From Calycina herbarum (taxonomy: Eukaryota > Ascomycota > Leotiomycetes > Helotiales > Pezizellaceae), in contig LLEY01000050.1 of the NCBI GenBank assembly GCA_001414485.1, positions 124,001 through 188,000 of the forward strand: DNA of 64,000 bases. The letters are read 5' to 3'. Position 1 is the first letter of the stretch. Every line of letters begins with the position of its first letter. A model generated the notes under the pieces. That model saw nothing but the letters and a program-made list of their open reading frames with translations. It was not told the DNA's origin and made no database searches. Both the position numbers and the translations under genes were made by a program. Shown here one piece after another: positions 1-64,000 of this stretch.

Positions 1-754
1 ATGAGGAGTGACCCAGCTGTTACGTAGCCCCATTCGTTCTGTAGACGTGTATTAGAATTGCTTTCTGGGAGAGATGTCGGGGGAGTGGGAGCGGGTAGGA
101 AAGTAGATGCGGGCTTGTAAAGAGGAACTTACGATATCGTGCCAATGCATTTGTCGGATAGCTCCTTGAGCAACATGATTCTGAGCAGCAGAAAAATCTT
201 TACTCACAGGGAGATCGGTCACAACCTAGGGAAAATCATCAGCTCTTCACACCCCACATGTCTCCAATCCGAATGGTCAAGCTCCAACGTTCAAGATCCG
301 GAATCACAAAAAACACATACCTGTTCACGAACAAAACCACCCTCCTGAAGACTCATACTTGAAAGTGAAAAGCTCCACTTGAGATTCGTAACCAACCCAG
401 CATCCGTGGGATTTGTCTGCAGACCATCAGGGTTTTGAGAATCTAAGAGAGTGTTCTCGGGTACTATTTCAATATCAGTTTCCCATCATATAATTTCAGT
501 CATCATACTTTTCAATTGCTGCTCATTTCCGGTAGGAGGTACGTACTTAACAGTGCAGCACCCTTGCTTCCAACAATAGGTTGAAGTGGAGTTTCATCCC
601 TCTTCTCAACGGTTGCTCTCTCAAGGACTGGACGAAGATGTTTGGTTCTTCTCTCTAGTGGTTTGGTGTCGGGAATTGGATAAGGTGGGTTCACTGGGTT
701 GGCGGATACGAGGGTGAGAAGAAGAGTCGCGGATTGGATGGCCGAGAACCTCAT
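1..754 (-). CDS. Secreted oxalate decarboxylase (bicupin), partial at the left edge
   Basis: Oxalate decarboxylase splits oxalate into formate and CO2 using manganese held in cupin domains. I read four exons on the minus strand: 754-547, 463-321, 225-133 and 38-1 (continues off the window), all with GT-AG introns of 83-95 bp. Residues 1-18 form a hydrophobic signal peptide (MRFSAIQSATLLLTLVSA), followed by a dibasic-rich pro-like stretch. The spliced protein then reads PIVGSKGAALLIPENTLL, DSQNPDGL, LKWSFS, EGGFVREQ, the usual pre-cupin order of this family. The first metal-binding motif is present as MHWHDINEWGY (His-x-His, then Glu). The second cupin lies outside the window. Secretion is inferred from the signal peptide. 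The family call is firm. Whether the complete enzyme is active cannot be judged from this part. Confidence 0.88.
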
Positions 755-3207
755 TTTGGCGGAGTCTGATAAGTTCAGTCGCGGCTTGCAATGGTCTTAT
801 TGGAGTCGTGGGATGCTGCTGGGTGTTAATTTCCACTCTCAATGTCGAGGTGAGACAGCTCTCTTAGAAAAGGGAAGTTCCGCTTGAATAGATAACTAAT
901 AGTGCTAGTACTAGCGTGGAAGAAGACTTCAGGGTTTGGGGAGCTCACTTTCAGCGAAAAGCTAATACAAAAAAATATGTTAGTGGATAGCAATTGTAGG
1001 CTGGCGTGGGAATGCTTACAGGGAAGATATTATCCAGTAAGTTCTCAAATAAAATCCCTAAAACTCTTTTGTACTCGATGATTTTGAGAGAGTAATACCC
1101 AGATAAATGGTGGTCTAGCTTTCGGCTCAAATTCTTTGGAGGGGAATAAGTCGAAGAATATCTGAATTTCAAAAAACAAGTGGTGGGATTTTGATATCAG
1201 CAAGGCCAACTTCAACAAAAAAGTAACCAAATATCAATCGATCTTCTTCAACTCAAAAGATTGTTTAGAGTGAGAATACAAAATCAGAAATACGGCGACA
1301 TATCCCCCCTTTTATAAAAGCCTTGTGCTTCCCGAAACTCGGTCTCCCTTCCGCAGACCAGCGTTTTTCCTCACGTCCCACACTTTTAGCCAGGATCACA
1401 CATGTACAACTGCCAAAAAGTAGCATTCGATGAACACAGATACAGGCACATGAAGGGAAGGATACACAGCTATTCTGTACATACATGCTACCTTCCGCTT
1501 TCTGCTCAACCACGTCAGGGCTGAAGGGGGAGGCACTTCAGGCAGTGGAGGTCGCGATAAGGCTACACAGTATTTTTTGGGTATGCAGGTTGTTTCTGCA
1601 TGTAGCAAATAAGTACCGGTACATGGAACAATACTATTCCGTGTACGTACCTCTCCCCATAAACTTTAAATCGCAAAACAAACGAAAAAACTTGGGTGAG
1701 CACAACAGGCTATGACGATGATGTCGCTCGACATTTTTCCAGATTCAGGGTCTTGCGATATCAGAAATCAAAATGCATCGGGTTATTGAAAGAGGCTGAG
1801 AGATCTTGATGTTGATCTCCGGTCACTGCCGCGATGTGCGTGCATGCAAATCAAACTTTGCATGAGTTTGTATTTTTATCATGCCAGCAGCTGCTTTGCC
1901 GTACAAGAAAAGGGCGAGTTCCCGGAGGATTATCAACCTTTTGCTTGCACTTGCATTCTTATCGTGGACGATTCGTAAGTTAATCAAACTATCGACGTCA
2001 AGATTCTTAATCAACGTGCCAACAACCAGCAGGCTGTACCCTCAAAACAACCAAACAAATGCTTCTCGTGGGGAAAGAAATGCCGAGGGATCGCTCTTGC
2101 ATAAATGAGCAAGCATCCACGACCACCTCGAGAAATACATTTACTCAAAAGGATGAACAGAAGAAATGATGCAATCTTGGCTGCTTGTCTTTAGGCTTGG
2201 AAAGAAGGGAGATCGCTGTTGATAGCGGGTGGAGTGGCATGATGTGCTTGACAGGGCCCAATAAAGTGCGGAGACGAACAAGGGAAATCTTGTCTGAAGA
2301 ATAATTGTCTTGTGGGTGTCGGAGCAGTTACTTGGTGTTGTATCTGATTTGCGTCAGGTGACCATGTTTTTGAGACTTCATGGGTAGATAAATATCACCT
2401 ACCTAAAGTAGCCCTATCAGATCCCCAAGAATCCTTGATAGCGGCATGGCCCGCACCTCGCACACCCTCTTGACATGTGTCCTGTATTCCTATTCACCCG
2501 AATCAGTTTGGCGTCAAGTAGGCCTGCATAACGACTTCACGTGGGTAAGATCGGCGATTACCTTTGATTATTAATATTAAGAGCTTTTTATATGAACACG
2601 TGATATCTCTCATAGTCCCCCTCTTAACTTAGCACCATTCAGTCGACGCCAGGGAGTAGCTGACAATTGCAAAATCTCACCTCTCCTAAAAGGAAATACG
2701 ATCTCCACGTTCATCATTCATACACCTCCATAACGCTCGGCCCTAAGTTTCTTGAGTACCCAGGCAAACTGCGTTGCCTTTCAGTCGATACCATGCAATA
2801 TATGATTATATCAAAATGTAACTTCCCGGAAACGGAAAATAGAGCTTCGTTTTCATCGCATCTCATGGAAAATAGCACCGTCAATCAACCGAACAAAATG
2901 CCCAGCCCATACGCCATACTCTCAAAATACCACTTCCCATAAAAGGGAACCAAGATCTTCACATATCCTGAAAACTTCCAAATACATCCAAATACAACCT
3001 CCCCTCTCATTCCTCCTCCCATCATCCATTCCAATAAAAATACACACACCAATGCAGAAACAGCAAGCATAATTTACAAGCAAAATACTCGAGTGAGTCG
3101 ACATAGCCTCACACGATTTGCTATTCATGAGGCGGCGAGAACGCGAAGAGGAGAAGCGTTCTTTGGCTTTCCGCCGGACTCCTGGCATGTATCTCTTGGC
3201 TTGACAT
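755..3207. other. Intergenic region upstream of oxalate decarboxylase
   Basis: It must contain the promoter of the decarboxylase near 760-1000. Open frames here are short, overlap on both strands and show no recognisable domain. I see no RNA gene or repeat. Confidence 0.5.
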
Positions 3208-3375
3208 GAAGCAATATGGGATGTGGCAAAAATATAATACCGCAAGGGATGAGTGAGTACCAGCACGACAGAACAAAAATAAAGAACGAGAACAAACATG
3301 ACGAAAGAAAGGTATCCTCACCTTACATTCCGCGAGCACTTGCACCAACAAAATGGCTAGAGCAAATGATTTCAT
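3208..3375 (-). CDS. Possible very small secreted peptide (weak)
   Basis: The minus-strand frame opens at 3375 with MKSFALAILLVQVLAECK, a convincing signal-peptide-like start, followed at once by two good splice donors (GTAAGG, or GTGAGG at 3321). Splicing to an AAG acceptor near 3208 would continue PRDTCQESGGKPKNASPL and end after about 42 residues at 3133. Other acceptors give longer tails with no clear character. The acceptors are of the rarer AAG type and nothing downstream is recognisable, so the gene model is uncertain. If real, it is a tiny secreted peptide; otherwise a chance hydrophobic frame. Confidence 0.25.
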
Positions 3376-3745
3376 ATTTTGTTGATTGTCCCCCTATAAC
3401 TACATCATCATCTGGCCTTGAAACCCAAATCTTGGGAATCCATTCATCCACAGGAAACCCTCCATCCTCCCTTCCTCCATCTTAAGATAAAAGCTCGCCC
3501 CATTTAAGCTATTGAAAATGCCACCCTTGATGCTCATGAATTTCCCATTCCCCTGAAAAACTCCGAAAAAAGACAGCTCCCAAAGTCTGCCGAAATGCAA
3601 TAGAAGAAATGTTTGGGAGATATCTACATCATCTAAAAAACCCCAGGCTCAGGGATATCAAAACGCCGTTGCTATGCTGTGTGCTGATGGTGGGGGAATA
3701 ATAAGGAAATTATTGTGCGAATCAATTATGCACAATCCGACCTAG
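3376..3745. other. Gap downstream of ULP2
   Basis: It holds the 3' flank of the SUMO protease gene, whose stop codon is at 3746-3748 on the minus strand. I see nothing else. Confidence 0.5.
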
Positions 3746-6700
3746 TTACATACTCGCTATTTCTCCTTCGTCGGCATCCCATCTGGTATGCTTCCCGTAA
3801 GTAGTCAAGCTTTGTTGTGAAAACGACCTGCCCGCCGTAGGACTGGGAGGGCTTTGTTGTGCCGAGGAATCCTCATCTTCGTCCTCCTTAATAATGAATT
3901 TGAAGGATAAGGCTGGTGATCTATCTCGGGGTGGCGAAGAACTTATTTGCCTCGGATTTTTCTCCATTGTAGATGAGTCGGCTTTTGGTGCTGACGTTCC
4001 AGACACGCAAGCATTCGTGGCGTGGATCAGCATTTCATCCTCGTCGTTTTCATTCAGGCCAACCGGCGACTTGTTTCCATTCTTTTGCTCTGTTGTCGCT
4101 AAGGTTGGCTCAGAAGCTTGTCCAGCCATATCACCTAAATCGGGATTGCGAAGGCCAGGAGAGGGAGGTTCGAGAACTTCATCACTGCCCACATTTTCTC
4201 TCTCATATCTGGAGGGGGAGTCTCTGGGTTGGCCTGGCCGCGATTTCTTTCGACTAGAGCGCGCCCGACTGGAAATCACTTCTACAGATTCAGAAGATTG
4301 GCGCCTGCTAGGGCGTTTTTGCTCGGAGTCGTAGCCCCCACGAGCAGGCTTCGCAGGCGAGTCATCGATGGCTAGAGGATACGACTCTGAGTTGCCCAAG
4401 CCTTTGCTCACGTCTCCCTTGTCAACCGCATCTTGGCCACGCCCCATGAAACCATTCACAGAATCTCCCATGGCCCTAAAAAGTTTGGACACCCTAGATT
4501 CAGCTTCAGATTTCTTTCGGGTCAACGAATGAGGCACTACTTGCGACGACCCTGTCAGCTCTTGCAACCTGCTTGAATTGTCCTCATCAGTTACATTTGG
4601 GTTGGAATTTGTTCGCCATTTCGAGTTTGAACTCTCGGAAACAATGGGTTTTTGGTTTGAAATCCTTTCAGAACCAGTTCCGTTTGCAACTTCTACAACT
4701 TCCTGTGCAGCTGCTAAATTAGACTCCTTGTGAGAGCGAGACACTGTTGAATTTGGCATTTTTGCGAGTGCTTCGGCTGGTGCCGCAGGGTTAAACAATC
4801 GAGGGGCACTTTTAGAATTATGCGTGGTGTTCGTAGATGCATTCGTGGGGGCCAGAGCAACACCATTGGGGGCATTTTTCTTTTCTGATGGCTTCCTTGG
4901 TGGTGGAGGGAAATGTTCCGTTTGATTTTGAGTACCTGCACGAGTAGCCCCTGATGCATCACGCGAGGCTGGCCTTGAAGGGACTGCCCTAGCATCATCA
5001 GAAGGTTTTGGGGGTCGCTTTTTCTTCTTTGGAGACTGCGGTTGAAGCTTAAATAAGTGATTTCGAATGTCCTGGCGCATCTTCTTTGGCTGTACCCAGG
5101 ATGGTTTACCCTCGTTTCCCAGTATACTGGATATGAAACTTTCGGGACTCTCGAGGAATTTTTGAATATAGCTAAGCAAGAAAAGACCACAGTCGGAATA
5201 GTTCTGCTGGCCTTCGAGATTCTTAGCCGGAAAGTGCATTTGCCTAGGAGGGCTGATTTCTTTTCCGTGCTTGTCCTTCATCTCAGCAACCAAGTAATCT
5301 CTCAGATTTTTAGAAGTGACCGGGTGACCACCCCCTAGAGAATCAAGAATGATGATACGAGGTGCATTTGGGTCAAGACTTCGATCCATGGGCGCTTTCC
5401 TCGTCGGTTTAGCCTTGGCTGAATTTTCTGCTGTTTTTGGCTCCAGATCTGACACAATGTTGGCGATGGGATGGCTATCGGGCGGATTTGTCTCGTGTTG
5501 GTCGTTGGATTCTTGAACAGTTCGACGAGACTCGGGAGATTCGACCGCAAGCTTTTCATGCTCCATGCATTCTTCGAGGGAGTTTTGTAAAGATTCCATC
5601 TTCATCGGATCTCCATTGTCCTCCGGGTTGCCTGGGCTCGAATGAGATGCTGGGGCATCTTCTTTAAGATCTGTATTGGTTTTTGTCGGTGTCTTGGCTT
5701 CGACGGCGTCTTCCACAACATCTGGCTTGAGTAACTTTGGTGCATTACAAATGATTGCAACATACCAATGTATGTTCTCACATACAGGTACTATGATATA
5801 GTCCTTTGAGAAAAGATCAACGCCTTTAGTCCATCTTTGAACCGCTGCGTAGTCAATCCCTTTCTTGCCACCAGCGGCCGGTTTAGTCAACCTTTCGTAG
5901 AAGAAGGAATTTTGAAAATAAATTCTCTTCGCAACTTCAGGCCTTTTTTGCTCAAGATCGTGTTCCAAGTAGCGAAGATAGAAATTGACCAGACTATCGT
6001 TCAAAAATTCTTCTTCGTCCAATCTTGGAATGTCCCCTCGATCCACAGTAGCCGTACGCTTGTGGCCGGGGCCTGGAGGATATACAACAGTATCGAGCCA
6101 AAGATCATTCCAGTGAGGGTGCAATTCTGTCCATTTAACTACCGGGATGGGGGTCGGTGAGCGGGGGCGTTCTTGGTAGACCGGTTCTTTTTTTTGGATT
6201 CGTGCTGAGGAACGTGTGGGGGGAGGTGGTGATGGGTCAGCACCACGGTCGGAGGACTGGTTGTAAAACTTGTTTGGCGCAATAGTGTCTCCAGTAACCG
6301 AGTTTGCCATTCTTCGGGCGCGGCCTTCAGATCTCTGTGACTGGACAGCACCATTCTGTGCTCGGCCATTTCCAGCACGTTTGAGTTCTTCGGCTCGCTT
6401 CTGTATTTGTCGTGTCTCGGCATTTTTTTCTATCAATTGAAGATCCTCCGGGGGGTTTTGTCGAGTCGGCTTCTGCTGGAAGAGTCTGTCTCGGTTGAAT
6501 GAGAAGACCTTGTTTATTTGCACGGCGGTTGGAAAAGTTCGCGTGAGTGTAGAATTTAGCTTACGCAACTGCTCTACCAGATCAGCACTCTCGTTATTGC
6601 TTCCCAGCTCCAGATAGGTATCAGAGGCGCGTTTGGTATTGCCGTCCGCGAGCCTATGAAGAACCATCTTCGCACTATCTTCCGACGAATCGATGGCTCT

Positions 6701-9059
6701 AATCGACTTCGTGAAAACCTCATCTTTCAATTTGCCGTCGCCGTCAAATATACGACAAACTTCTTCATCGATGTTGCAAACAAACAGCCATCGATCGCCA
6801 GGGGTGGTCTTGAAGGTCGCGACATTGGAAAATGCCTCTTTCACCTGCAATGTAATTTCGCCAGGCTTCTTCGCGGGGTTTTTCAGCTTCTTCGATACGC
6901 TCGGGGCAAGATCGATCTTCTTCGCTACTTTCTCGTCGTCTGTGTCATCCAAATACACAAACTTCTCAGCTCCATTCACTCCAGCCAGAGCAGCTTTCAA
7001 GAGCTCATCAGCTCGCGTTTTCTCCGGGCTCTCTTTTTTAGTAGTCTTCTTCTTGCTATCATGCCCTACTGCCAGTTCATCCATGCTACCCGCCGACTCA
7101 TGCTTCCGTTTAGCTGAATTCGATGATGGTTTCTTCTCAAGGTCATCCAGGTGGCTAGGTAAGACTTTGGGTTTTGAGGAGTCCGAATGCGTTCCCCAAA
7201 AAGAGGGTCTCGGTCGAGAATCATCACGCTTTGCAGTTCCAGAATACGGCTTGTCCGGCAAGTAGGACTTTTGCAGTCCTTTTCCACTTGGTTGGTGTGA
7301 GGGCATATCAACATCTATGATTGGGTCTGTGTCGTCTTCGTGGGGGTTGGCAGACTGTTTGGAAGATGGGAGACGGAAATGACGGCTCGCAGTGGACTCG
7401 CTTCTCCGTGAAGGGTTGATCTGCTTCTCAACATTTGAGTACTCGTCCACGGAGGAAATGTCCCCATTGTTGCTCTGGGTTGGTCTGCTCTTGCTCAAAA
7501 CTGACTTCTTTGTGCTTGGTCGATGTTGCGGAGGCGGAGAATCCAAGTCAATAAGCTCATTCGAAGAAGTGGTGCTTTCAGAAGCTCGGCCATTGGTCCG
7601 TTGTCGCTTGTTCCGAAGCTGTGATGGAATGGGGAGATTTGTACTCAGGTTGAATGCTTTTCGTTTTAAGGGAACAAAAGGCTTTGGTTGGCCAAGATTA
7701 TTCACGGGCTTTACTCCACCATTTATCACACCAACTCTAGATCTGCCAAGCAAGCGACTCTGAAGAATGTTAGCATTTTCCGAAGTGGCAAAATCATAGC
7801 AATAAAGAATCATACCATTGAATCTGCCGATTCTGGCTTTACCCTACCAGGCGGGCTGTATGCGGAAGCGGATTTGGGAGAGTCAGAGACAAGTGGAAAT
7901 CTATCAAGCCTAGTTAGCATAATGCATGTGTGCAGTGTGCTTCTACTGAAAGCAACATACTGCGGATGTACTTTTCCCAATATTCGTGCTAATTGTTCAC
8001 GCCCACCTGGCCTACACAGAAAAGGTTATTTAGGGATCAAACACACCTGCTGTGAGGAGCATACCATGGTGCGGAGGTAGAGTTCGCGGATTCGTTGTGC
8101 TCGTGGGCATTGGCATCAACCTCTCCACCTTCAAAGCCAACAGACTTTCCTTTGTGCGATTTTGGCGGAGGTGTCTTTGGTGGTGGATTATGCTCCTCCA
8201 AGTCAATAACTTCAGGTTTCTTTTCTCGTTTTCCTCGTCGGGTCTTCTTCCATTCGTTTTCGACCCCCCAAATTCCCGTGAGCTCACCCTCCTCGCCGTC
8301 GTCCTCCCAGCTGGTTTTGTCTTTGGCAGGAATAGGAAGTCCTTCGATCGTGGGATTGAGTCCCCGGCGGAGTGGTGTATTCGTTGTTCCAATACCAGGT
8401 AGAACTTTGCTCGTGGACTCGTGAAGAGATTCGCTTTCGTCCTGAGGTCGAAGTTAGCGATTTGGTCAGAGCCCCACTAGGCGAATTGAGCCACAGCCTT
8501 GCGAAAGAAGAAATTATCTACTCACCTCCGCGTCGTTGTCTGAATCGAGGTCTACGATTCTGATGGCAGTTGATCGCGACGGGGTGTGCGCGTCGGGGGA
8601 TTCTAGGACTTCTTCGCGAGGAGATGGCTTGGATTTAGTTCGTCGATGATGGCGCCGGTTTCTAGTCCCAGGCCTATCGCTCGGCATACTTTCAGGCTCA
8701 TAATTCACCTGCAGACGCCTCTTCTTCGCGCATTGCGTGCACTCGGGCTCTTCGGAATATCGCGAGTCTTTTTTCTGGTCCTGTCCTTGCGCCGCGTCGT
8801 TGTCGAAACTTGGAAAGTTGAGGTTATTGGAGTTGACGAGGTCCAAGTACCCCAAAAAGTCTCGCTTCCCATTGGCTAGTTTTGGTAGCCTTGTGGAAAT
8901 CGCCTGGTCAAAGAGGTCGATATTCCAAAACGTCAAACGGAAATCGTCAAAATACTTCAACTTTTCGTTCCATGTCAATTGTTCATGTTGTTCGCACAGA
9001 ATTGTTTTCAGTCTTGAGAATGTGGTTTCTATGCTGAGAAGAGGGTGGTCCGGATCCAT
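3746..9059 (-). CDS. ULP2: Ulp2-like SUMO-specific cysteine protease (C48 family)
   Basis: Ulp2 removes SUMO chains from nuclear proteins. I read five exons on the minus strand: 9059-8526, 8441-8065, 8011-7961, 7909-7816 and 7759-3746, giving about 1689 residues. All introns are GT-AG and keep frame. The catalytic domain lies in the middle (about residues 940-1230), starting near DIPRLDEEEFLNDSLVNFYL. The triad is visible: His in NIHWYVAII (about 1013), Asp in IIILDSLGGG (about 1158) and Cys in NYSDCGLFLLSY (about 1208), with the oxyanion Gln in EGQQNYSD. A charged insert of about 130 residues separates His and Asp; such an insert and the long flanking tails fit the Ulp2/SENP6-7 branch rather than Ulp1. 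The tails are rich in Ser, Lys and Pro, with nuclear-localisation-like basic runs and acidic patches such as VEDAVEA, IIKEDEDED and VIDLEE (candidate SUMO-interacting motifs). Confidence 0.9.
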
Positions 9060-10108
9060 CCTTGCGATACGCGGTACAATAATTCTTCGGTGGTGGTTTT
9101 GTCATACAGGAACCGATGAGTGGAAAATCAAGTCAGGAGGATGAAGCGGAAGGGGTAAAAGTTGAACGGAGAAGAAGCTGACTTTCACCGAGAAAATTTG
9201 AGGAGAATAGTGACTTAGCTTGTCGTCTGATCCTGCAGTCATGTATCTACCCGTCTTGGAAAAAGCAAAAAACTTCGGTCCGCTCTTTTGGATTCTTGCT
9301 ATGGAAGCTTGGGAAATGTGGTTGGTAATAGGAAAGAGCGATTTGAGTATTCATAACCTAGGTGAGAATCGAGAAATTGCTGCTGATTCTTCGCATTCAT
9401 GCTTGGGCTCGAGAAGGAGCATGTTGCTTTGGCTAAGACATAGTAGGTGCCGACTCCAGGATGTCTACTCGTCCGTTTGCTCATGTGTAACTTTGGGGAT
9501 GCCCGATTTTTATCGCAGCATCTCTTTCCGTAAGGAGTCGAATTCCAGAAAGTTGCCAATAACTGCCTAGTTTTCTTTGTCTTGACCAACTCAATCTTCA
9601 AGTTAAGCTGGTGCCTCATCTCAACTATATCCTGAGCGTTTCTGGTCTCAGGTTTGACCCTGAAAGTAATGTGATATTCTCCAAATACCCTTTGAGCAAC
9701 GTCAGTACAGTACTTAGGCAGTATTATTTTGATCCAGGAGTAGGTAACTATAAACAAGTAACAAGAGAAAGAGGTGATAATTGCGAGGAACTTAACGGCA
9801 TTCCATAACATTGCAAGTTTTCCTGGCGCAATCCCATTGTACCCGGTCCTGGGTTTCCCTAGATCATTTAAATTGCCTAGTCCCCCACCAAAAGCAAAAC
9901 CGCCTCCACCTTCTCACAGCATGCAACGCCAAATTAATCTTCGAAAATGAGATGGATGCATTGCAATTCTTAATACAGCTGTACAGATAAGAAACCCCCG
10001 CAACACAGAGCCTCGAAATCTCCAACCACGCCACATCTATGTCCCCCAACTGCATGGATATCCTTCAATAGTTTCCATCCCTCCCATAATACAATCACAC
10101 GAATGCCT
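9060..10108. other. ULP2 upstream region and COX6 downstream region
   Basis: It should hold the ULP2 promoter on the right side of that gene and the COX6 3' flank. One 170-codon minus-strand frame (9299-9811) is listed separately as doubtful. Confidence 0.45.
9299..9811 (-). CDS. Doubtful hypothetical ORF with an N-terminal hydrophobic segment
   Basis: The 170-codon frame begins MLWNAVKFLAIITSFSCYLF, which could be a membrane segment, and continues as a basic sequence without recognisable motifs. It lies in the gap between ULP2 and COX6. A frame of this length is near what chance allows in 64 kb at this base composition, and plus-strand frames overlap it. I list it only because of its length and hydrophobic start. 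Confidence 0.2.
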   Translation of the reverse strand: MLWNAVKFLAIITSFSCYLFIVTYSWIKIILPKYCTDVAQRVFGEYHITFRVKPETRNAQDIVEMRHQLNLKIELVKTKKTRQLLATFWNSTPYGKRCCDKNRASPKLHMSKRTSRHPGVGTYYVLAKATCSFSSPSMNAKNQQQFLDSHLGYEYSNRSFLLPTTFPKLP

Positions 10109-10919
10109 CTACTTCTGCTCTGGGAACAACTCCTCCTTCAAGTTGACACCCAACTCTTCCCGTAGTGGCTTTAATTCCTCGAGGTATTGTTCGTATTGGC
10201 CCTTGTTCTCGACCTTTGCCTTGATTCCTAAATTCAATGTTTCGTCAGCCCGGTGCTCCAATTCCAGTCTCCCTTTTGATATTCCCGCGCTTCCTTTGCC
10301 ATTTTGATATAGGGGGTACTAACCCTCGAACACTCGCACAGCGGTTGGGTAGTCATTGACCCTTCTTGCTGCCTTCAAAGCAGCAGCGAGAACGGATGGG
10401 GAAGGGACGAGATCGTAGGCGAATGCGTTGTTGAGATTTCGCTGTCAGTCGTACGATAATTAGCAAAGGTCCTCGTCAATCCCAGCAAGCTGAAAATGGG
10501 TAGGGAAGGGTTCAAATATACCTGAAGCTCAAAGACATCTTGCACTTGGTCAAACTCCTTCTCGTATCTGTGATTCCACACCCACGTATTAGCAATTGGC
10601 CATCGTGACTGGTTGTCGTCGTGCGTGTCTTGCGTGTTTCGGCTCTGCAGGATCATGCTCAAAAGCTCTCTTGGACCGGATCATTGGGTCGCGCGTACCT
10701 GGCAGTGAACTCCTCGAAGCTTTCCTCCCCGTGAGGGTCACCAGAAAGGCGGGTGCTAGTAGTGCTGAAGCTGTTGACGGAGCCCGAGGTTGCAAGGAGA
10801 GCTGGGACGGCGTAGATGGCGTTGGAGCTGCGAGGAGTCAGGCTGCGGAGGCCATTGGATCGAAAGAAGGTGGAAGGCTGAGCGCGCGCAGCGATGCGCA
10901 GCAGTGAGGTCGACGACAT
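10109..10919 (-). CDS. COX6: Cytochrome c oxidase subunit 6 (COX6, subunit Va of animals)
   Basis: This nuclear-encoded subunit of respiratory complex IV acts on the matrix side of the inner mitochondrial membrane. Four exons on the minus strand, 10919-10699, 10567-10522, 10441-10324 and 10227-10109, splice to a 167-residue protein with phases that all match. Residues 1 to about 55 form an Arg/Ser-rich mitochondrial presequence (MSSTSLLRIAARAQPSTFFR). The mature part carries the family signature: EESFEEFTARYEKEF, DVFELQRNLNNAFAYDLVP, PSVLAAALKAARRVNDYPTA, VRVFEGIKAKV and a C-terminal LREELGVNLKEELFPEQK. The second exon has only 46 bp. Length and order are as expected for the family. It is transcribed away from the long region leading to PCL1. 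Confidence 0.95.
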
Positions 10920-12086
10920 TAGGAAACGGGGGTTGTGAGGACGTGGTGTTGAGGATCTGGGAGGAACTCTGAATTCGTTGTCTTATGATTTTCGACGTTC
11001 TACAATTGACAAACGCAAGAGGGTCAAGGTTTGATTGGATTGTAAGGTTATTAGTCAGCCTCGTCGAATCGCGCGACCTCTATTACCGAGACCCAGGACT
11101 CGGGCTTTGATTTGAAAAACATCGAACCACTTTCAGAACAACACCATAAAACCATCTTATCTTACCAGCTGCGCCATGAAGATGCAGAGTTATTTTCTTC
11201 TTTCACGTAACTCGGATTTGTATTTGAGGAATTGAATCATAAAGCAGCGCCAAAGAGGGGTACCAACTCCAGCCACAATAATTCACTCGTACAAAAGAGC
11301 TGGATAGCATCAAGTAGACACGCTTTCAATCTCCCATGATCCGGCAAGTCACGTACAAACTCTTGGGAAACTTAAGGGCTGTTTCTTGGATCTAAAATAC
11401 CATTGTTTTTCTGTTGATAGAGCTCATTTCTCGCCGACGGACCATGGAGGTCTTGGTAACTGGGCCTTCCCATGCCCATGCACCTCTTACTGTTCAAATT
11501 GGGAGACTTCTCATTTGTATTGCTAGAATAATATCAAGTTTCTTTCGTCGAAGCACCAGTTGCCTTGGATCTGAATTACAGTCCTTATTATTAAAGTTTC
11601 AAAACGCAGCCCTTACGCCAACAACCCTCTCATTCTTTCCCTCCCAACATTCCAACTTGTACTCAAGTTGCAAGTTGCACCAGATATTCTTTAAATCTTT
11701 TTCCTTTCTCTTTCTTTATACCAGCGTCGATCAAAGCAATGTCGTATATCTAATGTTATTTCTTCTTCTTCGATTTGGCGGATATACCCTCCACCAGCTC
11801 TAGTCTCTCTCAAGAGAGTCATAATCTCCTTACATCATTGCCGTGAAAGCATTTATTTGAGCTCAAGTTATACCTTCAAATATTTTCCAACCATTTTTTC
11901 TTCCTGTGAATTTCAATCAAAATTCTCTTCAAAATTCCCACAATCCAAACTGCAGTGCGAACTCTCAAAGGATCAGACTATCCCATCATTCTCGTCTCTT
12001 GTAGTTGAAATCATTCTTCTCCATGGCCGATCATTAAAATCGATACCAAGACGAGAGAAATACAGATTCTTTCTCTTTCAGCAATG
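10920..12086. other. COX6 upstream region
   Basis: It contains the COX6 promoter near 10920-11050. The stretch 11120-11188 (minus) resembles the 5' half of a tRNA but is degenerate (see rejected items). From about 11560 the plus strand is rich in C and T. I see no gene. Confidence 0.45.
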
Positions 12087-12551
12087 AGTGTGAGAAATGA
12101 GTAGAGTAGAGTAGTGGCCACTATTCTACTCCACTCGAAGGATTTTAAGTACTAATCATACTATACTCTACTTAAACTACTCTGAGTAACACTTGAGTAG
12201 TCTCGGAGTGCTCAGACCGAGAAATACAATAAGCGGACCGAGTATCTGAACTCTGTCTCGTGATAAGTACATCTGTACAATAGTTTACACCTGCTTTAGA
12301 GGGTAATTTAAATTCAAGGTAATTGTCCTAAACACTTGGAGCAATTTGGAATATCAACCTTGGTGTTTTAAAACAGTTGAGGTCCTAACTAAATTACTCT
12401 TTTTCAGAAATAGAATTGATTATAGACTACTACTTAAGGTACTGCTTGAGTAGTTAAGATTAGCTACTCTACTCTATTCATAGAAGTCGCTACTCTAACT
12501 CTACTCTACTCTGAGTACTACTTGAGTAGTTGAGTAGTTTGTTCTTACACT
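12087..12551. repeat. GAGTAG-rich short interspersed element, copy 1
   Basis: The element of about 465 bp begins AGTGTGAGAA and ends TTCTTACACT, whose reverse complement is AGTGTAAGAA, so the ends form a 9/10 inverted repeat. Inside are runs of GAGTAG on one flank and CTACTC on the other, able to fold on themselves. It shares the exact 18-mer CTATACTCTACTTAAACT with the copy at 13947-14056. No coding frame lies inside. It resembles a non-autonomous DNA transposon relic, possibly hAT-like from the CAGTG-type ends, but I see no target-site duplication. Confidence 0.5.
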
Positions 12552-13946
12552 GTGAATCAGCATCATTGTTTCGGATATGAAAATATCGTTCCAATTTTTA
12601 GTACACGGGATCCAATTCCCATACTTGGGAAATATGAAGATTCTGGTTCAGAGTCATAGCCCAATTGGCGTCTGCATATAGCTGTCGTCTTGGAATCTCT
12701 TCATCTGACCCTAGGTAACAATGGCGATGTTTTCGTCTTCAAGCAATTCTGATAGTGTAGTCTTGTAAAATAGACGTGTGATATTTGGACGGAGGAAGCA
12801 CTGAGAATATTCGGGGAGTGAATTGGAGTAGAGCCATCCTCCCTCGAGTTCTCAAAAACAAGAACGAGATACTGCTCGTGGTTTTCCTCTGAATCAAAAA
12901 TGACTTTTGATATTTTTGGTTAGAGAGAATGAGATCGCAATAAACTTGATTTGTGGCTCGGGTGTGATAATCTTTACCACATTACAAGACGAAATCTTCG
13001 GTCTTAAGTTATGATACAAAACCCAATTTGGTTGTAGTTCCTCTGGCAATTATACTTCGGAAATTGTTAGGGAATCTGACTTTGTATAAAGAATCCCTCA
13101 CTTATAATCTCCAATTTTGAGACCGACATTGAGTACATATATTTGATGCTCTGAGGAGTTAGATATCAAATTGTAAATTTATACTCTGGAAACACTTCCT
13201 TGGAGGCCACTGGAATTCTTCACAGATAAAATATCGACGGTGAGGCTTATAAATTAACAATTTTATATTATCTGGCTTACTCTTGCTAAAAATTTTTTAC
13301 ATGACTTGGGAGGTTATTCCCAGGTCTGAAATACTCTTGGTTCACTTAAAGTCTTACAAGTTACTTCTTCTTACTCTCCAGTTCTTTTCCCTTGGCTTGA
13401 ATACTCTTGAAATAAGGTTTTTCATTTTCTTCTCATTCTTCTGTTAAAAGAAACCCCCCTAAGCGAAACATCATACTAGTTTTTAATTTCAACCCAAAAG
13501 ATTCAACGAGTTGAAAGTAAGTATCCAGGTAAGCAAACAACTCTTGAAAAAAATCATATACTTAAACCTCGAAATTCCCTATTACTTTTAAATAAACTAC
13601 TAAGTTAAATTCAATTTTCTCTCTTCTTTCCCATTTCAATTCTCGCTCTCATTTTCATTACAAAAAGCACCTCTCTATTTCCATCTCTATTCTTGTAATA
13701 AGGTAAATTCAGAAGACTAAATAGAATAAAGAAAAAAGGCAAAGCTAGAAACGAGAAGAACTAGTTCCGAGAAAACTAACATCTACATCAGATCTGTTAA
13801 AATTCACAAGCGAGTGAGTGAGTAATTTAGTAATTAAGTCTCTAATTAGATCAAAAGTTCAGTTGACTGATAACTTTTAATCGGGAAGATGTTTGATAGA
13901 GTATAATTACCTCCCCTCTTTTACTACTTATAACGTAAACAACACA
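12552..13946. other. AT-rich stretch without a gene
   Basis: Stops are dense in all frames and base composition is AT-rich. I see no motif beyond poly-T and poly-A runs. It may be decayed repeat DNA. Confidence 0.45.
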
Positions 13947-14056
13947 GGGTGGGAGATGGATGAATGACGTCTACTCCACTTGAAGCCTGAAGGATTTGAG
14001 TTTCTATACTCTACTTAAACTTCTTAGTGCAATTAAGTAGTTTTCTTCTCACGCTG
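13947..14056. repeat. GAGTAG-rich element, short copy 2
   Basis: About 110 bp runs from CAGGGTGGGAGA to CTTCTCACGCTG, whose reverse complement CAGCGTGAGAAG partly matches the left end (8/12). The interior CTCCACTTGAAG, AAGGATTTGAGT and CTATACTCTACTTAAACT aligns with the left part of copy 1, so this looks like an internally deleted relative. Confidence 0.45.
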
Positions 14057-14799
14057 CCGTTTCTATCTTTCTAGTCTTTATTCTTTTCATATTATATATA
14101 CACAATTCAATCGCTCCATCCGTCCATCATCCTCCCTTTACATCTCTTCTATCAAAAAAATTTAAAAAAAATTCAAGAAGAATTCGTCCCTACTTCTACA
14201 CTATATTCCCCGCTTAGTACTAACAAAGGAAGTTTATCTACACTCTACTCGCACTTCATAACACATCAGCATATAATTCTCTCCCTCAAAAAAGTCAAAT
14301 GCTATACAAGTAACTCCTATATCGACTAGGTGTTCATATAAAAGGTACCCTCTCAAAAGCAGTAACACCCCGAGATTTCTCTCGAGCAAAAGAAGGCTAC
14401 TAGTACAAAAGAAGGCTACTAGTATAAAAGAAACCCACCCCCATTAGACCGAAAACCCCCATCCAATTCGACCAACAAGAATCCCTCAATTACAACCACC
14501 CCCTCTTCCCAAAGAAAAAAAAGCCCTCAAAAGCCTATCCCGGAGATCCGCCCGCTTTCCAACTTCCACAACGCCGGTTATGGTACGGTACCCAACCCAA
14601 CCTCAGCTCAACCCAACTTAATTTCAAGACCGAAGAATACCGAAGATCACCGATCCCGATGACGGAGAGACTCCCACAGCACAAAACAGGATCTAGATTT
14701 ATTTTCCGTTTTTTTTTTTTCTTTCTTCATGTTGAACCCTATTTCGTAGGATCTGAAGTAAACTAGCGCGCGCACAGCCAGCCATTTTAGCTTCCATGT
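14057..14799. other. Gene-free stretch with a short tandem duplication
   Basis: At about 14390-14430 an AAAGAAGGCTACTAGTA unit occurs twice in tandem. The rest is AT-rich with poly-A and poly-T tracts, and I see no gene. Confidence 0.4.
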
Positions 14800-15900
14800 T
14801 AGGGCTGGTGCGGTCAAGTGGAAGGAAGGACAAGGACAAGTACAAGTAGGTACAAGTAGGTACAACGTATCTGACCGAACGAACAGCTGTACTAGTAGCG
14901 AGATTGAAGACCGCCTGGCAAAGCCCCCCTGGAAACTCCACAAAACTCTGGCTTTTTAGCTGGAATTCCCTTGTTTATGGCTGGCTTCTAGGGGGGGGGT
15001 TCAAGGACAGTTTTTTCGATTGGATCTTGGCCCTTGACCCTTGTATTTCATTTCGCTACAACTGTTCGGTCGGATACGTTGTAGTGAGTGGTGTGTCCCG
15101 TACCGCATCGGAGTCTTTCCCGCCCACACACATACACTTACTTACTTACACATACACTACTTACACGAAGAGCATAGTACAGTAAGATGGCGTATGTAAA
15201 ATGACAACCTAAACTTAAACCTGCCTTACCAACCAACCTATTCCCAGCTTTTCAAAATTACACAAAGAAAGGTTGGTGTCGTACAACTCCAAACTTCTAG
15301 TAAGATACGAACTTGGAAACGGATTTCGATGGACTGATGCGTGTTGTACGACACAAGACGACACAAGACGACACTAGACGACACTAGACGACACTACTCC
15401 GTACACGACACCAACCCTATTTTTCAAATCCCAACCTCACCAGAGCTACCCACTACCCACTACCCACTACCCACACCATCAAAGATCTCTTCTCTTCTCT
15501 TCTCTTCCTACTGTATACCCCCAAATTCCCGTTATGGAAAATTCCCAAGGCAATCAGCCCGCCCACACCCATACACACGCAGGATACACAAACCACCCGC
15601 ATCCCCATCTGCATCTGTCAAGGCAGCATCATCAAGGCAGCATCATCAAGGCAGCATCATCAAATCGGCATCATCAATCGGCATCGTCGATAACGCAGAG
15701 TAGGTAGTAGAAAGAAAAAGATGACTCCATAAATATGCCATGCCATGCCATGCCACGCCATGCCGTGTGATATCGGAAAAGTCCACCACGGTCCATGTAT
15801 ATCTGCAAGCCTCCTTCGGAATTAGTCGTAGTCGTTCGTGGTGTGCTGTGCTGTGCTGTGCTGCTCATTATATGATGCCTTGGAACCGAGGCCTGAGTTT
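14800..15900. repeat. Microsatellite-dense patch
   Basis: Several unrelated short tandem repeats sit close together: GTACAAGTAG at about 14840, a 10-bp ACGACACAAG/ACGACACTAG array at about 15348-15400, CTACCCAC units at about 15448-15472, CTTCT units at about 15485-15508, a roughly 15-bp GGCAGCATCATCAA array at about 15619-15680, CATGC units at about 15735-15765 and GTGCT units at about 15840-15865. None forms a CRISPR-like array with unique spacers. No coding frame spans them convincingly. Confidence 0.7.
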
Positions 15901-18900
15901 GAATGGATGAACTCAGAACTGACTCCAGTGAGCAAACTTTAATTTCCAACCACTCACTCACCTTGGGGAGAAAATTCGATATTTTTTCCATCCAACCAGA
16001 CGGAACGGACCGACTCATTGAAATCAGGAAAGAAAACCAACCAACGGGAAAATCGGGATTTATCATAAAAGAATAAAAAAAAGGGTCCCAAAACGTTCTT
16101 CCTGCGATGCAAGCTGCACTTATCCAGTAGTAAGTGGTACATGGATCACGCCCACGCCTATTTCCACGAAGACGCCAACCGCCCAAAAGAAAACTCGCGT
16201 CGCGAATTCCGGTGCGTGACTGCCCAATATAATTCAGGTACACTCCCCTCCTCCACTCTCCTGCATAAAAGCCAGTCCAGTTCCAGCTTTGCATAAAACA
16301 CTTTGGAAACTAGGGATAAAAGGGGCAGGCAGGAGTCGGGATTTGGCCGCGGGCGGACAAATTTCGAATCAACTCAATCTAGGGGTCTCAACTTTCAAGC
16401 CCGAAAGATGGAAAAATGATAATAGGGGCAAAAAGGAGAAGCAGGCTATTCCTACTTACCCTCACTCGGTCATGGTGAGACGACCAACACACCACCCCCA
16501 TCACAATATAAAGTAATGATCCAACCCAACCCTCCTGGTGGTCATCTCACCAAACTCGTGGTCACTGCGGAAAATAATTGCTGGAGAAAAAAACGGAGTA
16601 CGGAGGAAGGACGGAAGAGCCTGGCGATCCGTGATCAACTTGAGCCCAGACTGGCCACTGACCTGACATCCACTAGCGAGGTTTGCGTTACAAAGATGGG
16701 GTGGTGTTGCTGGCTGCCCAGCGCGGCGGCGCCTGGAGCGGCGGAGCTTGTTCTCCAGCGGTGCAGCACTAACTGAAAAATATGCACTTGATGGCATGAC
16801 CTGTTTTCTTTTTTCCCGTGGGGAAAGTTTCGACGGGTTTTGGTTATGTAGTCTGTGGTCACTGTACATGATCGTGGGTCTTGAATTGCCACAACTGTTG
16901 TCCGCGCTGCCCGCCTTTCTGGTAATCCCGAGTATGAAGGAATTCCCGACACTCCGTGGACGGGGAAATCCATTACAAACTCATGACACCTTCTCGGAGC
17001 CGATTTGAGCGTTGACGATTCTAGCGCTGAAATAAATATAATTATTAGTCAATAGGGGCGACGTCGTGATGGCAACCACATGAGGTAATCTCCCTTTGCT
17101 GCCACATCCGGAGACCCTGAAATTGGAGGAGATTTGTGCGTTTTGGTGATTTTATTGCGGCGGGTGTTGTCTAATTTGAGTGTGTTCACTGTTCAGGTGG
17201 TTGCGAATGGGGTAGGCTCAAAAGTAGAGGAGGTTCTTCCCACCCCGTAGCCAACCCCCTCCCCCCCAAATCCCCTGGTTGCGAATGGGTGACGAGAGCA
17301 TCATCCGAAAGTTGACGAGGTGGGTGTGTGGGCGTTGTCCAGAATAAGTCTGCCTAGAAAAAGTCCGTATAGTAGTGGAGGTTGAATAGATGTAGGCTGT
17401 TACCGGTAGTCTGAGTCTGACAAGCTGTTGGTGTCGTCAGTTGGTGGTTTTGCCACCACGATGACTCGTTGGGATGCTCGATGCTACTTGTAGAAGCAGA
17501 GGAGGCAGTATGCGTGCGGTCACCATGCTGATCACTTTTTGGGATTCCCCAGTGCAACGAGAGGAGTTGTCAATAATAAGCTAATAACGGCAGGTTGAGG
17601 GAGTGGTGACGAGCAACCAACCACTCAGAACACAATCAGGGAGGCAGGTTTCTTGTCCTTCGCGGGAGGTGGGATGGGCGATGGAGGTAATGAAGTTCCT
17701 CCTCGTCTGCGCCAATGAGGGAGTCGTTTGGAGGGCTGGCCACCGCCTTTCTGATGAAGGATGACTGTTGACGCACACCTGCACAGTTATCTGCGCGTGG
17801 AGGACCTGTAAGAAGCGCTCACCACTGGTTCCTGCTGCATCGAGTGGGTAAGATTTAGGTTGGGACGAGAGGAGAAAGGGAAGGGATTCGGGGAGTTGGG
17901 GAAACGATTCAGAGACAGGTCTTGTGCATCCCTCGGTGGTAATTGGTAATCCGTGATCCGCCGCTCCGAGAGGCCATATGAATTTGATGAAGCTGTGAAT
18001 GGACAGCAAGCCAGACAGCTTCTGCAGCACGAAGCACGAAGCACTGCCTGGATGGGCTGGACAGGCTGGACGGGTTAGAGGAGGAGAGAAACCGAGTTGG
18101 CCCCTGGCCTGGGGATGGGATGGAAGCGACAATCACAATCAGCAGCGGTTGGCGCAAGCAAGAGGCGAGGGGCAACGAGGAAAAACGGCCGGCAAGACAG
18201 AAGACGCAAGAGGCTGTGACGCTGCGAGCTTTGTGTGAGTGGATGTGTGAGTATGAGTGTGAGTGTGGTGTTGTCTAGTAACCAGTGATACGTATAGTAC
18301 GAGTATTATTTACGTAGCCGGGTGGTAGGTATGGTATGGCAGACGACGGCTGACCCAGGGAGGCAAATAGAAAAAACTATCAAACCACCACCTCATTTAG
18401 ACAGAAGACAGAATTAATTCACATGTGCCCTGGAAACGTTGACTTCTTTTGCACTTCTCTCCCTGCTACTAGTGGTAACCATCGCCAGCTGGCATTGCTG
18501 ACATGTGAGGAGAGGAAGAGGAAGACTCTGCGCCAGCTTTCATCAGCTGCACCATTCCGAGCTTTCCATCTGAGCCTCTCCCTCTTCTGGTAGAGAGTCT
18601 GGCTCTGGCTCAATACGAAGCAGCAACGGGTCATATTGAAACTCGCGATCCGAGGAGTCGGAGAAAGAGGGAGAGGAGCTCGAGCCAGGAGAAAGACCAT
18701 CGAGGCGAGAGGCTGCCATCTACTAATGATAATAACCAATGGGTAACTGGTTCATGTGTAGTAAAGGCGCGGGGGTGACTCTGTACCTCAGTCGTCGATG
18801 ATGCAGCGGCTGTCGTGAGTGTGAGTGTGGTGACTGCACTCTGGTGACTCGGCATCACTCGAATCATCAAGTCCGGAAGAACACCTGCCCATGTCCCCAG

Positions 18901-20496
18901 TTGAGTTGCACCTTCCACCCCAGGGCTTGATTTGAAGACAGCAACAGCAAGGTTCCGTCACCAGTCTCGAATGACCCGGTGTGTTTCTAGAAGGAAGCTC
19001 TCTACATTCACCCCCTCCCGGATCCACGGCTGGGCTAAGAAAAGCTGTCACCAAGGTCACGGTTCACCCAGTGTCTGAGCCGTTGCTTTCCAATGGGCAA
19101 CTAATGCACAATCTGCCTGTGAAGCCCCTGCACGCGAACCCTGAAATACTCCCAATCCCGGAGGCTGGACCGTGGCATTCACGCTTCAGAGAACATCCTG
19201 CGCTAGCCACACTATCCCCGTGCCTCTATCCTCCTTCCCTCCCTTCCACCTTCCACCTTCCACACCCCTTCTCTTCTCGGCTTCTCCCCTAGCGTCCTCC
19301 TTTCGCCTCTCTCTTGCCTGCCCACTACCTACCCAGATCCCTGTACACCCAAATCTCTACGGCCTGGTCGCTCCTGTCTGTCGTCGTCGTCCCACGTCCC
19401 ACGTCTGTACTCTCTCGCCCTCACCCTGCAAAAGTCGTCGCTTTCCTCCTCCACACACAAAATCCTCCTCCTCATCTTCGACTCTCCTTTCTCCTTTTTG
19501 GAGTGAGATCAATACCATACAACTCCCCATCTCTCTCCGAATCTCATCTTCTCCTCCCCCCTCCGACGATACCCTAAACGACACCTTGCACGGCAGACAG
19601 TAATTTACTGTTCTACTGTCAGGTTCACCTTCCGACTTCCGCCAAAACATTGGGCAAAGAGCTGCGATCCGATCTGCACAACAGCACAAATTCAAAGACG
19701 CAGGTTGGTACTCCTTTACTTCGACACCCCATACAGAGCGCGCTCTTTTCTCTACCCCATCCTCAAATTCTCAACTGGACACAAATTGGTCGGTTTGGTC
19801 GGTCTCGTTGAAATTTGCACCCCCCCCCCCCGGTCAACACAACAAAAGCTGCGGGTGGTGCGTCGACATTCCACAGCGACCAGGCATCAAAACACCAATT
19901 TTCCACATTCACTACCAATATACCTCAATTGCAAATATCCACTGGCTTCCTGCACTTTCTGCCCTGCTGGGGTCGCATCATTGTCGCAGCGCTAGAGTCC
20001 GAGGATGGTGTATCAGAATTAAACCCTGGTCGTGTTTTGCTGCCACAGACCAGTAGCTTTGTTTTTAGGACCATCGCTAACACTCCCCAAGTTCCTTTTA
20101 GAACAACAATCCAGACTCGACTTATTCCTTCCCGCCGCATGGTCGAGTCGCTTTGAACCAGTCTAGTGTATTTTGCCCTAGCTCCGCTCACCCCCAACGA
20201 ATCGTCGACGTTCACTCAGCCTCCGGGACCCGACAAGTCAACACTCGAGGACCACCCCCAACTGATGGCGGAAGCACGAAACTAATTCCTCTGAAATTTT
20301 TGCTCCTTCGTCCCGAGTCGCCTTCACCTTCGCACTTCCTACACCGGTACCATACTTCGATTCGCCAGCTCTGAAATAAGCTAGCATCTCGCTCAAGACT
20401 TTCGCATACCAAGCACACTAATAAATAGCAAGAAGGTTCTCTTCTTGCCTCCGACGAGATTCTTTCGGATCTCTGTCGGTTTTACCTTAGTTGCCC
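15901..20496. other. Long gene-poor region upstream of the PCL1-like cyclin
   Basis: Open frames on both strands are short, overlapping and compositionally biased, and none has a recognisable domain. From about 19190 the plus strand becomes strongly C/T-rich, with a poly-C run near 19819. That is typical of a fungal promoter and long 5' leader, so 19.2-20.5 kb probably belongs to the cyclin. A CCTTAG acceptor-like site just before the start codon allows a 5' leader intron. Confidence 0.45.
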
Positions 20497-21486
20497 ATGA
20501 TGCTTCCCGGTGGTGTGTGTGCGGTGTTGGACTATGAGGTTTCGCAAATGACCGACTACGTAGCGGAAATGGCCCAGCGACTGTGTAACCCTAATTCGCC
20601 AGTCTCTCCAGCTTTCCGCAAGTTCGTCTCCGGAATACTCTCGTCAACCCGACTACCCAAAGCGACAATCCTCCTCGGCTTGAACTATCTCGCTCGCAGA
20701 TTGCACGTCCTCAACTCGGCAGGTCCATTCAAGCCCGGTGATGGTCAAGTTTGGCGCATGTTGACCATTGGCCTTCTCCTCGGAAGCAAGTTTCTTGACG
20801 ACAACACTTTCCAAAATCGATCGTGGTCCGAGGTTAGCGGCATCCCCGTTGCCGAGTTGAACACATTGGAACAAGACTGGTTGGAATCCATTCAATGGAG
20901 CCTCTTTGTCAATCTCGAGCAAAGCAAGGACTACAAGGCTTGGATCCAGAGCTGGAATGATTGGTGTGAGGTCAAGAACGTCGAGCGTACTGCAACCCTC
21001 GAACGTCTTGCTCCTTTGGCTCCAATCGACACCAACGTGCAAAGAGTCCGTCCATATTCGCAAAACTACAGTGGCTACACCAAGACTCCCTCATCAAGAG
21101 AGCATTCTGGCTTCTGCTCGGCTTACGATCAAACTTCTTGGGCGACCAACTCCTATCCCACGCCTCATCTTACTCCTCCCTCCGCTCCCGATTCTGGTGT
21201 TAACACTCCGGAGTATTTGAGCGCGACTGGTGGAGGTCCTCGATACAACGATTGGGCCTTGTTCAATCAATACTCGAGAGGCTATCAGGCGGCCAACCAT
21301 GTTGCATACGTTCCTCAACCTCGTGTTGCTGCCTACCACACCCCATACACCAACCATTACGGTCATTACAACAACATTTGGGACCACACTGCGGCAGACT
21401 GCACCTGCGGCAGCTGTAACCCACATGCCAAGCAGCAGCAGCAATACTTCATGGGTCACGGTTACGGACAACAGGTGGTTGCATAA
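20497..21486 (+). CDS. PCL1: Pcl1-type (Pho85-family) G1/S cyclin
   Basis: Pcl cyclins bind a Pho85-type kinase and steer it towards cell-cycle and morphogenesis targets. The single exon encodes 329 residues from the ATG at 20497 (MMLPGGVCAVLDYEVSQMT). The cyclin box covers about residues 25-145, with AFRKFVSGILSSTRLPKATI, LGLNYLARRL, VWRMLTIGLLLGSKFLDDNT and WSEVSGIPVAELNTLEQDWL, the conserved core of the PCL1/2 branch. The C-terminal half is low-complexity, rich in Tyr, Pro, Ser and His, with CTCGSCNPH and a short Gln run before the end. The start at ATG-ATG follows a C/T-rich leader. A long upstream region suggests complex transcriptional control, which is usual for G1 cyclins but not shown here. 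Confidence 0.85.
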   Translation: MMLPGGVCAVLDYEVSQMTDYVAEMAQRLCNPNSPVSPAFRKFVSGILSSTRLPKATILLGLNYLARRLHVLNSAGPFKPGDGQVWRMLTIGLLLGSKFLDDNTFQNRSWSEVSGIPVAELNTLEQDWLESIQWSLFVNLEQSKDYKAWIQSWNDWCEVKNVERTATLERLAPLAPIDTNVQRVRPYSQNYSGYTKTPSSREHSGFCSAYDQTSWATNSYPTPHLTPPSAPDSGVNTPEYLSATGGGPRYNDWALFNQYSRGYQAANHVAYVPQPRVAAYHTPYTNHYGHYNNIWDHTAADCTCGSCNPHAKQQQQYFMGHGYGQQVVA

Positions 21487-24400
21487 TCATCAGGAACTAG
21501 TTGCCTTGACGGTCTGGAACTCCCGGAATACAGCACATGAATCCTTTGATGGACCCATCACAGCTCGGCGACATCGCGAGCAAAATTTCCCATTTCCAAC
21601 TTTTCTTCGTACGAAACAAAATACCCTCGGTGCCTAGAGCAGCGCAATAAAAGTTTGCCTTTCATTTCTTTCCGTGTCATCTAGCGCGCATTACGTTCAC
21701 GGGTGTCGTTTATCCGCCGGTCTCTAAAAGAAGGGGTCTCCTTGATAATACTCATACATTCGGTTGCCTGTTCTCTCATGCTCTTGGAGGGAAAATTCAA
21801 AACATGGCCGCCAAAACGGATACGCATACACTTACGATCTCGAGCTGCGTTGCGCTCTTAATTTGGGTGGCTGCCTCGATCTTTACGACTTTTTCTTTAC
21901 ACATTTTGACATTGGCGTTGGCATCAGCGAATATCTAGACCTTTCTTTGTTTCTTCACACAGGGTGGCATGGTCTGAATGGCTATTCAGTCAGGTGTTAT
22001 TGGGTTTGAGGGAGGCACTTTTGCTTGCGTGCGCGGAATTAATCTTTGCGTTGCTACTTTTTTCTTCTTTTCTTTGCACATTTCATGATCTCCTTTTCTA
22101 GACTTTTTCGACGCGAATGGTTCGGGTCATAAAAACATATTGGGCGGTTGTTTTCCACGGCTTGCCACCAGAAGATTTGTAATTAGTCGGCTTTTCTTTT
22201 TTCTTCTTCATCTTGTTTCGCGCCGGACCATGGGGTTTCTTCTTTGCCTTTCTTGTAACATGATTTTTCTGATCATTGGATTTTTCGCTGGTTTTCCTCG
22301 ACATGGGAGGGGCCAGTATTGCACAAAAACGGATGGAGACTTGGGATGGATTTCTTTTATTCTTCGACACCAAAAAATTCCCCCTTTCGGCGAACTTCTC
22401 AACGGACTCGAACGGTGTTGGGCATTCGATTGCCACTTCATCAGCTGTGTTCAGAAGGAATAATACGCTATACATACAAGTTTGGGGCGCGCAGCGGTTT
22501 TTTCTTCTCATTACAGCATGGAAGGGGACGGCATGAAAGACAAGGAGTAGTTTGGGGGAAACGAGGGCATCGGGTCTTTGGGGGGATTGCGCAAAATCGT
22601 TGTTTGTTTGTTCACTGGAATTTTATACTCGGATATGCGGCTTTTTTTCTTCTTTGGCTTTGCTTGCCTGACTGCATTAAATGGATGGATGGGGGTTTTT
22701 AGTTCTGCTGCTTCGTTGGTTTGGTTCATTTTTCTCATGGGGAAAGCTGGGAAAGCAAGGCATATGACGTTATGATGGATCAACAAGACCATTTGTTTTC
22801 TCTCCCCCCCTGCCCTTGATTTTGGGGGCACAAACAAAGAAGCATTTTTCGCAGCAGTCAGAACAGAAAAAAATACAAAAAATCCTTCGACCGAATTTTC
22901 CTCATTTATTTTTCGACGAATCACTGCATGGGACAAGCAAGGCAACTTACTAGATGGGTGATATTTTGATGCTGCTGGTGGGACTTGGGCTCAGTAGAGA
23001 GCTTGGGGTACCCTCCATTAGTGGAATCTCTAGATTAATAAATGGCTCTCTTGTCACGGTGGTTTCTTTTTTGTTTTTGAAAATTGAATGTGCATTGTGA
23101 TGTTCTGGAGTGAGACGACTTTTTATTTGGGAGCGCGGGTCAGTGTTGGCTATCGGTCGTGCCTTCAGGCTTTGAGCTCAGTCTGGGTTTAGGCAGCAGG
23201 CCACCATGGCGTTTCTCCCTCGACATCTTCCTCGTTCCCCAGACGAACGAACCCCCGAGAGGTATTTATTTACCTACCTAGGCAGCGAGCGCACTTCTTG
23301 CTGTAGAAGCAAGAACGTATGTCTGTTCTAGATTTGGGTTTAACGGGGGTTCATTGAGAGGAGCGAGTTGGGGATTTTTGAAAAGGGTTGAAGAGGGTTG
23401 AAAAGAGAGGTGAAGAGGGGTTTGAATTGGTTTTTCTATGAAAAAGAAATTCGGGTTGTGATTGAGGGTCGAGGCATGTGGGTTGTTTGTCTAGTTTCCT
23501 TGTTTTGGGGGTTGTTGGTGAGGGGAGAGGAGAGATAGGTATATTGTTGATTTTGTTGAAGGTGGGGGAGGGGGGTCTTTGAAGTTCTGGGGGGAGGGGA
23601 TTGAAAGGTGTTGAGCGAATAGGTTGGTTGGTGGGTGTTGGTAGGAAGGGAAGAATGTAGACAGACGCCTTTTTGGGATGTCGAGGTCGTTGGTTGTGGT
23701 TAAATTGTTGAGGTCGGATTTGAGGGTTTAAGTTTAGGTTTGGGCCTGGGAGGGGTTGAGGGGTTGAGGGGTTGAGGGAAGGAAGGAACGACCTTAATTG
23801 TATGACTTGTGTGAGAGTCTAGACTTTTGACCTAACCACCACGACGATGTGGATGATGAGGTAGGAGCGACTTGGGTCTTGATGAGAGCTCGGCATCTGA
23901 GTGATTGGGATGAGAGGAGGGAAGGAACGATTCTACGGGGACACGTCGCGCTCGACCTCGATCTTGTGCCTATGATTTTGTGGAGGGATTGGAATATAGG
24001 GTGTCCTATTTCAAGGATTTCTTTTTAGAGCTCGCTGATGATTCTTTATCTGGTGAATCCATTACATACCTGACGATGGGTTACTTTTTTGTTTTGAGGG
24101 AGGAGGAAAAGGAGGTCTTGTATGTTTGGGAGATTTGAGATCATGAGATGTGGGAGGTGGGAAGGAGATAGGTATATTCTATGATATCTCTCTTTTCCGC
24201 TTTTTGTCTGTTGAACTTATTTTAGTGAGAATGTGTTAAAGTTAGGGGGAGGTATATCACAATAGAGACAGGGGATGACGTTGAAAAGGTTATGATGGTG
24301 TTGAGTGACGAGGAAGGTTAGTGTCAGGTGAGAATTCTGGTAAGATCCTACCTTTTTTTTTTATGGGACAACGGAGGATGTAGGTGCTTATTGCTATGGG

Positions 24401-24935
24401 ATTCTGGAATGGAAGTGTGTTTCGTTTTTTTTCCAACTCATAGTAGTATATCAACTTAAGAGCGCGGATATACTCAAGGGTTTACCGAGGATGCCAAACT
24501 TGATTTGGTAGAGTGAGAAGCAAATGAGCTGGTGGATAGGGAGTCTATCAAGTGATTTTGATGTTTTGAATAGTTGAGATGCGGAAGTCGCTTCTTCAAT
24601 CTTGTCTTACTTGAGCTTGAGTTGGTGAAAAGGAAGGAAAATTATGTCAAAACAAAACGCTCTTAGAAAATTATCTATGCTCTTACTGGTGCATTTTCCC
24701 AGTTCCACTTCAAGATTTCAACTTCTCACTTCCTAATTTCTAGTTAACAGTAACTGGGGAGAACAGTTATCAAAACAAACCACTGAAATATGAACATCTA
24801 AAAACAAACCCCCCTCCTCGTAACAACAACCTAAAATAGCGGTAAATGCAAACGCACAATTACCCTCCAGAATACCCTCCGTTTCCAATTCTCTCTCTCA
24901 CTATACCTAGTAAACTAGCTATACCAACCGCCAAA
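21487..24935. other. Gene-free 3.4 kb between the cyclin and the small-gene array
   Basis: The cyclin 3' flank includes AATAAAA near 21646. T-rich tracts fill 22.0-22.9 kb and the plus strand is markedly G-rich from about 23.34 to 23.80 kb. Open frames here are short and carry no recognisable domain. A run of four G-tracts is listed separately. Confidence 0.45.
23752..23778 (+). repeat. GGGGTTGA tandem, potential G-quadruplex
   Basis: Three GGGG tracts and a final GGG are separated by identical TTGA loops. The pattern meets the usual requirement of four G-runs with short loops. It lies in a G-rich stretch without a gene, so no role is assigned. Confidence 0.5.
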
Positions 24936-25139
24936 ATGCCATCCTTCAAAGCTTTTGTCAAGAAACTCATCCGGGCCCGTCGGGCAAGAAAGGGGAAGAG
25001 CAAAGCACCCTTCAAAGACGCTTCGAAGTTCGACGACTTGTTCGTACGGAGTTCGAGCCTTCATAAACGCAACACTAGTCCACCCACTTCGCCTAAGAGT
25101 AAGCCGAGAGGTAGGAGGGAGGATTTTGACAATGCTTAA
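24936..25139 (+). CDS. Array gene A1: basic helix plus one SKFDDLF motif
   Basis: This 67-residue protein opens MPSFKAFVKKLIRARRARKG, the same start as the zinc-ribbon members of the array, then carries one copy of PFKDASKFDDLFVRSS followed by a Ser/Thr-Pro tail (TSPPTSPKSK). It has no cysteine ribbon. I chose the ATG at 24936 rather than one 90 bp upstream because the MPSF start and its CCAAAATG context are shared by paralogues. The motif occurs twice in A2 immediately downstream. No function is recognised. Confidence 0.7.
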   Translation: MPSFKAFVKKLIRARRARKGKSKAPFKDASKFDDLFVRSSSLHKRNTSPPTSPKSKPRGRREDFDNA

Positions 25140-25517
25140 TGCGAGGCATTGTTAAATCTGTGTTATACATTACCTCTTAACCTATAACTAGGAACCCCAC
25201 AGCTGGAACCTTAATAAATTACACAATACCCTTTCATAAATGTTTAAATGAGCCAAAGAGAACGTGAGAAAAAGTGCTAGAAGCTAATAAAGAATAGAAG
25301 GAAAATATCCCTTCCAAGTCAGGCCTTCGCAGTTAGAATCAGTTAAGTTAGGTAAAAGCAATCCTTTTACAGCCACAAAGAAAAATTAAAATAAAGCCCT
25401 TTATTTATGAAGAATCCAAACAATCCCATTCTCCAAGAACAGTGACAAAGACAAAACTATAATTACAAAGCCATAGCTTCAATATTCCAGTACTAAAATC
25501 TTCTGTGAAACACCAAG
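25140..25517. other. Gap A1-A2
   Basis: AT-rich; presumably A1 terminator and A2 promoter. Nothing else seen. Confidence 0.4.
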
Positions 25518-25817
25518 ATGCCATCCTCATATTACAAAAAGCTTCTAGAACGCCGAAAGGCGGAACCTCCCCAAGTTGCTTGCACCGGACCCTTTAAAGA
25601 CGGCTCAAAGTTTGAGGATATTTTTCAACGAACTAGTACTAAGGGACGTGAAGTTACTACCCCTGTTTCTCCTAACCGTCAGATACCTTGCTCAGCATCA
25701 TCGCCCTTTGAAGACGCCTCTAAGTTTGAAGATCTTTTTCTACGAACGAGTATTGAGAGACGTGATCTTACTTCTCCTGTTTCTCCTAAGAGTCAAATGC
25801 CTCTGAGAGAGAAATAG
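25518..25817 (+). CDS. Array gene A2: two SKFEDLF repeats
   Basis: The 99-residue protein has a short basic start (MPSSYYKKLLERRK) and then two copies, 38 residues apart, of a unit reading PFKDGSKFEDIFQRTS and PFEDASKFEDLFLRTS. Each is followed by R-E/D-V/L-T-[ST]-PVSP. The repeat is also visible in the DNA with a 114-bp period (25593 and 25707). The shared consensus with A1 is P-F-x-D-x-S-K-F-[DE]-D-[LI]-F-x-R-[ST]-S. The Ser/Thr-Pro ends look like proline-directed phosphorylation sites (inference). The ATG sits in a CACCAAGATG context like that of A3 and A4. Confidence 0.7.
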   Translation: MPSSYYKKLLERRKAEPPQVACTGPFKDGSKFEDIFQRTSTKGREVTTPVSPNRQIPCSASSPFEDASKFEDLFLRTSIERRDLTSPVSPKSQMPLREK

Positions 25818-26508
25818 GATGTGGGAATTCTCCGTGTATGTCATTGACAGGACGACATAGTCGAGAACGAAGAGAGGGTAAGGTGCTGTGAAGATGAGAC
25901 TTGAGCCCTGATCAGTGGTTTGATTGCCAGATCACGAACAATCGGATCTGTGTGAGACACACGATTTCAATATAAAATAAGAGTATACTTGATATCTAAT
26001 ACCTATGTGAGAATATTTGAAATTACCTAATGGAAGTGATGTGAAGAAATAAGGGATATAAGAACACGCGAGGCTACCCCTTCCAGGGGTCACGGCTGAA
26101 ATGTCTAGTAAGGACCATGCACAACGATAGTTGCAAATTGGGTGCTTTCGGAGACTGAATTGATCGCGTCAACCTCAAAGGAGTATTTTATGTTCTCGCG
26201 AGCGTTTTTTCTGGCTTCAAAGCATCCACTTTGGAAGCTGTTATTTTAAGCGAGCATCTCACACCTGGATGCGATAATTTCTACCTCAACACTTCTCTAC
26301 ATTTACTATTCCACTGCAATCTGTACTTCCTGCCCTAACGAAAACAAGTATCAAAACAAATTGATCTACTCACGCTAAAACCAGAACATCTGAAACAAAT
26401 ACTTTGTGGTCCCAGAAACAACCCAAAACAGTCATAAAAAAAGAAACACAATTACCCTTCAAACTCCCCTCTCCTTCCACCATCAATCTTGCTACATCAG
26501 TAACCAAG
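25818..26508. other. Gap A2-A3
   Basis: I see no gene. The right part should hold the A3 promoter, and an open extension upstream of the A3 ATG lacks a start codon. Confidence 0.4.
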
Positions 26509-27078
26509 ATGCCTTCATTCAGATCTTTCGTTAGTAATATTCTAGGCTCACGTCGAGGTGCTCCTACCCAGAGTCCATCCTGTCCCGATTGTGGGGAGCC
26601 TAGAGGGGGGTCTGATACATGTAGTCGCTGTGGTGCACACTATATTATTGTTAGTAACCCTGTTCCTGTATCGATTCCGAACCTGGGGTTACGCCTAGCT
26701 CCAGTTTCAGAACTAAATGGAGTTGCGCCACGTCGAGCTCCTCCAGCACGACGTCCAACTCCAACACCCGAGAATCCCTCCAATCCCAGACCTCCACCAC
26801 CTGCAGTTTCCCCCGCAATATCAGCCCCAGATGCCCATCTGGTTCGACTAGCCATCAAAAGATGGGATAATGAAGCTGCTGAGGAGGCGGAGGGGAAGGA
26901 AGATCCTCATGAGGGCGCATTTGAGAAGATGCAGAAGGCGAAAGAGGGTGAAGTGGAACGAGCATCGGAGGAGCACAAGCGTTTAGGGTTAATAGTGCCT
27001 TTGGAGTTTGTGGAGGAAGAGTACAATTCAGGTAAGTTCTGTTATCCACCCATCCGTACACCCGTCACTGAGAGGTGA
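26509..27078 (+). CDS. Array gene A3: basic helix plus zinc ribbon plus Pro-rich and charged tail
   Basis: The 189-residue protein starts MPSFRSFVSNILGSRRG. A four-cysteine ribbon follows (C25, C28, C38, C41: CPDCGEPRGGSDTCSRCG). Next come a hydrophobic PVSELNGVAP patch also seen in A4, a Pro-rich linker (about 75-115) and a charged helical tail (AIKRWDNEAAEEAEGKEDPH, then EEHKRLG). A GTAAGT donor-like site near 27031 lies inside the last codons, so the very end could be spliced differently. The closest relative is A4. The ribbon predicts binding of one zinc ion; the target is unknown. Confidence 0.75.
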   Translation: MPSFRSFVSNILGSRRGAPTQSPSCPDCGEPRGGSDTCSRCGAHYIIVSNPVPVSIPNLGLRLAPVSELNGVAPRRAPPARRPTPTPENPSNPRPPPPAVSPAISAPDAHLVRLAIKRWDNEAAEEAEGKEDPHEGAFEKMQKAKEGEVERASEEHKRLGLIVPLEFVEEEYNSGKFCYPPIRTPVTER

Positions 27079-27602
27079 AATCTACAGCCCCCTAACCCCT
27101 AATTTAAAACAAAAACCATTACATGGAATAGATATTGATTAAGCTTAAAGAGAAAGTGATTAAATTGACAAGGACTACAAGTAGCTGAGAGAGGTTGTGT
27201 TGGTAATGAAAAAGTAGAAATGAAAGATCGCTTCTGCATAACAAGTACATACATATATGCCCCCAAAATAGTGTATATTCAATGAGCAGCTCAATCCGTT
27301 GGAAATTTTTGGAAAGTAGGCCGCATCGGAAAGTACTGAAGATATTTGTCCCCATTTTCTGGGATTTTTCTCAAACTCGTCACATTAGCATAAGCAAGTA
27401 ATCAAATACGGAATGAACATAAGTAAAAAGAGTTACTGTCAAATAGTTTGTGATCCTCAATCATTGGTGCCACGAACTAAACACCAAAAACAACGCCAAA
27501 TCCTCTTTATCAAAGAAAAAAAACAAGCTCAACAATCTCAAAGAAGTAAACATAACTAAGCATAATCTCACCCCAACACACCACACCCCACCATCATTCA
27601 AG
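27079..27602. other. Gap A3-A4
   Basis: The 3' flank begins CCCCCTAACCCCTAATTTAAAA, cut from the same mould as the flanks of A4 and A5. No gene seen. Confidence 0.4.
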
Positions 27603-28004
27603 ATGTCGTCCTTCAAGAAATTCGTTAGAAAACTCCTGCCCGTACGGCGAGGTACTGCTACCCAGCAGACCCGACCATTCTGTCCCAATTGCTTACAACC
27701 CAGAGGGAATACTGATGCATGTAGCAAATGTGGCGCCCGCTTTATGTTGCTATATAATCAGACTGGTAACCCCACTCCTCCATCCTCATGGCTGGGGAAA
27801 ATCTTGATTCTGCTTTCAGAATTGAATCGTGTTGCACCACAGCCACAGCCACAGTCACAGCCACCGGCTCCTCCAACTCAAACTGATTTTCAAATCCCTC
27901 GAAGCCCAGTAATAACACTCACCACTCTAGCAGAGGAGGAAGAGAGACGAAAGAAGAGTGGAGATGTCGCTAGAAAGGAAGCATGGTGGAAGGAGGATAC
28001 CTAA
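27603..28004 (+). CDS. Array gene A4: basic helix plus zinc ribbon
   Basis: This 133-residue protein starts MSSFKKFVRKLLPVRRGTAT and carries a ribbon with C27, C30, C40 and C43 (CPNCLQPRGNTDACSKCG), followed by ARFMLLYN. It then has the ILLSELNRVAP patch shared with A3, a PQ-repeat linker (QPQPQSQPPAPP) and an acidic/basic tail. I chose the ATG at 27603 because the family start falls there; the frame is open for about 50 codons upstream but that part has no family features. The 3' flank has an AATAAAA signal near 28067 and a 93-bp tandem repeat further on. Confidence 0.75.
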   Translation: MSSFKKFVRKLLPVRRGTATQQTRPFCPNCLQPRGNTDACSKCGARFMLLYNQTGNPTPPSSWLGKILILLSELNRVAPQPQPQSQPPAPPTQTDFQIPRSPVITLTTLAEEEERRKKSGDVARKEAWWKEDT

Positions 28005-28879
28005 GTAAGGTATGAGTACCCCCCCGTCATAGATCTGGAAAGATCAAGATGACATCCCCAAAACCCCTAATAAAATACCAATCAAACAATAATAAATATT
28101 TAAACGACTGTGAGATGTAACTACAATTACGCTGAAGTGATAAGTGATGAATTGAAGAAGGCGAGAACTCGAAATTTGAAGGCTTCGATTGTAAAAAGGA
28201 CGAACAATGCGGTTGTGAAGAGATAACAAAGAGTCCAAACTGGCCACAGCAAATAAATCCTTGAAAATAAGGAGGCTTCGATTGGAAAAATAACAGATGG
28301 ACAATGCGGTGTGAAGCGATAACAAAGAATTCAAACAAGCCGCAGCGAATAATGCTTGAAAATAAGACTTTTCTTGAGAGGAAAAAGTTTCTACAAACTC
28401 GTATCAGAGAGAGGAAGCTCATAGCTGAATCCAATTTGGATCTCAAATCCAGACCCAAGAATTAAGACCGCACTTATGATAGACATAATTTTGAGTCATT
28501 TCTCTTGCAGCCACAGATTTCGCGAAATCGAATAACCCAGTTTCGCCACAAGGGCGTGAGGTAAAAGAGTTGGACAGAAGAAAGAAAAGATCTCCCTTTT
28601 TCTCACCTTTCAGCTCCGATATTTCTCGAAGGTTGAACGCGATAAAGGATCTCGAAACAGCTACAGAATTAAGATAAGATATCAACGCTAAAATCACAAC
28701 AGGGAAGAACAAACCCCCTACCCTAGTCTTGGGGACTGTAAACAAATCTTGGACAAATGTAAACACAAAGTGATAAGGGCATCCGAAAATCCCGCTCCTT
28801 CCAAAATCATCAACCGTGATACCAGACACCAATACACTACCTCGATACACCACCGATACACCACCGATACTCCACCACG
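28005..28879. other. Gap A4-A5 with family 3' flank and tandem repeat
   Basis: The A4 3' flank (CCCTAATAAAATACCAATC at about 28062) matches that of A5. A 93-bp tandem duplication lies at 28181-28368. Just before A5 an ATACACCACCG unit is repeated (about 28845-28876). No gene seen. Confidence 0.5.
28181..28368. repeat. 93-bp tandem duplication, two diverged units
   Basis: Unit 1 (28181-28273) and unit 2 (28274-28368) both read GGCTTCGATTG, ACAATGCGG, TGTGAAG, GATAACAAAGA, and end in TTGAAAATAAG. The copies differ by scattered substitutions and small indels. It is non-coding and lies downstream of A4. Confidence 0.75.
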
Positions 28880-29542
28880 ATGTATGACAAAAACAACCCC
28901 CCCTTTTGCCTCGCCAAAACCCCTCAAAACCCAAGAGGGGAACCAAGAGAAAGAGAGGAGAGCCCCTTCCTCACAAGAGCCAAGAGCACCTATAAACGGG
29001 CAAACGACGCTATCAACAGAAGAGCAGAACCAGGAGACACTAAGCAGCTCCTCGAAGAATTCAAGAGTGCTTATAAACGGGGAAATGATGCTCTCAACAG
29101 AATGCCACCACTCAAGCCAGAACATACGCCCCAGGTCCTCCTCGCAAGAGCCAAGAGCGCCATTGAACGGGGAAGCGAGATTCTCAACAGACGAGCACCA
29201 TTCAAACCAGAGCACGAGCCCCAGGTCCTCCTTGCAAGAGCCAAGAGCGGTTTGAAACGAGCAGCCACCTTCGCTCTCGGCAGAAGAGGAGACAAACCAG
29301 CAAAGAAGAATCCTCTTCCACCGCTTGAAGCTCCGACCCCAGGGCTTGCTCCAGCTTCAAGGTCAGAAGACGAGGGCTCCTCGTCATCTAGACGCAAATC
29401 TGAGGAGACTCTTCCACCGCCTGAAGCTCCGACCCCAGGGCCTGCTTCAGCTTCAAGATCGGAAGACGAGGGCTCCTCGTCACCTACACGCGAATCTGAG
29501 GAGGTTGACGAGGACAGAGGGAGTTCTAACACACAGAACTGA
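28880..29542 (+). CDS. Array gene A5: tandem helix-module protein without ribbon
   Basis: The 220-residue protein has four diverged basic units at about residues 30-140: LTRAKSTYKRANDAINRR, EEFKSAYKRGNDALNRM, LARAKSAIERGSEILNRR and LARAKSGLKRAATFALGRR. The DNA period is 90 bp in the best-kept part (29131 and 29221). The C-terminal half has two 32-residue acidic Pro/Ser repeats (PLPPLEAPTPG..SEDEGSSS; DNA period 96 bp at 29315 and 29411). The helix unit resembles the N-terminal helices of B2 and A6, so I infer that this gene amplified that module and lost the ribbon. Another frame over the same DNA is also open, but only this one gives family-like units and a shared CCACCACGATG start context. 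Confidence 0.7.
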   Translation: MYDKNNPPFCLAKTPQNPRGEPREREESPFLTRAKSTYKRANDAINRRAEPGDTKQLLEEFKSAYKRGNDALNRMPPLKPEHTPQVLLARAKSAIERGSEILNRRAPFKPEHEPQVLLARAKSGLKRAATFALGRRGDKPAKKNPLPPLEAPTPGLAPASRSEDEGSSSSRRKSEETLPPPEAPTPGPASASRSEDEGSSSPTRESEEVDEDRGSSNTQN

Positions 29543-30200
29543 CTATCTAAGGACACCTAGCGGTGAGTAGTTGTGCCATCCACGAACGAGTCTTAATTGA
29601 CCACCCCCAACCCCACCCTAATAAAACACCAATCAAACCGTAATTTGGGCTATATATGTTTAAATGATTCTAAGATATAATGCAATTGTAACAAAAGTGA
29701 CGAAATATAGAAAGCTGAGGGCTTTTAAAAGAGGTTTGGAAAGATAAAGACAAGAGACAAACGACTCGATGAGAAGAAGTGACAAAGAGAAATGCCAATG
29801 ATAACACCACCAACCATTCATAACATATTACGTGGAAAACGTACCTTCGAGAATTCTGGAGATAAACATCTAGCCTACGGTATATGAGCGTTGAAGAATA
29901 AATGGAACATCACCGGAAAGATCTCTCCACAAATTCCAAAATGCTTCCATACATTTTCCGATTCGAAGACTGCTAATAATTGCTGGGACAGGTATAAAAC
30001 AAGGGTAATATACCAACCCAAACTAAGGCCAAAACATCAAAAAACAAAACTTCGACTAGTTAACTTGGTGTTTAGACAACTTAAAACACATCAGAGACAG
30101 GAATAATCAAGTGCTATAACACCCACAAGCGTTCCCAAACTTCCCTCTCCTATCCTTCGTGAAACTAGACACCCACATACTGTTTAGATACACCACCACA
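29543..30200. other. Gap A5-A6
   Basis: The A5 3' flank (ACCCTAATAAAACACCAATC at about 29617) repeats the A4 flank. The rest is AT-rich, and the A6 leader ends with TACACCACCACA before the ATG. No gene seen. Confidence 0.45.
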
Positions 30201-30389
30201 ATGCCTTCCTTCCAATCAATTTCCACCTTCGTCACGAATGCGAAAGCTATAGCGCGGCACGCAAGAAACACCAGTCTCGAAAACTCGGCCAAAACATCTT
30301 CCCCAGGAACCCTATCAACAAGAGCAAAATCCACAGCAATCAAAGCAAACTCGGCTCTTAACAGAAGAGGAGAAGACAAGCCAGCATAA
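30201..30389 (+). CDS. Array gene A6: basic helix protein, 5' half of a probable split gene
   Basis: This 62-residue frame starts MPSFQSISTFVTNAKAIARH and ends with one copy of the A5-type unit (LSTRAKSTAIKANSALNRRG), then stops after EDKPA. The next frame, A7, starts only 14 bp later in the -1 frame and supplies the ribbon that normally follows such a helix (compare B2). I therefore think A6 and A7 descend from one gene that lost its frame, although both could still be translated separately from one transcript. Confidence 0.6.
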   Translation: MPSFQSISTFVTNAKAIARHARNTSLENSAKTSSPGTLSTRAKSTAIKANSALNRRGEDKPA

Positions 30390-30403
30390 AGGGAACCCTA
30401 CAA

Positions 30404-31009
30404 ATGTCCTGTTGCTCAAAGCTACTTCCCATAAAAGGAAATCAGTGTAAAAACTGTGGATATATCGCTCCTCCAGATTTCAATAAGCAACTTCCCCTGA
30501 GTCCCAGGAAACCGCTTCCGACACCTGGGAGTAAATATGCGTCTTCTCCGTCCCGAACTGATATATCTCCACCCCCATCTCCTCCTTTCGAACCTCCAAG
30601 TCCGAAGAGGAGAGCGGAGATGCCGGGAGAAGAAGTTCATGCCGCAAGGGAGTATTCCGGAGGAACAGGCTCAGAAGAGGAAAGAACACGCAGAACTGAC
30701 TCTCATCCGACATCCCCCTCTCCTCCGCCCCTATCACCCCCTCGTGCTCATAACCACGATGCAGACCAGACTACACCAACAGGAATAGACTGGGACGTAG
30801 AAAGGGAGTATATGGAGAGGAAAAATCCAAAAGGAGAAAGGAGACGCAAGACGGATTTCCAGAGGGTTGTAGGTGGGATGTTGGAGGATGCTAGCCCCAA
30901 GAAAGATGAGGATGATGATTTTGATGAGATTGGACCATTTGTCTCTCGCGAGAGTTCGAAGCGAGGTCCTACCCATCAGGTGAGAGCTTGGGTTCATGAG
31001 AGAGGGTGA
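30404..31009 (+). CDS. Array gene A7: degenerate ribbon plus Pro-rich acidic tail
   Basis: The 201-residue frame begins MSCCSKLLPIKGNQCKNCGY, a ribbon whose first knuckle has become C3-C4 rather than C-x2-C, while the second (C15, C18) is intact. IAPPDF follows at the place of YITPPP in B2. The remainder is Pro/Ser-rich (SPPPSPPFEPPSP) and then charged (WDVEREYMERKN, DEDDDFDEIG). It lacks its own basic helix. The frame is open upstream back to 30362, so a single -1 shift between 30362 and 30389 would join it to A6. Its own ATG has a usable ACAAATG context. Confidence 0.6.
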   Translation: MSCCSKLLPIKGNQCKNCGYIAPPDFNKQLPLSPRKPLPTPGSKYASSPSRTDISPPPSPPFEPPSPKRRAEMPGEEVHAAREYSGGTGSEEERTRRTDSHPTSPSPPPLSPPRAHNHDADQTTPTGIDWDVEREYMERKNPKGERRRKTDFQRVVGGMLEDASPKKDEDDDFDEIGPFVSRESSKRGPTHQVRAWVHERG

Positions 31010-31848
31010 AGTACCCGTGAGTAGCTTCGCCCCTTGCAGAGGGAGTTCGGAAATTGGAAACTAAACACCCTACCGTAATGAAAGACAATTTAAAAAACTA
31101 ATTGAATTTACCATGGTGAAATAGTGTAGAAAATGCAACTGTAATTGAAAACGATAAAAGATAGGGTTCCGTGAAGAAGAAGAAAGCAGGTAGGTAGAGT
31201 GAGCATCGATTTCTTCTGTGCTCTTCGCCATGAGATTTTCCTCAAAGACAAAAAAACAAAAACTACTCGAGAGAAATAACAAAGGAAATGATGCTTCTCC
31301 TTGAACCAGCTAAACAATGCCGCTTAAAAGTTTTCTTTCAGCTTCCATAGTTGTCGCCACCATACTGCAGCCACAACATGAGAAAAATACAGTATCCAAA
31401 ATCCAAGGGAAGATACCTCATCGCACTTTACTAAGCCCCGAAGAAGAAATAACTCGACGTACGTCTTTCTAGATAATTATCCGCTGGTGTAACTTCTCAT
31501 TTTGCTGTAGTAATAAGATACCAGCTTGATTCGTCTTCTTTTAACGAGTTTCGAGACGGACGCAGAAACTCCGAGTGTGTGTGTGAGTGAGTGGAAGAGA
31601 GTCAGTCTTGTTTTGCAATCTGCTACCAATATGAACCACCTCATAGAAGCAGGAAGATACAGAGGAGAGGAAGGAAAGAGAATCGAAAAGAACTGGAACG
31701 GAGGAATATAAGAAAGGGCAACCCAGGTCTTTAACCTTCTCGAAGCCAGTTCTTGTCAAAAAGTGATTCGAGTCCACGTTGTTGATACCCAACCCAGCTT
31801 TAAACCAGTCTGATCATATCACCATCCGAATCCCAAACGCCGTCGAAA
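31010..31848. other. Gap A7-A8
   Basis: A7 3' flank (CCCGTGAGTAG, also seen after A5 as GCGGTGAGTAG) and A8 promoter. A GTGTGTGAGTGAGTG run lies near 31576. No gene seen. Confidence 0.4.
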
Positions 31849-32316
31849 ATGCCCCCCAAACCTAGCTACACAGCGGCAGAGAAAAATTCCGACCAAAACC
31901 TTGGGAAAGTCACTCGTCGCACGGTTTGGATAACAGCACACGATCTTCCCGATGACGCACAACTCTATCACAATACCACCCTGAAGCTCATATTTCGAGA
32001 TGGCAGTCGTCCTGGTATCGAGTTTGAGCCACCGGTAATTCAACTTGGGCAGACTGTGGTGTATTTGGAGAAATGCCTGACGTGGGAACAAATCCGGGAT
32101 CATCAAATGAAGAAGAGAGGTGAGGCTCGGAGGGCTGAGGATGCTGAACGAAAGCTATGCGCAGAGGTGAGTAAGATGGTTGAAGCCGGCGTTGAGAAGA
32201 TTCTTGATTTGCGAGAGAAGGAATTGGATATCGAGGAACGAGGGTTGGATGAAGAAAGAAGGGCTCGGCAACTGATCGAGGACGAGGATTCTTCAGAAGC
32301 TAGTTCTGGGGAGTAA
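31849..32316 (+). CDS. Hypothetical protein A8 with C-terminal coiled coil
   Basis: The 155-residue protein begins MPPKPSYTAAEKNSDQNLG. The first 90 residues look globular (RTVWITAHDL, LKLIFRDGSRPGIEF, VVYLEKCLTWEQI). Residues 95-150 are highly charged and heptad-like (EARRAEDAERKLCAEVSKMV, EKELDIEERGLDEERRA), predicting a coiled coil. It has neither the basic start helix nor the ribbon of its neighbours, so I do not place it in that family, although it lies at the same end of the array. I do not recognise it. Confidence 0.65.
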   Translation: MPPKPSYTAAEKNSDQNLGKVTRRTVWITAHDLPDDAQLYHNTTLKLIFRDGSRPGIEFEPPVIQLGQTVVYLEKCLTWEQIRDHQMKKRGEARRAEDAERKLCAEVSKMVEAGVEKILDLREKELDIEERGLDEERRARQLIEDEDSSEASSGE

Positions 32317-33723
32317 GAAGGTTAAAGCAGAAATATTTGAATTTGCCAATTGGCTAATGAAACTGCCCTGGCCCTTGAACACATTTCAAAGAAAAAGAAA
32401 AGCAGATTCCATCTCTCTTGGGGAGTTAAGAGCTGTCACGTGATACAATTAATTCAACATGGCCAATTATCTAAACTGAAAACCACGAGCCAATCTTCTT
32501 CTTTGGTGTGCCGTTGAGTGAAATAAATGAAATTCCTCTGGGTAGCGGTTGGGTCCAGGGAGCACCTCAAGCAACCAAGAAGGAATGACATAAAGTGACA
32601 TAACTAAAACTGATCTTGTGAGCAAGTCTCAGACGGCACGAGTTTGACACGATGATCTTGTTGCGGGGAAAGTTCTCCAGACTCTCCAGATTGAGGAGAA
32701 AGGTGGGAGGAAAAGAAGAGGAAATATTGGGACTCTATTTTCCTCATCCACCATGATTGGTTGAAGCTATCCAAGCTCCCCAACCCCGCATTTCACGATC
32801 CACTCACGGTTGACAGAAGAAACGGAGGAAAACAAATCGCTTTAAACTTCGCCAGATGACAATCAGAAAATGGATCGCTGAAAACATTCAGTTATAGGCG
32901 AGAGTGGTGTTGTTGGAAGTGTTCTGGTGTAATGTTTGTATGTTTGTGTTGTAGAAAAAACAGGTGATGGACCATGGGACGTCATTGCCACCCGCTCGCA
33001 CCAGCATTTCGGAGCGTGAGCGAAAGCAATCCACTACTCCACTTAAAGAGAGCCACCCCTATTATTCCATCCAACCAGAGATCGGAAACTTCACTCCCAG
33101 CCTCCTTCTGGCCCATCAAAGGCCGCTCGCTCTGCAGCTCTGCAGCTCTGCAGCTTGACCACGCTAGTGTATGATCCCTACCCTGCCAACCTGGTTACTC
33201 TACGGCGACGAAGCCGTGTGGAGAGGTGGAGAGCAACAGAGCAGAGTCCAAACTCTTCCCTCATTTGCTTTCTCCTTCATAAACACGAGAAGCATCGCCT
33301 TCTGCAAACCACCAGTCGTTATTCCATTGTGCACCATACATTCTTGTATCCTGTTGCTGCGACTCAATTTCACGTAAGTTCTCCTCTTTTCCAATCTTCA
33401 ATTGCTTCCTTGTAGCAGAAGCGCGCCGATCAACGCCGACTTGACCTGATCATCTGAGGGCGCGGAGGAACCGAAATCACACCTTTCCCCCCCATTACAG
33501 CTTCAACAAAAGACAATTGGAAGCTGACTGAATCTGCGTGCAAAGACTCAGGTCTGAGACCTTAAAAAACTAGACTAGGATCCAACGGTAGTCAGGAATA
33601 AAGGGTTAAGACCCAGACCCAGACCAGCCGAAGTCGCTCAACACCATTTTTACCCTCTTCCCTCTTTTCAACACTTGATCCTCAACATCATCCAAAGTTG
33701 CGATTACATCGCGACCCGAAATC
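32317..33723. other. Upstream region of glycogen synthase
   Basis: It should contain the GSY1 promoter and leader. A GCAGCTCT triplet of units occurs at about 33131-33155. Overlapping frames at 32964-33415 carry no recognisable domain. Confidence 0.45.
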
Positions 33724-36105
33724 ATGTCTACCACAACAGGTGCCACCACTGGAATCCACAATGCCAACAGAGACATTCGGAACCACTATCTCTTCGAGAT
33801 AGCCACAGAGGTCGCCAACCGAGGTATGTCGCACCAAAACCGTTGAGACCTGCGCCTGCACAATGCGACAATGTACTGACCTGTCAAAGTGGGCGGAATC
33901 TACTCGGTCATCAAATCCAAAGCTCCAGTGACCACTGCTGAATATGGCGATCGATACTGTCTTATTGGGCCCCTGAACAAACAATCCGTAAGTTCCTCAT
34001 GCACCAAGTCACAGGCCATGGGCTAACCCTCGTAGGCCGCGGTCGAGGTAGAAGCTCTCACGCCCACCAACCCACACCTTGCCAAGACGATCGAGTCGAT
34101 GGAAGAGAGAGGAATTGGCATTGTATATGGTCGATGGCTGATTGAGGGTGCTCCCCGCGTTCTGTTAATTGACACGAAAACTGCCTACAGATTCTTGGAC
34201 GAATGGAAGGCCGATTTATGGAACACAGCAGGAATCCCATCTCCCCCTGGGGATGACGAGACCAATGAAGCAGTGGTGTTTGGTTATCTCGTTGCATGGT
34301 TCTTGGGAGAGGTAAATGCCCAAAATTCAGTGAAATCTCGGCAGTGGCTAACTAAAATAGTTTGTCTATCACGAAAAGGAACACGCCGTAATTGCGCACT
34401 TCCACGAATGGCTGTCCGGTGTAGCATTACCTCTATGCAAGAAGCGAAGAATCGATGTTACCACCATCTTCACTACCCACGCAACTCTTCTCGGACGATA
34501 CCTCTGCGCTGGTTCGGTCGATTTCTACAATAACCTACAATACTTTGATGTGGATTCGGAAGCTGGAAAGCGTGGCATCTACCATAGATATTGCATTGAG
34601 CGTGCTTCGGCACATTCTTGTGATGTCTTCACGACAGTTTCCCATATCACTGCGTACGAGAGTGAACATCTCTTGAAGCGCAAACCAGATGGTGTCCTTC
34701 CAAACGGTCTGAATGTCACAAAATTCTCTGCCATGCACGAGTTCCAGAATCTGCACCAGCAATCGAAAGAGAAGATCCACGATTTCGTTCGAGGTCATTT
34801 CTATGGCCACAACGACTTCGATCCTGAAAACACCCTCTACTTCTTCACTGCTGGTAGATACGAATACAGAAATAAGGGTGTCGACATGTTTATAGAATCG
34901 TTAGCACGGCTGAACCACCGATTAAAGTCTGCTGGCTCCAAGATCACCATTGTTGCATTTATCATCATGCCAGCTCAAACACAATCATTGACCGTGGAAG
35001 CATTGAAGGGACAGGCAGTCATCAAATCTCTACGGGATACAGTTGATGTAATTGAGCGTGGTGTTGGAAAGCGGATTTTCGAGCGTGCTTTGAAGTGGCA
35101 TGATGGAGATGCTATGCCAGATGAAAAAGACCTTATTACCAGCCAGGACAGAATTCTTCTTCGCAGAAGATTGTTCGCAATGAAGAGACATGGACTTCCT
35201 CCAATTGTCACTCACAACATGGCCAATGATTCGGAAGATCCAATTCTCAACCAAATCCGAAGAGTCCAACTTTTCAACCACCCATCAGACCGAGTCAAGA
35301 TTGTCTTCCACCCAGAATTCTTAAACTCCGCCAACCCAGTTCTACCAATGGATTACGACGACTTCGTTCGAGGAACTCATCTCGGTGTTTTCTCCTCTTA
35401 CTATGAACCTTGGGGATACACGCCAGCAGAGTGTACAGTTATGGGGGTTCCAAGTATCACAACCAATCTTTCTGGATTTGGTTGTTATATGGAGGAGCTT
35501 ATTGAAAACTCTACTGACTACGGTATCTACATTGTCGATCGTCGTATGAAGGGTGTCGATGATTCTGTTAACCAACTCACTTCATACATGTTCGATTTCG
35601 CCAACAAGTCAAGACGTCAACGTATCAACCAAAGAAATCGTACCGAGCGACTGAGCGATCTTTTGGATTGGAAGCGAATGGGCATGGAGTATGTCAAGGC
35701 ACGCCAACTCGCCCTCCGAAGAGCATACCCAGCATCATTCGAAGGAGAGGAGGACGACGATTTCATCCCTGGTGTTGAACAGAAGATCTCGAGACCATTC
35801 TCTGTTCCTGGTTCTCCCAGAGACCGAAGTGGCATGATGACACCAGGAGATTTCGCCAGTCTACAAGAAGGCCGGGAAGGATTGAGCACGGAGGATTATG
35901 TTGCATGGAAGTTACCGTAAGTTTTCTTTTCCTGGACGAGAATTGATTAGGACATTACTAATCATTTCTCGTTTTCTTGTTATTTAGTGAGGAGGAAGAC
36001 CCTGATGAGTACCCATTTCCTCTTACTTTGAGATCGAAGAAGGCTACGGGACCTACCAGTCCGGCTGAGCCTATCACCAATGGTGATAGGAATGGTGGAT
36101 CATAA
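33724..36105 (+). CDS. GSY1: Glycogen synthase (glycosyltransferase family 3)
   Basis: Gsy1 extends glycogen by transferring glucose from UDP-glucose in the cytosol. Five exons, 33724-33823, 33890-33987, 34036-34311, 34361-35916 and 35988-36105, splice to 715 residues, the usual length. The N-terminus reads [20 protein letters not shown] then [13 protein letters not shown], the UDP-glucose-binding start. The E-x7-E catalytic motif is [19 protein letters not shown] (about residues 506-514). An Arg-rich helix ([20 protein letters not shown], about 574-594) matches the glucose-6-phosphate sensing element of eukaryotic enzymes. The Ser/Pro-rich C-terminus ([22 protein letters not shown]) has the expected regulatory phosphorylation character. 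It lies between the two arms of the small-gene array. Confidence 0.96.
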
Positions 36106-37525
36106 AAGCGGATACGGATATTGAAGAGTTATGGTGGGTGAGACGTGGTGGGATGTATGGGGGCAGAGGGCAGATATGGCTTTTAGTGGGTTCGATACTA
36201 ATTATTGATTTGGTTTGCGCTCCGATTGTAAATTTGAAAAAGGGAGCGGAGTGAGACGGATGGATGGATGGTGGAAGAACGATTCAGTAAAATCATGTAC
36301 CAAGATTTGTGTTTTCTTGTTCTCGCTTTTGCTTTGCATCGTTGGTGCTTGCTTCATGGTTTGGGTGTTTTTCGACGACTCGAATATTGTTCTTTGACCA
36401 CAAGCGCTTGTACCTGCCTACGCGACAACATTGCCTATGCGACAGATGGAAAGGGGGATTTTGGCGTGGCGAGGGAGTGGGATGTGGGATGTACCTATGC
36501 GACAGACAGACAGAAAGGAAAAGAAGAGATTATTCAATGAATGATTAGAATCCACAGCTTTTTTGAGTTCGATAATCTGACCCTCCACCCCCTTGGACGA
36601 ATGCGAGTTGATGTTTTATCATAACTTGCTCTCTCTTTCTTTCCAACTCGGTCTTCTGCTTCTACTTACTATGCTTTTTTGGGGGGATTATCGTAGGGTG
36701 GCTTATTTTTCATTTTGTGGATTCGTCAATGCCTTCCTTATCTTTTCCTTTCCTGTTTTTTGGTTTCTTGCGATTTGGGAGCGGGTTTTAGTTGAGCCCA
36801 CAGCCTGTAAATGTTTTGAGATGGTGGATTTCTTTATTTTCCAGCGAGGTAGATTAAGTAGAGACGGGCTAGCCTGACTGGGTTTGTTCGTGATTTCTTT
36901 TTGGCTCCTAAAGGTGATTGGGTTACTTGTGGGTTACTCGTGGGTTACTTGTGGATAACACTCGATGGCTTACTCGTAAGTCGGCTTTTTGGCCCCCAGA
37001 CTTTGACTGGCTTACTCGGTGTTTGTTGGCTTAGCCGTGGTGGGTTACTCGTAAGTTACTCAACAATTGATAGCTTACTTGTAACTTTGTTTTTTTGGCC
37101 CCCCAAACTCGATGTTTTTGGGAATTGGGGGTGGAGTTGATGTTGATATACTCGGTAGGAGGTAAGTTGGGGTGTATTTTTATTCTTCTTTTTGGGTTGT
37201 TTTAGATGGCTTGTTGGGGGTTTGGGGTCGGTCATACTAGTACTTGGCTGTGGAGGCTTGCGCTGTAATGCACTGTAAGCACCAGGAGAGAATGGCTAAT
37301 GAAGCGTGGGGGGAGGAGTGGCCATGGATTGCAAGGGGGACAGGGACGGGGACGGGCTCACTAAAATACAGGGCTTGCCTCAGATTGCTTCGGGGTATTA
37401 CATACTTTGGGTATCTTAATATTATTTTTTTCAATATCACCTTGTATCTATTGTACTCTTTTTTCGCTGGGATTTTCATCCTTGGGTACCTTTACTTTGA
37501 GCTGTATCTGGCATTCTTCATAATC
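36106..37525. other. GSY1 downstream region
   Basis: T-rich 3' flank of GSY1, followed by a GGTTACTCG repeat field (listed separately). Short plus-strand frames here are T-rich and lack domains. No gene seen. Confidence 0.45.
36919..37085 (+). repeat. 11-bp TGGGTTACTYG repeat field
   Basis: Three perfect-length units lie in tandem at 36919-36951. Scattered variants (TGGCTTACTCG, TGGGTTACTCG, TAGCTTACTTG) follow at about 36966, 37008, 37041 and 37068. A TTTTTGGCCCCC segment also recurs about 100 bp apart (near 36988 and 37090), which suggests a larger unit was duplicated. Confidence 0.65.
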
Positions 37526-37948
37526 TCATTTTGATCTTGATTTACTTGTTCCTAGCTTGTTTCCCTTCTTGCTTCCCAGGGCACTCGGTAGATGTTCCTC
37601 CTGTTCCCATGAAAATAGTGTTGGATGGGGTTTGTTCAAAACCAGTGCCGGGTCTCCTCTCGCTTCGCTCGCTTCTTTTCCCTCATTCCTCTTGTTCATA
37701 CCCTTGCCGTCTTCCCACGAGTTCCGGTCTTCCTCATCCTTGGGTAGAGGACCAGGAGGGCGAGGAAGGAGTTTGTTCAAATCTTTGGCTGTTATCATGA
37801 AGCGAGCGCCGCATCTTGCACAAGGGTTCTTGGTTCTAGGTAAGTGGCAGATGGGACAAAGATTCAGGCTTGGTGTTGCTTTTGGGCATGGGCTTGGGTT
37901 ATGGGGGGAGGTTATTAGTTTTTTGATGAAGACTTTTAGGGTTGGCAT
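37526..37948 (-). CDS. Array gene B1: basic helix plus zinc ribbon
   Basis: The 140-residue protein starts MPTLKVFIKKLITSPH and has its ribbon at C31, C34, C43 and C46 (CPICHLPRTKNPCARCG), followed by ARFMITAKDLNKLLPRP. The ribbon and the next 15 residues are nearly the same as in B4 (CPFCHEPRLTNPCSNCG, AQFMITAEELHRLL). The tail is charged (DEEDRNSWEDGKG, KEASEARGD) and ends Lys/Ser-rich. It is the first right-arm member, reading towards GSY1. Plus-strand frames over the same DNA are shadows. Confidence 0.75.
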   Translation of the reverse strand: MPTLKVFIKKLITSPHNPSPCPKATPSLNLCPICHLPRTKNPCARCGARFMITAKDLNKLLPRPPGPLPKDEEDRNSWEDGKGMNKRNEGKEASEARGDPALVLNKPHPTLFSWEQEEHLPSALGSKKGNKLGTSKSRSK

Positions 37949-38558
37949 TTTGGGGGTGGTGGTTGGGTGGTCGTGATGATGTGGTGGAGAAGAGGGGGAG
38001 AATGAGAGGGTAGGGAGGGAGTCACGTTTTTGTTTTGTTTTGTTTTGTTGTTTGAAACGAATGAAAGGAGGAATTTAGAAATTGAGTCGTGTTCTAACAC
38101 TTGTTTCGTGGTGGATTATAGTAAATGTCGGTGTGGAAACGAGAAAGAGGAGAAAAATAGAAAACACTTCGCGAATGAATGCTATTTTCCTATCTCTTGA
38201 GATTTCCGCTCGTTTCTTTTCGTTCCATGTGGGTTCTCTGTGAGTTATACTGGTTGTATATTGGAAATCTGATTCTTACCTCTACCCTCGGGATAATGAA
38301 AGGGGAGTGATTCTTGTTTTTTGAGTCACGGAATAGCCGAGAGAATTGAATTCTGAAACATTATGAGACAACTCACAAAAGGTAAGCATGAACGGGCACG
38401 GGAAACATATGCTCAAGCATCTTTAGTACATCATTTTCAACTTACTAGCTTATCACTATCTTCTATGGACAAATTCAAATATTCTAAACTATAATTACAT
38501 TTACTTCCTTTAGGGGTGTTCGACTCTTTTCTCCACTGTCGACTGACTTCATTCTCTC
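37949..38558. other. Gap B1-B2
   Basis: Holds the B1 leader (CACCCAACCACCACC on the minus strand before its ATG) and a TTTTG run near 38030-38050. No gene seen. Confidence 0.4.
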
Positions 38559-38831
38559 TCATCCTCTCTTCTCTTTTCCACTTGGCTCCTCAATCTCAAT
38601 AATAAAGCAATTAGTCCCTAAATGCGGACCATGCATCGGTGGACCTGGAGGAGGAGTAATGTACGAACCGCAGTGCGGACAAACTCTCCACTTGCCACAG
38701 ATGATAGGTCCACATTTTGGACAGAATGCTCTTTGCTTTCCTTCGGTTAGAGCAATCAGCGATTCTCTAGCCTTTCGGGCTAGAGATCTCGCTTTGATTG
38801 CTAGTTTTGCGGTTAATGAGGAGGATGACAT
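38559..38831 (-). CDS. Array gene B2: long basic helix plus zinc ribbon
   Basis: The 90-residue protein has the longer helix type (LAIKARSLARKARESLIAL, about residues 10-28) and a ribbon at C37, C40, C51 and C54 (CPKCGPIICGKWRVCPHCG; C45 is extra), followed by SYITPPPGPP and a short acidic/basic end. The helix resembles the repeated unit of A5 and the ribbon surroundings match A7, which links the left and right arms. The Arg/Lys-rich N-terminus could also act as a mitochondrial presequence; that is only an inference. Confidence 0.7.
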   Translation of the reverse strand: MSSSSLTAKLAIKARSLARKARESLIALTEGKQRAFCPKCGPIICGKWRVCPHCGSYITPPPGPPMHGPHLGTNCFIIEIEEPSGKEKRG

Positions 38832-39326
38832 TGTGGGTTGTGTGGTTTGGATTGTCTGGTTGGGTGTGGTATTGAGGTATGGAGGTTAGGGTTTATGGAG
38901 GAAAGGAATGAAAGAGATAATTTGAGATGTAGTTATAGATATGGATAGGTTGTTGTCTAGTAGGATTTTGATTCTGTTATATTGGATTTTGTTCTGATAT
39001 TGAATTACTGTTATTAGCTTCTATTTTTATGAAAGATTTCAGGTATTAGTTGTTTGTGGGAACAGAAATTGAGAGGGCAATGAGAACAAAGGTATTTTTT
39101 GAAAAGGAATGATACGAATACTCTTCCGTAATTGTGATTATGAGTTCACCCAGAATGGTCTTGAAGACATCTTGTTTATCTCTTGTTTAGGAGGAATATT
39201 TATATATTTCCTTCCGAATTTTCTCTTATTTTCTCAATTTTGATGACCTTGGTAGTCTATAAATCTTACTAGGAGATACATATTATTTTGCGCCCATGCT
39301 CTGGCCTTTTTGACTTTATCCTGTAA
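38832..39326. other. Gap B2-B3
   Basis: AT-rich; nothing seen. Confidence 0.4.
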
Positions 39327-39599
39327 CTACTCAAGTTCTTGATGCACTTCTATGGGTTCCTGAAGTGTAGCTGAAAGTTCGAGCTGAGTATCCTGCAGTT
39401 CTTGACGGGAAGTCGAAAGGCGGTCTTGGGTATCCTCAAATTCTCTTTTTGTACTGTTAACTTGTTGACCTACAGGCTCCTCCTTTTGATTTGACTTGAG
39501 TGAGAGATGCGTAATGTTCGGTTGTTTGTTTTCCGTATTAGGCTCTGTGCTTGACTGACGGCATGAGAGTATGAGGTTTTGGAGAAGGGGGGAGGCCAT
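39327..39599 (-). CDS. Small hypothetical coiled-coil protein B3
   Basis: The 90-residue frame starts MASPLLQNLILSCRQSS and ends with a heptad-patterned stretch made of a roughly 10-residue unit (EFEDTQDRLSTSRQELQDTQ, then LELSATLQEPIEVHQELE). It has no ribbon and no basic start helix. Position, strand and size fit the array, but the call rests only on the frame and its regular pattern. Confidence 0.4.
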   Translation of the reverse strand: MASPLLQNLILSCRQSSTEPNTENKQPNITHLSLKSNQKEEPVGQQVNSTKREFEDTQDRLSTSRQELQDTQLELSATLQEPIEVHQELE

Positions 39600-39894
39600 T
39601 TTGAGTTATGATATAGTGAGGAAGGATGTCTTCGAAATCACTGGTTGTGGAAAATTGGGGGACTAAGAGGATAAAATTGAGAGGGGTGGGGGTTCTAATT
39701 ATTTTTATTGTTATTCGTTGTCTGAATCCAGAGCTTGTGTTCTTGGATGATGTTTAAGTTTTTGAGTTCGTATGTTGAGTTGTCTTGAGACCTGTGTTTT
39801 GATAATTGGTTTCAGCCGGACTTGCATCTAAGAAAGCATAGGAGTGGAGGGAACTGTTTCAAAGGGTCGGTCGTCTGGAGTTTATTCTCCCATA

Positions 39895-40389
39895 TTACTT
39901 ACCTCCCTTTTGGTCATTCTCCTTCTCAAGAGCAAGAGCCGCCTCATAAGAATCCAACTTATGAGGGGCAACCTCCCGAATAGTCGCACGAACAGCATCT
40001 TCAAATGCACCCTGTCCCGCTTGCAAACGAGCAGCTGCTTGTTCACTTTCAACAGCGGTGCGTAGACTATTGGAGGAACCTTGGTCTCGATCTGTCCCCC
40101 AATTAATCTCTCTCCATTGAATTCCACCTTGTCCAGATAGGTGTTGGGGAAGGGGTTGCTTGAGATCTTCAGCTTGCTTACTTCGCGGATCTTTTGGCGG
40201 AAGGATAGGGGCAGAAGATTTAAGGGAAAGTAATCTATGTAGTTCTTCTGCAGTAATCATGAATTGTGCACCGCAGTTTGAACATGGGTTTGTTAACCTA
40301 GGCTCGTGACAGAAGGGACAACGACCTGGTCCTTTTGCCTCGCGGCCAAAAGCTAGGATTTTTTTGAAGAACGAATTTAATGACGACAT
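39895..40389 (-). CDS. Array gene B4: basic helix plus zinc ribbon plus helical tail
   Basis: This 164-residue protein starts MSSLNSFFKKILAFGREAKG and has its ribbon at C24, C27, C36 and C39 (CPFCHEPRLTNPCSNCG), then AQFMITAEELHRLLSL. The tail is Pro/Gln-rich and then alpha-helical (RTAVESEQAAARLQAGQGAF, EDAVRATIREV, SYEAALALEKEN). B1 is the closest relative, over the first 70 residues only; the tails differ. The start context and the CACC-rich leader match other members. Confidence 0.75.
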   Translation of the reverse strand: MSSLNSFFKKILAFGREAKGPGRCPFCHEPRLTNPCSNCGAQFMITAEELHRLLSLKSSAPILPPKDPRSKQAEDLKQPLPQHLSGQGGIQWREINWGTDRDQGSSNSLRTAVESEQAAARLQAGQGAFEDAVRATIREVAPHKLDSYEAALALEKENDQKGGK

Positions 40390-41462
40390 ATTTGGTGTGT
40401 CGGGGTCAAGGGTGGTGGTGGAAAAGTGGGCGAGTGGGGAGATTTAGTGCCTTTGTTAATAGGTTTGTTTAGGTTGTTGTTTTAGTTGTTTACCAATTAT
40501 CTTGTTTCATAAGCGGGAGTGGGAACTCGTGGAAGTAGTGAAAGCACAAAATAAGAATTTCAGGGGTTTGAAAATGAGCATGTAGATGTCAACGTCATCC
40601 TTCGAAGTAACTTGTAAGTGTTGATCAATTTGCAATCTCTGTTGAAGGGACACTGTTTTCGCATATTTCTAGTCCATACCCCGTAACCCTGATGCCTTGG
40701 CATCTGTCCTTTGGTACATATAAGCTGCCATCTTTTCTCCTTTGGTTAATAAGAGATTGTTGAGAAAGCTGCTTTGAAGTTTGGAGTCACATAGTATACA
40801 CATCTTAACTAGGACATCACAAGAAAAGCGGTAAATGATTAATATTGATTAAATGGAATAGCTATTGTTTTGGGGGCATTGAAAGAACAAAGGTCATTCA
40901 TATTCGTTTAAAGAAGAGTCAAAGACTCTGGGAAAATAATCCGTGCTTTGTCTACTTTTTTACTACCTCGATTTCTTGTTCCACTTCATACTGAAATCTA
41001 TTGTTCTAGGTGCATTTTGAATACAATTGTATTTGGTGTTTAAGGTTGGGCAATTACGAATTACATTTTGGGGGCCAAAATTGTTCCCAGTAACTACCAA
41101 AGATTAAGTAGAAAGTAAAAACTCAACTCACTTTTTCGCAGCCAAAACTTCAACAAAGCTCGAGCATGTACCAGCTCAGCAAAAGAAAATTATGTCAATC
41201 TTCTAAAGCGAGAACGCGAGTAACTATTGGCTCATAAAAGTGGGATACAGATCCACACGCTGGTAGGTATATTGAATTATTTATAAAGTCACAAGTGTAT
41301 AAGATGAAAGTCGTAGAGAAGAATTCAGAATCCAAACAAGGAAAAACAATACAATTAAAAATGAATCGAGGAAATTAACGAGGAGGATCAATGAGAGTGT
41401 AAAAGTAAAAGAGTTCAGTTCTTTATAGTAAAGGATGTCCGCTTCAGATACAGCTAATGAGT
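40390..41462. other. Gap B4-B5
   Basis: Contains the B4 promoter on its left side. No supportable gene, RNA or repeat seen. Confidence 0.4.
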
Positions 41463-42092
41463 CTATTCTAGGAACGGTGCAGAGTCATCATCACCTCTCT
41501 TCATCTGAAGTAGAGGATCAAAAACCCCACCCATATGAGGAAAAATGTCTGACACGAGATCTACAAAGTTTTCCAACCCCTTCTGCTGATCTTCAACTAT
41601 CACCTCCTTACCTTTCCCCTTCTCTTCAGCCGTAAACCTTCTCTCTTCTTCAGGAGTGCCCTCATCAACCGCCCCTCCACCATAAAGAACCGGATGAAGT
41701 TCAATACCCACCTCATCATCCTCTTGTTCCATATCCACCAAGAGCTCCTGCATCATCTCCATGCCCCACTCCCTACAAATCCTCTCACTTGTCTCCTTAG
41801 CTTTTTCCACGGCAGCGAAAGAGACATACTGACCAAATACAGCTTCAAATTCATCAGAATTGTCCATGGGCTCAGGATCTGTTGGTGGCATTTCTACCAT
41901 GATTCTTGGGGAGAAGTAGGGGATGTTAGAAGCCCATTTGTAAGAAACTCGATCTTTTTGGTTAAAACCTGGAAGGGTGGAAAGGGCTGCTTTGGTCAGT
42001 TGGTCGGTTGGGTGGTTTTCAAAGGAGTCTAGGCTAAGGGTGGTGGCGTTTGTGGAAGGCATTCCTTGCTCTGAATAGTTGAGGGTGGGCAT
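41463..42092 (-). CDS. Hypothetical protein B5
   Basis: The 209-residue acidic protein starts MPTLNYSEQGMPSTNATTLS. It has a middle region that looks folded (DEFEAVFGQYVSFAAVEKAK, ERICREWGMEMMQELLVDM) and an acidic C-terminal half (EQEDDEVGIELHP, FTAEEKGKGKEV, ENFVDLVSDIFPHMGG). There is no ribbon or basic start helix. Its ATCAAAATG leader resembles those of array members, but I see no sequence relation and no known domain. Confidence 0.6.
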   Translation of the reverse strand: MPTLNYSEQGMPSTNATTLSLDSFENHPTDQLTKAALSTLPGFNQKDRVSYKWASNIPYFSPRIMVEMPPTDPEPMDNSDEFEAVFGQYVSFAAVEKAKETSERICREWGMEMMQELLVDMEQEDDEVGIELHPVLYGGGAVDEGTPEEERRFTAEEKGKGKEVIVEDQQKGLENFVDLVSDIFPHMGGVFDPLLQMKRGDDDSAPFLE

Positions 42093-42925
42093 TTTGATGG
42101 TGGCTTTTCCGGTCGTGGGTGCTAGATTCTGTTAGGAGTTAGTGATCTCGACTGGCATCAAGATTGGAGGGGGTAAACGGGGTTTGTATAAACGATAATT
42201 GTTATTGTTTTCTCTTTCTTAGAAAAGAGTAGAATTATAGAATAAAGAGTTAAAAGTACAATAGTATTATACTTTCTTTGTTGGGTTGTTTAACATCTTG
42301 GTTCTGACGTGATTCTACCAAGGGATGGTGGTATTCATGGGTTACCTAGAAATAGACGCCCTAGAAATTTGTGGTATATGTAGGTTACCTGCAGATATGT
42401 AACAACATGAAAAATTATAGGTGATGTTAGTAGGCTAGCTACAAATAAAGACATGAAATAGTGTATACCATTTGTAGGTAACCCAAAAAACGAGATGTTT
42501 ACCAATTCCCCTGTTTCATGAGTCTTCTTAAAGGGACCTCATGGAAGCACACTGTGGTGGCGGGGTAACATTGAGAATTGCAAGCACTTGAAAAACAGCA
42601 CGAAGATAAGAGTGACAGCTGTTCTTTTTCTTTTCTTTTTTGAACCAAGTGCTTATTGATTCCTAGAATAGAATGGTGACCCTTTGCGCCAGTTTCCAAC
42701 CCATACCGGGTCCCTTCCTAGTACATGTTGGTTGCTAACTTCTCCTTGACATTATTACAAGGTATAATATTGGCTTATAATTCTATGGCCTCATAACATG
42801 ACATATCTTAAAATAGAAGATTCTATTAAAAACGAATGATAGGTATTCATTGAAGGGGGGGGGGGGGCTTGATTAAGTAAATAACGTTGTTTCAGGAATA
42901 CAAAGAGAACAACAGTACATATGCA
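42093..42925. other. Gap B5-B6 with a small inverted-repeat element
   Basis: Holds the B5 promoter, the 146-bp element at 42339-42484 and a 13-bp poly-G run near 42856. No gene seen. Confidence 0.45.
42339..42484. mobile_element. Candidate MITE, 146 bp
   Basis: The ends are GGGTTACCTAGAAATAG and the reverse complement of CCATTTGTAGGTAACCC, matching at 15 of 17 positions. Inside are further TAGGTTACCTGCAGATA and TAGCTACAAAT pieces related to the ends. It is AT-rich and non-coding. No target-site duplication is visible (flanks GTATTCAT and AAAAAACG), so the superfamily is open. Confidence 0.55.
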
Positions 42926-43135
42926 CTATCGTTTCTTTGTTCTTTTGCGCTTCTTTTTATCCTTGATCCAGATGGGGTTTGGCTGAGCTGCTGTGTAACC
43001 GCAAAAGTCACACGATTTACTTCCGGGGATCCAAGGGTCTCCACAGGTTGGACAAAGTGGTTTATTTCCTGTCAGAGAAGCTTTCGTCTTTCGAACTCGT
43101 TCTTTGAAATGAGTGATCTTTGCTGGGGAGATCAT
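42926..43135 (-). CDS. Array gene B6: basic helix plus zinc ribbon, minimal form
   Basis: The 69-residue protein has a basic helix (ITHFKERVRKTKASLTG), a ribbon at C28, C31, C42 and C45 (CPTCGDPWIPGSKSCDFCG), then YTAAQPNPIW and a Lys/Arg-only end (KDKKKRKRTKKR). It matches B7 closely from the ribbon to the PNPI/PRPI motif, so the two are recent duplicates. The basic tail would suit nuclear import or nucleic-acid contact (inference). Confidence 0.7.
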   Translation of the reverse strand: MISPAKITHFKERVRKTKASLTGNKPLCPTCGDPWIPGSKSCDFCGYTAAQPNPIWIKDKKKRKRTKKR

Positions 43136-43736
43136 TCTGATTGCAGGTTATGATTTACGATTATTGATGTGTAAGTATAGTTCGAAGAATGAACTGAAGG
43201 GGTATTTATGCTTTTTTCGGGATTTCTGTTTTTGTATGTTTAGACGGACGAATTTGAGTTGCGATGGGAAATTGTTTGGAAGGGTGTTTGGGTTTGGTGT
43301 TGATTACCTGTTTTGGCTAATTAATAATAGGAGTCGAAGCACATTTAAGAACATGGTGATAATGAGTATGAACAATTCATCCTAGTTTAAGAGGGAAAAG
43401 AAATTTCATGATTTGTTAGAAAGTATTGTTCTGAGAGAAGGACAGTACTTCAGATAATATAATGGTCTTTTTGATTCTCGAGTTCCTTCGTCTTTGTTTC
43501 GGTCCAGTAGTCAAAGACTCGTCCAAAACAGTCACGCCTCTGTCGCTTTGTCACTTCATCACAATGTCGTTGTCTTTCTTCTAGGAATTCTTTAAATGTG
43601 TTTTAAAGTTATATTGATAGGGGGCTTGGGGGCTTGGGGGTGTACTCATCGAGTCATCTCAAGCTCACGTTCCCAAGCTTTCGAGTAGACTCGAAAGATC
43701 TCAATAATCATTAAGTCTCTCGTCTATTTACCTGGC
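43136..43736. other. Gap B6-B7
   Basis: A GGGGGCTT doublet lies near 43620-43640. Nothing else seen. Confidence 0.4.
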
Positions 43737-43979
43737 TTACCGATGTTTGTCCACTCCCCAAATATCAGGGTCACCAGGCTTACGGGGAGGATCGACCATG
43801 ATCGGTCTCGGGTGGAGCTCTGTTCGTCCACAGATGCGACAAACAGAACTTCCGAGGGGCCACGGCTCTCCGCAGGTTTGGCAGCATGGCCGCCGCCCTG
43901 TTCGAGATGCTACTGCTTCTCGGGCTCTTCGGGCTAGAGCCCTTAAGTGGATGTGAAACTTAAAAAGTGCAATGGTCAT
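43737..43979 (-). CDS. Array gene B7: long basic helix plus zinc ribbon
   Basis: This 80-residue protein starts MTIALFKFHIHLRALARRAR, has a strongly Arg-rich helix to residue 30 and a ribbon at C33, C36, C47 and C50 (CQTCGEPWPLGSSVCRICG; C32 is extra), then RTELHPRPIMVDPPRKPGD. The near-absence of acidic residues in the first 30 positions would fit a mitochondrial presequence or a membrane-binding amphipathic helix; the sequence cannot decide. Its leader has CAACACCAACCCACACC before the ATG. Confidence 0.72.
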   Translation of the reverse strand: MTIALFKFHIHLRALARRAREAVASRTGRRPCCQTCGEPWPLGSSVCRICGRTELHPRPIMVDPPRKPGDPDIWGVDKHR

Positions 43980-44545
43980 GGTGTGGGTTGGTGTTGTGTC
44001 TCGGGTTTGACGAGGAGAGGAATTTGGAGGGTAGATTGGAGGATTATTATGGAAGTAATTTAGAACTGTTTATTTCTGTTGAGAAGTTGTCTCTGTTTTA
44101 TAGTTGTTTTGCTCGTTCTTTTGATAGCTAACAAGTCTGGAGACCTTGTCCAAAACTAAAAATCCGTCAATAATAACACCTAGAGAGGGTCTCGGGGTTT
44201 TATTCAAAAAAATCCAGTCATGAACTCGATCACGTATTCCTTTATTTGAAACGGTCCGGCCTCCAGGTTCCAATACGCATGATATCCTAGAATAAGTTTA
44301 ATACTGCTCTGCTTCAAAACCACTCCACTGCATCATGCAGGCTTCTAGCTGGTCGATAAGACTTAAATCTTTTATTTAATATTTCACAATTTCACTGGTA
44401 TTCTACGCTAATTCTAAAAAAATTGATACAACTGTTGTATTTTAAGGGGTATCGGGGGCCCCAGGTTTACCTCTCATTCTTGTCTATTCTCTTCTCCTTC
44501 TATGCCTAGCCTACTATCACTCTAGCATGCAGCTTGTCATATTAA
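43980..44545. other. Gap B7-B8
   Basis: B7 promoter and B8 3' flank. No gene seen. Confidence 0.4.
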
Positions 44546-44989
44546 CTAGTGTTCAAGTGGGCCCCGAAACCTCAAGATCCGGAGGAAATTAAGGTGGCGG
44601 AAGAGGAGAAATAGAACAAACAAAAGTGCTATCGTTTTCCCACTAAAAACGAAGCCCAAAGTAGGTTCGTGGTCTTTCTCTCTCTGAAGCGCTTTGTTCT
44701 TGACAGGCCGTCTGAGAGTTAGGGCCAGCGGACGAGGAGTAGTGACGTCTTTCAAAGCAGGACGTTTGGGAGGTGGAGATATAGAAAGTACCTCTGAAAT
44801 AGCAGATGCTCTCCTGGATATCGGCTCCTTCAAATCGCACTTTGCGCATACGTTATTAGTCATTGGTTGCTCGCAATTCTGACACAGAGGTCTCTTGGAC
44901 TTGAGTGTCTTCCTTACTGCGGCCCGAACTCTTCGAGCTCGGGCTCTAGCTCTGGTGACTAGATTCGTGGTGTTCGTGAAGGATGTCAT
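44546..44989 (-). CDS. Array gene B8: basic helix, zinc ribbon and C-terminal membrane segment
   Basis: The 147-residue protein starts MTSFTNTTNLVTRARARARR, with the Arg/Ala helix running to about residue 30. The ribbon is at C36, C39, C48 and C51 (CQNCEQPMTNNVCAKC). A Ser/Pro/Lys-rich linker follows, and near residues 118-132 a hydrophobic segment (KTIALLFVLFLLF) flanked by basic residues (RHLNFLRILRFRG). This looks like a tail anchor, which would place the ribbon on the cytosolic face of a membrane (inference). It is the only member in which I see a clear membrane span. Confidence 0.7.
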   Translation of the reverse strand: MTSFTNTTNLVTRARARARRVRAAVRKTLKSKRPLCQNCEQPMTNNVCAKCDLKEPISRRASAISEVLSISPPPKRPALKDVTTPRPLALTLRRPVKNKALQREKDHEPTLGFVFSGKTIALLFVLFLLFRHLNFLRILRFRGPLEH

Positions 44990-45873
44990 GGTGATAGCTT
45001 GTGATGGTATTACTTTAGAGGAAGAATATTTTACTTAGAGGGTATTTTGAGACATATTTATGCTTTCCATTTCGCTATTGTCTAGGAGAGAGTTTTAGTT
45101 GTTCAAAGTAACGATTTGGAGTTGTTCCTTGAGTATGATAAGCTATTTAGCTCTTAGCGTCAATATATTACCTTGTCTACAGTTGAATACTGCCGTGTTG
45201 TATTTCAGTGGTCTTCTAAACTTGAAAAAGACAAGTGTGACATTGTTTAGTGTCACTATTTTTTTTTCCATAATAAACTTAATTGTAATCTTTTAATCAC
45301 TGATCACGCAATTTCAAATAATTTTCACTCACGTTACCACTGTTTACTTCATAGAGCTTCTAGAATTTTATTCCGGCCAAGTCGAAACCTAGATTATTTC
45401 CGAGAATAATTAGCAATTTTTTAGATTATCATAATTTATACTCTGCTCAACAGAGTACTACTGAAGTCTTCATAAGTAACTACTATACTACGAGTTACTA
45501 TAAGTACCATCTAAGAAGTTGAGTACTCTTTGAATACAATATTTGAAACCGCTAAGTTATAGAAGTTAAGCGAAAATGAAATATCAACTTCATTTGGCAA
45601 GAACGGTCTCAATGAGCTGACTATGCTAGCAAACAGAACAACTATAAGAGAAAAGAACTATAAGAGAAAAACTCAGATGACGAACAAGCCCGCCCGCATT
45701 GGCTGGCGTTATAATCAAAATCAACTCTACGCTAATACTAGCGGCTAAGCTCTAACTGTATAGAAATCAAGTCCATCACGTTCCTTCCAAAAACCACACC
45801 CCACAACCACATCACTAATCCAAGGCTAAAATCCTCCCTCATCAACATTCATAAAATTCTTTCATTCAAGGTC
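44990..45873. other. Gap B8-B9
   Basis: AT-rich. At about 45430-45545 there are mixed GAGTACT/AGTTACT motifs faintly like the GAGTAG elements at 12.1 and 13.9 kb. No gene seen. Confidence 0.4.
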
Positions 45874-46080
45874 CTACCTACCTTTGGCAGCACCTATAGG
45901 ACTCCTTTCATAGCATCCCATAAGTTCGCGATATTTCCTCTCTACCTCCTCACTACAGGAAAGACAGCAAGTGGGGTTAAACACCGGTGCTTCCTTTCCA
46001 CAAAATCGACAGGTGGGCTGCTTCTTGCGGCCCAAGCGCTGCAAAAGCTTGCTGACGTTTCCTAGGGTGTTGAAGTTCAT
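45874..46080 (-). CDS. Array gene B9: short helix plus zinc ribbon
   Basis: The 68-residue protein starts MNFNTLGNVSKLLQRLGRKK. Its ribbon has C24, C27, C39 and C42 (C38 is extra; CRFCGKEAPVFNPTCCLSC). A charged helix follows (SEEVERKYRELMGCYERS). I take the ATG at 46080 by family analogy and its CAAAAATG context; the frame stays open 71 codons further upstream, with no family feature there. It is the outermost right-arm member and the most divergent ribbon. Confidence 0.6.
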   Translation of the reverse strand: MNFNTLGNVSKLLQRLGRKKQPTCRFCGKEAPVFNPTCCLSCSEEVERKYRELMGCYERSPIGAAKGR

Positions 46081-46644
46081 TTTTGCGGTTGCTGGGTTGG
46101 AGGGAGTGAGAAGAGTCCTATGAGGGAGAGAAGAGGGTTGAAATATACTTGATATTGGATTGTTTATGAGGCGAAACTTGGCTAGATCGTACTGTTTTTG
46201 TTTTTGGAGGTTTTGAGGGGCTGTTTTGATTGTAACAGGTTTATGTGGTTGTTTCATTATCTGTTTTCCCATGGATTTTGGTTCGAGAGCCAATCATAAG
46301 GGGTTTTGGACACGAATAAGACATTTTTTGCAATATTTCCCTTTCACTCGGGCGTCGCGTATTTTAAAATTTGCTTTGAGCATGGGGATTGGATTCTGTA
46401 CGGAGTTGGGGCTTGGATAGCTTCTTCTGTTTTCCTTGGAACGAATTGATTGGTTTTGGGAAGAAAAGGCCCGAAGGGCATGGTTCGTATTTCTCAAGCG
46501 CTGTGATCAAAATACCACAGCAAGAGTAGTAAGGGGCTTCATCGCACTTAACCAAACAGGATAAAAAGTAAAAACTAGCTCCCCCATCCTCTTCCCCATT
46601 CCCTCCCCAACCTGCCTCATCCCCTATCACCCATCACCCCACAC
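46081..46644. other. Gap between B9 and the deaminase-like gene
   Basis: B9 promoter and the 3' flank of the deaminase-like gene. No further gene seen. Confidence 0.4.
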
Positions 46645-48163
46645 TCAACCATCCCCCTTCCCATCCATCCCCCGCTTCAACAAAAGAACCTCATGCTTCG
46701 TAACAAACACCCCCCGATTAACACTCTCCACCCCCCCTCCACTTTCCTCTCCCCCTCCCCCCTCAAGAGCATCAACTAAATCCCGGACTTTGGCCCCCTC
46801 CCAGGTGCCGTCGGTGGTAGTCCAGAAGACGCGTTTGATTCCCACGGCATACATGGAGGTTACGCAGCGGTAGCAGGGATGGGAGGCTCGGATTTCTGGG
46901 ATTTTGTCTGAGGTGTGAGGCTTGGGGGAAGGATGAGAAGATGGGGAGGGGGAACGGGAGAGGGGGGAGAGCTCATCGTGGAGCGAGGCGGGGATTGTGG
47001 GGTTTGAGGGGGTTGGCGATGGCAAAGGGTCCATAGGATTTGGTGGAGGGGAAGTTGAGGATTTTGGTTTTTGTACTTGGCTGTTGCAGAATCCTAGGCG
47101 GGCGACGTAGAGGTCTGAGCCTTTGAGGCGGGAATCTTTGGTTCGTGATGCTACGGTTGGTTTGCTTGATAGAGTTGGCTTTTTGGTGATGAGGACATGT
47201 TCTGTCTTTGGAGGGTTTGGTAAATTTTGCTTATTGTGAGTCTGTTCTTTGTTAGTGTATTGAGGAAAGGGAGGGAAGGAAATTCCGACCTTATTTTTGT
47301 ATTTTTGTTTGCTTATAAAATTGTTGCTTGAGGCAGCCCGGCTCGAGGACTCCGAGCTGGATAACGTTGTTGTATTCATTCCAAGATCATCTGATACTGA
47401 CGAATCTGAACTATCCTTATACTGAGAGCAGTAGTCCCCCTTCGTTTCGTGATAGGAGTGACCATCCTCGTACTTCTCGTTCTCGTTCTTCTTCTGTCGG
47501 TGTTTCTCCTTCTGTTTCTCCTTCTCCTTCAGATGGAACCCGTTGTCTTTCTCCCTGTCGTTGGACACATTGGACGTGTACTTGGAAACCTGGTTGACAT
47601 GCACCCGGTTCAAAACGCGACTTTTGAACGGAACCCTCGCCACCGCACTCCTCGAAGACCGCCTCGGCGTATTTTTTAAGCACGTCGGCTCGTAATTTCC
47701 GTTTTTTAGAATCACCCGATAAGGAGAAGCACGGTTTTTCGAAGCACTTAGCGCCCCGGGCAGAGGTTTGAGCAGACTGGGCACCAGAAGACAAGGAGAG
47801 AGCGGATTGGATAGCCATCATTTCAGAATGAAGAGAGAGAGCGACGTTGGCGTTGTGGCCGTTACCAATTGTCTCGAAGGGGGTAAAACTAGACTTCTGC
47901 AAATTATCCGGCTCTTGCTTGGACTTGGGCTTCGGCTTGGACTTCATACGTTGCTTGAGCTCTTCGATGGCAGGGCCGTTGGTGCTGGATGGGAGGACAC
48001 CCGTCTTGAGAGCGCCGCCATCGAAACCAGGACGGTGAGTGTTGAAGCCTTGACCGATGATCTTGCCACCGCGAACGATGATTGCACCGTGACGATAGTG
48101 GAGGGGTGACAACTCGGCTTGAGCGAGGCACATGGACAAGTAGGTATCGTTGCGGGGAGACAT
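46645..48163 (-). CDS. Cytidine/dCMP deaminase-like zinc protein with a long insertion
   Basis: The fold belongs to the zinc-dependent cytidine deaminase superfamily. I join two minus-strand exons, 48163-47474 and 47421-46645, across a 52-bp intron (GTACGA donor, CTCTCAG acceptor) that restores the frame; the product has about 488 residues. The start at 48163 (MSPRNDTYLSMCLAQAELSP) begins the domain and has a good context; a longer start at 48403 would add 80 residues. Conserved parts are HYRHGAIIVRGGKIIGQGFN, the H-x-E site in LHSEMMAIQSAL (H112, E114) and HPCYRCVTSM (PCxxC at about 414-417). About 300 residues, mostly Lys/Glu/Ser-rich low complexity, separate the two zinc-site halves. The substrate cannot be told. 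The intron is my inference; a frameshift is the alternative. Confidence 0.75.
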
Positions 48164-48629
48164 TGAGTTTGGTTTGGTGGTGAAAATGTAAGCTGGGAGC
48201 TTTTTAAGTGGTCTGTTTTTGGTTTTGGATGAAAGTTTTGATGTTTGGCTACAGTTGTAGGATTGAGAAACGTTCAATAGGCAGAATTCTTGAAATGGCG
48301 AATGGTGGTTGTACAAGAGTTGATGGGCTTGAGTCACTAGCCTGGCCTGTTGCGCTAAAATAGAACGCACTTTCATTGGCTGGAAACAAGAATTCACATA
48401 CAAACTATCACATCACAAAAACACTATGATAGACTGGTTTTGATGCCATTCCATGCTACTATCTATACTATAGCTACCTCAGAGCATCCCTTCATTGATA
48501 TTTCTCCGCTCAAAAGTCTCCTTTCCTGACTCCGAGGCTGATAAATTTCGTGCTAAAACGTCGCCCGCACACCTAACGCCGTATTATTCATACAAAATCG
48601 TACGCCCGGAAAACCCAATTCGGGGATCG
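48164..48629. other. Gap between the deaminase-like gene and RSC7
   Basis: Promoter of the deaminase-like gene and 3' flank of RSC7. An in-frame upstream extension of the deaminase-like gene reaches 48403. Nothing else seen. Confidence 0.45.
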
Positions 48630-50301
48630 TTAGACAATTATTGGACCCTTATCAATCTTAGGTGCCTTTCTGTGACCATCTACAGCCTCTGATGCCCATT
48701 TTGATTTCCAGTCAATTTCCTTGGCCAAAGCGGCGTCAAAAGCCTCACGACATTCCGGCGGAAGTAAATTCTTCATCTCATCAGACACAGCTTCCAGACC
48801 ATTGAATGAGAGATCAACGCCATGGCCGTCCGGACCTGGAACTCCGAGGTGGAATGATGGGGGAGTTTCATAGACCGTGTCGATGATAATGTGATTTCGT
48901 GATATGGCGGGGTTGACGGGTGGAAACATGGTTTTAGGTGCTTCTGCGTCCTGACCATTCACGAGGATTTCAGCTGCTACGGCGGAATCGTTGATTTGTT
49001 CCCATCTTGCGTGAGTTGGTTGCATGATTGCTGGGTATTGCATGGTATTTGTGTGGACATCGTAGGCTCCATTCATGTTCTTTTTGCGCATCTCAGTGAG
49101 TCGGGCGTTGAAGCCGCTATAGAAATTGTCAGCGGGGGAGGGGGTTTTTTTGTAAATGGCAGTTTGGCTACATACCTTGCCGCTCTGCAATGCTCTAGCT
49201 GCCAATTGACATCGTCAACCTTGACTCGGCCCTTTTTACCATCTGCCACTTTGCCAGTTTGCAGTGGGACAGTTGGGGCACCTGAATGGTACACAGAGCT
49301 TGCTCCATGCCAAGCAACGTATTGATTCTGGTTGTAGGCCTCACCCTCCTTGAAAACATCGTTTGGATCAGCCAATTCGCCCTCGGTGATCCCATCTGCT
49401 TTGGCCTTGGCGACTTCGTAATCATCGGTAATTCTCTTTCCACCTACGATTATCTGGGCTCCAAATTCGCGGAAGACTGACCTGGCCGTGACGATACCGA
49501 TCGCGCGGCCTTTGTAGGAATGGGGGATGAGTTCTCGCTCTATCAAGTCGCGTTTCTCGTCGTCGTCGATAATGATTTTGAAGAGGCGTTTATGCTTGGT
49601 GAAGAATAGGTAACTATCTCGGAAACCTACGCATCGTGCGGGCTCGGTGGATAACATATATAGTCGATTGCCTCTGCCCAGTACAGTAAAGGTTCTGCAT
49701 CGATATTCCCGCCCATCCTGCAGGTGTCCCATCTTGTCGACTTTCTTCTCGCCCTCCGGATCCTCTGGCATATCAACCTCATCGTTGATTACATCCATCA
49801 TGTTTCCTTCCTTGTCGATAGGTTGTTGCGTGACGTGGGATGGTCCTCCTTTGCGCGCCCAACGTCCTCCTCCCCGCCCAAAGCCAGCTCCTCTACCGCG
49901 TCCCCGTTTACCTGGCGTGCCAGCCTCTGAGCCTTCGCGATCTGGCAAGTCCCAATCCGGAGGCTTATTCTTGGGTGGTCGTCCTAGACGTCGCTTGCGA
50001 ACAACCGGTTCAGCAACAGGCTCTGGAGTCGCTGGTGCAGATGCAGCATCCGAGTCCCCAGCCTGCGAACCTTCTTCTTCTTCATCGCCGTTTTCCTCCT
50101 CTGCATCGTCCCGAGGGCTACTCGCATTGGGCGAGGGTGCGTCGACCATTTGCTCGTCTTCCGCTTCGTCGTACTGAGGGGTGTTTTCTGAGGCCATCGC
50201 GATTAGTTGTTGTTGGATGCGCCGGGGCCTTTGTTTGTTGTTTACTCACTGAGCGCTGCAGCTGCATTTTTAGCAGCTGCTCTGCCTGGTCTTCTGCCCA
50301 T
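48630..50301 (-). CDS. RSC7: Chromatin remodeling complex subunit RSC7/Swp82-like
   Basis: RSC7 (Npl6) and Swp82 are accessory subunits of the RSC and SWI/SNF nucleosome remodelers. Three exons on the minus strand, 50301-50250, 50187-49176 and 49116-48630, give 516 residues. The first exon has only 17 codons (MGRRPGRAAAKNAAAAL) and is spliced in phase 1 into KNTPQYDEAEDEQMVD. Next come an acidic stretch, an AT-hook-like RRLGRPPKNKP, a Gly/Arg-rich run (GKRGRGRGAGFGRGGG), and from about residue 165 the conserved domain: LQDGREYRCRTFTVLGRGNR, YMLSTEPARCVGFRDSY, LFKIIIDDDEKRDLIERELI, PHSYKGRAIGIVTARSVFRE. It continues through GAYDVHTNTMQYPAIMQPTH to the end. If the first exon were skipped, the ATG at 50197 would also work. 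It is divergent from SCH9. Confidence 0.88.
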
Positions 50302-52871
50302 TTTGTATGTCTTGATGAAATTCACTCAAGCGGGTTGTTTGTTGCGATACCAAAGCACTCTCAATTGCCAAATTTGGTGAAGCTAGAAAGACGCGCCTGA
50401 TTGGAAGTCGCCGCCAAAGATCCTTGTCACTTGATTGGTTCGGCTGTTAGCGTGGGAATGTTTCTGCCTTTTCCGAAGTTCTCATTGCTAAGGTTGCAAT
50501 ATATTAACTCCGAAAACCTCTCCTGTCTGTTGCTTGCTCTTTCAAAACATCTTACATTGAGGATGGCTCTTAGTTCTCATCCTGACTGTGCTTTGTGTAC
50601 AGAGCTCAGCTCCGCCACTGTTCAGCTTTGACATTGCTTCTATCATCAGCTCCATCTCCTTCCGAGTCCGAGTACTTCAAACCGCAAGAACATTCCAGGG
50701 TGGAAATACAAACACAAGGAGATTCAAGTTTCCGCTTGAGCGCTGCGATATCCCACCAGTCCCATCCCATATCCCCCATATCCCATGCCTCTGGTGCCGG
50801 AAAGCTGTTGGGCAACGCCCCCTTAATAAGGACCCAGACCTCGAGTGACCAGCGTCGGGCCTACCTGCACCTACCATTCGATCTTCATCTACTTGTGTAT
50901 TTAAATACGGAAAAGATGAATGCTTACATGTGGGTTTGCGTTGGCTTTTTCGCGGCAGTGTCACGATGTCAGGTCATAGGTCAGCTTCTAGTATGGTACA
51001 TGGACAAGTACAGATGCGGTCCTCATAAGGTATTCGTAAAGGGGGCTGAGATCAGATGAGATATGCAGGGCAGAAGCAGTATCGAGGCAATAACGAGGCC
51101 GTCAGCTTCGTTGAGACGGCGTGTGTATTACATGGTCGCTATAGGGAAGTCCTTATATTTCCCTGTTGGGAGTGACCGAGTACGTACTCTCCACGGCGCC
51201 ACCTGGGGCTCAATAGAACGGAATAAGACGGCTCTTTGAAGGGTGGTTGGCTGTTTTGGGCGTTCGCTTGGCTTGGCTGACCTGTCGAACATCTGCATCT
51301 GCACCTCATATTAATAGCTCTTGGCTCTTCAATACGGCTCGAGAGAAGGGGAAATGACGTATTTTTGGGCATCCCCATCCCACCGCAATGGTCGGAAAGG
51401 ACACAAAGTACCTCCTCGGTACCTAGGTACTTGTAGGTTCGAGCACGATTGTACTCCAGCAGTACCAGCAGTACCAGCAGTACCAGCAGTTTGCTGTAGG
51501 TTGCTGTTGGTACTCTAGGGAGTCTCTCGGTAGTCTCTCGGTGGACATTAAAAGCGGCTTTCTACCCCCTATTTTGGAACTTAATTGTTCCAAAACACCT
51601 AGGTTGATAGTCCCACATTGTTCCAAGTGCGTAGGATAATTTATTTGAATTACCTTGGAAGGTTCGAACCACGAGGGCTAGATAGGCAGGTACGAACCTG
51701 ATATATTTACTGCCACTTTACTGCCACTTTGAATGTCTATCGCGAGGGAGTACACCTGCATAGGTGGGAGTGGGAGGTGGTCAGGTATCACCGATTGCAG
51801 CAGTTACGAGTACAGTTGAACCTTGCCATGCCTTTTGCTTTCTTGGGACCATGACCGGCAGCAGCAGCAGCAGCAGCAGAGAAAGCTGGGAAGCGCTGCG
51901 TCTTGCTTATAAACTGGCCAGCGCCCTCCTGATGCCATTGCATCGCTCCTTGCAAGCAACCTTGGAATCCCTCGAGTGTCAGTGAGTAAAATCCACCACG
52001 CCGGGCGCATCCGTTCCCAATGAAGCCTGGCTGCAACCGTCGACCCCCAATCACGCGGTGCCCTGAAAGTGCCTTACTTTTGTACTTCCTCCCATTGCCA
52101 CTGAGCATTGAGTACACTGCAATATCAAACTGTCCAGCCCCTTCCTCGAGTCAGTCGGGTTCCTTCTGATCCCCGACCAGGCCAAGTAGGTGGAGGCCAG
52201 GAAATCGCTCAGCAGGTGCTATCCTGGAAATCCAATATTGTCATAGGGCAAAAGAGCACAGCACCCACCTCTCTCTCATCCACAGTCACGATTCACGATT
52301 CACGGTACCCTCCCTCCCAGTCGCTCACTCGCTCACTCGCTCTCCTTTCCACCTTCTCCGACTTCTACTTTCCTTTGACAACCGACCCCGTCGCCTTATA
52401 CTCGACATACCTCGCCCTCGCCCTCGACACCTTCACATCCAACCTTTTTTGATGTGGTCCGATGTTGGCACATGCGATTAACATTTCAAGCGGTACCTAG
52501 CGAAGATCTCTGGGGCACTAATAAATACTGGGCTCAGTATCTTGCCCCGAAGTATCGCGTCACTCTTAAACCGTCTCCAAAACCTCATCCACCTCCTCCA
52601 CCTCCTCCACCTCCTCCACAGCTTCCAGCTGCCCGGCACAACACCATCACCTCTGCCGCAGCTTCCCTCACGCCACCACGATCTTTCTCGACGGTTCTGC
52701 GGATTCAAAATCCCTCTCTTACAAGCTGTTCCAGCTTGCGCCGCCTCGCTAGTACTTACTTCTCGGATGACCATCCACCCATCCACCCATCCACCTACAA
52801 TCGAACCATTTTGACCGCCTCAATTTGACCCGCGACGCCTTCGGTTCGAAAGAAGAAACAAATTCTTCAAT
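50302..52871. other. Shared divergent upstream region of RSC7 and SCH9
   Basis: About 2.6 kb without a supportable gene. It contains short tandem repeats (ACCAGCAGT at 51459-51490, AGC at about 51858-51880, CTCACTCG near 52320-52340, CACCTCCTC near 52590-52618, CACCCATC near 52775-52795) and a 9-bp hairpin at 51572-51595. The C/T- and C/A-rich part from about 52240 is probably the SCH9 promoter and long leader. Confidence 0.5.
51572..51595. repeat. Perfect 9-bp stem hairpin
   Basis: TTTTGGAAC and GTTCCAAAA flank a TTAATT loop. A related GTTCCAA lies 30 bp downstream. No terminator or gene end is nearby; it may be a protein-binding palindrome. Confidence 0.4.
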
Positions 52872-55800
52872 ATGACGGGCACTGAGAGTGACTTGCTCAA
52901 GCAAGCTACGCAGGCAATGATGGCAAGGTACGCAGGCGAACACCCCATGTTTCTTTTAAGGTTTTGGCAGGTCGGAAGATGCGAGGGGGTTCTCTGGAAA
53001 TTGTCGTCCCATCTGGCCATTCTACAGGCCTTTTCTACGGAATTGGCCTCATTGCAGACGTGGGCTTTGCCGTTCTCCACGCGGGAGCTTCATTTTTCCA
53101 GGTTCTCATTTGGGTGTTTTCTTCTTGCACATGCTTCAACGTCAAAGTTGGCGAGGGGTCCTGGCAGTGTCGGGCCTTATCGACGCGGCAATCGGGGACT
53201 CCTACTGGGCGCATCGCATCGATCCCACCCAAGAGAGAACACAATTTGCCCAAGACGTTCTTGGGCACGCTCGGAGAAAAACGCAGAGAAAATTCTGAAT
53301 TGAGCCATTCTATTCTTCCTGGCGTCCTGGGGTCGTCCGCTACCCCGAAAATCATGTCTCTCCCGTTACACCCCGCACGATCCACCCACGGTCGTGCGAT
53401 TTCAAATATTCAACATGGTTTTGGCTAACCTCTTGTTGTGTCGCAGGCCAGAGAGAGCAGAGAGAGCAGAGAGAGATGATGACGGCAACGATCATATCGA
53501 TTCCGATACTCCCCGCTCCGGTGTCGCAACCCCACAACCCGATCCCTCAGACAAGAGATTGCCAGGAATTATGCACAGTTACTTTGGACAGGTTGGTGCA
53601 GGTTCTTTTACATGTCCCAGTTCTGCTCCTAAATTTATATATTCCACTCCGGTTGGGAGCATCAAGTCCCACAAAGCTACCTCTACCCTACCCGAGCCGG
53701 AAAACATGGGTCCCACAGAGACCGGCCTGTCTGTCGTTCCAGACTCTTCTTATGAGAGTATGGGTGTACACGACGGCAAAGCTGGGGAAATTCCTCCTCT
53801 CTCTTCCAATGAAGGGTCGGAATTTTCCCATGTGTCTAAACAATCAGAAAAGAATGCCCCTTTTCACTCCTACCCGACACCTCCTGTTTCCAAATCGCCT
53901 TCTCTACACAAGTTGAAGTTGGGCGAGTCTAGCCCGGAGGATAAGGCGAGGCGGATGAGAAGAGCCACCCTATCATCTTCTGCGCATCATCACAAGAGCA
54001 TATCGGAATCAATTCCGTCAAATGCTCGCCGAGCCTCATTGTTACCACTTTCTAGCGTTGTCACAACTTCAAATGTTCTGGCTGCACATTTCTCGAATCC
54101 CAGCGATCCCTGCCCTACTACAGCACCCACCACTCCTGTACACTCTCGTTTAAATTCCCATCTCCAAGAATCACCATCATATGATCGGCTCAAAAAGCTA
54201 ACTGATGAACTTCCGAACGAAAAGAGCATTCCACCAACCCCAACACGTGCCCTATCAAACAACACAGCCAAATCCGATGCCAGCGGCGGCTCAGATTCTG
54301 CACCAAAGGAATCGAAAGGTCAAAATGGAAATGCTGCCAAGGTCACAGAAGAAGTCTTGTCCGTCCCTGTCGTCCCTTCTACAACTGGAGCATCCGCAGT
54401 ACACGCACCCCCAACGAAAGGCAAATTGACGGTGAAGATCACAGAGGCAAGAGGGTTACGAAAGTGCAGAGAGCCTTATGTTGTTGCTGTATTCCAACGA
54501 AATGAGCTGGTATCCAAGGGACCTCTTCCTGAGGCCCATGACGAACATGAAGATGTCACAAGTAGCCCGATGGGTGGTATTCCAATCACACGAACTGGCA
54601 GTGATTCAGGTCGACCAATGGCTATTCCCATGAAGAGCCGACAAAGTAGTAATACCAGTCTTTCGGATCAGCGGGATTTTACCAAGAACAAAGGCCGGAA
54701 GTCGTTCACCAACCCAAAATGGGACACCGAGGCAATCTTGTGAGTGAATGCTCCGACCTAACAACATTTAATGTGCTGATTCTCTCCAGTGATGTTGTAG
54801 GCTCCGATTCCCGAATTAACTTGACTATATACGACCAAAGTAGCGCAGCTGAGGAGTTCCTGGGTCATGTTGACCTCGATGCCAATTTATCAGAGAAGAA
54901 CGATGCGCCTCTCGTCGGATGGTTTCCACTGCGCGGCAAGAATGACACGGAGATGGGTCTCTTTGGTGAGATTTTCGTCGAGATCACTTTCCAACGAACC
55001 GAGAAGCGACACTATGGACCTGAAGATTTTCAAATATTAAAACTCATCGGAAAGGGCACGTTCGGCCAGGTATACCAAGTTCGAAAGAAGGACACAAAAC
55101 GTATATACGCCATGAAGGTTCTTCAAAAGAAGGTAATTGTTCAGAAGAAAGAAGTTGCTCACACAGTTGGAGAGCGTAATATTCTAGTCCGAACAGCGAT
55201 GGCCGACTCACCATTCATCGTTGGCCTCAAATTTTCCTTTCAAACACCTACCGACTTGTATCTTGTCACAGATTTCATGTCGGGTGGTGAACTCTTCTGG
55301 CACTTGCAGAGAGAGGGCCGCTTTGACGAGAAGCGCGCAAAATTCTATATTGCTGAGCTCATTTTGGCACTACAACACCTCCACATGCACGATATTGTCT
55401 ATCGAGACTTGAAGCCCGAAAATATTCTGCTGGACGCCAACGGACATATCGCCTTGTGTGATTTCGGTTTATCAAAGGCTAACTTAACTAAGAATGCCAC
55501 GACCAACACTTTCTGTGGAACGACTGAATACCTGGCTCCTGAGGTTCTCTTGGATGAAGCTGGATATACCAAGATGGTCGATTTCTGGTCGTTGGGTGTT
55601 TTGGTCTTTGAGATGTGTTGTGGTTGGAGTCCATTTTACGCCGAAGACACTCAGCAAATGTACAAAAACATTGCGTTTGGAAAGGTTCGCTTCCCACGGG
55701 ATACATTGACAACTGAAGGACGTAATTTTGTCAAGGGCCTGCTCAACCGAAATCCAAAACACCGACTGGGTGCCAAGGACGACGCCGAGGAGTTGAAGCG

Positions 55801-56251
55801 ACATCCATTCTTCCATGATATCAATTGGGAGTCACTTACCAAGAAGCTGATCACCCCTCCATTCAAACCCAAGTTGAAGTCGGAGACTGATACTCAAAAC
55901 TTTGATCCCGAATTCACGAATGCCTTGATGGGAGCATCGTCTCTCAATGCACGTGCAGCAGCTCTGGCAGCAGGAATCGAAACCTCGACACCTTTGTCGC
56001 CTGGGATGCAAGCCAACTTCAAGGGTTTTACATTTGTTGACGAAAGCTCGCTCAACGAACACATGCAAGGTCGAGGGATCAAGGATGATTATGACGATAT
56101 GGACGAAGATGAAAAGCGAGAGCAAGATTGGGAGGAGTCTAACGACAAGAAGCGAAGCGACTCCGGTGATATGGATCGAATGAGCGGCATCCAAAAAACC
56201 AACACCAACGAGGACAGCACCATGTTTAACGGCGGACATTTCGACATGTAA
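52872..56251 (+). CDS. SCH9: Sch9-type AGC protein kinase with C2 domain
   Basis: Sch9 is the S6-kinase-like effector of TORC1 controlling growth, ribosome production and stress response. Three exons, 52872-52927, 53447-54739 and 54790-56251, give 936 residues. Exon 1 encodes only MTGTESDLLKQATQAMMA plus two bases and is followed by a 519-bp intron. Order: Ser/Thr/Pro-rich N-terminus to about 340; C2 domain (about 343-500: GKLTVKITEARGLRKCREPY; split by the second intron); kinase domain (about 528-790) with GKGTFGQVYQV, YAMKVL lysine, YRDLKPENILL, DFG and T-loop NTFCGTTEYLAPEVL; AGC tail with QNFDPEFT, turn-motif-like STPLSPGMQ and hydrophobic motif FKGFTFVDES (about 860). All catalytic residues are present. 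C2 plus AGC kinase in this order is diagnostic. Confidence 0.96.
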
Positions 56252-58466
56252 ATTGAATTGTACTCTTGCTTGGTCAGGAAGAAGCATTCTTTCCGATTCT
56301 TTTTTTCGGTACACGAGTTCCCTTTTTATTTACATATGCCTCGCATAGGGCCGGAGTCGTCTTTTTTTTTTTTTCGCTTTGCATATGGGCGGCGTCTGGG
56401 TTTAATGGGAGAGAGCACAGATTGGCTATTACAACCGAGAACGAAGGAAACGACACAAACTACTGCATTTGGCTTATAGGGGCTTTTTGTTTTCACGCAT
56501 GGGATGGGATGGGATGGCAGGATGACTGACTGACAGGAGGAGGTCGATTATTACATTGTCATGCCCCTCGTCATATATCAACCCACGTTAGCATTGCTTG
56601 CTGGAAATGGATACAAACACGATCGATATTCAAGTATATGACTTCTGTCTCTCAAGTGCAGCGCAGGGTTGGTTTGTTTGGCTCGGGCTTGGCTTTGGCA
56701 TGGAAACAAACCGGGGCGTGTGCATTTGCATGATCATGGAAATATATTAGTTGTTTTTTTCTGGGGGTGTTTTTTGCTTGGGCTTTTTCGGCACAATCAA
56801 ATCACAGCCTCGGTTTTCGGAGAGGGAGCAAAGAAGAAAAAAAAGCATTGGTGTGTATAGGGAAGGCATTAGGGGAGAGGTTTCATGGGGATATCAGATA
56901 TCATTTTCTTTCTACTCTTGATTGAGGAGGGGGAAGTAAGTGATGGGATAAGATTATTATACCTTGTGGTTCTTCGCTGCAGATGTAATACCATGATAAT
57001 GTAATCATGTATCTTGCATTCTCTTCTTTTGCTTGATTTGGTTTTTTTGTGACGTGATGTCCTTGCGTTGAGGTGAGTCGACTGAGTTCAGATGAGCGAA
57101 AGTGTTGGGTGTGAGCAGTCTTGCGTGGTGTCCTCGGCCAAATTTTGGTGTTGGAGGTGAGTTGAGTTGAGTTGGTTTTTGGGTTTTTATGAGTGAGGGG
57201 TTCTTTTATGCTGTGGACTTGCATCCTTGCCTCTTGTGCTACTGGGTTTTGTGTTACAGTTGGTGAGATGAGCCGGTGCTACCTGAGATGTGGTCTATCA
57301 TGTGACAGGAGCGCAAAGGGGAGAGACCAAGCTCGTTGGTTTTTACCACGCTCTTGGATTCTCTCATTGTTGAAATTTGGGACGGTGGCGGGATTGGTTG
57401 CCGGAGGTTAGTTGCGGTGGAAATTTTTGTGCTGCAAGACTTAAGTAGTTAGTTGGTTTTAAGATTGGGAAGGGGAAGTAGATGTAGAGAGCTGGGTTGG
57501 GTTGGGTGTTTGCGACAGGTTCGTAAAAATAACTCCTGAGATTGTGGATGCTTGCTTGGTAGGTAGTACTGTACAGGTTATGGGCAGGTATTTGTACTTT
57601 CTGGATTGGGAGAATGATTGGGGTTAAGTACTGTTGGCTACCTGTCTTGGGGCATGGGGAAGGTGGCATGGGGAAGGTGGCATGGCTTTGTGTTTGTTGT
57701 ACGTGATGGGTTGGGTTGGGCGGGGTTTCCGGATGTGGAGAGTTTCTTGGGGGGCATTGTTTGGAAGTTGGGTCTTTGGAAGTGAAGTGTGCTTGGGAGT
57801 GAATGGTGGCTGGGTTGAGGGAGTACAGTAAATGCATGACCTTGAGATCACTCTGAGGAGCTAGCTTGGAACTGGGTTTTATGGTATGACAATTGGTAAT
57901 CTTCTGGGGGTATGGATAGCGAAGGAGAGGGGTAGTTGATTTGTGTGTTACTCGCTTAGCTTATCGTAATACTCATGTGCTGGTATTATTGTAGTTGAGG
58001 AGTTGGATGTTGGAGTGGGATTTTATGAAGTCCTGGTAAAAGTAAGGATTCTTACAGGATTATTTTCTTGGAAAGGGGGAGTTGCCAGAAGAGAAGAATT
58101 TGAGTACTTGCGTAGGCAGGTTGGGGTAATGTGAGTGTTGGTAGTATGTTGCTGGGTGGCTACCTTTCTGGAGAGAGAACAGGAGGGTAGCGGAGATATA
58201 TATTCAGTAAGAATTTAAAGATTGTAGTGCTTACTCGTACCTTGTTATTGCTAAGGGGTATTGAGGGGGTGTAGGTATTAGAATGGGCTCTTACGAGAAT
58301 GGGGATTTCAGTGGTGAAGAATGCCTGGAAATGAAGACTTGGCTATTCTTCAACAATCTTTTGACTTGGAACATAAACAACATGACATTCTAATTACCTT
58401 GAATTTCAAGTTGTAACAATGCAAAGTGACGTTAATGTGGAGTAAGTGGCGGAAAGTGAATCTGAG

Positions 58467-58547
58467 GGAACCCCCTCAAATGACTTCATTTTACTTGCTT
58501 CTGTGATAGGTCAATTAATTCAATATGTCTGTTACTGGCGTCTGGCG
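58467..58547 (+). repeat. Promoter segment repeat, distal copy
   Basis: It contains the 19-mer CTCAAATGACTTCATTTTA (from 58475) and TTACTGGCGTCTGGC (from 58532), both repeated about 345 bp downstream in the same order. It is followed by TTTTTAAAGG instead of a good TATA box. Confidence 0.7.
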
Positions 58548-58816
58548 TTTTTAAAGGTATAGACTCCTTACTAGAGTGGAACTTGTTTATGTATTACTAA
58601 AAACTCTCTAAGACTTTCTTGATACAACAACCATCTATTCTAAAATGTGAAGATCGCTGAGAGGCTGTATATAAGCGAGTGGATGGTATTGCAATTTGAA
58701 AGTGCCACTTGATTGAGCGCAAGAACTGGAGTACACCTTTCTTAATATGACGTTATAAATACCGTAATTTCATCTGAAGAGGCAAAATGATGCAGATGTT
58801 GACGGAACTTGTGATA

Positions 58817-58885
58817 CCTCCTCAAATGACTTCATTTTAATCACAGTCATGAACCCCTTGAGCAAGTCGCTTACTAGCGTCTGGC
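58817..58885 (+). repeat. Promoter segment repeat, proximal copy
   Basis: The same 19-mer starts at 58821 and TTACTAGCGTCTGGC (14/15 match) at 58871, just upstream of the TATA box of the secreted-protein gene. The spacing between the two pieces is 50 bp here and 57 bp in the distal copy. Confidence 0.7.
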
Positions 58886-58890
58886 TAGTC

Positions 58891-58899
58891 TATAAATAT
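58891..58899 (+). promoter_or_regulatory. TATA box of the secreted cysteine-rich protein gene
   Basis: TATAAATAT lies 166 bp before the ATG at 59057, directly after the GCGTCTGGC element. Position and sequence fit a regulated fungal core promoter with a leader of about 130 bases. Confidence 0.6.
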
Positions 58900-59056
58900 C
58901 CCCTTCTATTCTTATTCGGGGCTTCAAGCTCCCAACCATTCATTGATCGCACAACAGCAGACTCTCTACGTCTCTCTTGCTTTAGCTCCAAGCCTCTTTG
59001 CCTCATACAACAACCACCTGAATCTACCAAAACTAATCCTTGCTTCCGCTACCATC

Positions 59057-59904
59057 ATGCATGTTACACTTGCGCTTTTGGGCTTCCTTAGCCTCTTTAC
59101 CTCCATCCTCGCTGTTCCCGCTACTAAGTCCCATCTGCCGTGGCCAGAGATGGAATGGACATACACCGGTACCTGGTAAGCCTCAAATCCCAAAGGTCTC
59201 TCCTCGTTTCGGGAGTACCTAAGGATTTATAAACTCTTCTTCGCTCCCTATAAATGCCTAGCACCTCCTGGCTGATTCTCCAAGAAGTAAACTGACTTCA
59301 ATATCCTGGACTTAGGGGAGGCCGCGAAGTCAATCTCACGGGTACAGTTCAAGAGCAAATGTCGCAAATGAAAGCTATTGATCCAGACTTTGATCCCTTG
59401 CACGGCGCTTCGAACTCTTCGCTCGATTCACGGGCCTCTCTCAACAAGGATGGTATTCAGTGCTGCAATGATCCTGATCACCCTATTCCTGGTCAACCTT
59501 GGAGGCGTGCTTTCGTTGGCTGGATTAAAGGCGGTATCAGCTATCTCCAAAAACGTGATCTTTGCATCGCTCCAGCACATACTTGTATAAGAATCAGTTG
59601 CGATTTGAGCAGTGGAATCTGGCTTTGCAATGACAACGATTACGAAATCCAACCGAAATGCGATTACATCGCTTCTTATGCGCAGGATCTACTAGATCAC
59701 TGTAGCAATGGACCGAGAGATATAGATACTGTTTGGTAAGTGTCCCCTTCGAACTTCTTTTTATTTAGGGTAGGGAGAAAGTTTTAGCCTTAACCACGGC
59801 TTTCGTCTGCCTATTCATCAAGAAAAACAATGTTAATTTGTTACAGTGGTCAGGAGTTTGATTCTGATCATTATAACGTGCCGGTTCATCAGGGCGATTG
59901 CTAG
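59057..59904 (+). CDS. Small secreted cysteine-rich protein, effector candidate
   Basis: Three exons, 59057-59175, 59316-59735 and 59847-59904, join with GT-AG introns of 140 and 111 bp to give 198 residues. Residues 1-19 (MHVTLALLGFLSLFTSILA) are a clear signal peptide followed by VPATKS. The mature part has ten cysteines, including QCCNDPDHP, RDLCIAPAHTCIRISCD, IWLCNDNDYEIQPKCDYIAS and a terminal VCGQEFDSDHYNVPVHQGDC. N-glycosylation sites NLT and NSS occur early. The pattern (W..A..GWI.GI.YL, C.R.SC, LCNDN, C..IASYA, GQ.FD...YNV) fits a family of uncharacterised secreted ascomycete proteins as I remember it. The extracellular role is unknown; even cysteine number suggests disulfides. Both introns interrupt Cys/Trp codons. 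Confidence 0.82.
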
Positions 59905-60737
59905 GTTGGATACACTTGCAGCGAAAACGACATACATCTGGACCTGCTGGGTCGGGAACAATCAAAAACAGATACAGCTAGGCTGTTTAGGAGTTTACAT
60001 TTCCGAATGTTGACTAGCGTGGGGATGGGAGATCGGTTTGAAGTTATTTGGAATTATTTCGGCGTTGAACTTGAGCGCAGCGAGTAGTTGGCAGGCGGTG
60101 TAATTGGAAGTCCTCTGGATTCTGACGGAGGTGATAGAAAATGTTACGAGCTACAAACAGAATTCAAGCTCTTTGCCACGCAAAATGTTGTTGACGGTCT
60201 ACTCTACTTTGTTTCAATAGCTAACGTGTGAGGAACACATTAATCTTTTGGTACTTGTATTAGGACTTCCGGTTGAAGTTGTCATTTCTTTAAATCAATT
60301 GAGTATAGGTTTCTAGCTTCTCGTATTCACTGTATAGAAATTAGCTTAATAGCTTAGAAGGCGGCACCAGTGAACAGAGTTTAATTTAGCTTATTAGGCA
60401 GCCACTAGTGGAGCCCATATCAGTTTGGGATTGGAGTAGGCTAGACTACTTTTTTGAGAAACTCTGCACGAGTTTGATGGAAATAACAATTAAATAGTTG
60501 CAGAAGCTCACATTCTGATTACATGGTTGCTACATACGCGAGACCTAAGTGATTTTGCGGCCTCTCTTCATTCTCAACTAGAGAGCAACACTTTCTGGAC
60601 AAATATTTTCTAGACAAAAACAGGTATACCTTGAATTCTGACACCTCCAAACATATCCCCATATCACCAAAAACCTGGACTGGTACTCAGATACATCAAG
60701 ATCTCATCTCCAATCACCCAGAACACTGTTCACTATC
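59905..60737. other. Gap after the secreted-protein gene
   Basis: 3' flanks of two convergent genes. No gene, RNA or repeat seen. Confidence 0.4.
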
Positions 60738-61535
60738 TTACCCCAAATTCTCCTTCTCATGTTGAACTCGTGGATAAAAACTGAGATAGTCATCTTCCAA
60801 AGGAGGGAGTTCCTCCGCGAACCTGATACAATCTTCACAACTATTCCACTTCTTTTCCGCATGTTCACATCCCTCTGAACAGAACAGGGTATATTTGACA
60901 TCTTCCTTCGTTTCACCAATGGCATTCGACTTTCGTTGGAGCTGACACGGGTGGCGGCATTGACAACACATCATCATTGTTGGCCCAGTTCTCGTCTCCT
61001 GATAGTAACCTCCCTCGTTGCTTTCCCAACAAGGATGAAGAACAGTATTTGGATTGTGAAGCGGAAGTCCAGTATGGCATTTGCAGCAAAGTGCTCTACC
61101 ATTATTAGTGCACCCGTGATGCATGATAGAGAATGTTTGGATGGCACCCCATGATGTAACTCCTCCTTCCTTGTAATTGGTTATGCATTTAGATAGGTTG
61201 AGGCCACATTTCTTGTTGCTGCATATGACGTTTGAGGGAAGAACACTGTCGTATCTGAAATAGGTGAGTTCTCCAGTCACCGGGTCGTATTCCGTGATGT
61301 TTTTTACTGGTATCTTGGTGGCGTGTTGGCATTTGTGACAGAGTAGGATTGTGCCTGGAAAAATGGAACGAGGTTTTCCAATGGGAACTATTTGCCGGTG
61401 CATAATAAATTCTGGAAAGTCGTCTCTGAGCATCTTAGATCGAGGTTTCTGTTTGGCTTCTAGGCCATGTGGGGAGCCAGTAAGGACCTCTAGTATTGTT
61501 TGATTTGGGTTTTGGACTATGTCTGGGTGATCCAT
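60738..61535 (-). CDS. Cysteine-rich multi-zinc-ribbon protein Z1
   Basis: The single exon encodes 265 residues. At least five C-x2-C-type pairs are regularly spread: LLCHKCQHATK, VICSNKKCGLNLSKC, ALCCKCHTGLPLHNP (followed by HPCW), MMCCQCRHPCQ and LFCSEGCEHAEK, then WNSCEDCIRFAEELPPLED. They probably form two or three zinc sites. There is no signal peptide, so the protein is likely intracellular. Z2, 0.8 kb away on the same strand, has the same order of motifs, so the pair arose by duplication. The start MDHPDIVQNPN is the first ATG; an inner one at MLRDDFPEF is possible. I do not recognise a named family. Confidence 0.75.
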   Translation of the reverse strand: MDHPDIVQNPNQTILEVLTGSPHGLEAKQKPRSKMLRDDFPEFIMHRQIVPIGKPRSIFPGTILLCHKCQHATKIPVKNITEYDPVTGELTYFRYDSVLPSNVICSNKKCGLNLSKCITNYKEGGVTSWGAIQTFSIMHHGCTNNGRALCCKCHTGLPLHNPNTVLHPCWESNEGGYYQETRTGPTMMMCCQCRHPCQLQRKSNAIGETKEDVKYTLFCSEGCEHAEKKWNSCEDCIRFAEELPPLEDDYLSFYPRVQHEKENLG

Positions 61536-62368
61536 ATCAGTCGAATCCGTGGTGGCTAATATGTCGTGGTCTCCTTCTATAAATGCGTAAGGATTTGTTG
61601 TCGAGGGACTGAAGTTGTGTATTGGGAGTCTTTGTTGAGGAGGTTAGGCTTAGATTATAAGTCCAGACCTGTGTCCTCTTTTTGTACATGTCGAATTTCA
61701 GCTATTATGGCATAAGTTTAGCTAAGTGCTAGTGAATTGATTGTTAGCAAAAGTAATATAACTGTTCTGGATTCACCAAGACAATGAAGATTTAATGTTG
61801 GAGGGAGGAATATTGAAGGAGTGGAGGCTGTTGAGAGTGCGACTTGAAGATTATTTAAGGGGATGAGAAGAGAATTAGGGTAGGTAAGCTACGATTCTAG
61901 GATAGGTGGTCCTAGAGTTGGTTACAATCATAAGGGAAGAGTGTTAGATGATGTGTTTATGTGCTGATATGGTTTGAGAGGCTTCCTTTCCATCTTAAAT
62001 TTGTTCCTAGAATGTAGAGGTCTATTTCGATGTGGTCTTTAGTAGAATACAAGCACCCCTTTAGTAAATTAGTAACAGCTACTCTGATATCTCGGCTGTT
62101 GTTAGAATAATCAGTTTATTATGATTTATTTGATGATACGAAGCTTACTTAATTGAGAAGGATGTGTTTTTGCTTTGCCGGGTATTTATCGAAACTACAT
62201 TTTTGCCCATGCTTACTCCCTTTTTTCTCCTCTCAAGCAGGAGCATCTACCCTAGAATCACCTCACCATCCTCCAACGAACAATGATAGCCCAAACATGG
62301 TTTACATGCCTCCATCGTCAAGTCACAGAGCTTTTTGTATTCCCACCCCTAACCTCCTAAGACGTGAT
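61536..62368. other. Gap Z1-Z2
   Basis: Z1 promoter region with the shared GATTCACCAAG element (listed). No gene seen. Confidence 0.45.
61770..61780. promoter_or_regulatory. GATTCACCAAG element upstream of Z1
   Basis: The same 11-mer occurs upstream of Z2 (63400-63410), about 235 bp and 216 bp before the respective ATG. Shared position suggests a common control site or leftover homology from the duplication. Confidence 0.35.
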
Positions 62369-63184
62369 TCAAAATCCATCTTGTTCCTCCTCCTTTTCTT
62401 GGACTTGTGTAAGAGAGCCCTCCACCGGAGGCAGCTCTTCCACTAACCTAACACAATTCTCACAATCCTTCCAATAGTCTCTTACATGTCCGCATGCTCT
62501 GCTACATACCAAGTGGTATCCATAACTTGCGTCTTCTGGCTTCTCCTCGTCCTCGCCAAGCTGATATCGGTCAAGACCACACACAAAGTGACATTGACAA
62601 CAGATCATAAATGACGGCCCTTCCTTCATTTCTCCGCAGTAGCCTCCAAGTTGCGAACAGCTCTTCCAATAAGGATGCGCTAATGTTGAAGGATGTTCAA
62701 ATGGAATTTTGGTGCGGCATCTGCTGCAAAGTGATGTGGAGGTATCTGTCCAGCCCATAAGTGGTAGGTCAATAGGCTCGAGTTTCGGAATTCGGGGGTC
62801 GTTCAGATACTCATAATTGCTGTTGAACAAATCTCGATTGCATTTTTTGTTGCTGCAGAAGATCTTTGGTTTTATGAAGGATTCGTCTGTGGGGTGGGAT
62901 TCTCCTTGGAACTTGGTGGTATGTTGGCACATGTCGCAGATCAGAATTGTACCTTGCCATAAGAAGTCATCTGGTGGACGACCGATGGGAATGATTCTTC
63001 GGTATTTTGAGACCTTTTTTAGCTCTTCTAAGAAGTTGTTTAGGTCTTGTTGCTTCTTTTCTCGTGGGGTGGGGGCTAGTTGTCGTGGAGGTTTGGCTAG
63101 GAGAATGTCCATGAGAAAAACATCTGTATCACACCGTGTGCGTCGTGAGGTAAAGATTGGCACCCAATCCTCCCAATCATACAT
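62369..63184 (-). CDS. Cysteine-rich multi-zinc-ribbon protein Z2
   Basis: This 271-residue paralogue of Z1 starts MYDWEDWVPIFTSRRTRCD. It matches Z1 in order and spacing: RRIIPIGRPPDDF versus RQIVPIGKPRSIF, then LICDMCQHTTKF, FCSNKKCNRDLF, SLCSRCRTKIPFEHPSTLAH, MICCQCHFVCG, VCSRACGHVRDYWKDCENCV and RLVEELPPVE. The N-terminal 40 residues and the acidic Glu/Gln end differ. No signal peptide or membrane span. A zinc-dependent structural or binding role is inferred from the cysteine pairs only. Confidence 0.75.
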   Translation of the reverse strand: MYDWEDWVPIFTSRRTRCDTDVFLMDILLAKPPRQLAPTPREKKQQDLNNFLEELKKVSKYRRIIPIGRPPDDFLWQGTILICDMCQHTTKFQGESHPTDESFIKPKIFCSNKKCNRDLFNSNYEYLNDPRIPKLEPIDLPLMGWTDTSTSLCSRCRTKIPFEHPSTLAHPYWKSCSQLGGYCGEMKEGPSFMICCQCHFVCGLDRYQLGEDEEKPEDASYGYHLVCSRACGHVRDYWKDCENCVRLVEELPPVEGSLTQVQEKEEEQDGF

Positions 63185-63678
63185 TATGGCTGAGTTGAAG
63201 AAGGTTAATCTTATGGTGGCACCGTGGTTTGAAGATTTGACGGTGTGGGTAAGGTTTGGGTTGATGCTTCGTGAGAGGTTTTTTGGGGGAGAACTGTTGT
63301 GTGGAAGGCAATATCTTGTGTCTTGGACAAATTTGGAGCTCTTATAGAATTTAATTTTGACTTAAGTGGTGGTGAAGCTGATGGTTTATAAGTGTTATTG
63401 ATTCACCAAGGCATTGTTTACCTTACCACATTTTCTGGTGTTAGACTAAAAAGAAGAAAATTTTGGTGAATCGTGAGGAATGTTTTCAATTATCCTCGTC
63501 TCTTTCCCCTAAGTACACAGATACACTATTCTAAGTGGTACTTGTAGATATAATCTAATAACCAACTTTAACTTTCTGATTTACACACCTAGCACCCTAT
63601 TTGAATCAACCCAAAAAACCACTTATAACAATTACAGTTCAAAATTTGGAAAAATCACTCTTTTATTTATAATCTATT
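63185..63678. other. Gap Z2-Z3
   Basis: Z2 promoter with GATTCACCAAG at 63400-63410 and an inverted TTGGTGAATC at 63463-63472. Nothing else seen. Confidence 0.45.
63400..63410. promoter_or_regulatory. GATTCACCAAG element upstream of Z2
   Basis: It matches the element at 61770-61780 upstream of Z1. An inverted copy of its core lies 60 bp further from the Z2 start. Confidence 0.35.
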
Positions 63679-63873
63679 CTATGTACCAGAGCTTCCACTC
63701 CCTTCCTCACGCACTTCCGTCTCACCGACATTGCTATCACAAAATTCTTCAACCACCACCTCTTCACACTCACAGCCCCAGTGCGTTGTATGAGAGCACT
63801 CATGACAGCTAGTATGCTCAATCCAACCACTTGGGAAGAGAGCACAACATTGGCAGCATTTGGTGTAAGCCAT
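63679..63873 (-). CDS. Small cysteine-rich protein Z3
   Basis: The 64-residue protein starts MAYTKCCQCCALFPSGWIEH and continues TSCHECSHTTHWGCECEEVV, with eight Cys and several His in the first 40 residues, then an acidic Ser/Gly end. The pattern C-C-x-C-C..C-x2-C..H..C-x-C suggests one or two zinc sites. I chose the inner ATG at 63873 (CAGACAATGG context); an upstream ATG at 63903 would add ten hydrophobic residues. Its strand and cysteine content fit the Z1/Z2 group, though there is no direct alignment. Confidence 0.55.
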   Translation of the reverse strand: MAYTKCCQCCALFPSGWIEHTSCHECSHTTHWGCECEEVVVEEFCDSNVGETEVREEGSGSSGT

Positions 63874-64000
63874 TGTCTGGAAGTAGAGAATAAGTGGAAC
63901 CAAAGAAGAAAAGGGTTAGTCTTAGGGTAAAGTGAGCAAAAGTAGCAGGTTTGAAACCTATGAATGAGTGATGTGAAAGGTTGTGAAACTGGTTTATTTA

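Follow-up and report, generated by a model that had tools for sequence, protein, structure and literature searches.

What might explain why small, fast-diverging genes, most of them encoding a short basic helix followed by a ribbon, are clustered around glycogen synthase in the fungus Calycina herbarum? We analysed a window of 64,000 nt (contig LLEY01000050.1, 124,001-188,000), and coordinates below are positions in this window. The genes form two blocks (Table 1): the A block lies entirely on the plus strand and the B block entirely on the minus strand, and both point towards glycogen synthase, which is located inside the array.

Table 1. Members of the array and the intervening glycogen synthase exon, in window coordinates
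Feature	Position	Strand	Protein (aa)	Description
A1	24936..25139	+	67	Type I helix (MPSFKAFVKKLI...), without ribbon; PFKDASKFDDLF...TSP.SPK module
A2	25518..25817	+	99	Degenerate type I start, A1 module twice, without ribbon
A3	26509..27078	+	189	Type I helix and ribbon CPDCGEPRGGSDTCSRC, long tail
A4	27603..28004	+	133	Type I helix and ribbon CPNCLQPRGNTDACSKC
A5	28880..29542	+	220	Repeated unit common to A6 (RAKS...LNRR); without ribbon
A6/A7	30201..31009	+		Type II-like helix frame 30201-30389 stops; ribbon remnant in other frame, 30404-31009
Glycogen synthase exon	34361..35917	+		Pfam PF05693, 951 bits; between A and B blocks
B1	37526..37948	-	140	Type I helix and ribbon CPICHLPRTKNPCARC; B1-B4 alignment z 19.2
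B2	38559..38831	-	90	Type II helix (LARKARE) and ribbon
B4	39895..40389	-	164	Type I helix and ribbon CPFCHEPRLTNPCSNC
B6	42926..43135	-	69	Basic segment and ribbon, tail KKKRKRTKKR; B6-B7 alignment z 21.9
B7	43737..43979	-	80	Type II helix (LARRARE) and ribbon
B8	44546..44989	-	147	Type II helix and ribbon, hydrophobic C-terminal stretch
B9	45874..46080	-	68	Divergent; amphipathic N-terminus and CRFC-x11-CLSC

Composition of the array

Nine intact members (A3, A4, B1, B2, B4, B6, B7, B8 and B9) combine a basic N-terminal segment with a C-x2-C-x8-11-C-x2-C ribbon. The initial annotation had counted at least nine such frames; this number stands with B9, the gene whose membership in the family we are least sure of, but A7 drops out, its frame having CC...CxxC and no single frame containing CxxC...CxxC. 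A6 and A7 read as one disrupted member with a putative helix and a ribbon remnant in different frames. The annotated ribbon spacing and the variation in size and tail were confirmed by measurement, with 8-11 residues between the knuckles, proteins of 68-189 aa and variable tails among the nine. Both signatures, helix and ribbon, are absent from B3 and B5, and tRNA and Rfam scans of the whole window gave no match.

The 5' flank of A1 matches that of A3 (61% over 171 nt, E 3e-9) and its helix resembles those of A3 and A4 in shuffle-tested comparison; A1 has kept the family flank and helix with another module in the ribbon's place. A1 and A2 align with z 11.6, and A1 is the sole other match in a genome search with A2. 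A3 and A4 align with z 27.6, at a dN/dS of 0.49, and A5 and A6 with z 7.4, their 5' flanks matching at 59% over 216 nt (E 2e-5).

The motif exceeds chance and the genes are under coding constraint

Scanning all six frames of the window for CxxC-x(5-16)-CxxC returned 12 matches. Nine of them are the intact members, which all lie within 26.5-46.0 kb; of the other three, two fall in frames that are tiny or interrupted and count as noise, and the third belongs to a different frame, at 63.8 kb. In 200 order-2 Markov replicates of the interval, scored for ATG frames of at least 60 aa with the motif near the start, the mean was 0.005 motif frames and the maximum 1, against 9 observed. Under the same criteria the whole-window count is 8, which we attribute to the B9 frame beginning there at an upstream ATG, outside the position limit. 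All four cysteines are kept in 13 genes, although the nine array members were selected by the motif and only the dispersed genes, four of five of which keep all four, were found by similarity; both TGT and TGC occur at each position. The cysteines thus hold while their codons alternate, the constraint that the initial annotation had proposed looking for.

Its description of a fast-evolving family is supported, with coding constraint: dN/dS is 0.21-0.49 in nine of ten chosen paralogue pairs, values that are rough because dS is near saturation, and the tenth pair (A1/A2) is saturated. Counted from protein-guided alignments and pooled over pairs that share genes, differences amount to 0.45, 0.40 and 0.62 at codon positions 1, 2 and 3 (1978 aligned codons). 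An A at -3 precedes 20 of the 21 start codons, the exception being A7. When stops are excluded, codon usage points to the named frame in 14/21 cases, compared with 11/97 ATG frames of 60-120 aa in the window, a comparison set that includes 7 array frames; the seven cases in which it fails to do so are B2, B7, B8, B9, C56b, C376 and C323b. A result of 19/21 with stops counted was set aside as biased, since the frames had been picked for openness. The motif is beyond chance, the members are related and coding constraint is present.

Selection on both modules, as first proposed, calls for qualification: the helix differs by subfamily, A1, A2 and A5 have no ribbon, and the gene on contig C323 has lost one cysteine.

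Modules and dispersed copies

The single shared helix of the initial annotation survives only within types. Shuffle-tested helix similarity reached p<0.05 in 14/15 pairs within type I and 34/45 within type II, but in 10/60 pairs between types and in 2/16 comparisons of B9 with the others. From these comparisons the predicted helix is two types, hardly alike, and common descent of all members therefore depends on the ribbon, on some of the flanks and on location. A mitochondrial presequence would be a basic amphipathic N-terminal helix free of acidic residues. The first 20 residues contain 2-8 K/R in all 17 listed N-termini and no D/E in 11 of them, the other six having one or two acidic residues. 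Amphipathicity measured against shuffles was at 0.05 or below in only four of 21 frames (A6, B4, B9 and C344). No hydrophobic signal was seen by eye at the members' N-termini, which suggests an intracellular location. However, the B6 tail is NLS-like and the B8 tail TM-like, making a single common address doubtful. As to what the helix does, mitochondrial or membrane targeting is our best guess, though less likely than not, and nucleic-acid binding is a guess only slightly less probable.

Two CxxC knuckles 8-11 residues apart, the layout of a zinc ribbon, are present in the nine array members and in four of the five dispersed genes, and judging from this motif the ribbon probably binds zinc. 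The AlphaFold2 model of B2 has a helix at residues 4-30 followed by two short strands, at low confidence (mean pLDDT 67.8), and that of A4 (mean pLDDT 56.2) has no strand of three or more residues. A Foldseek search of PDB and BFVD with the small and unsure B2 model returned nothing at E<=0.001.

The dense local expansion that had been claimed is seen in the interval, but the family is not confined to it: five more genes and one frame-disrupted copy are found on contigs C56, C344, C376 and C323. The disrupted copies are C323:226067 and A6/A7. The genes on C56, C344 and C323 have their best array match in B2, and B8 is a paralogue of the C376 gene, 5' flank included (75% over 162 nt, E 1e-27). 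Pairs of 5' flanks match at E<0.1 in 22/231 cases, compared with 3/190 control pairs, two of the three matching control pairs overlapping each other in the window. Such flanks, common to some copies, indicate that gene units were duplicated together with their promoters. The promoter word TACCC[CT], picked after inspecting the same sequences, occurs within 200 nt upstream of a fraction of 0.52 of the 21 frames and of 0.08 of random window stretches. A genome DNA search with the C376 unit found B8 only and missed C344, although the C344 flank matches. In a tree of 14 domains one of 11 inner branches is well supported, joining B8 to the C376 gene; dispersed copies are interspersed with those of the array, with clustering no greater than with shuffled labels. 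Telomere-repeat doublets (TTAGGG or CCCTAA) are absent from the first 10 kb of C56, C344 and C376. A degenerate element with inverted repeats sits between both C56 members. Weak genome matches (E 0.05-1.5) on C347, C358, C190, C93, C13, C379 and C223 were set aside; the stretches examined around them contain no ribbon close to a start codon.

Explanations and comparison with known systems

The family looks undescribed. Among the Pfam and NCBIfam scores shown beside a curated cut-off, no member reaches one, so that the check for a strong match to a characterised family found none among the library profile scores. Protein-database searches found no relative except copies identical to the organism's own, which agrees with the lineage specificity first proposed, although fast-diverging proteins can escape such searches; B2 found no relative in prokaryote and viral collections. 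In the nearest species, a glycogen synthase with 96% identity is located on a 75 kb contig (P0005). No account of such a family was apparent in those parts of the literature that were accessible to searches made without the species name. We infer from the absence of found relatives that the family may be restricted to this lineage.

Our preferred explanation, held tentatively, is that these small zinc-ribbon proteins are intracellular and belong to a lineage-restricted family evolving by birth and death, in which the N-terminal helix would be a localisation signal. The family would expand by copying gene units of promoter, helix and ribbon and would then lose copies. The four cysteines would form one zinc ribbon contacting a partner, either protein or nucleic acid, the basic helix would localise the protein, most likely as a mitochondrial-presequence-like or membrane-binding signal, and the tails would diverge.

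It is less probable, and on the whole unlikely, that helix and ribbon jointly bind nucleic acid in a bL32-like layout, the proteins being nuclear, nucleolar or ribosome-associated RNA/DNA binders. The top profile matches among solved structures, bL32 (E 1.5e-4, with helix and ribbon covered), Nop10 and L37, are consistent with this, as are the high positive charge and the B6 tail. However, the unrelated ribbons of RecR, eIF2gamma, LapB and Met-tRNA ligase match too, at E 0.004-0.05, so the bL32 match may reflect nothing more specific than a short ribbon next to a basic stretch, and the type I profile finds Met-tRNA ligases alone, at E 0.14 or worse.

An intracellular conflict or self/non-self family, with mobile elements or mycoviruses as possible targets or allorecognition as a possible role, would explain rapid turnover, and disrupted copies, variable tails, dispersed copies and the inverted-repeat element between the two C56 members would fit; we consider it improbable, because no positive selection was shown (dN/dS <0.5), no link to known conflict domains was seen, and one neighbouring element proves little. 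Equally speculative is the idea that promoter and basic helix are a persistent cassette whose next module is replaceable, mostly a ribbon and in A1 and A2 the SKFEDLF...SP module, conflict driving small address-plus-adaptor proteins with new endings in what would be an undescribed eukaryotic family. That the frames are chance or decaying, non-coding repeats left open by accident, is very improbable: the two disrupted copies and the seven frames disfavoured by codon usage speak for it, but the motif count far above resampling, the cysteines kept under alternating codons and dN/dS <0.5 in all nine pairs for which a value was obtained speak against it. Derivation from mitochondrial bL32m, the least credible origin, would account for a presequence-like start and a zinc ribbon in the same order and for the top profile match, but we rejected bL32 paralogy on the score of B2, the sole family member listed in the genome search (16.9 bits against a cut-off of 21.3), the separate bL32-like frame in the genome (C68:93001-93153, 54.4 bits) and the histidine that bL32 has three residues ahead of its third cysteine, missing in 9/9 array members.

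In all, one genome has 14 intact small genes, nine in the array and five elsewhere, of which one in the latter group lacks a cysteine; relatives with the helix only come in addition. For their layout, no Pfam or NCBIfam score shown beside a curated cut-off reached it, and the protein searches gave no relative other than the organism's own sequences. If expressed, they would be a tractable case of a lineage building and diversifying intracellular zinc-ribbon proteins.

How does this layout compare with known systems? Like bL32 (PF01783), the family has a basic N-terminal stretch and then a single C-x2-C...C-x2-C ribbon; unlike bL32, it is a multigene array, B2 scores 17.0 bits in the direct comparison, again below the cut-off, and E<=1 is reached by no more than two of 14 members. 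Its CPxCG...CPxCG-like knuckles resemble those of Zn_Ribbon_1, Zn_ribbon_3 and DZR (PF13240, PF13248 and PF12773), but it has a single ribbon and its N-terminal helix lies outside the matched stretches. The ten array proteins scored directly are all under every cut-off of these three profiles, dispersed members being judged from tallies and best E-values, and weak matches (E<=1) among 14 members number five, four and four, respectively. Archaeal Nop10 also has a single ribbon and a similar profile score (best E 4.7e-4), but there the matched ribbon starts the protein, from residue 4-10, with no helix ahead. Orphan multigene families are common in fungi, which limits the surprise of the present one. 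The secreted IGY family is an example of a lineage-specific fungal gene family (PMC4367982). Like the family described here, it reportedly has small proteins, a conserved N-terminal part and expansion in one lineage; unlike IGY, the present members show, on inspection by eye, no sign of a secretion signal, and a zinc ribbon is present in most.

The array and its coding evidence

What argues that the small frames on either side of the glycogen synthase gene are a gene family? In the window, which covers bases 124001-188000 of contig C326, scanning all six frames for paired CxxC knuckles returned 12 matches. Nine of them are open genes whose N-terminal segment is basic, and these nine ribbon (C-x2-C-x8-11-C-x2-C) genes are confined to 26.5-46.0 kb: A3 and A4 in the A block, and B1, B2, B4, B6, B7, B8 and B9 in the B block. 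Order-2 Markov resampling of the interval gave a mean of 0.005 such frames and a maximum of 1 in 200 trials, which upholds the array described in the initial annotation. The A genes all lie on the + strand and the B genes on the - strand, both blocks pointing towards glycogen synthase, whose named best matches in the protein database are from ascomycetes, an indication that the source is a filamentous ascomycete. The B-block neighbours B3 and B5 have A at -3 and a codon usage favoring their frames; neither has the helix or ribbon signature, and the B5 5' flank weakly matches that of A3 (E 0.025).

Locations of array neighbours, dispersed family genes and other features
Feature	Location	Strand	Remark
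Cyclin exon	20491-21483		PF08613; housekeeping
Second open frame	28884-29255	+	123 aa; overlaps A5 (28880-29542)
Glycogen synthase	34361-35917		PF05693; housekeeping
B3	39327-39599	-	
B5	41463-42092	-	
Cytidine-deaminase-like frame	47420-48412		PF00383, 22.9 bits, under the cut-off of 25
Rsc7/Swp82 subunit	49076-50245		PF08624; housekeeping
Small cysteine-rich frame	63796-63858	-	MAYTKCCQCCALFPSGWIEHTSCHEC...HWGC; distinct from family
Family gene	C56:1442-1711		
Family gene	C56:4295-4549		
Element with inverted repeats	C56 (L017):1974-3838		
Family gene	C344:68-301		
Family gene	C376:1587-1922		
Ribbon-first frame	C376 (L038):3931-4419		MKTPHCQVCGRICYFFTCPSCG
Family gene	C323:226818-227024		One cysteine lost
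Disrupted copy	C323:226067		Frame-disrupted

Every named frame is open and apparently without intron, and A stands at -3 in 20 of 21 start codons. Aligned pairs with z >6, pooled over 1978 codons, differ by 0.45, 0.40 and 0.62 at the first, second and third codon position, respectively, the alignments being protein-guided and genes recurring across pairs. NG86 dN/dS is 0.21-0.49 in nine of ten chosen pairs and saturated in the tenth (A1/A2), all values being rough because dS exceeds 1. A codon-usage model that ignores stops and was trained on four larger frames from the window prefers the named frame in 14/21 cases, against 11/97 of the window's 60-120 aa ATG frames, seven of the 97 being array frames; it does not prefer the named frame in B2, B7, B8, B9, C56b, C376 and C323b. 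Thirteen genes, nine from the array picked by motif and four others that were not, have all four cysteines, and both TGT and TGC occur at each position; the residue has therefore been kept while its codon drifted, in line with the constraint first proposed.

Helix types and altered members

A single shared helix had been proposed, and this holds within each of two types, not across them. Type I (A3, A4, B1, B4 and A1, with A2 deviating) starts M-[PS]-[ST]-[FL]-x-x-F-[VIF]-x-x-[LI]-[LI] and has the ribbon CPxCxxPR-x4-5-C[SA]xCGA; type II (B2, B7, B8 and the genes on contigs C56, C344, C376 and C323, with B6 and A6) has an Arg/Ala helix around LARKAR. With Met fixed and the remainder shuffled, pre-ribbon likeness reached p<0.05 in 14/15 type I and 34/45 type II pairs, but in 10/60 between types and 2/16 with B9. 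The ribbons of the two types match at a profile comparison probability of 93%, over 21 columns only, and some 5' flanks match across types (A3 with C323a, E 2e-5; A3 with B6, E 0.001). Ribbon, flanks and location make common descent likely, though not proven.

Some members have changed modules. A1 and A2 keep the type I start (degenerate in A2), and A1 also has an A3-like 5' flank; in place of the ribbon is a PF[KE]D[AG]SKF[ED]D[LI]F...TSP.SPK-like module, once in A1 and twice in A2, and a genome search with A2 found A1 alone besides itself. A5 is built mainly from repeats of a unit also present in A6; the second frame overlapping it has its start codon four bases on. A7 had been counted as an intact helix-plus-ribbon frame, a reading we withdraw: a stop ends the helix frame, the ribbon remnant lies in another frame, and A6/A7 would most simply be a single member. 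The ribbon-first frame on C376 lacks the helix and runs into a long low-complexity tail, and a Pfam search with it gave nothing over cut-off. The C-terminal stretch of B8 is hydrophobic, and WSPLDK near the C-terminus is common to C344 and C376.

Dispersed copies and their flanks

Single-protein searches of the genome (68.8 Mb in 379 contigs), with a scan of the retrieved stretches, found at least five further genes and one broken copy outside the interval, a lower bound since such searches score best candidates only and use no profile. Weaker matches on seven more contigs have no ribbon with a nearby start codon. The local expansion noted initially stands as an array, but the family is also dispersed, beyond what the window alone shows. 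Copies on three contigs are found no more than 5 kb from where the contig begins, and no telomere repeats were seen there.

Among 22 5' flanks, a set to which the neighbours B3, B5 and 31849 also contribute, 22/231 pairs match at E<0.1, against 3/190 controls (two of the three overlapping each other); 9/231 3' flank pairs match. The 5' flanks of B8 and the C376 gene are 75% identical over 162 nt, those of C344 and C376 71% over 181 nt, those of the C56 pair 65% over 167 nt and those of A1 and A3 61% over 171 nt, so at least some duplications carried the promoter along with the gene. The two C56 members are separated by an element whose terminal inverted repeats are 57 nt long and 95% complementary; by eye, it looks like a dead DNA transposon. 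Positions 1-60 of C376 resemble, also by eye, the 3' flank of its family gene, a hint of another copy past the end of the contig.

Possible function and relatives

From the motif, we infer that the four cysteines would bind zinc. AlphaFold2 predicts for B2 a helix at 4-30, two short strands and a disordered tail, the pLDDT averaging 72-88 per block across residues 1-60. For A4 it gives a short, low-confidence helix at 4-11. All 17 members listed have two to eight K/R in the first 20 residues and 11 of them no D/E, which, with the recurrent M-x-[ST]-[FL], suggests a putative localisation signal at the extreme N-terminus. Amphipathicity exceeds that of shuffles in just 4/21 frames. Mitochondrial or membrane targeting by the helix is a tentative proposal, and nucleic-acid binding is only slightly less probable, both staying below even odds.

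A search of 5.8 billion proteins with A4 gave 14 candidates and returned one, the protein holding A4 itself. A ten-member profile (type II and B9) returned three of 2235 candidates: P0002, identical to the C376 gene and on a 1277-base contig from another source; P0003, which is B8 itself; and an unrelated double zinc-ribbon protein (E 0.02). As a control, the window's glycogen synthase exon served as query: of 7996 proteins scored, 5408 matched at E<=1e-30 and the closest was 96% identical, although entries represent 90% clusters and the organism's own enzyme may sit inside one; the database therefore includes fungi near and far. Because the search requires shared 5-residue words, fast-diverged orthologues would be missed. 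Pfam and NCBIfam gave only weak, various ribbon matches, agreeing with the initial view that the family is apparently undescribed.

The family is real, turns over fast and extends beyond the interval; as far as libraries and literature searches show, it is undescribed. The genome has its own bL32-like frame on contig C68 (54.4 bits), and the type I profile did not find bL32 among solved structures. By profile, bL32 (E 1.5e-4), Nop10 and L37 are the nearest solved structures, and unrelated ribbons also match (E 0.004-0.05). The family is new, and its evolutionary kind is a familiar one.
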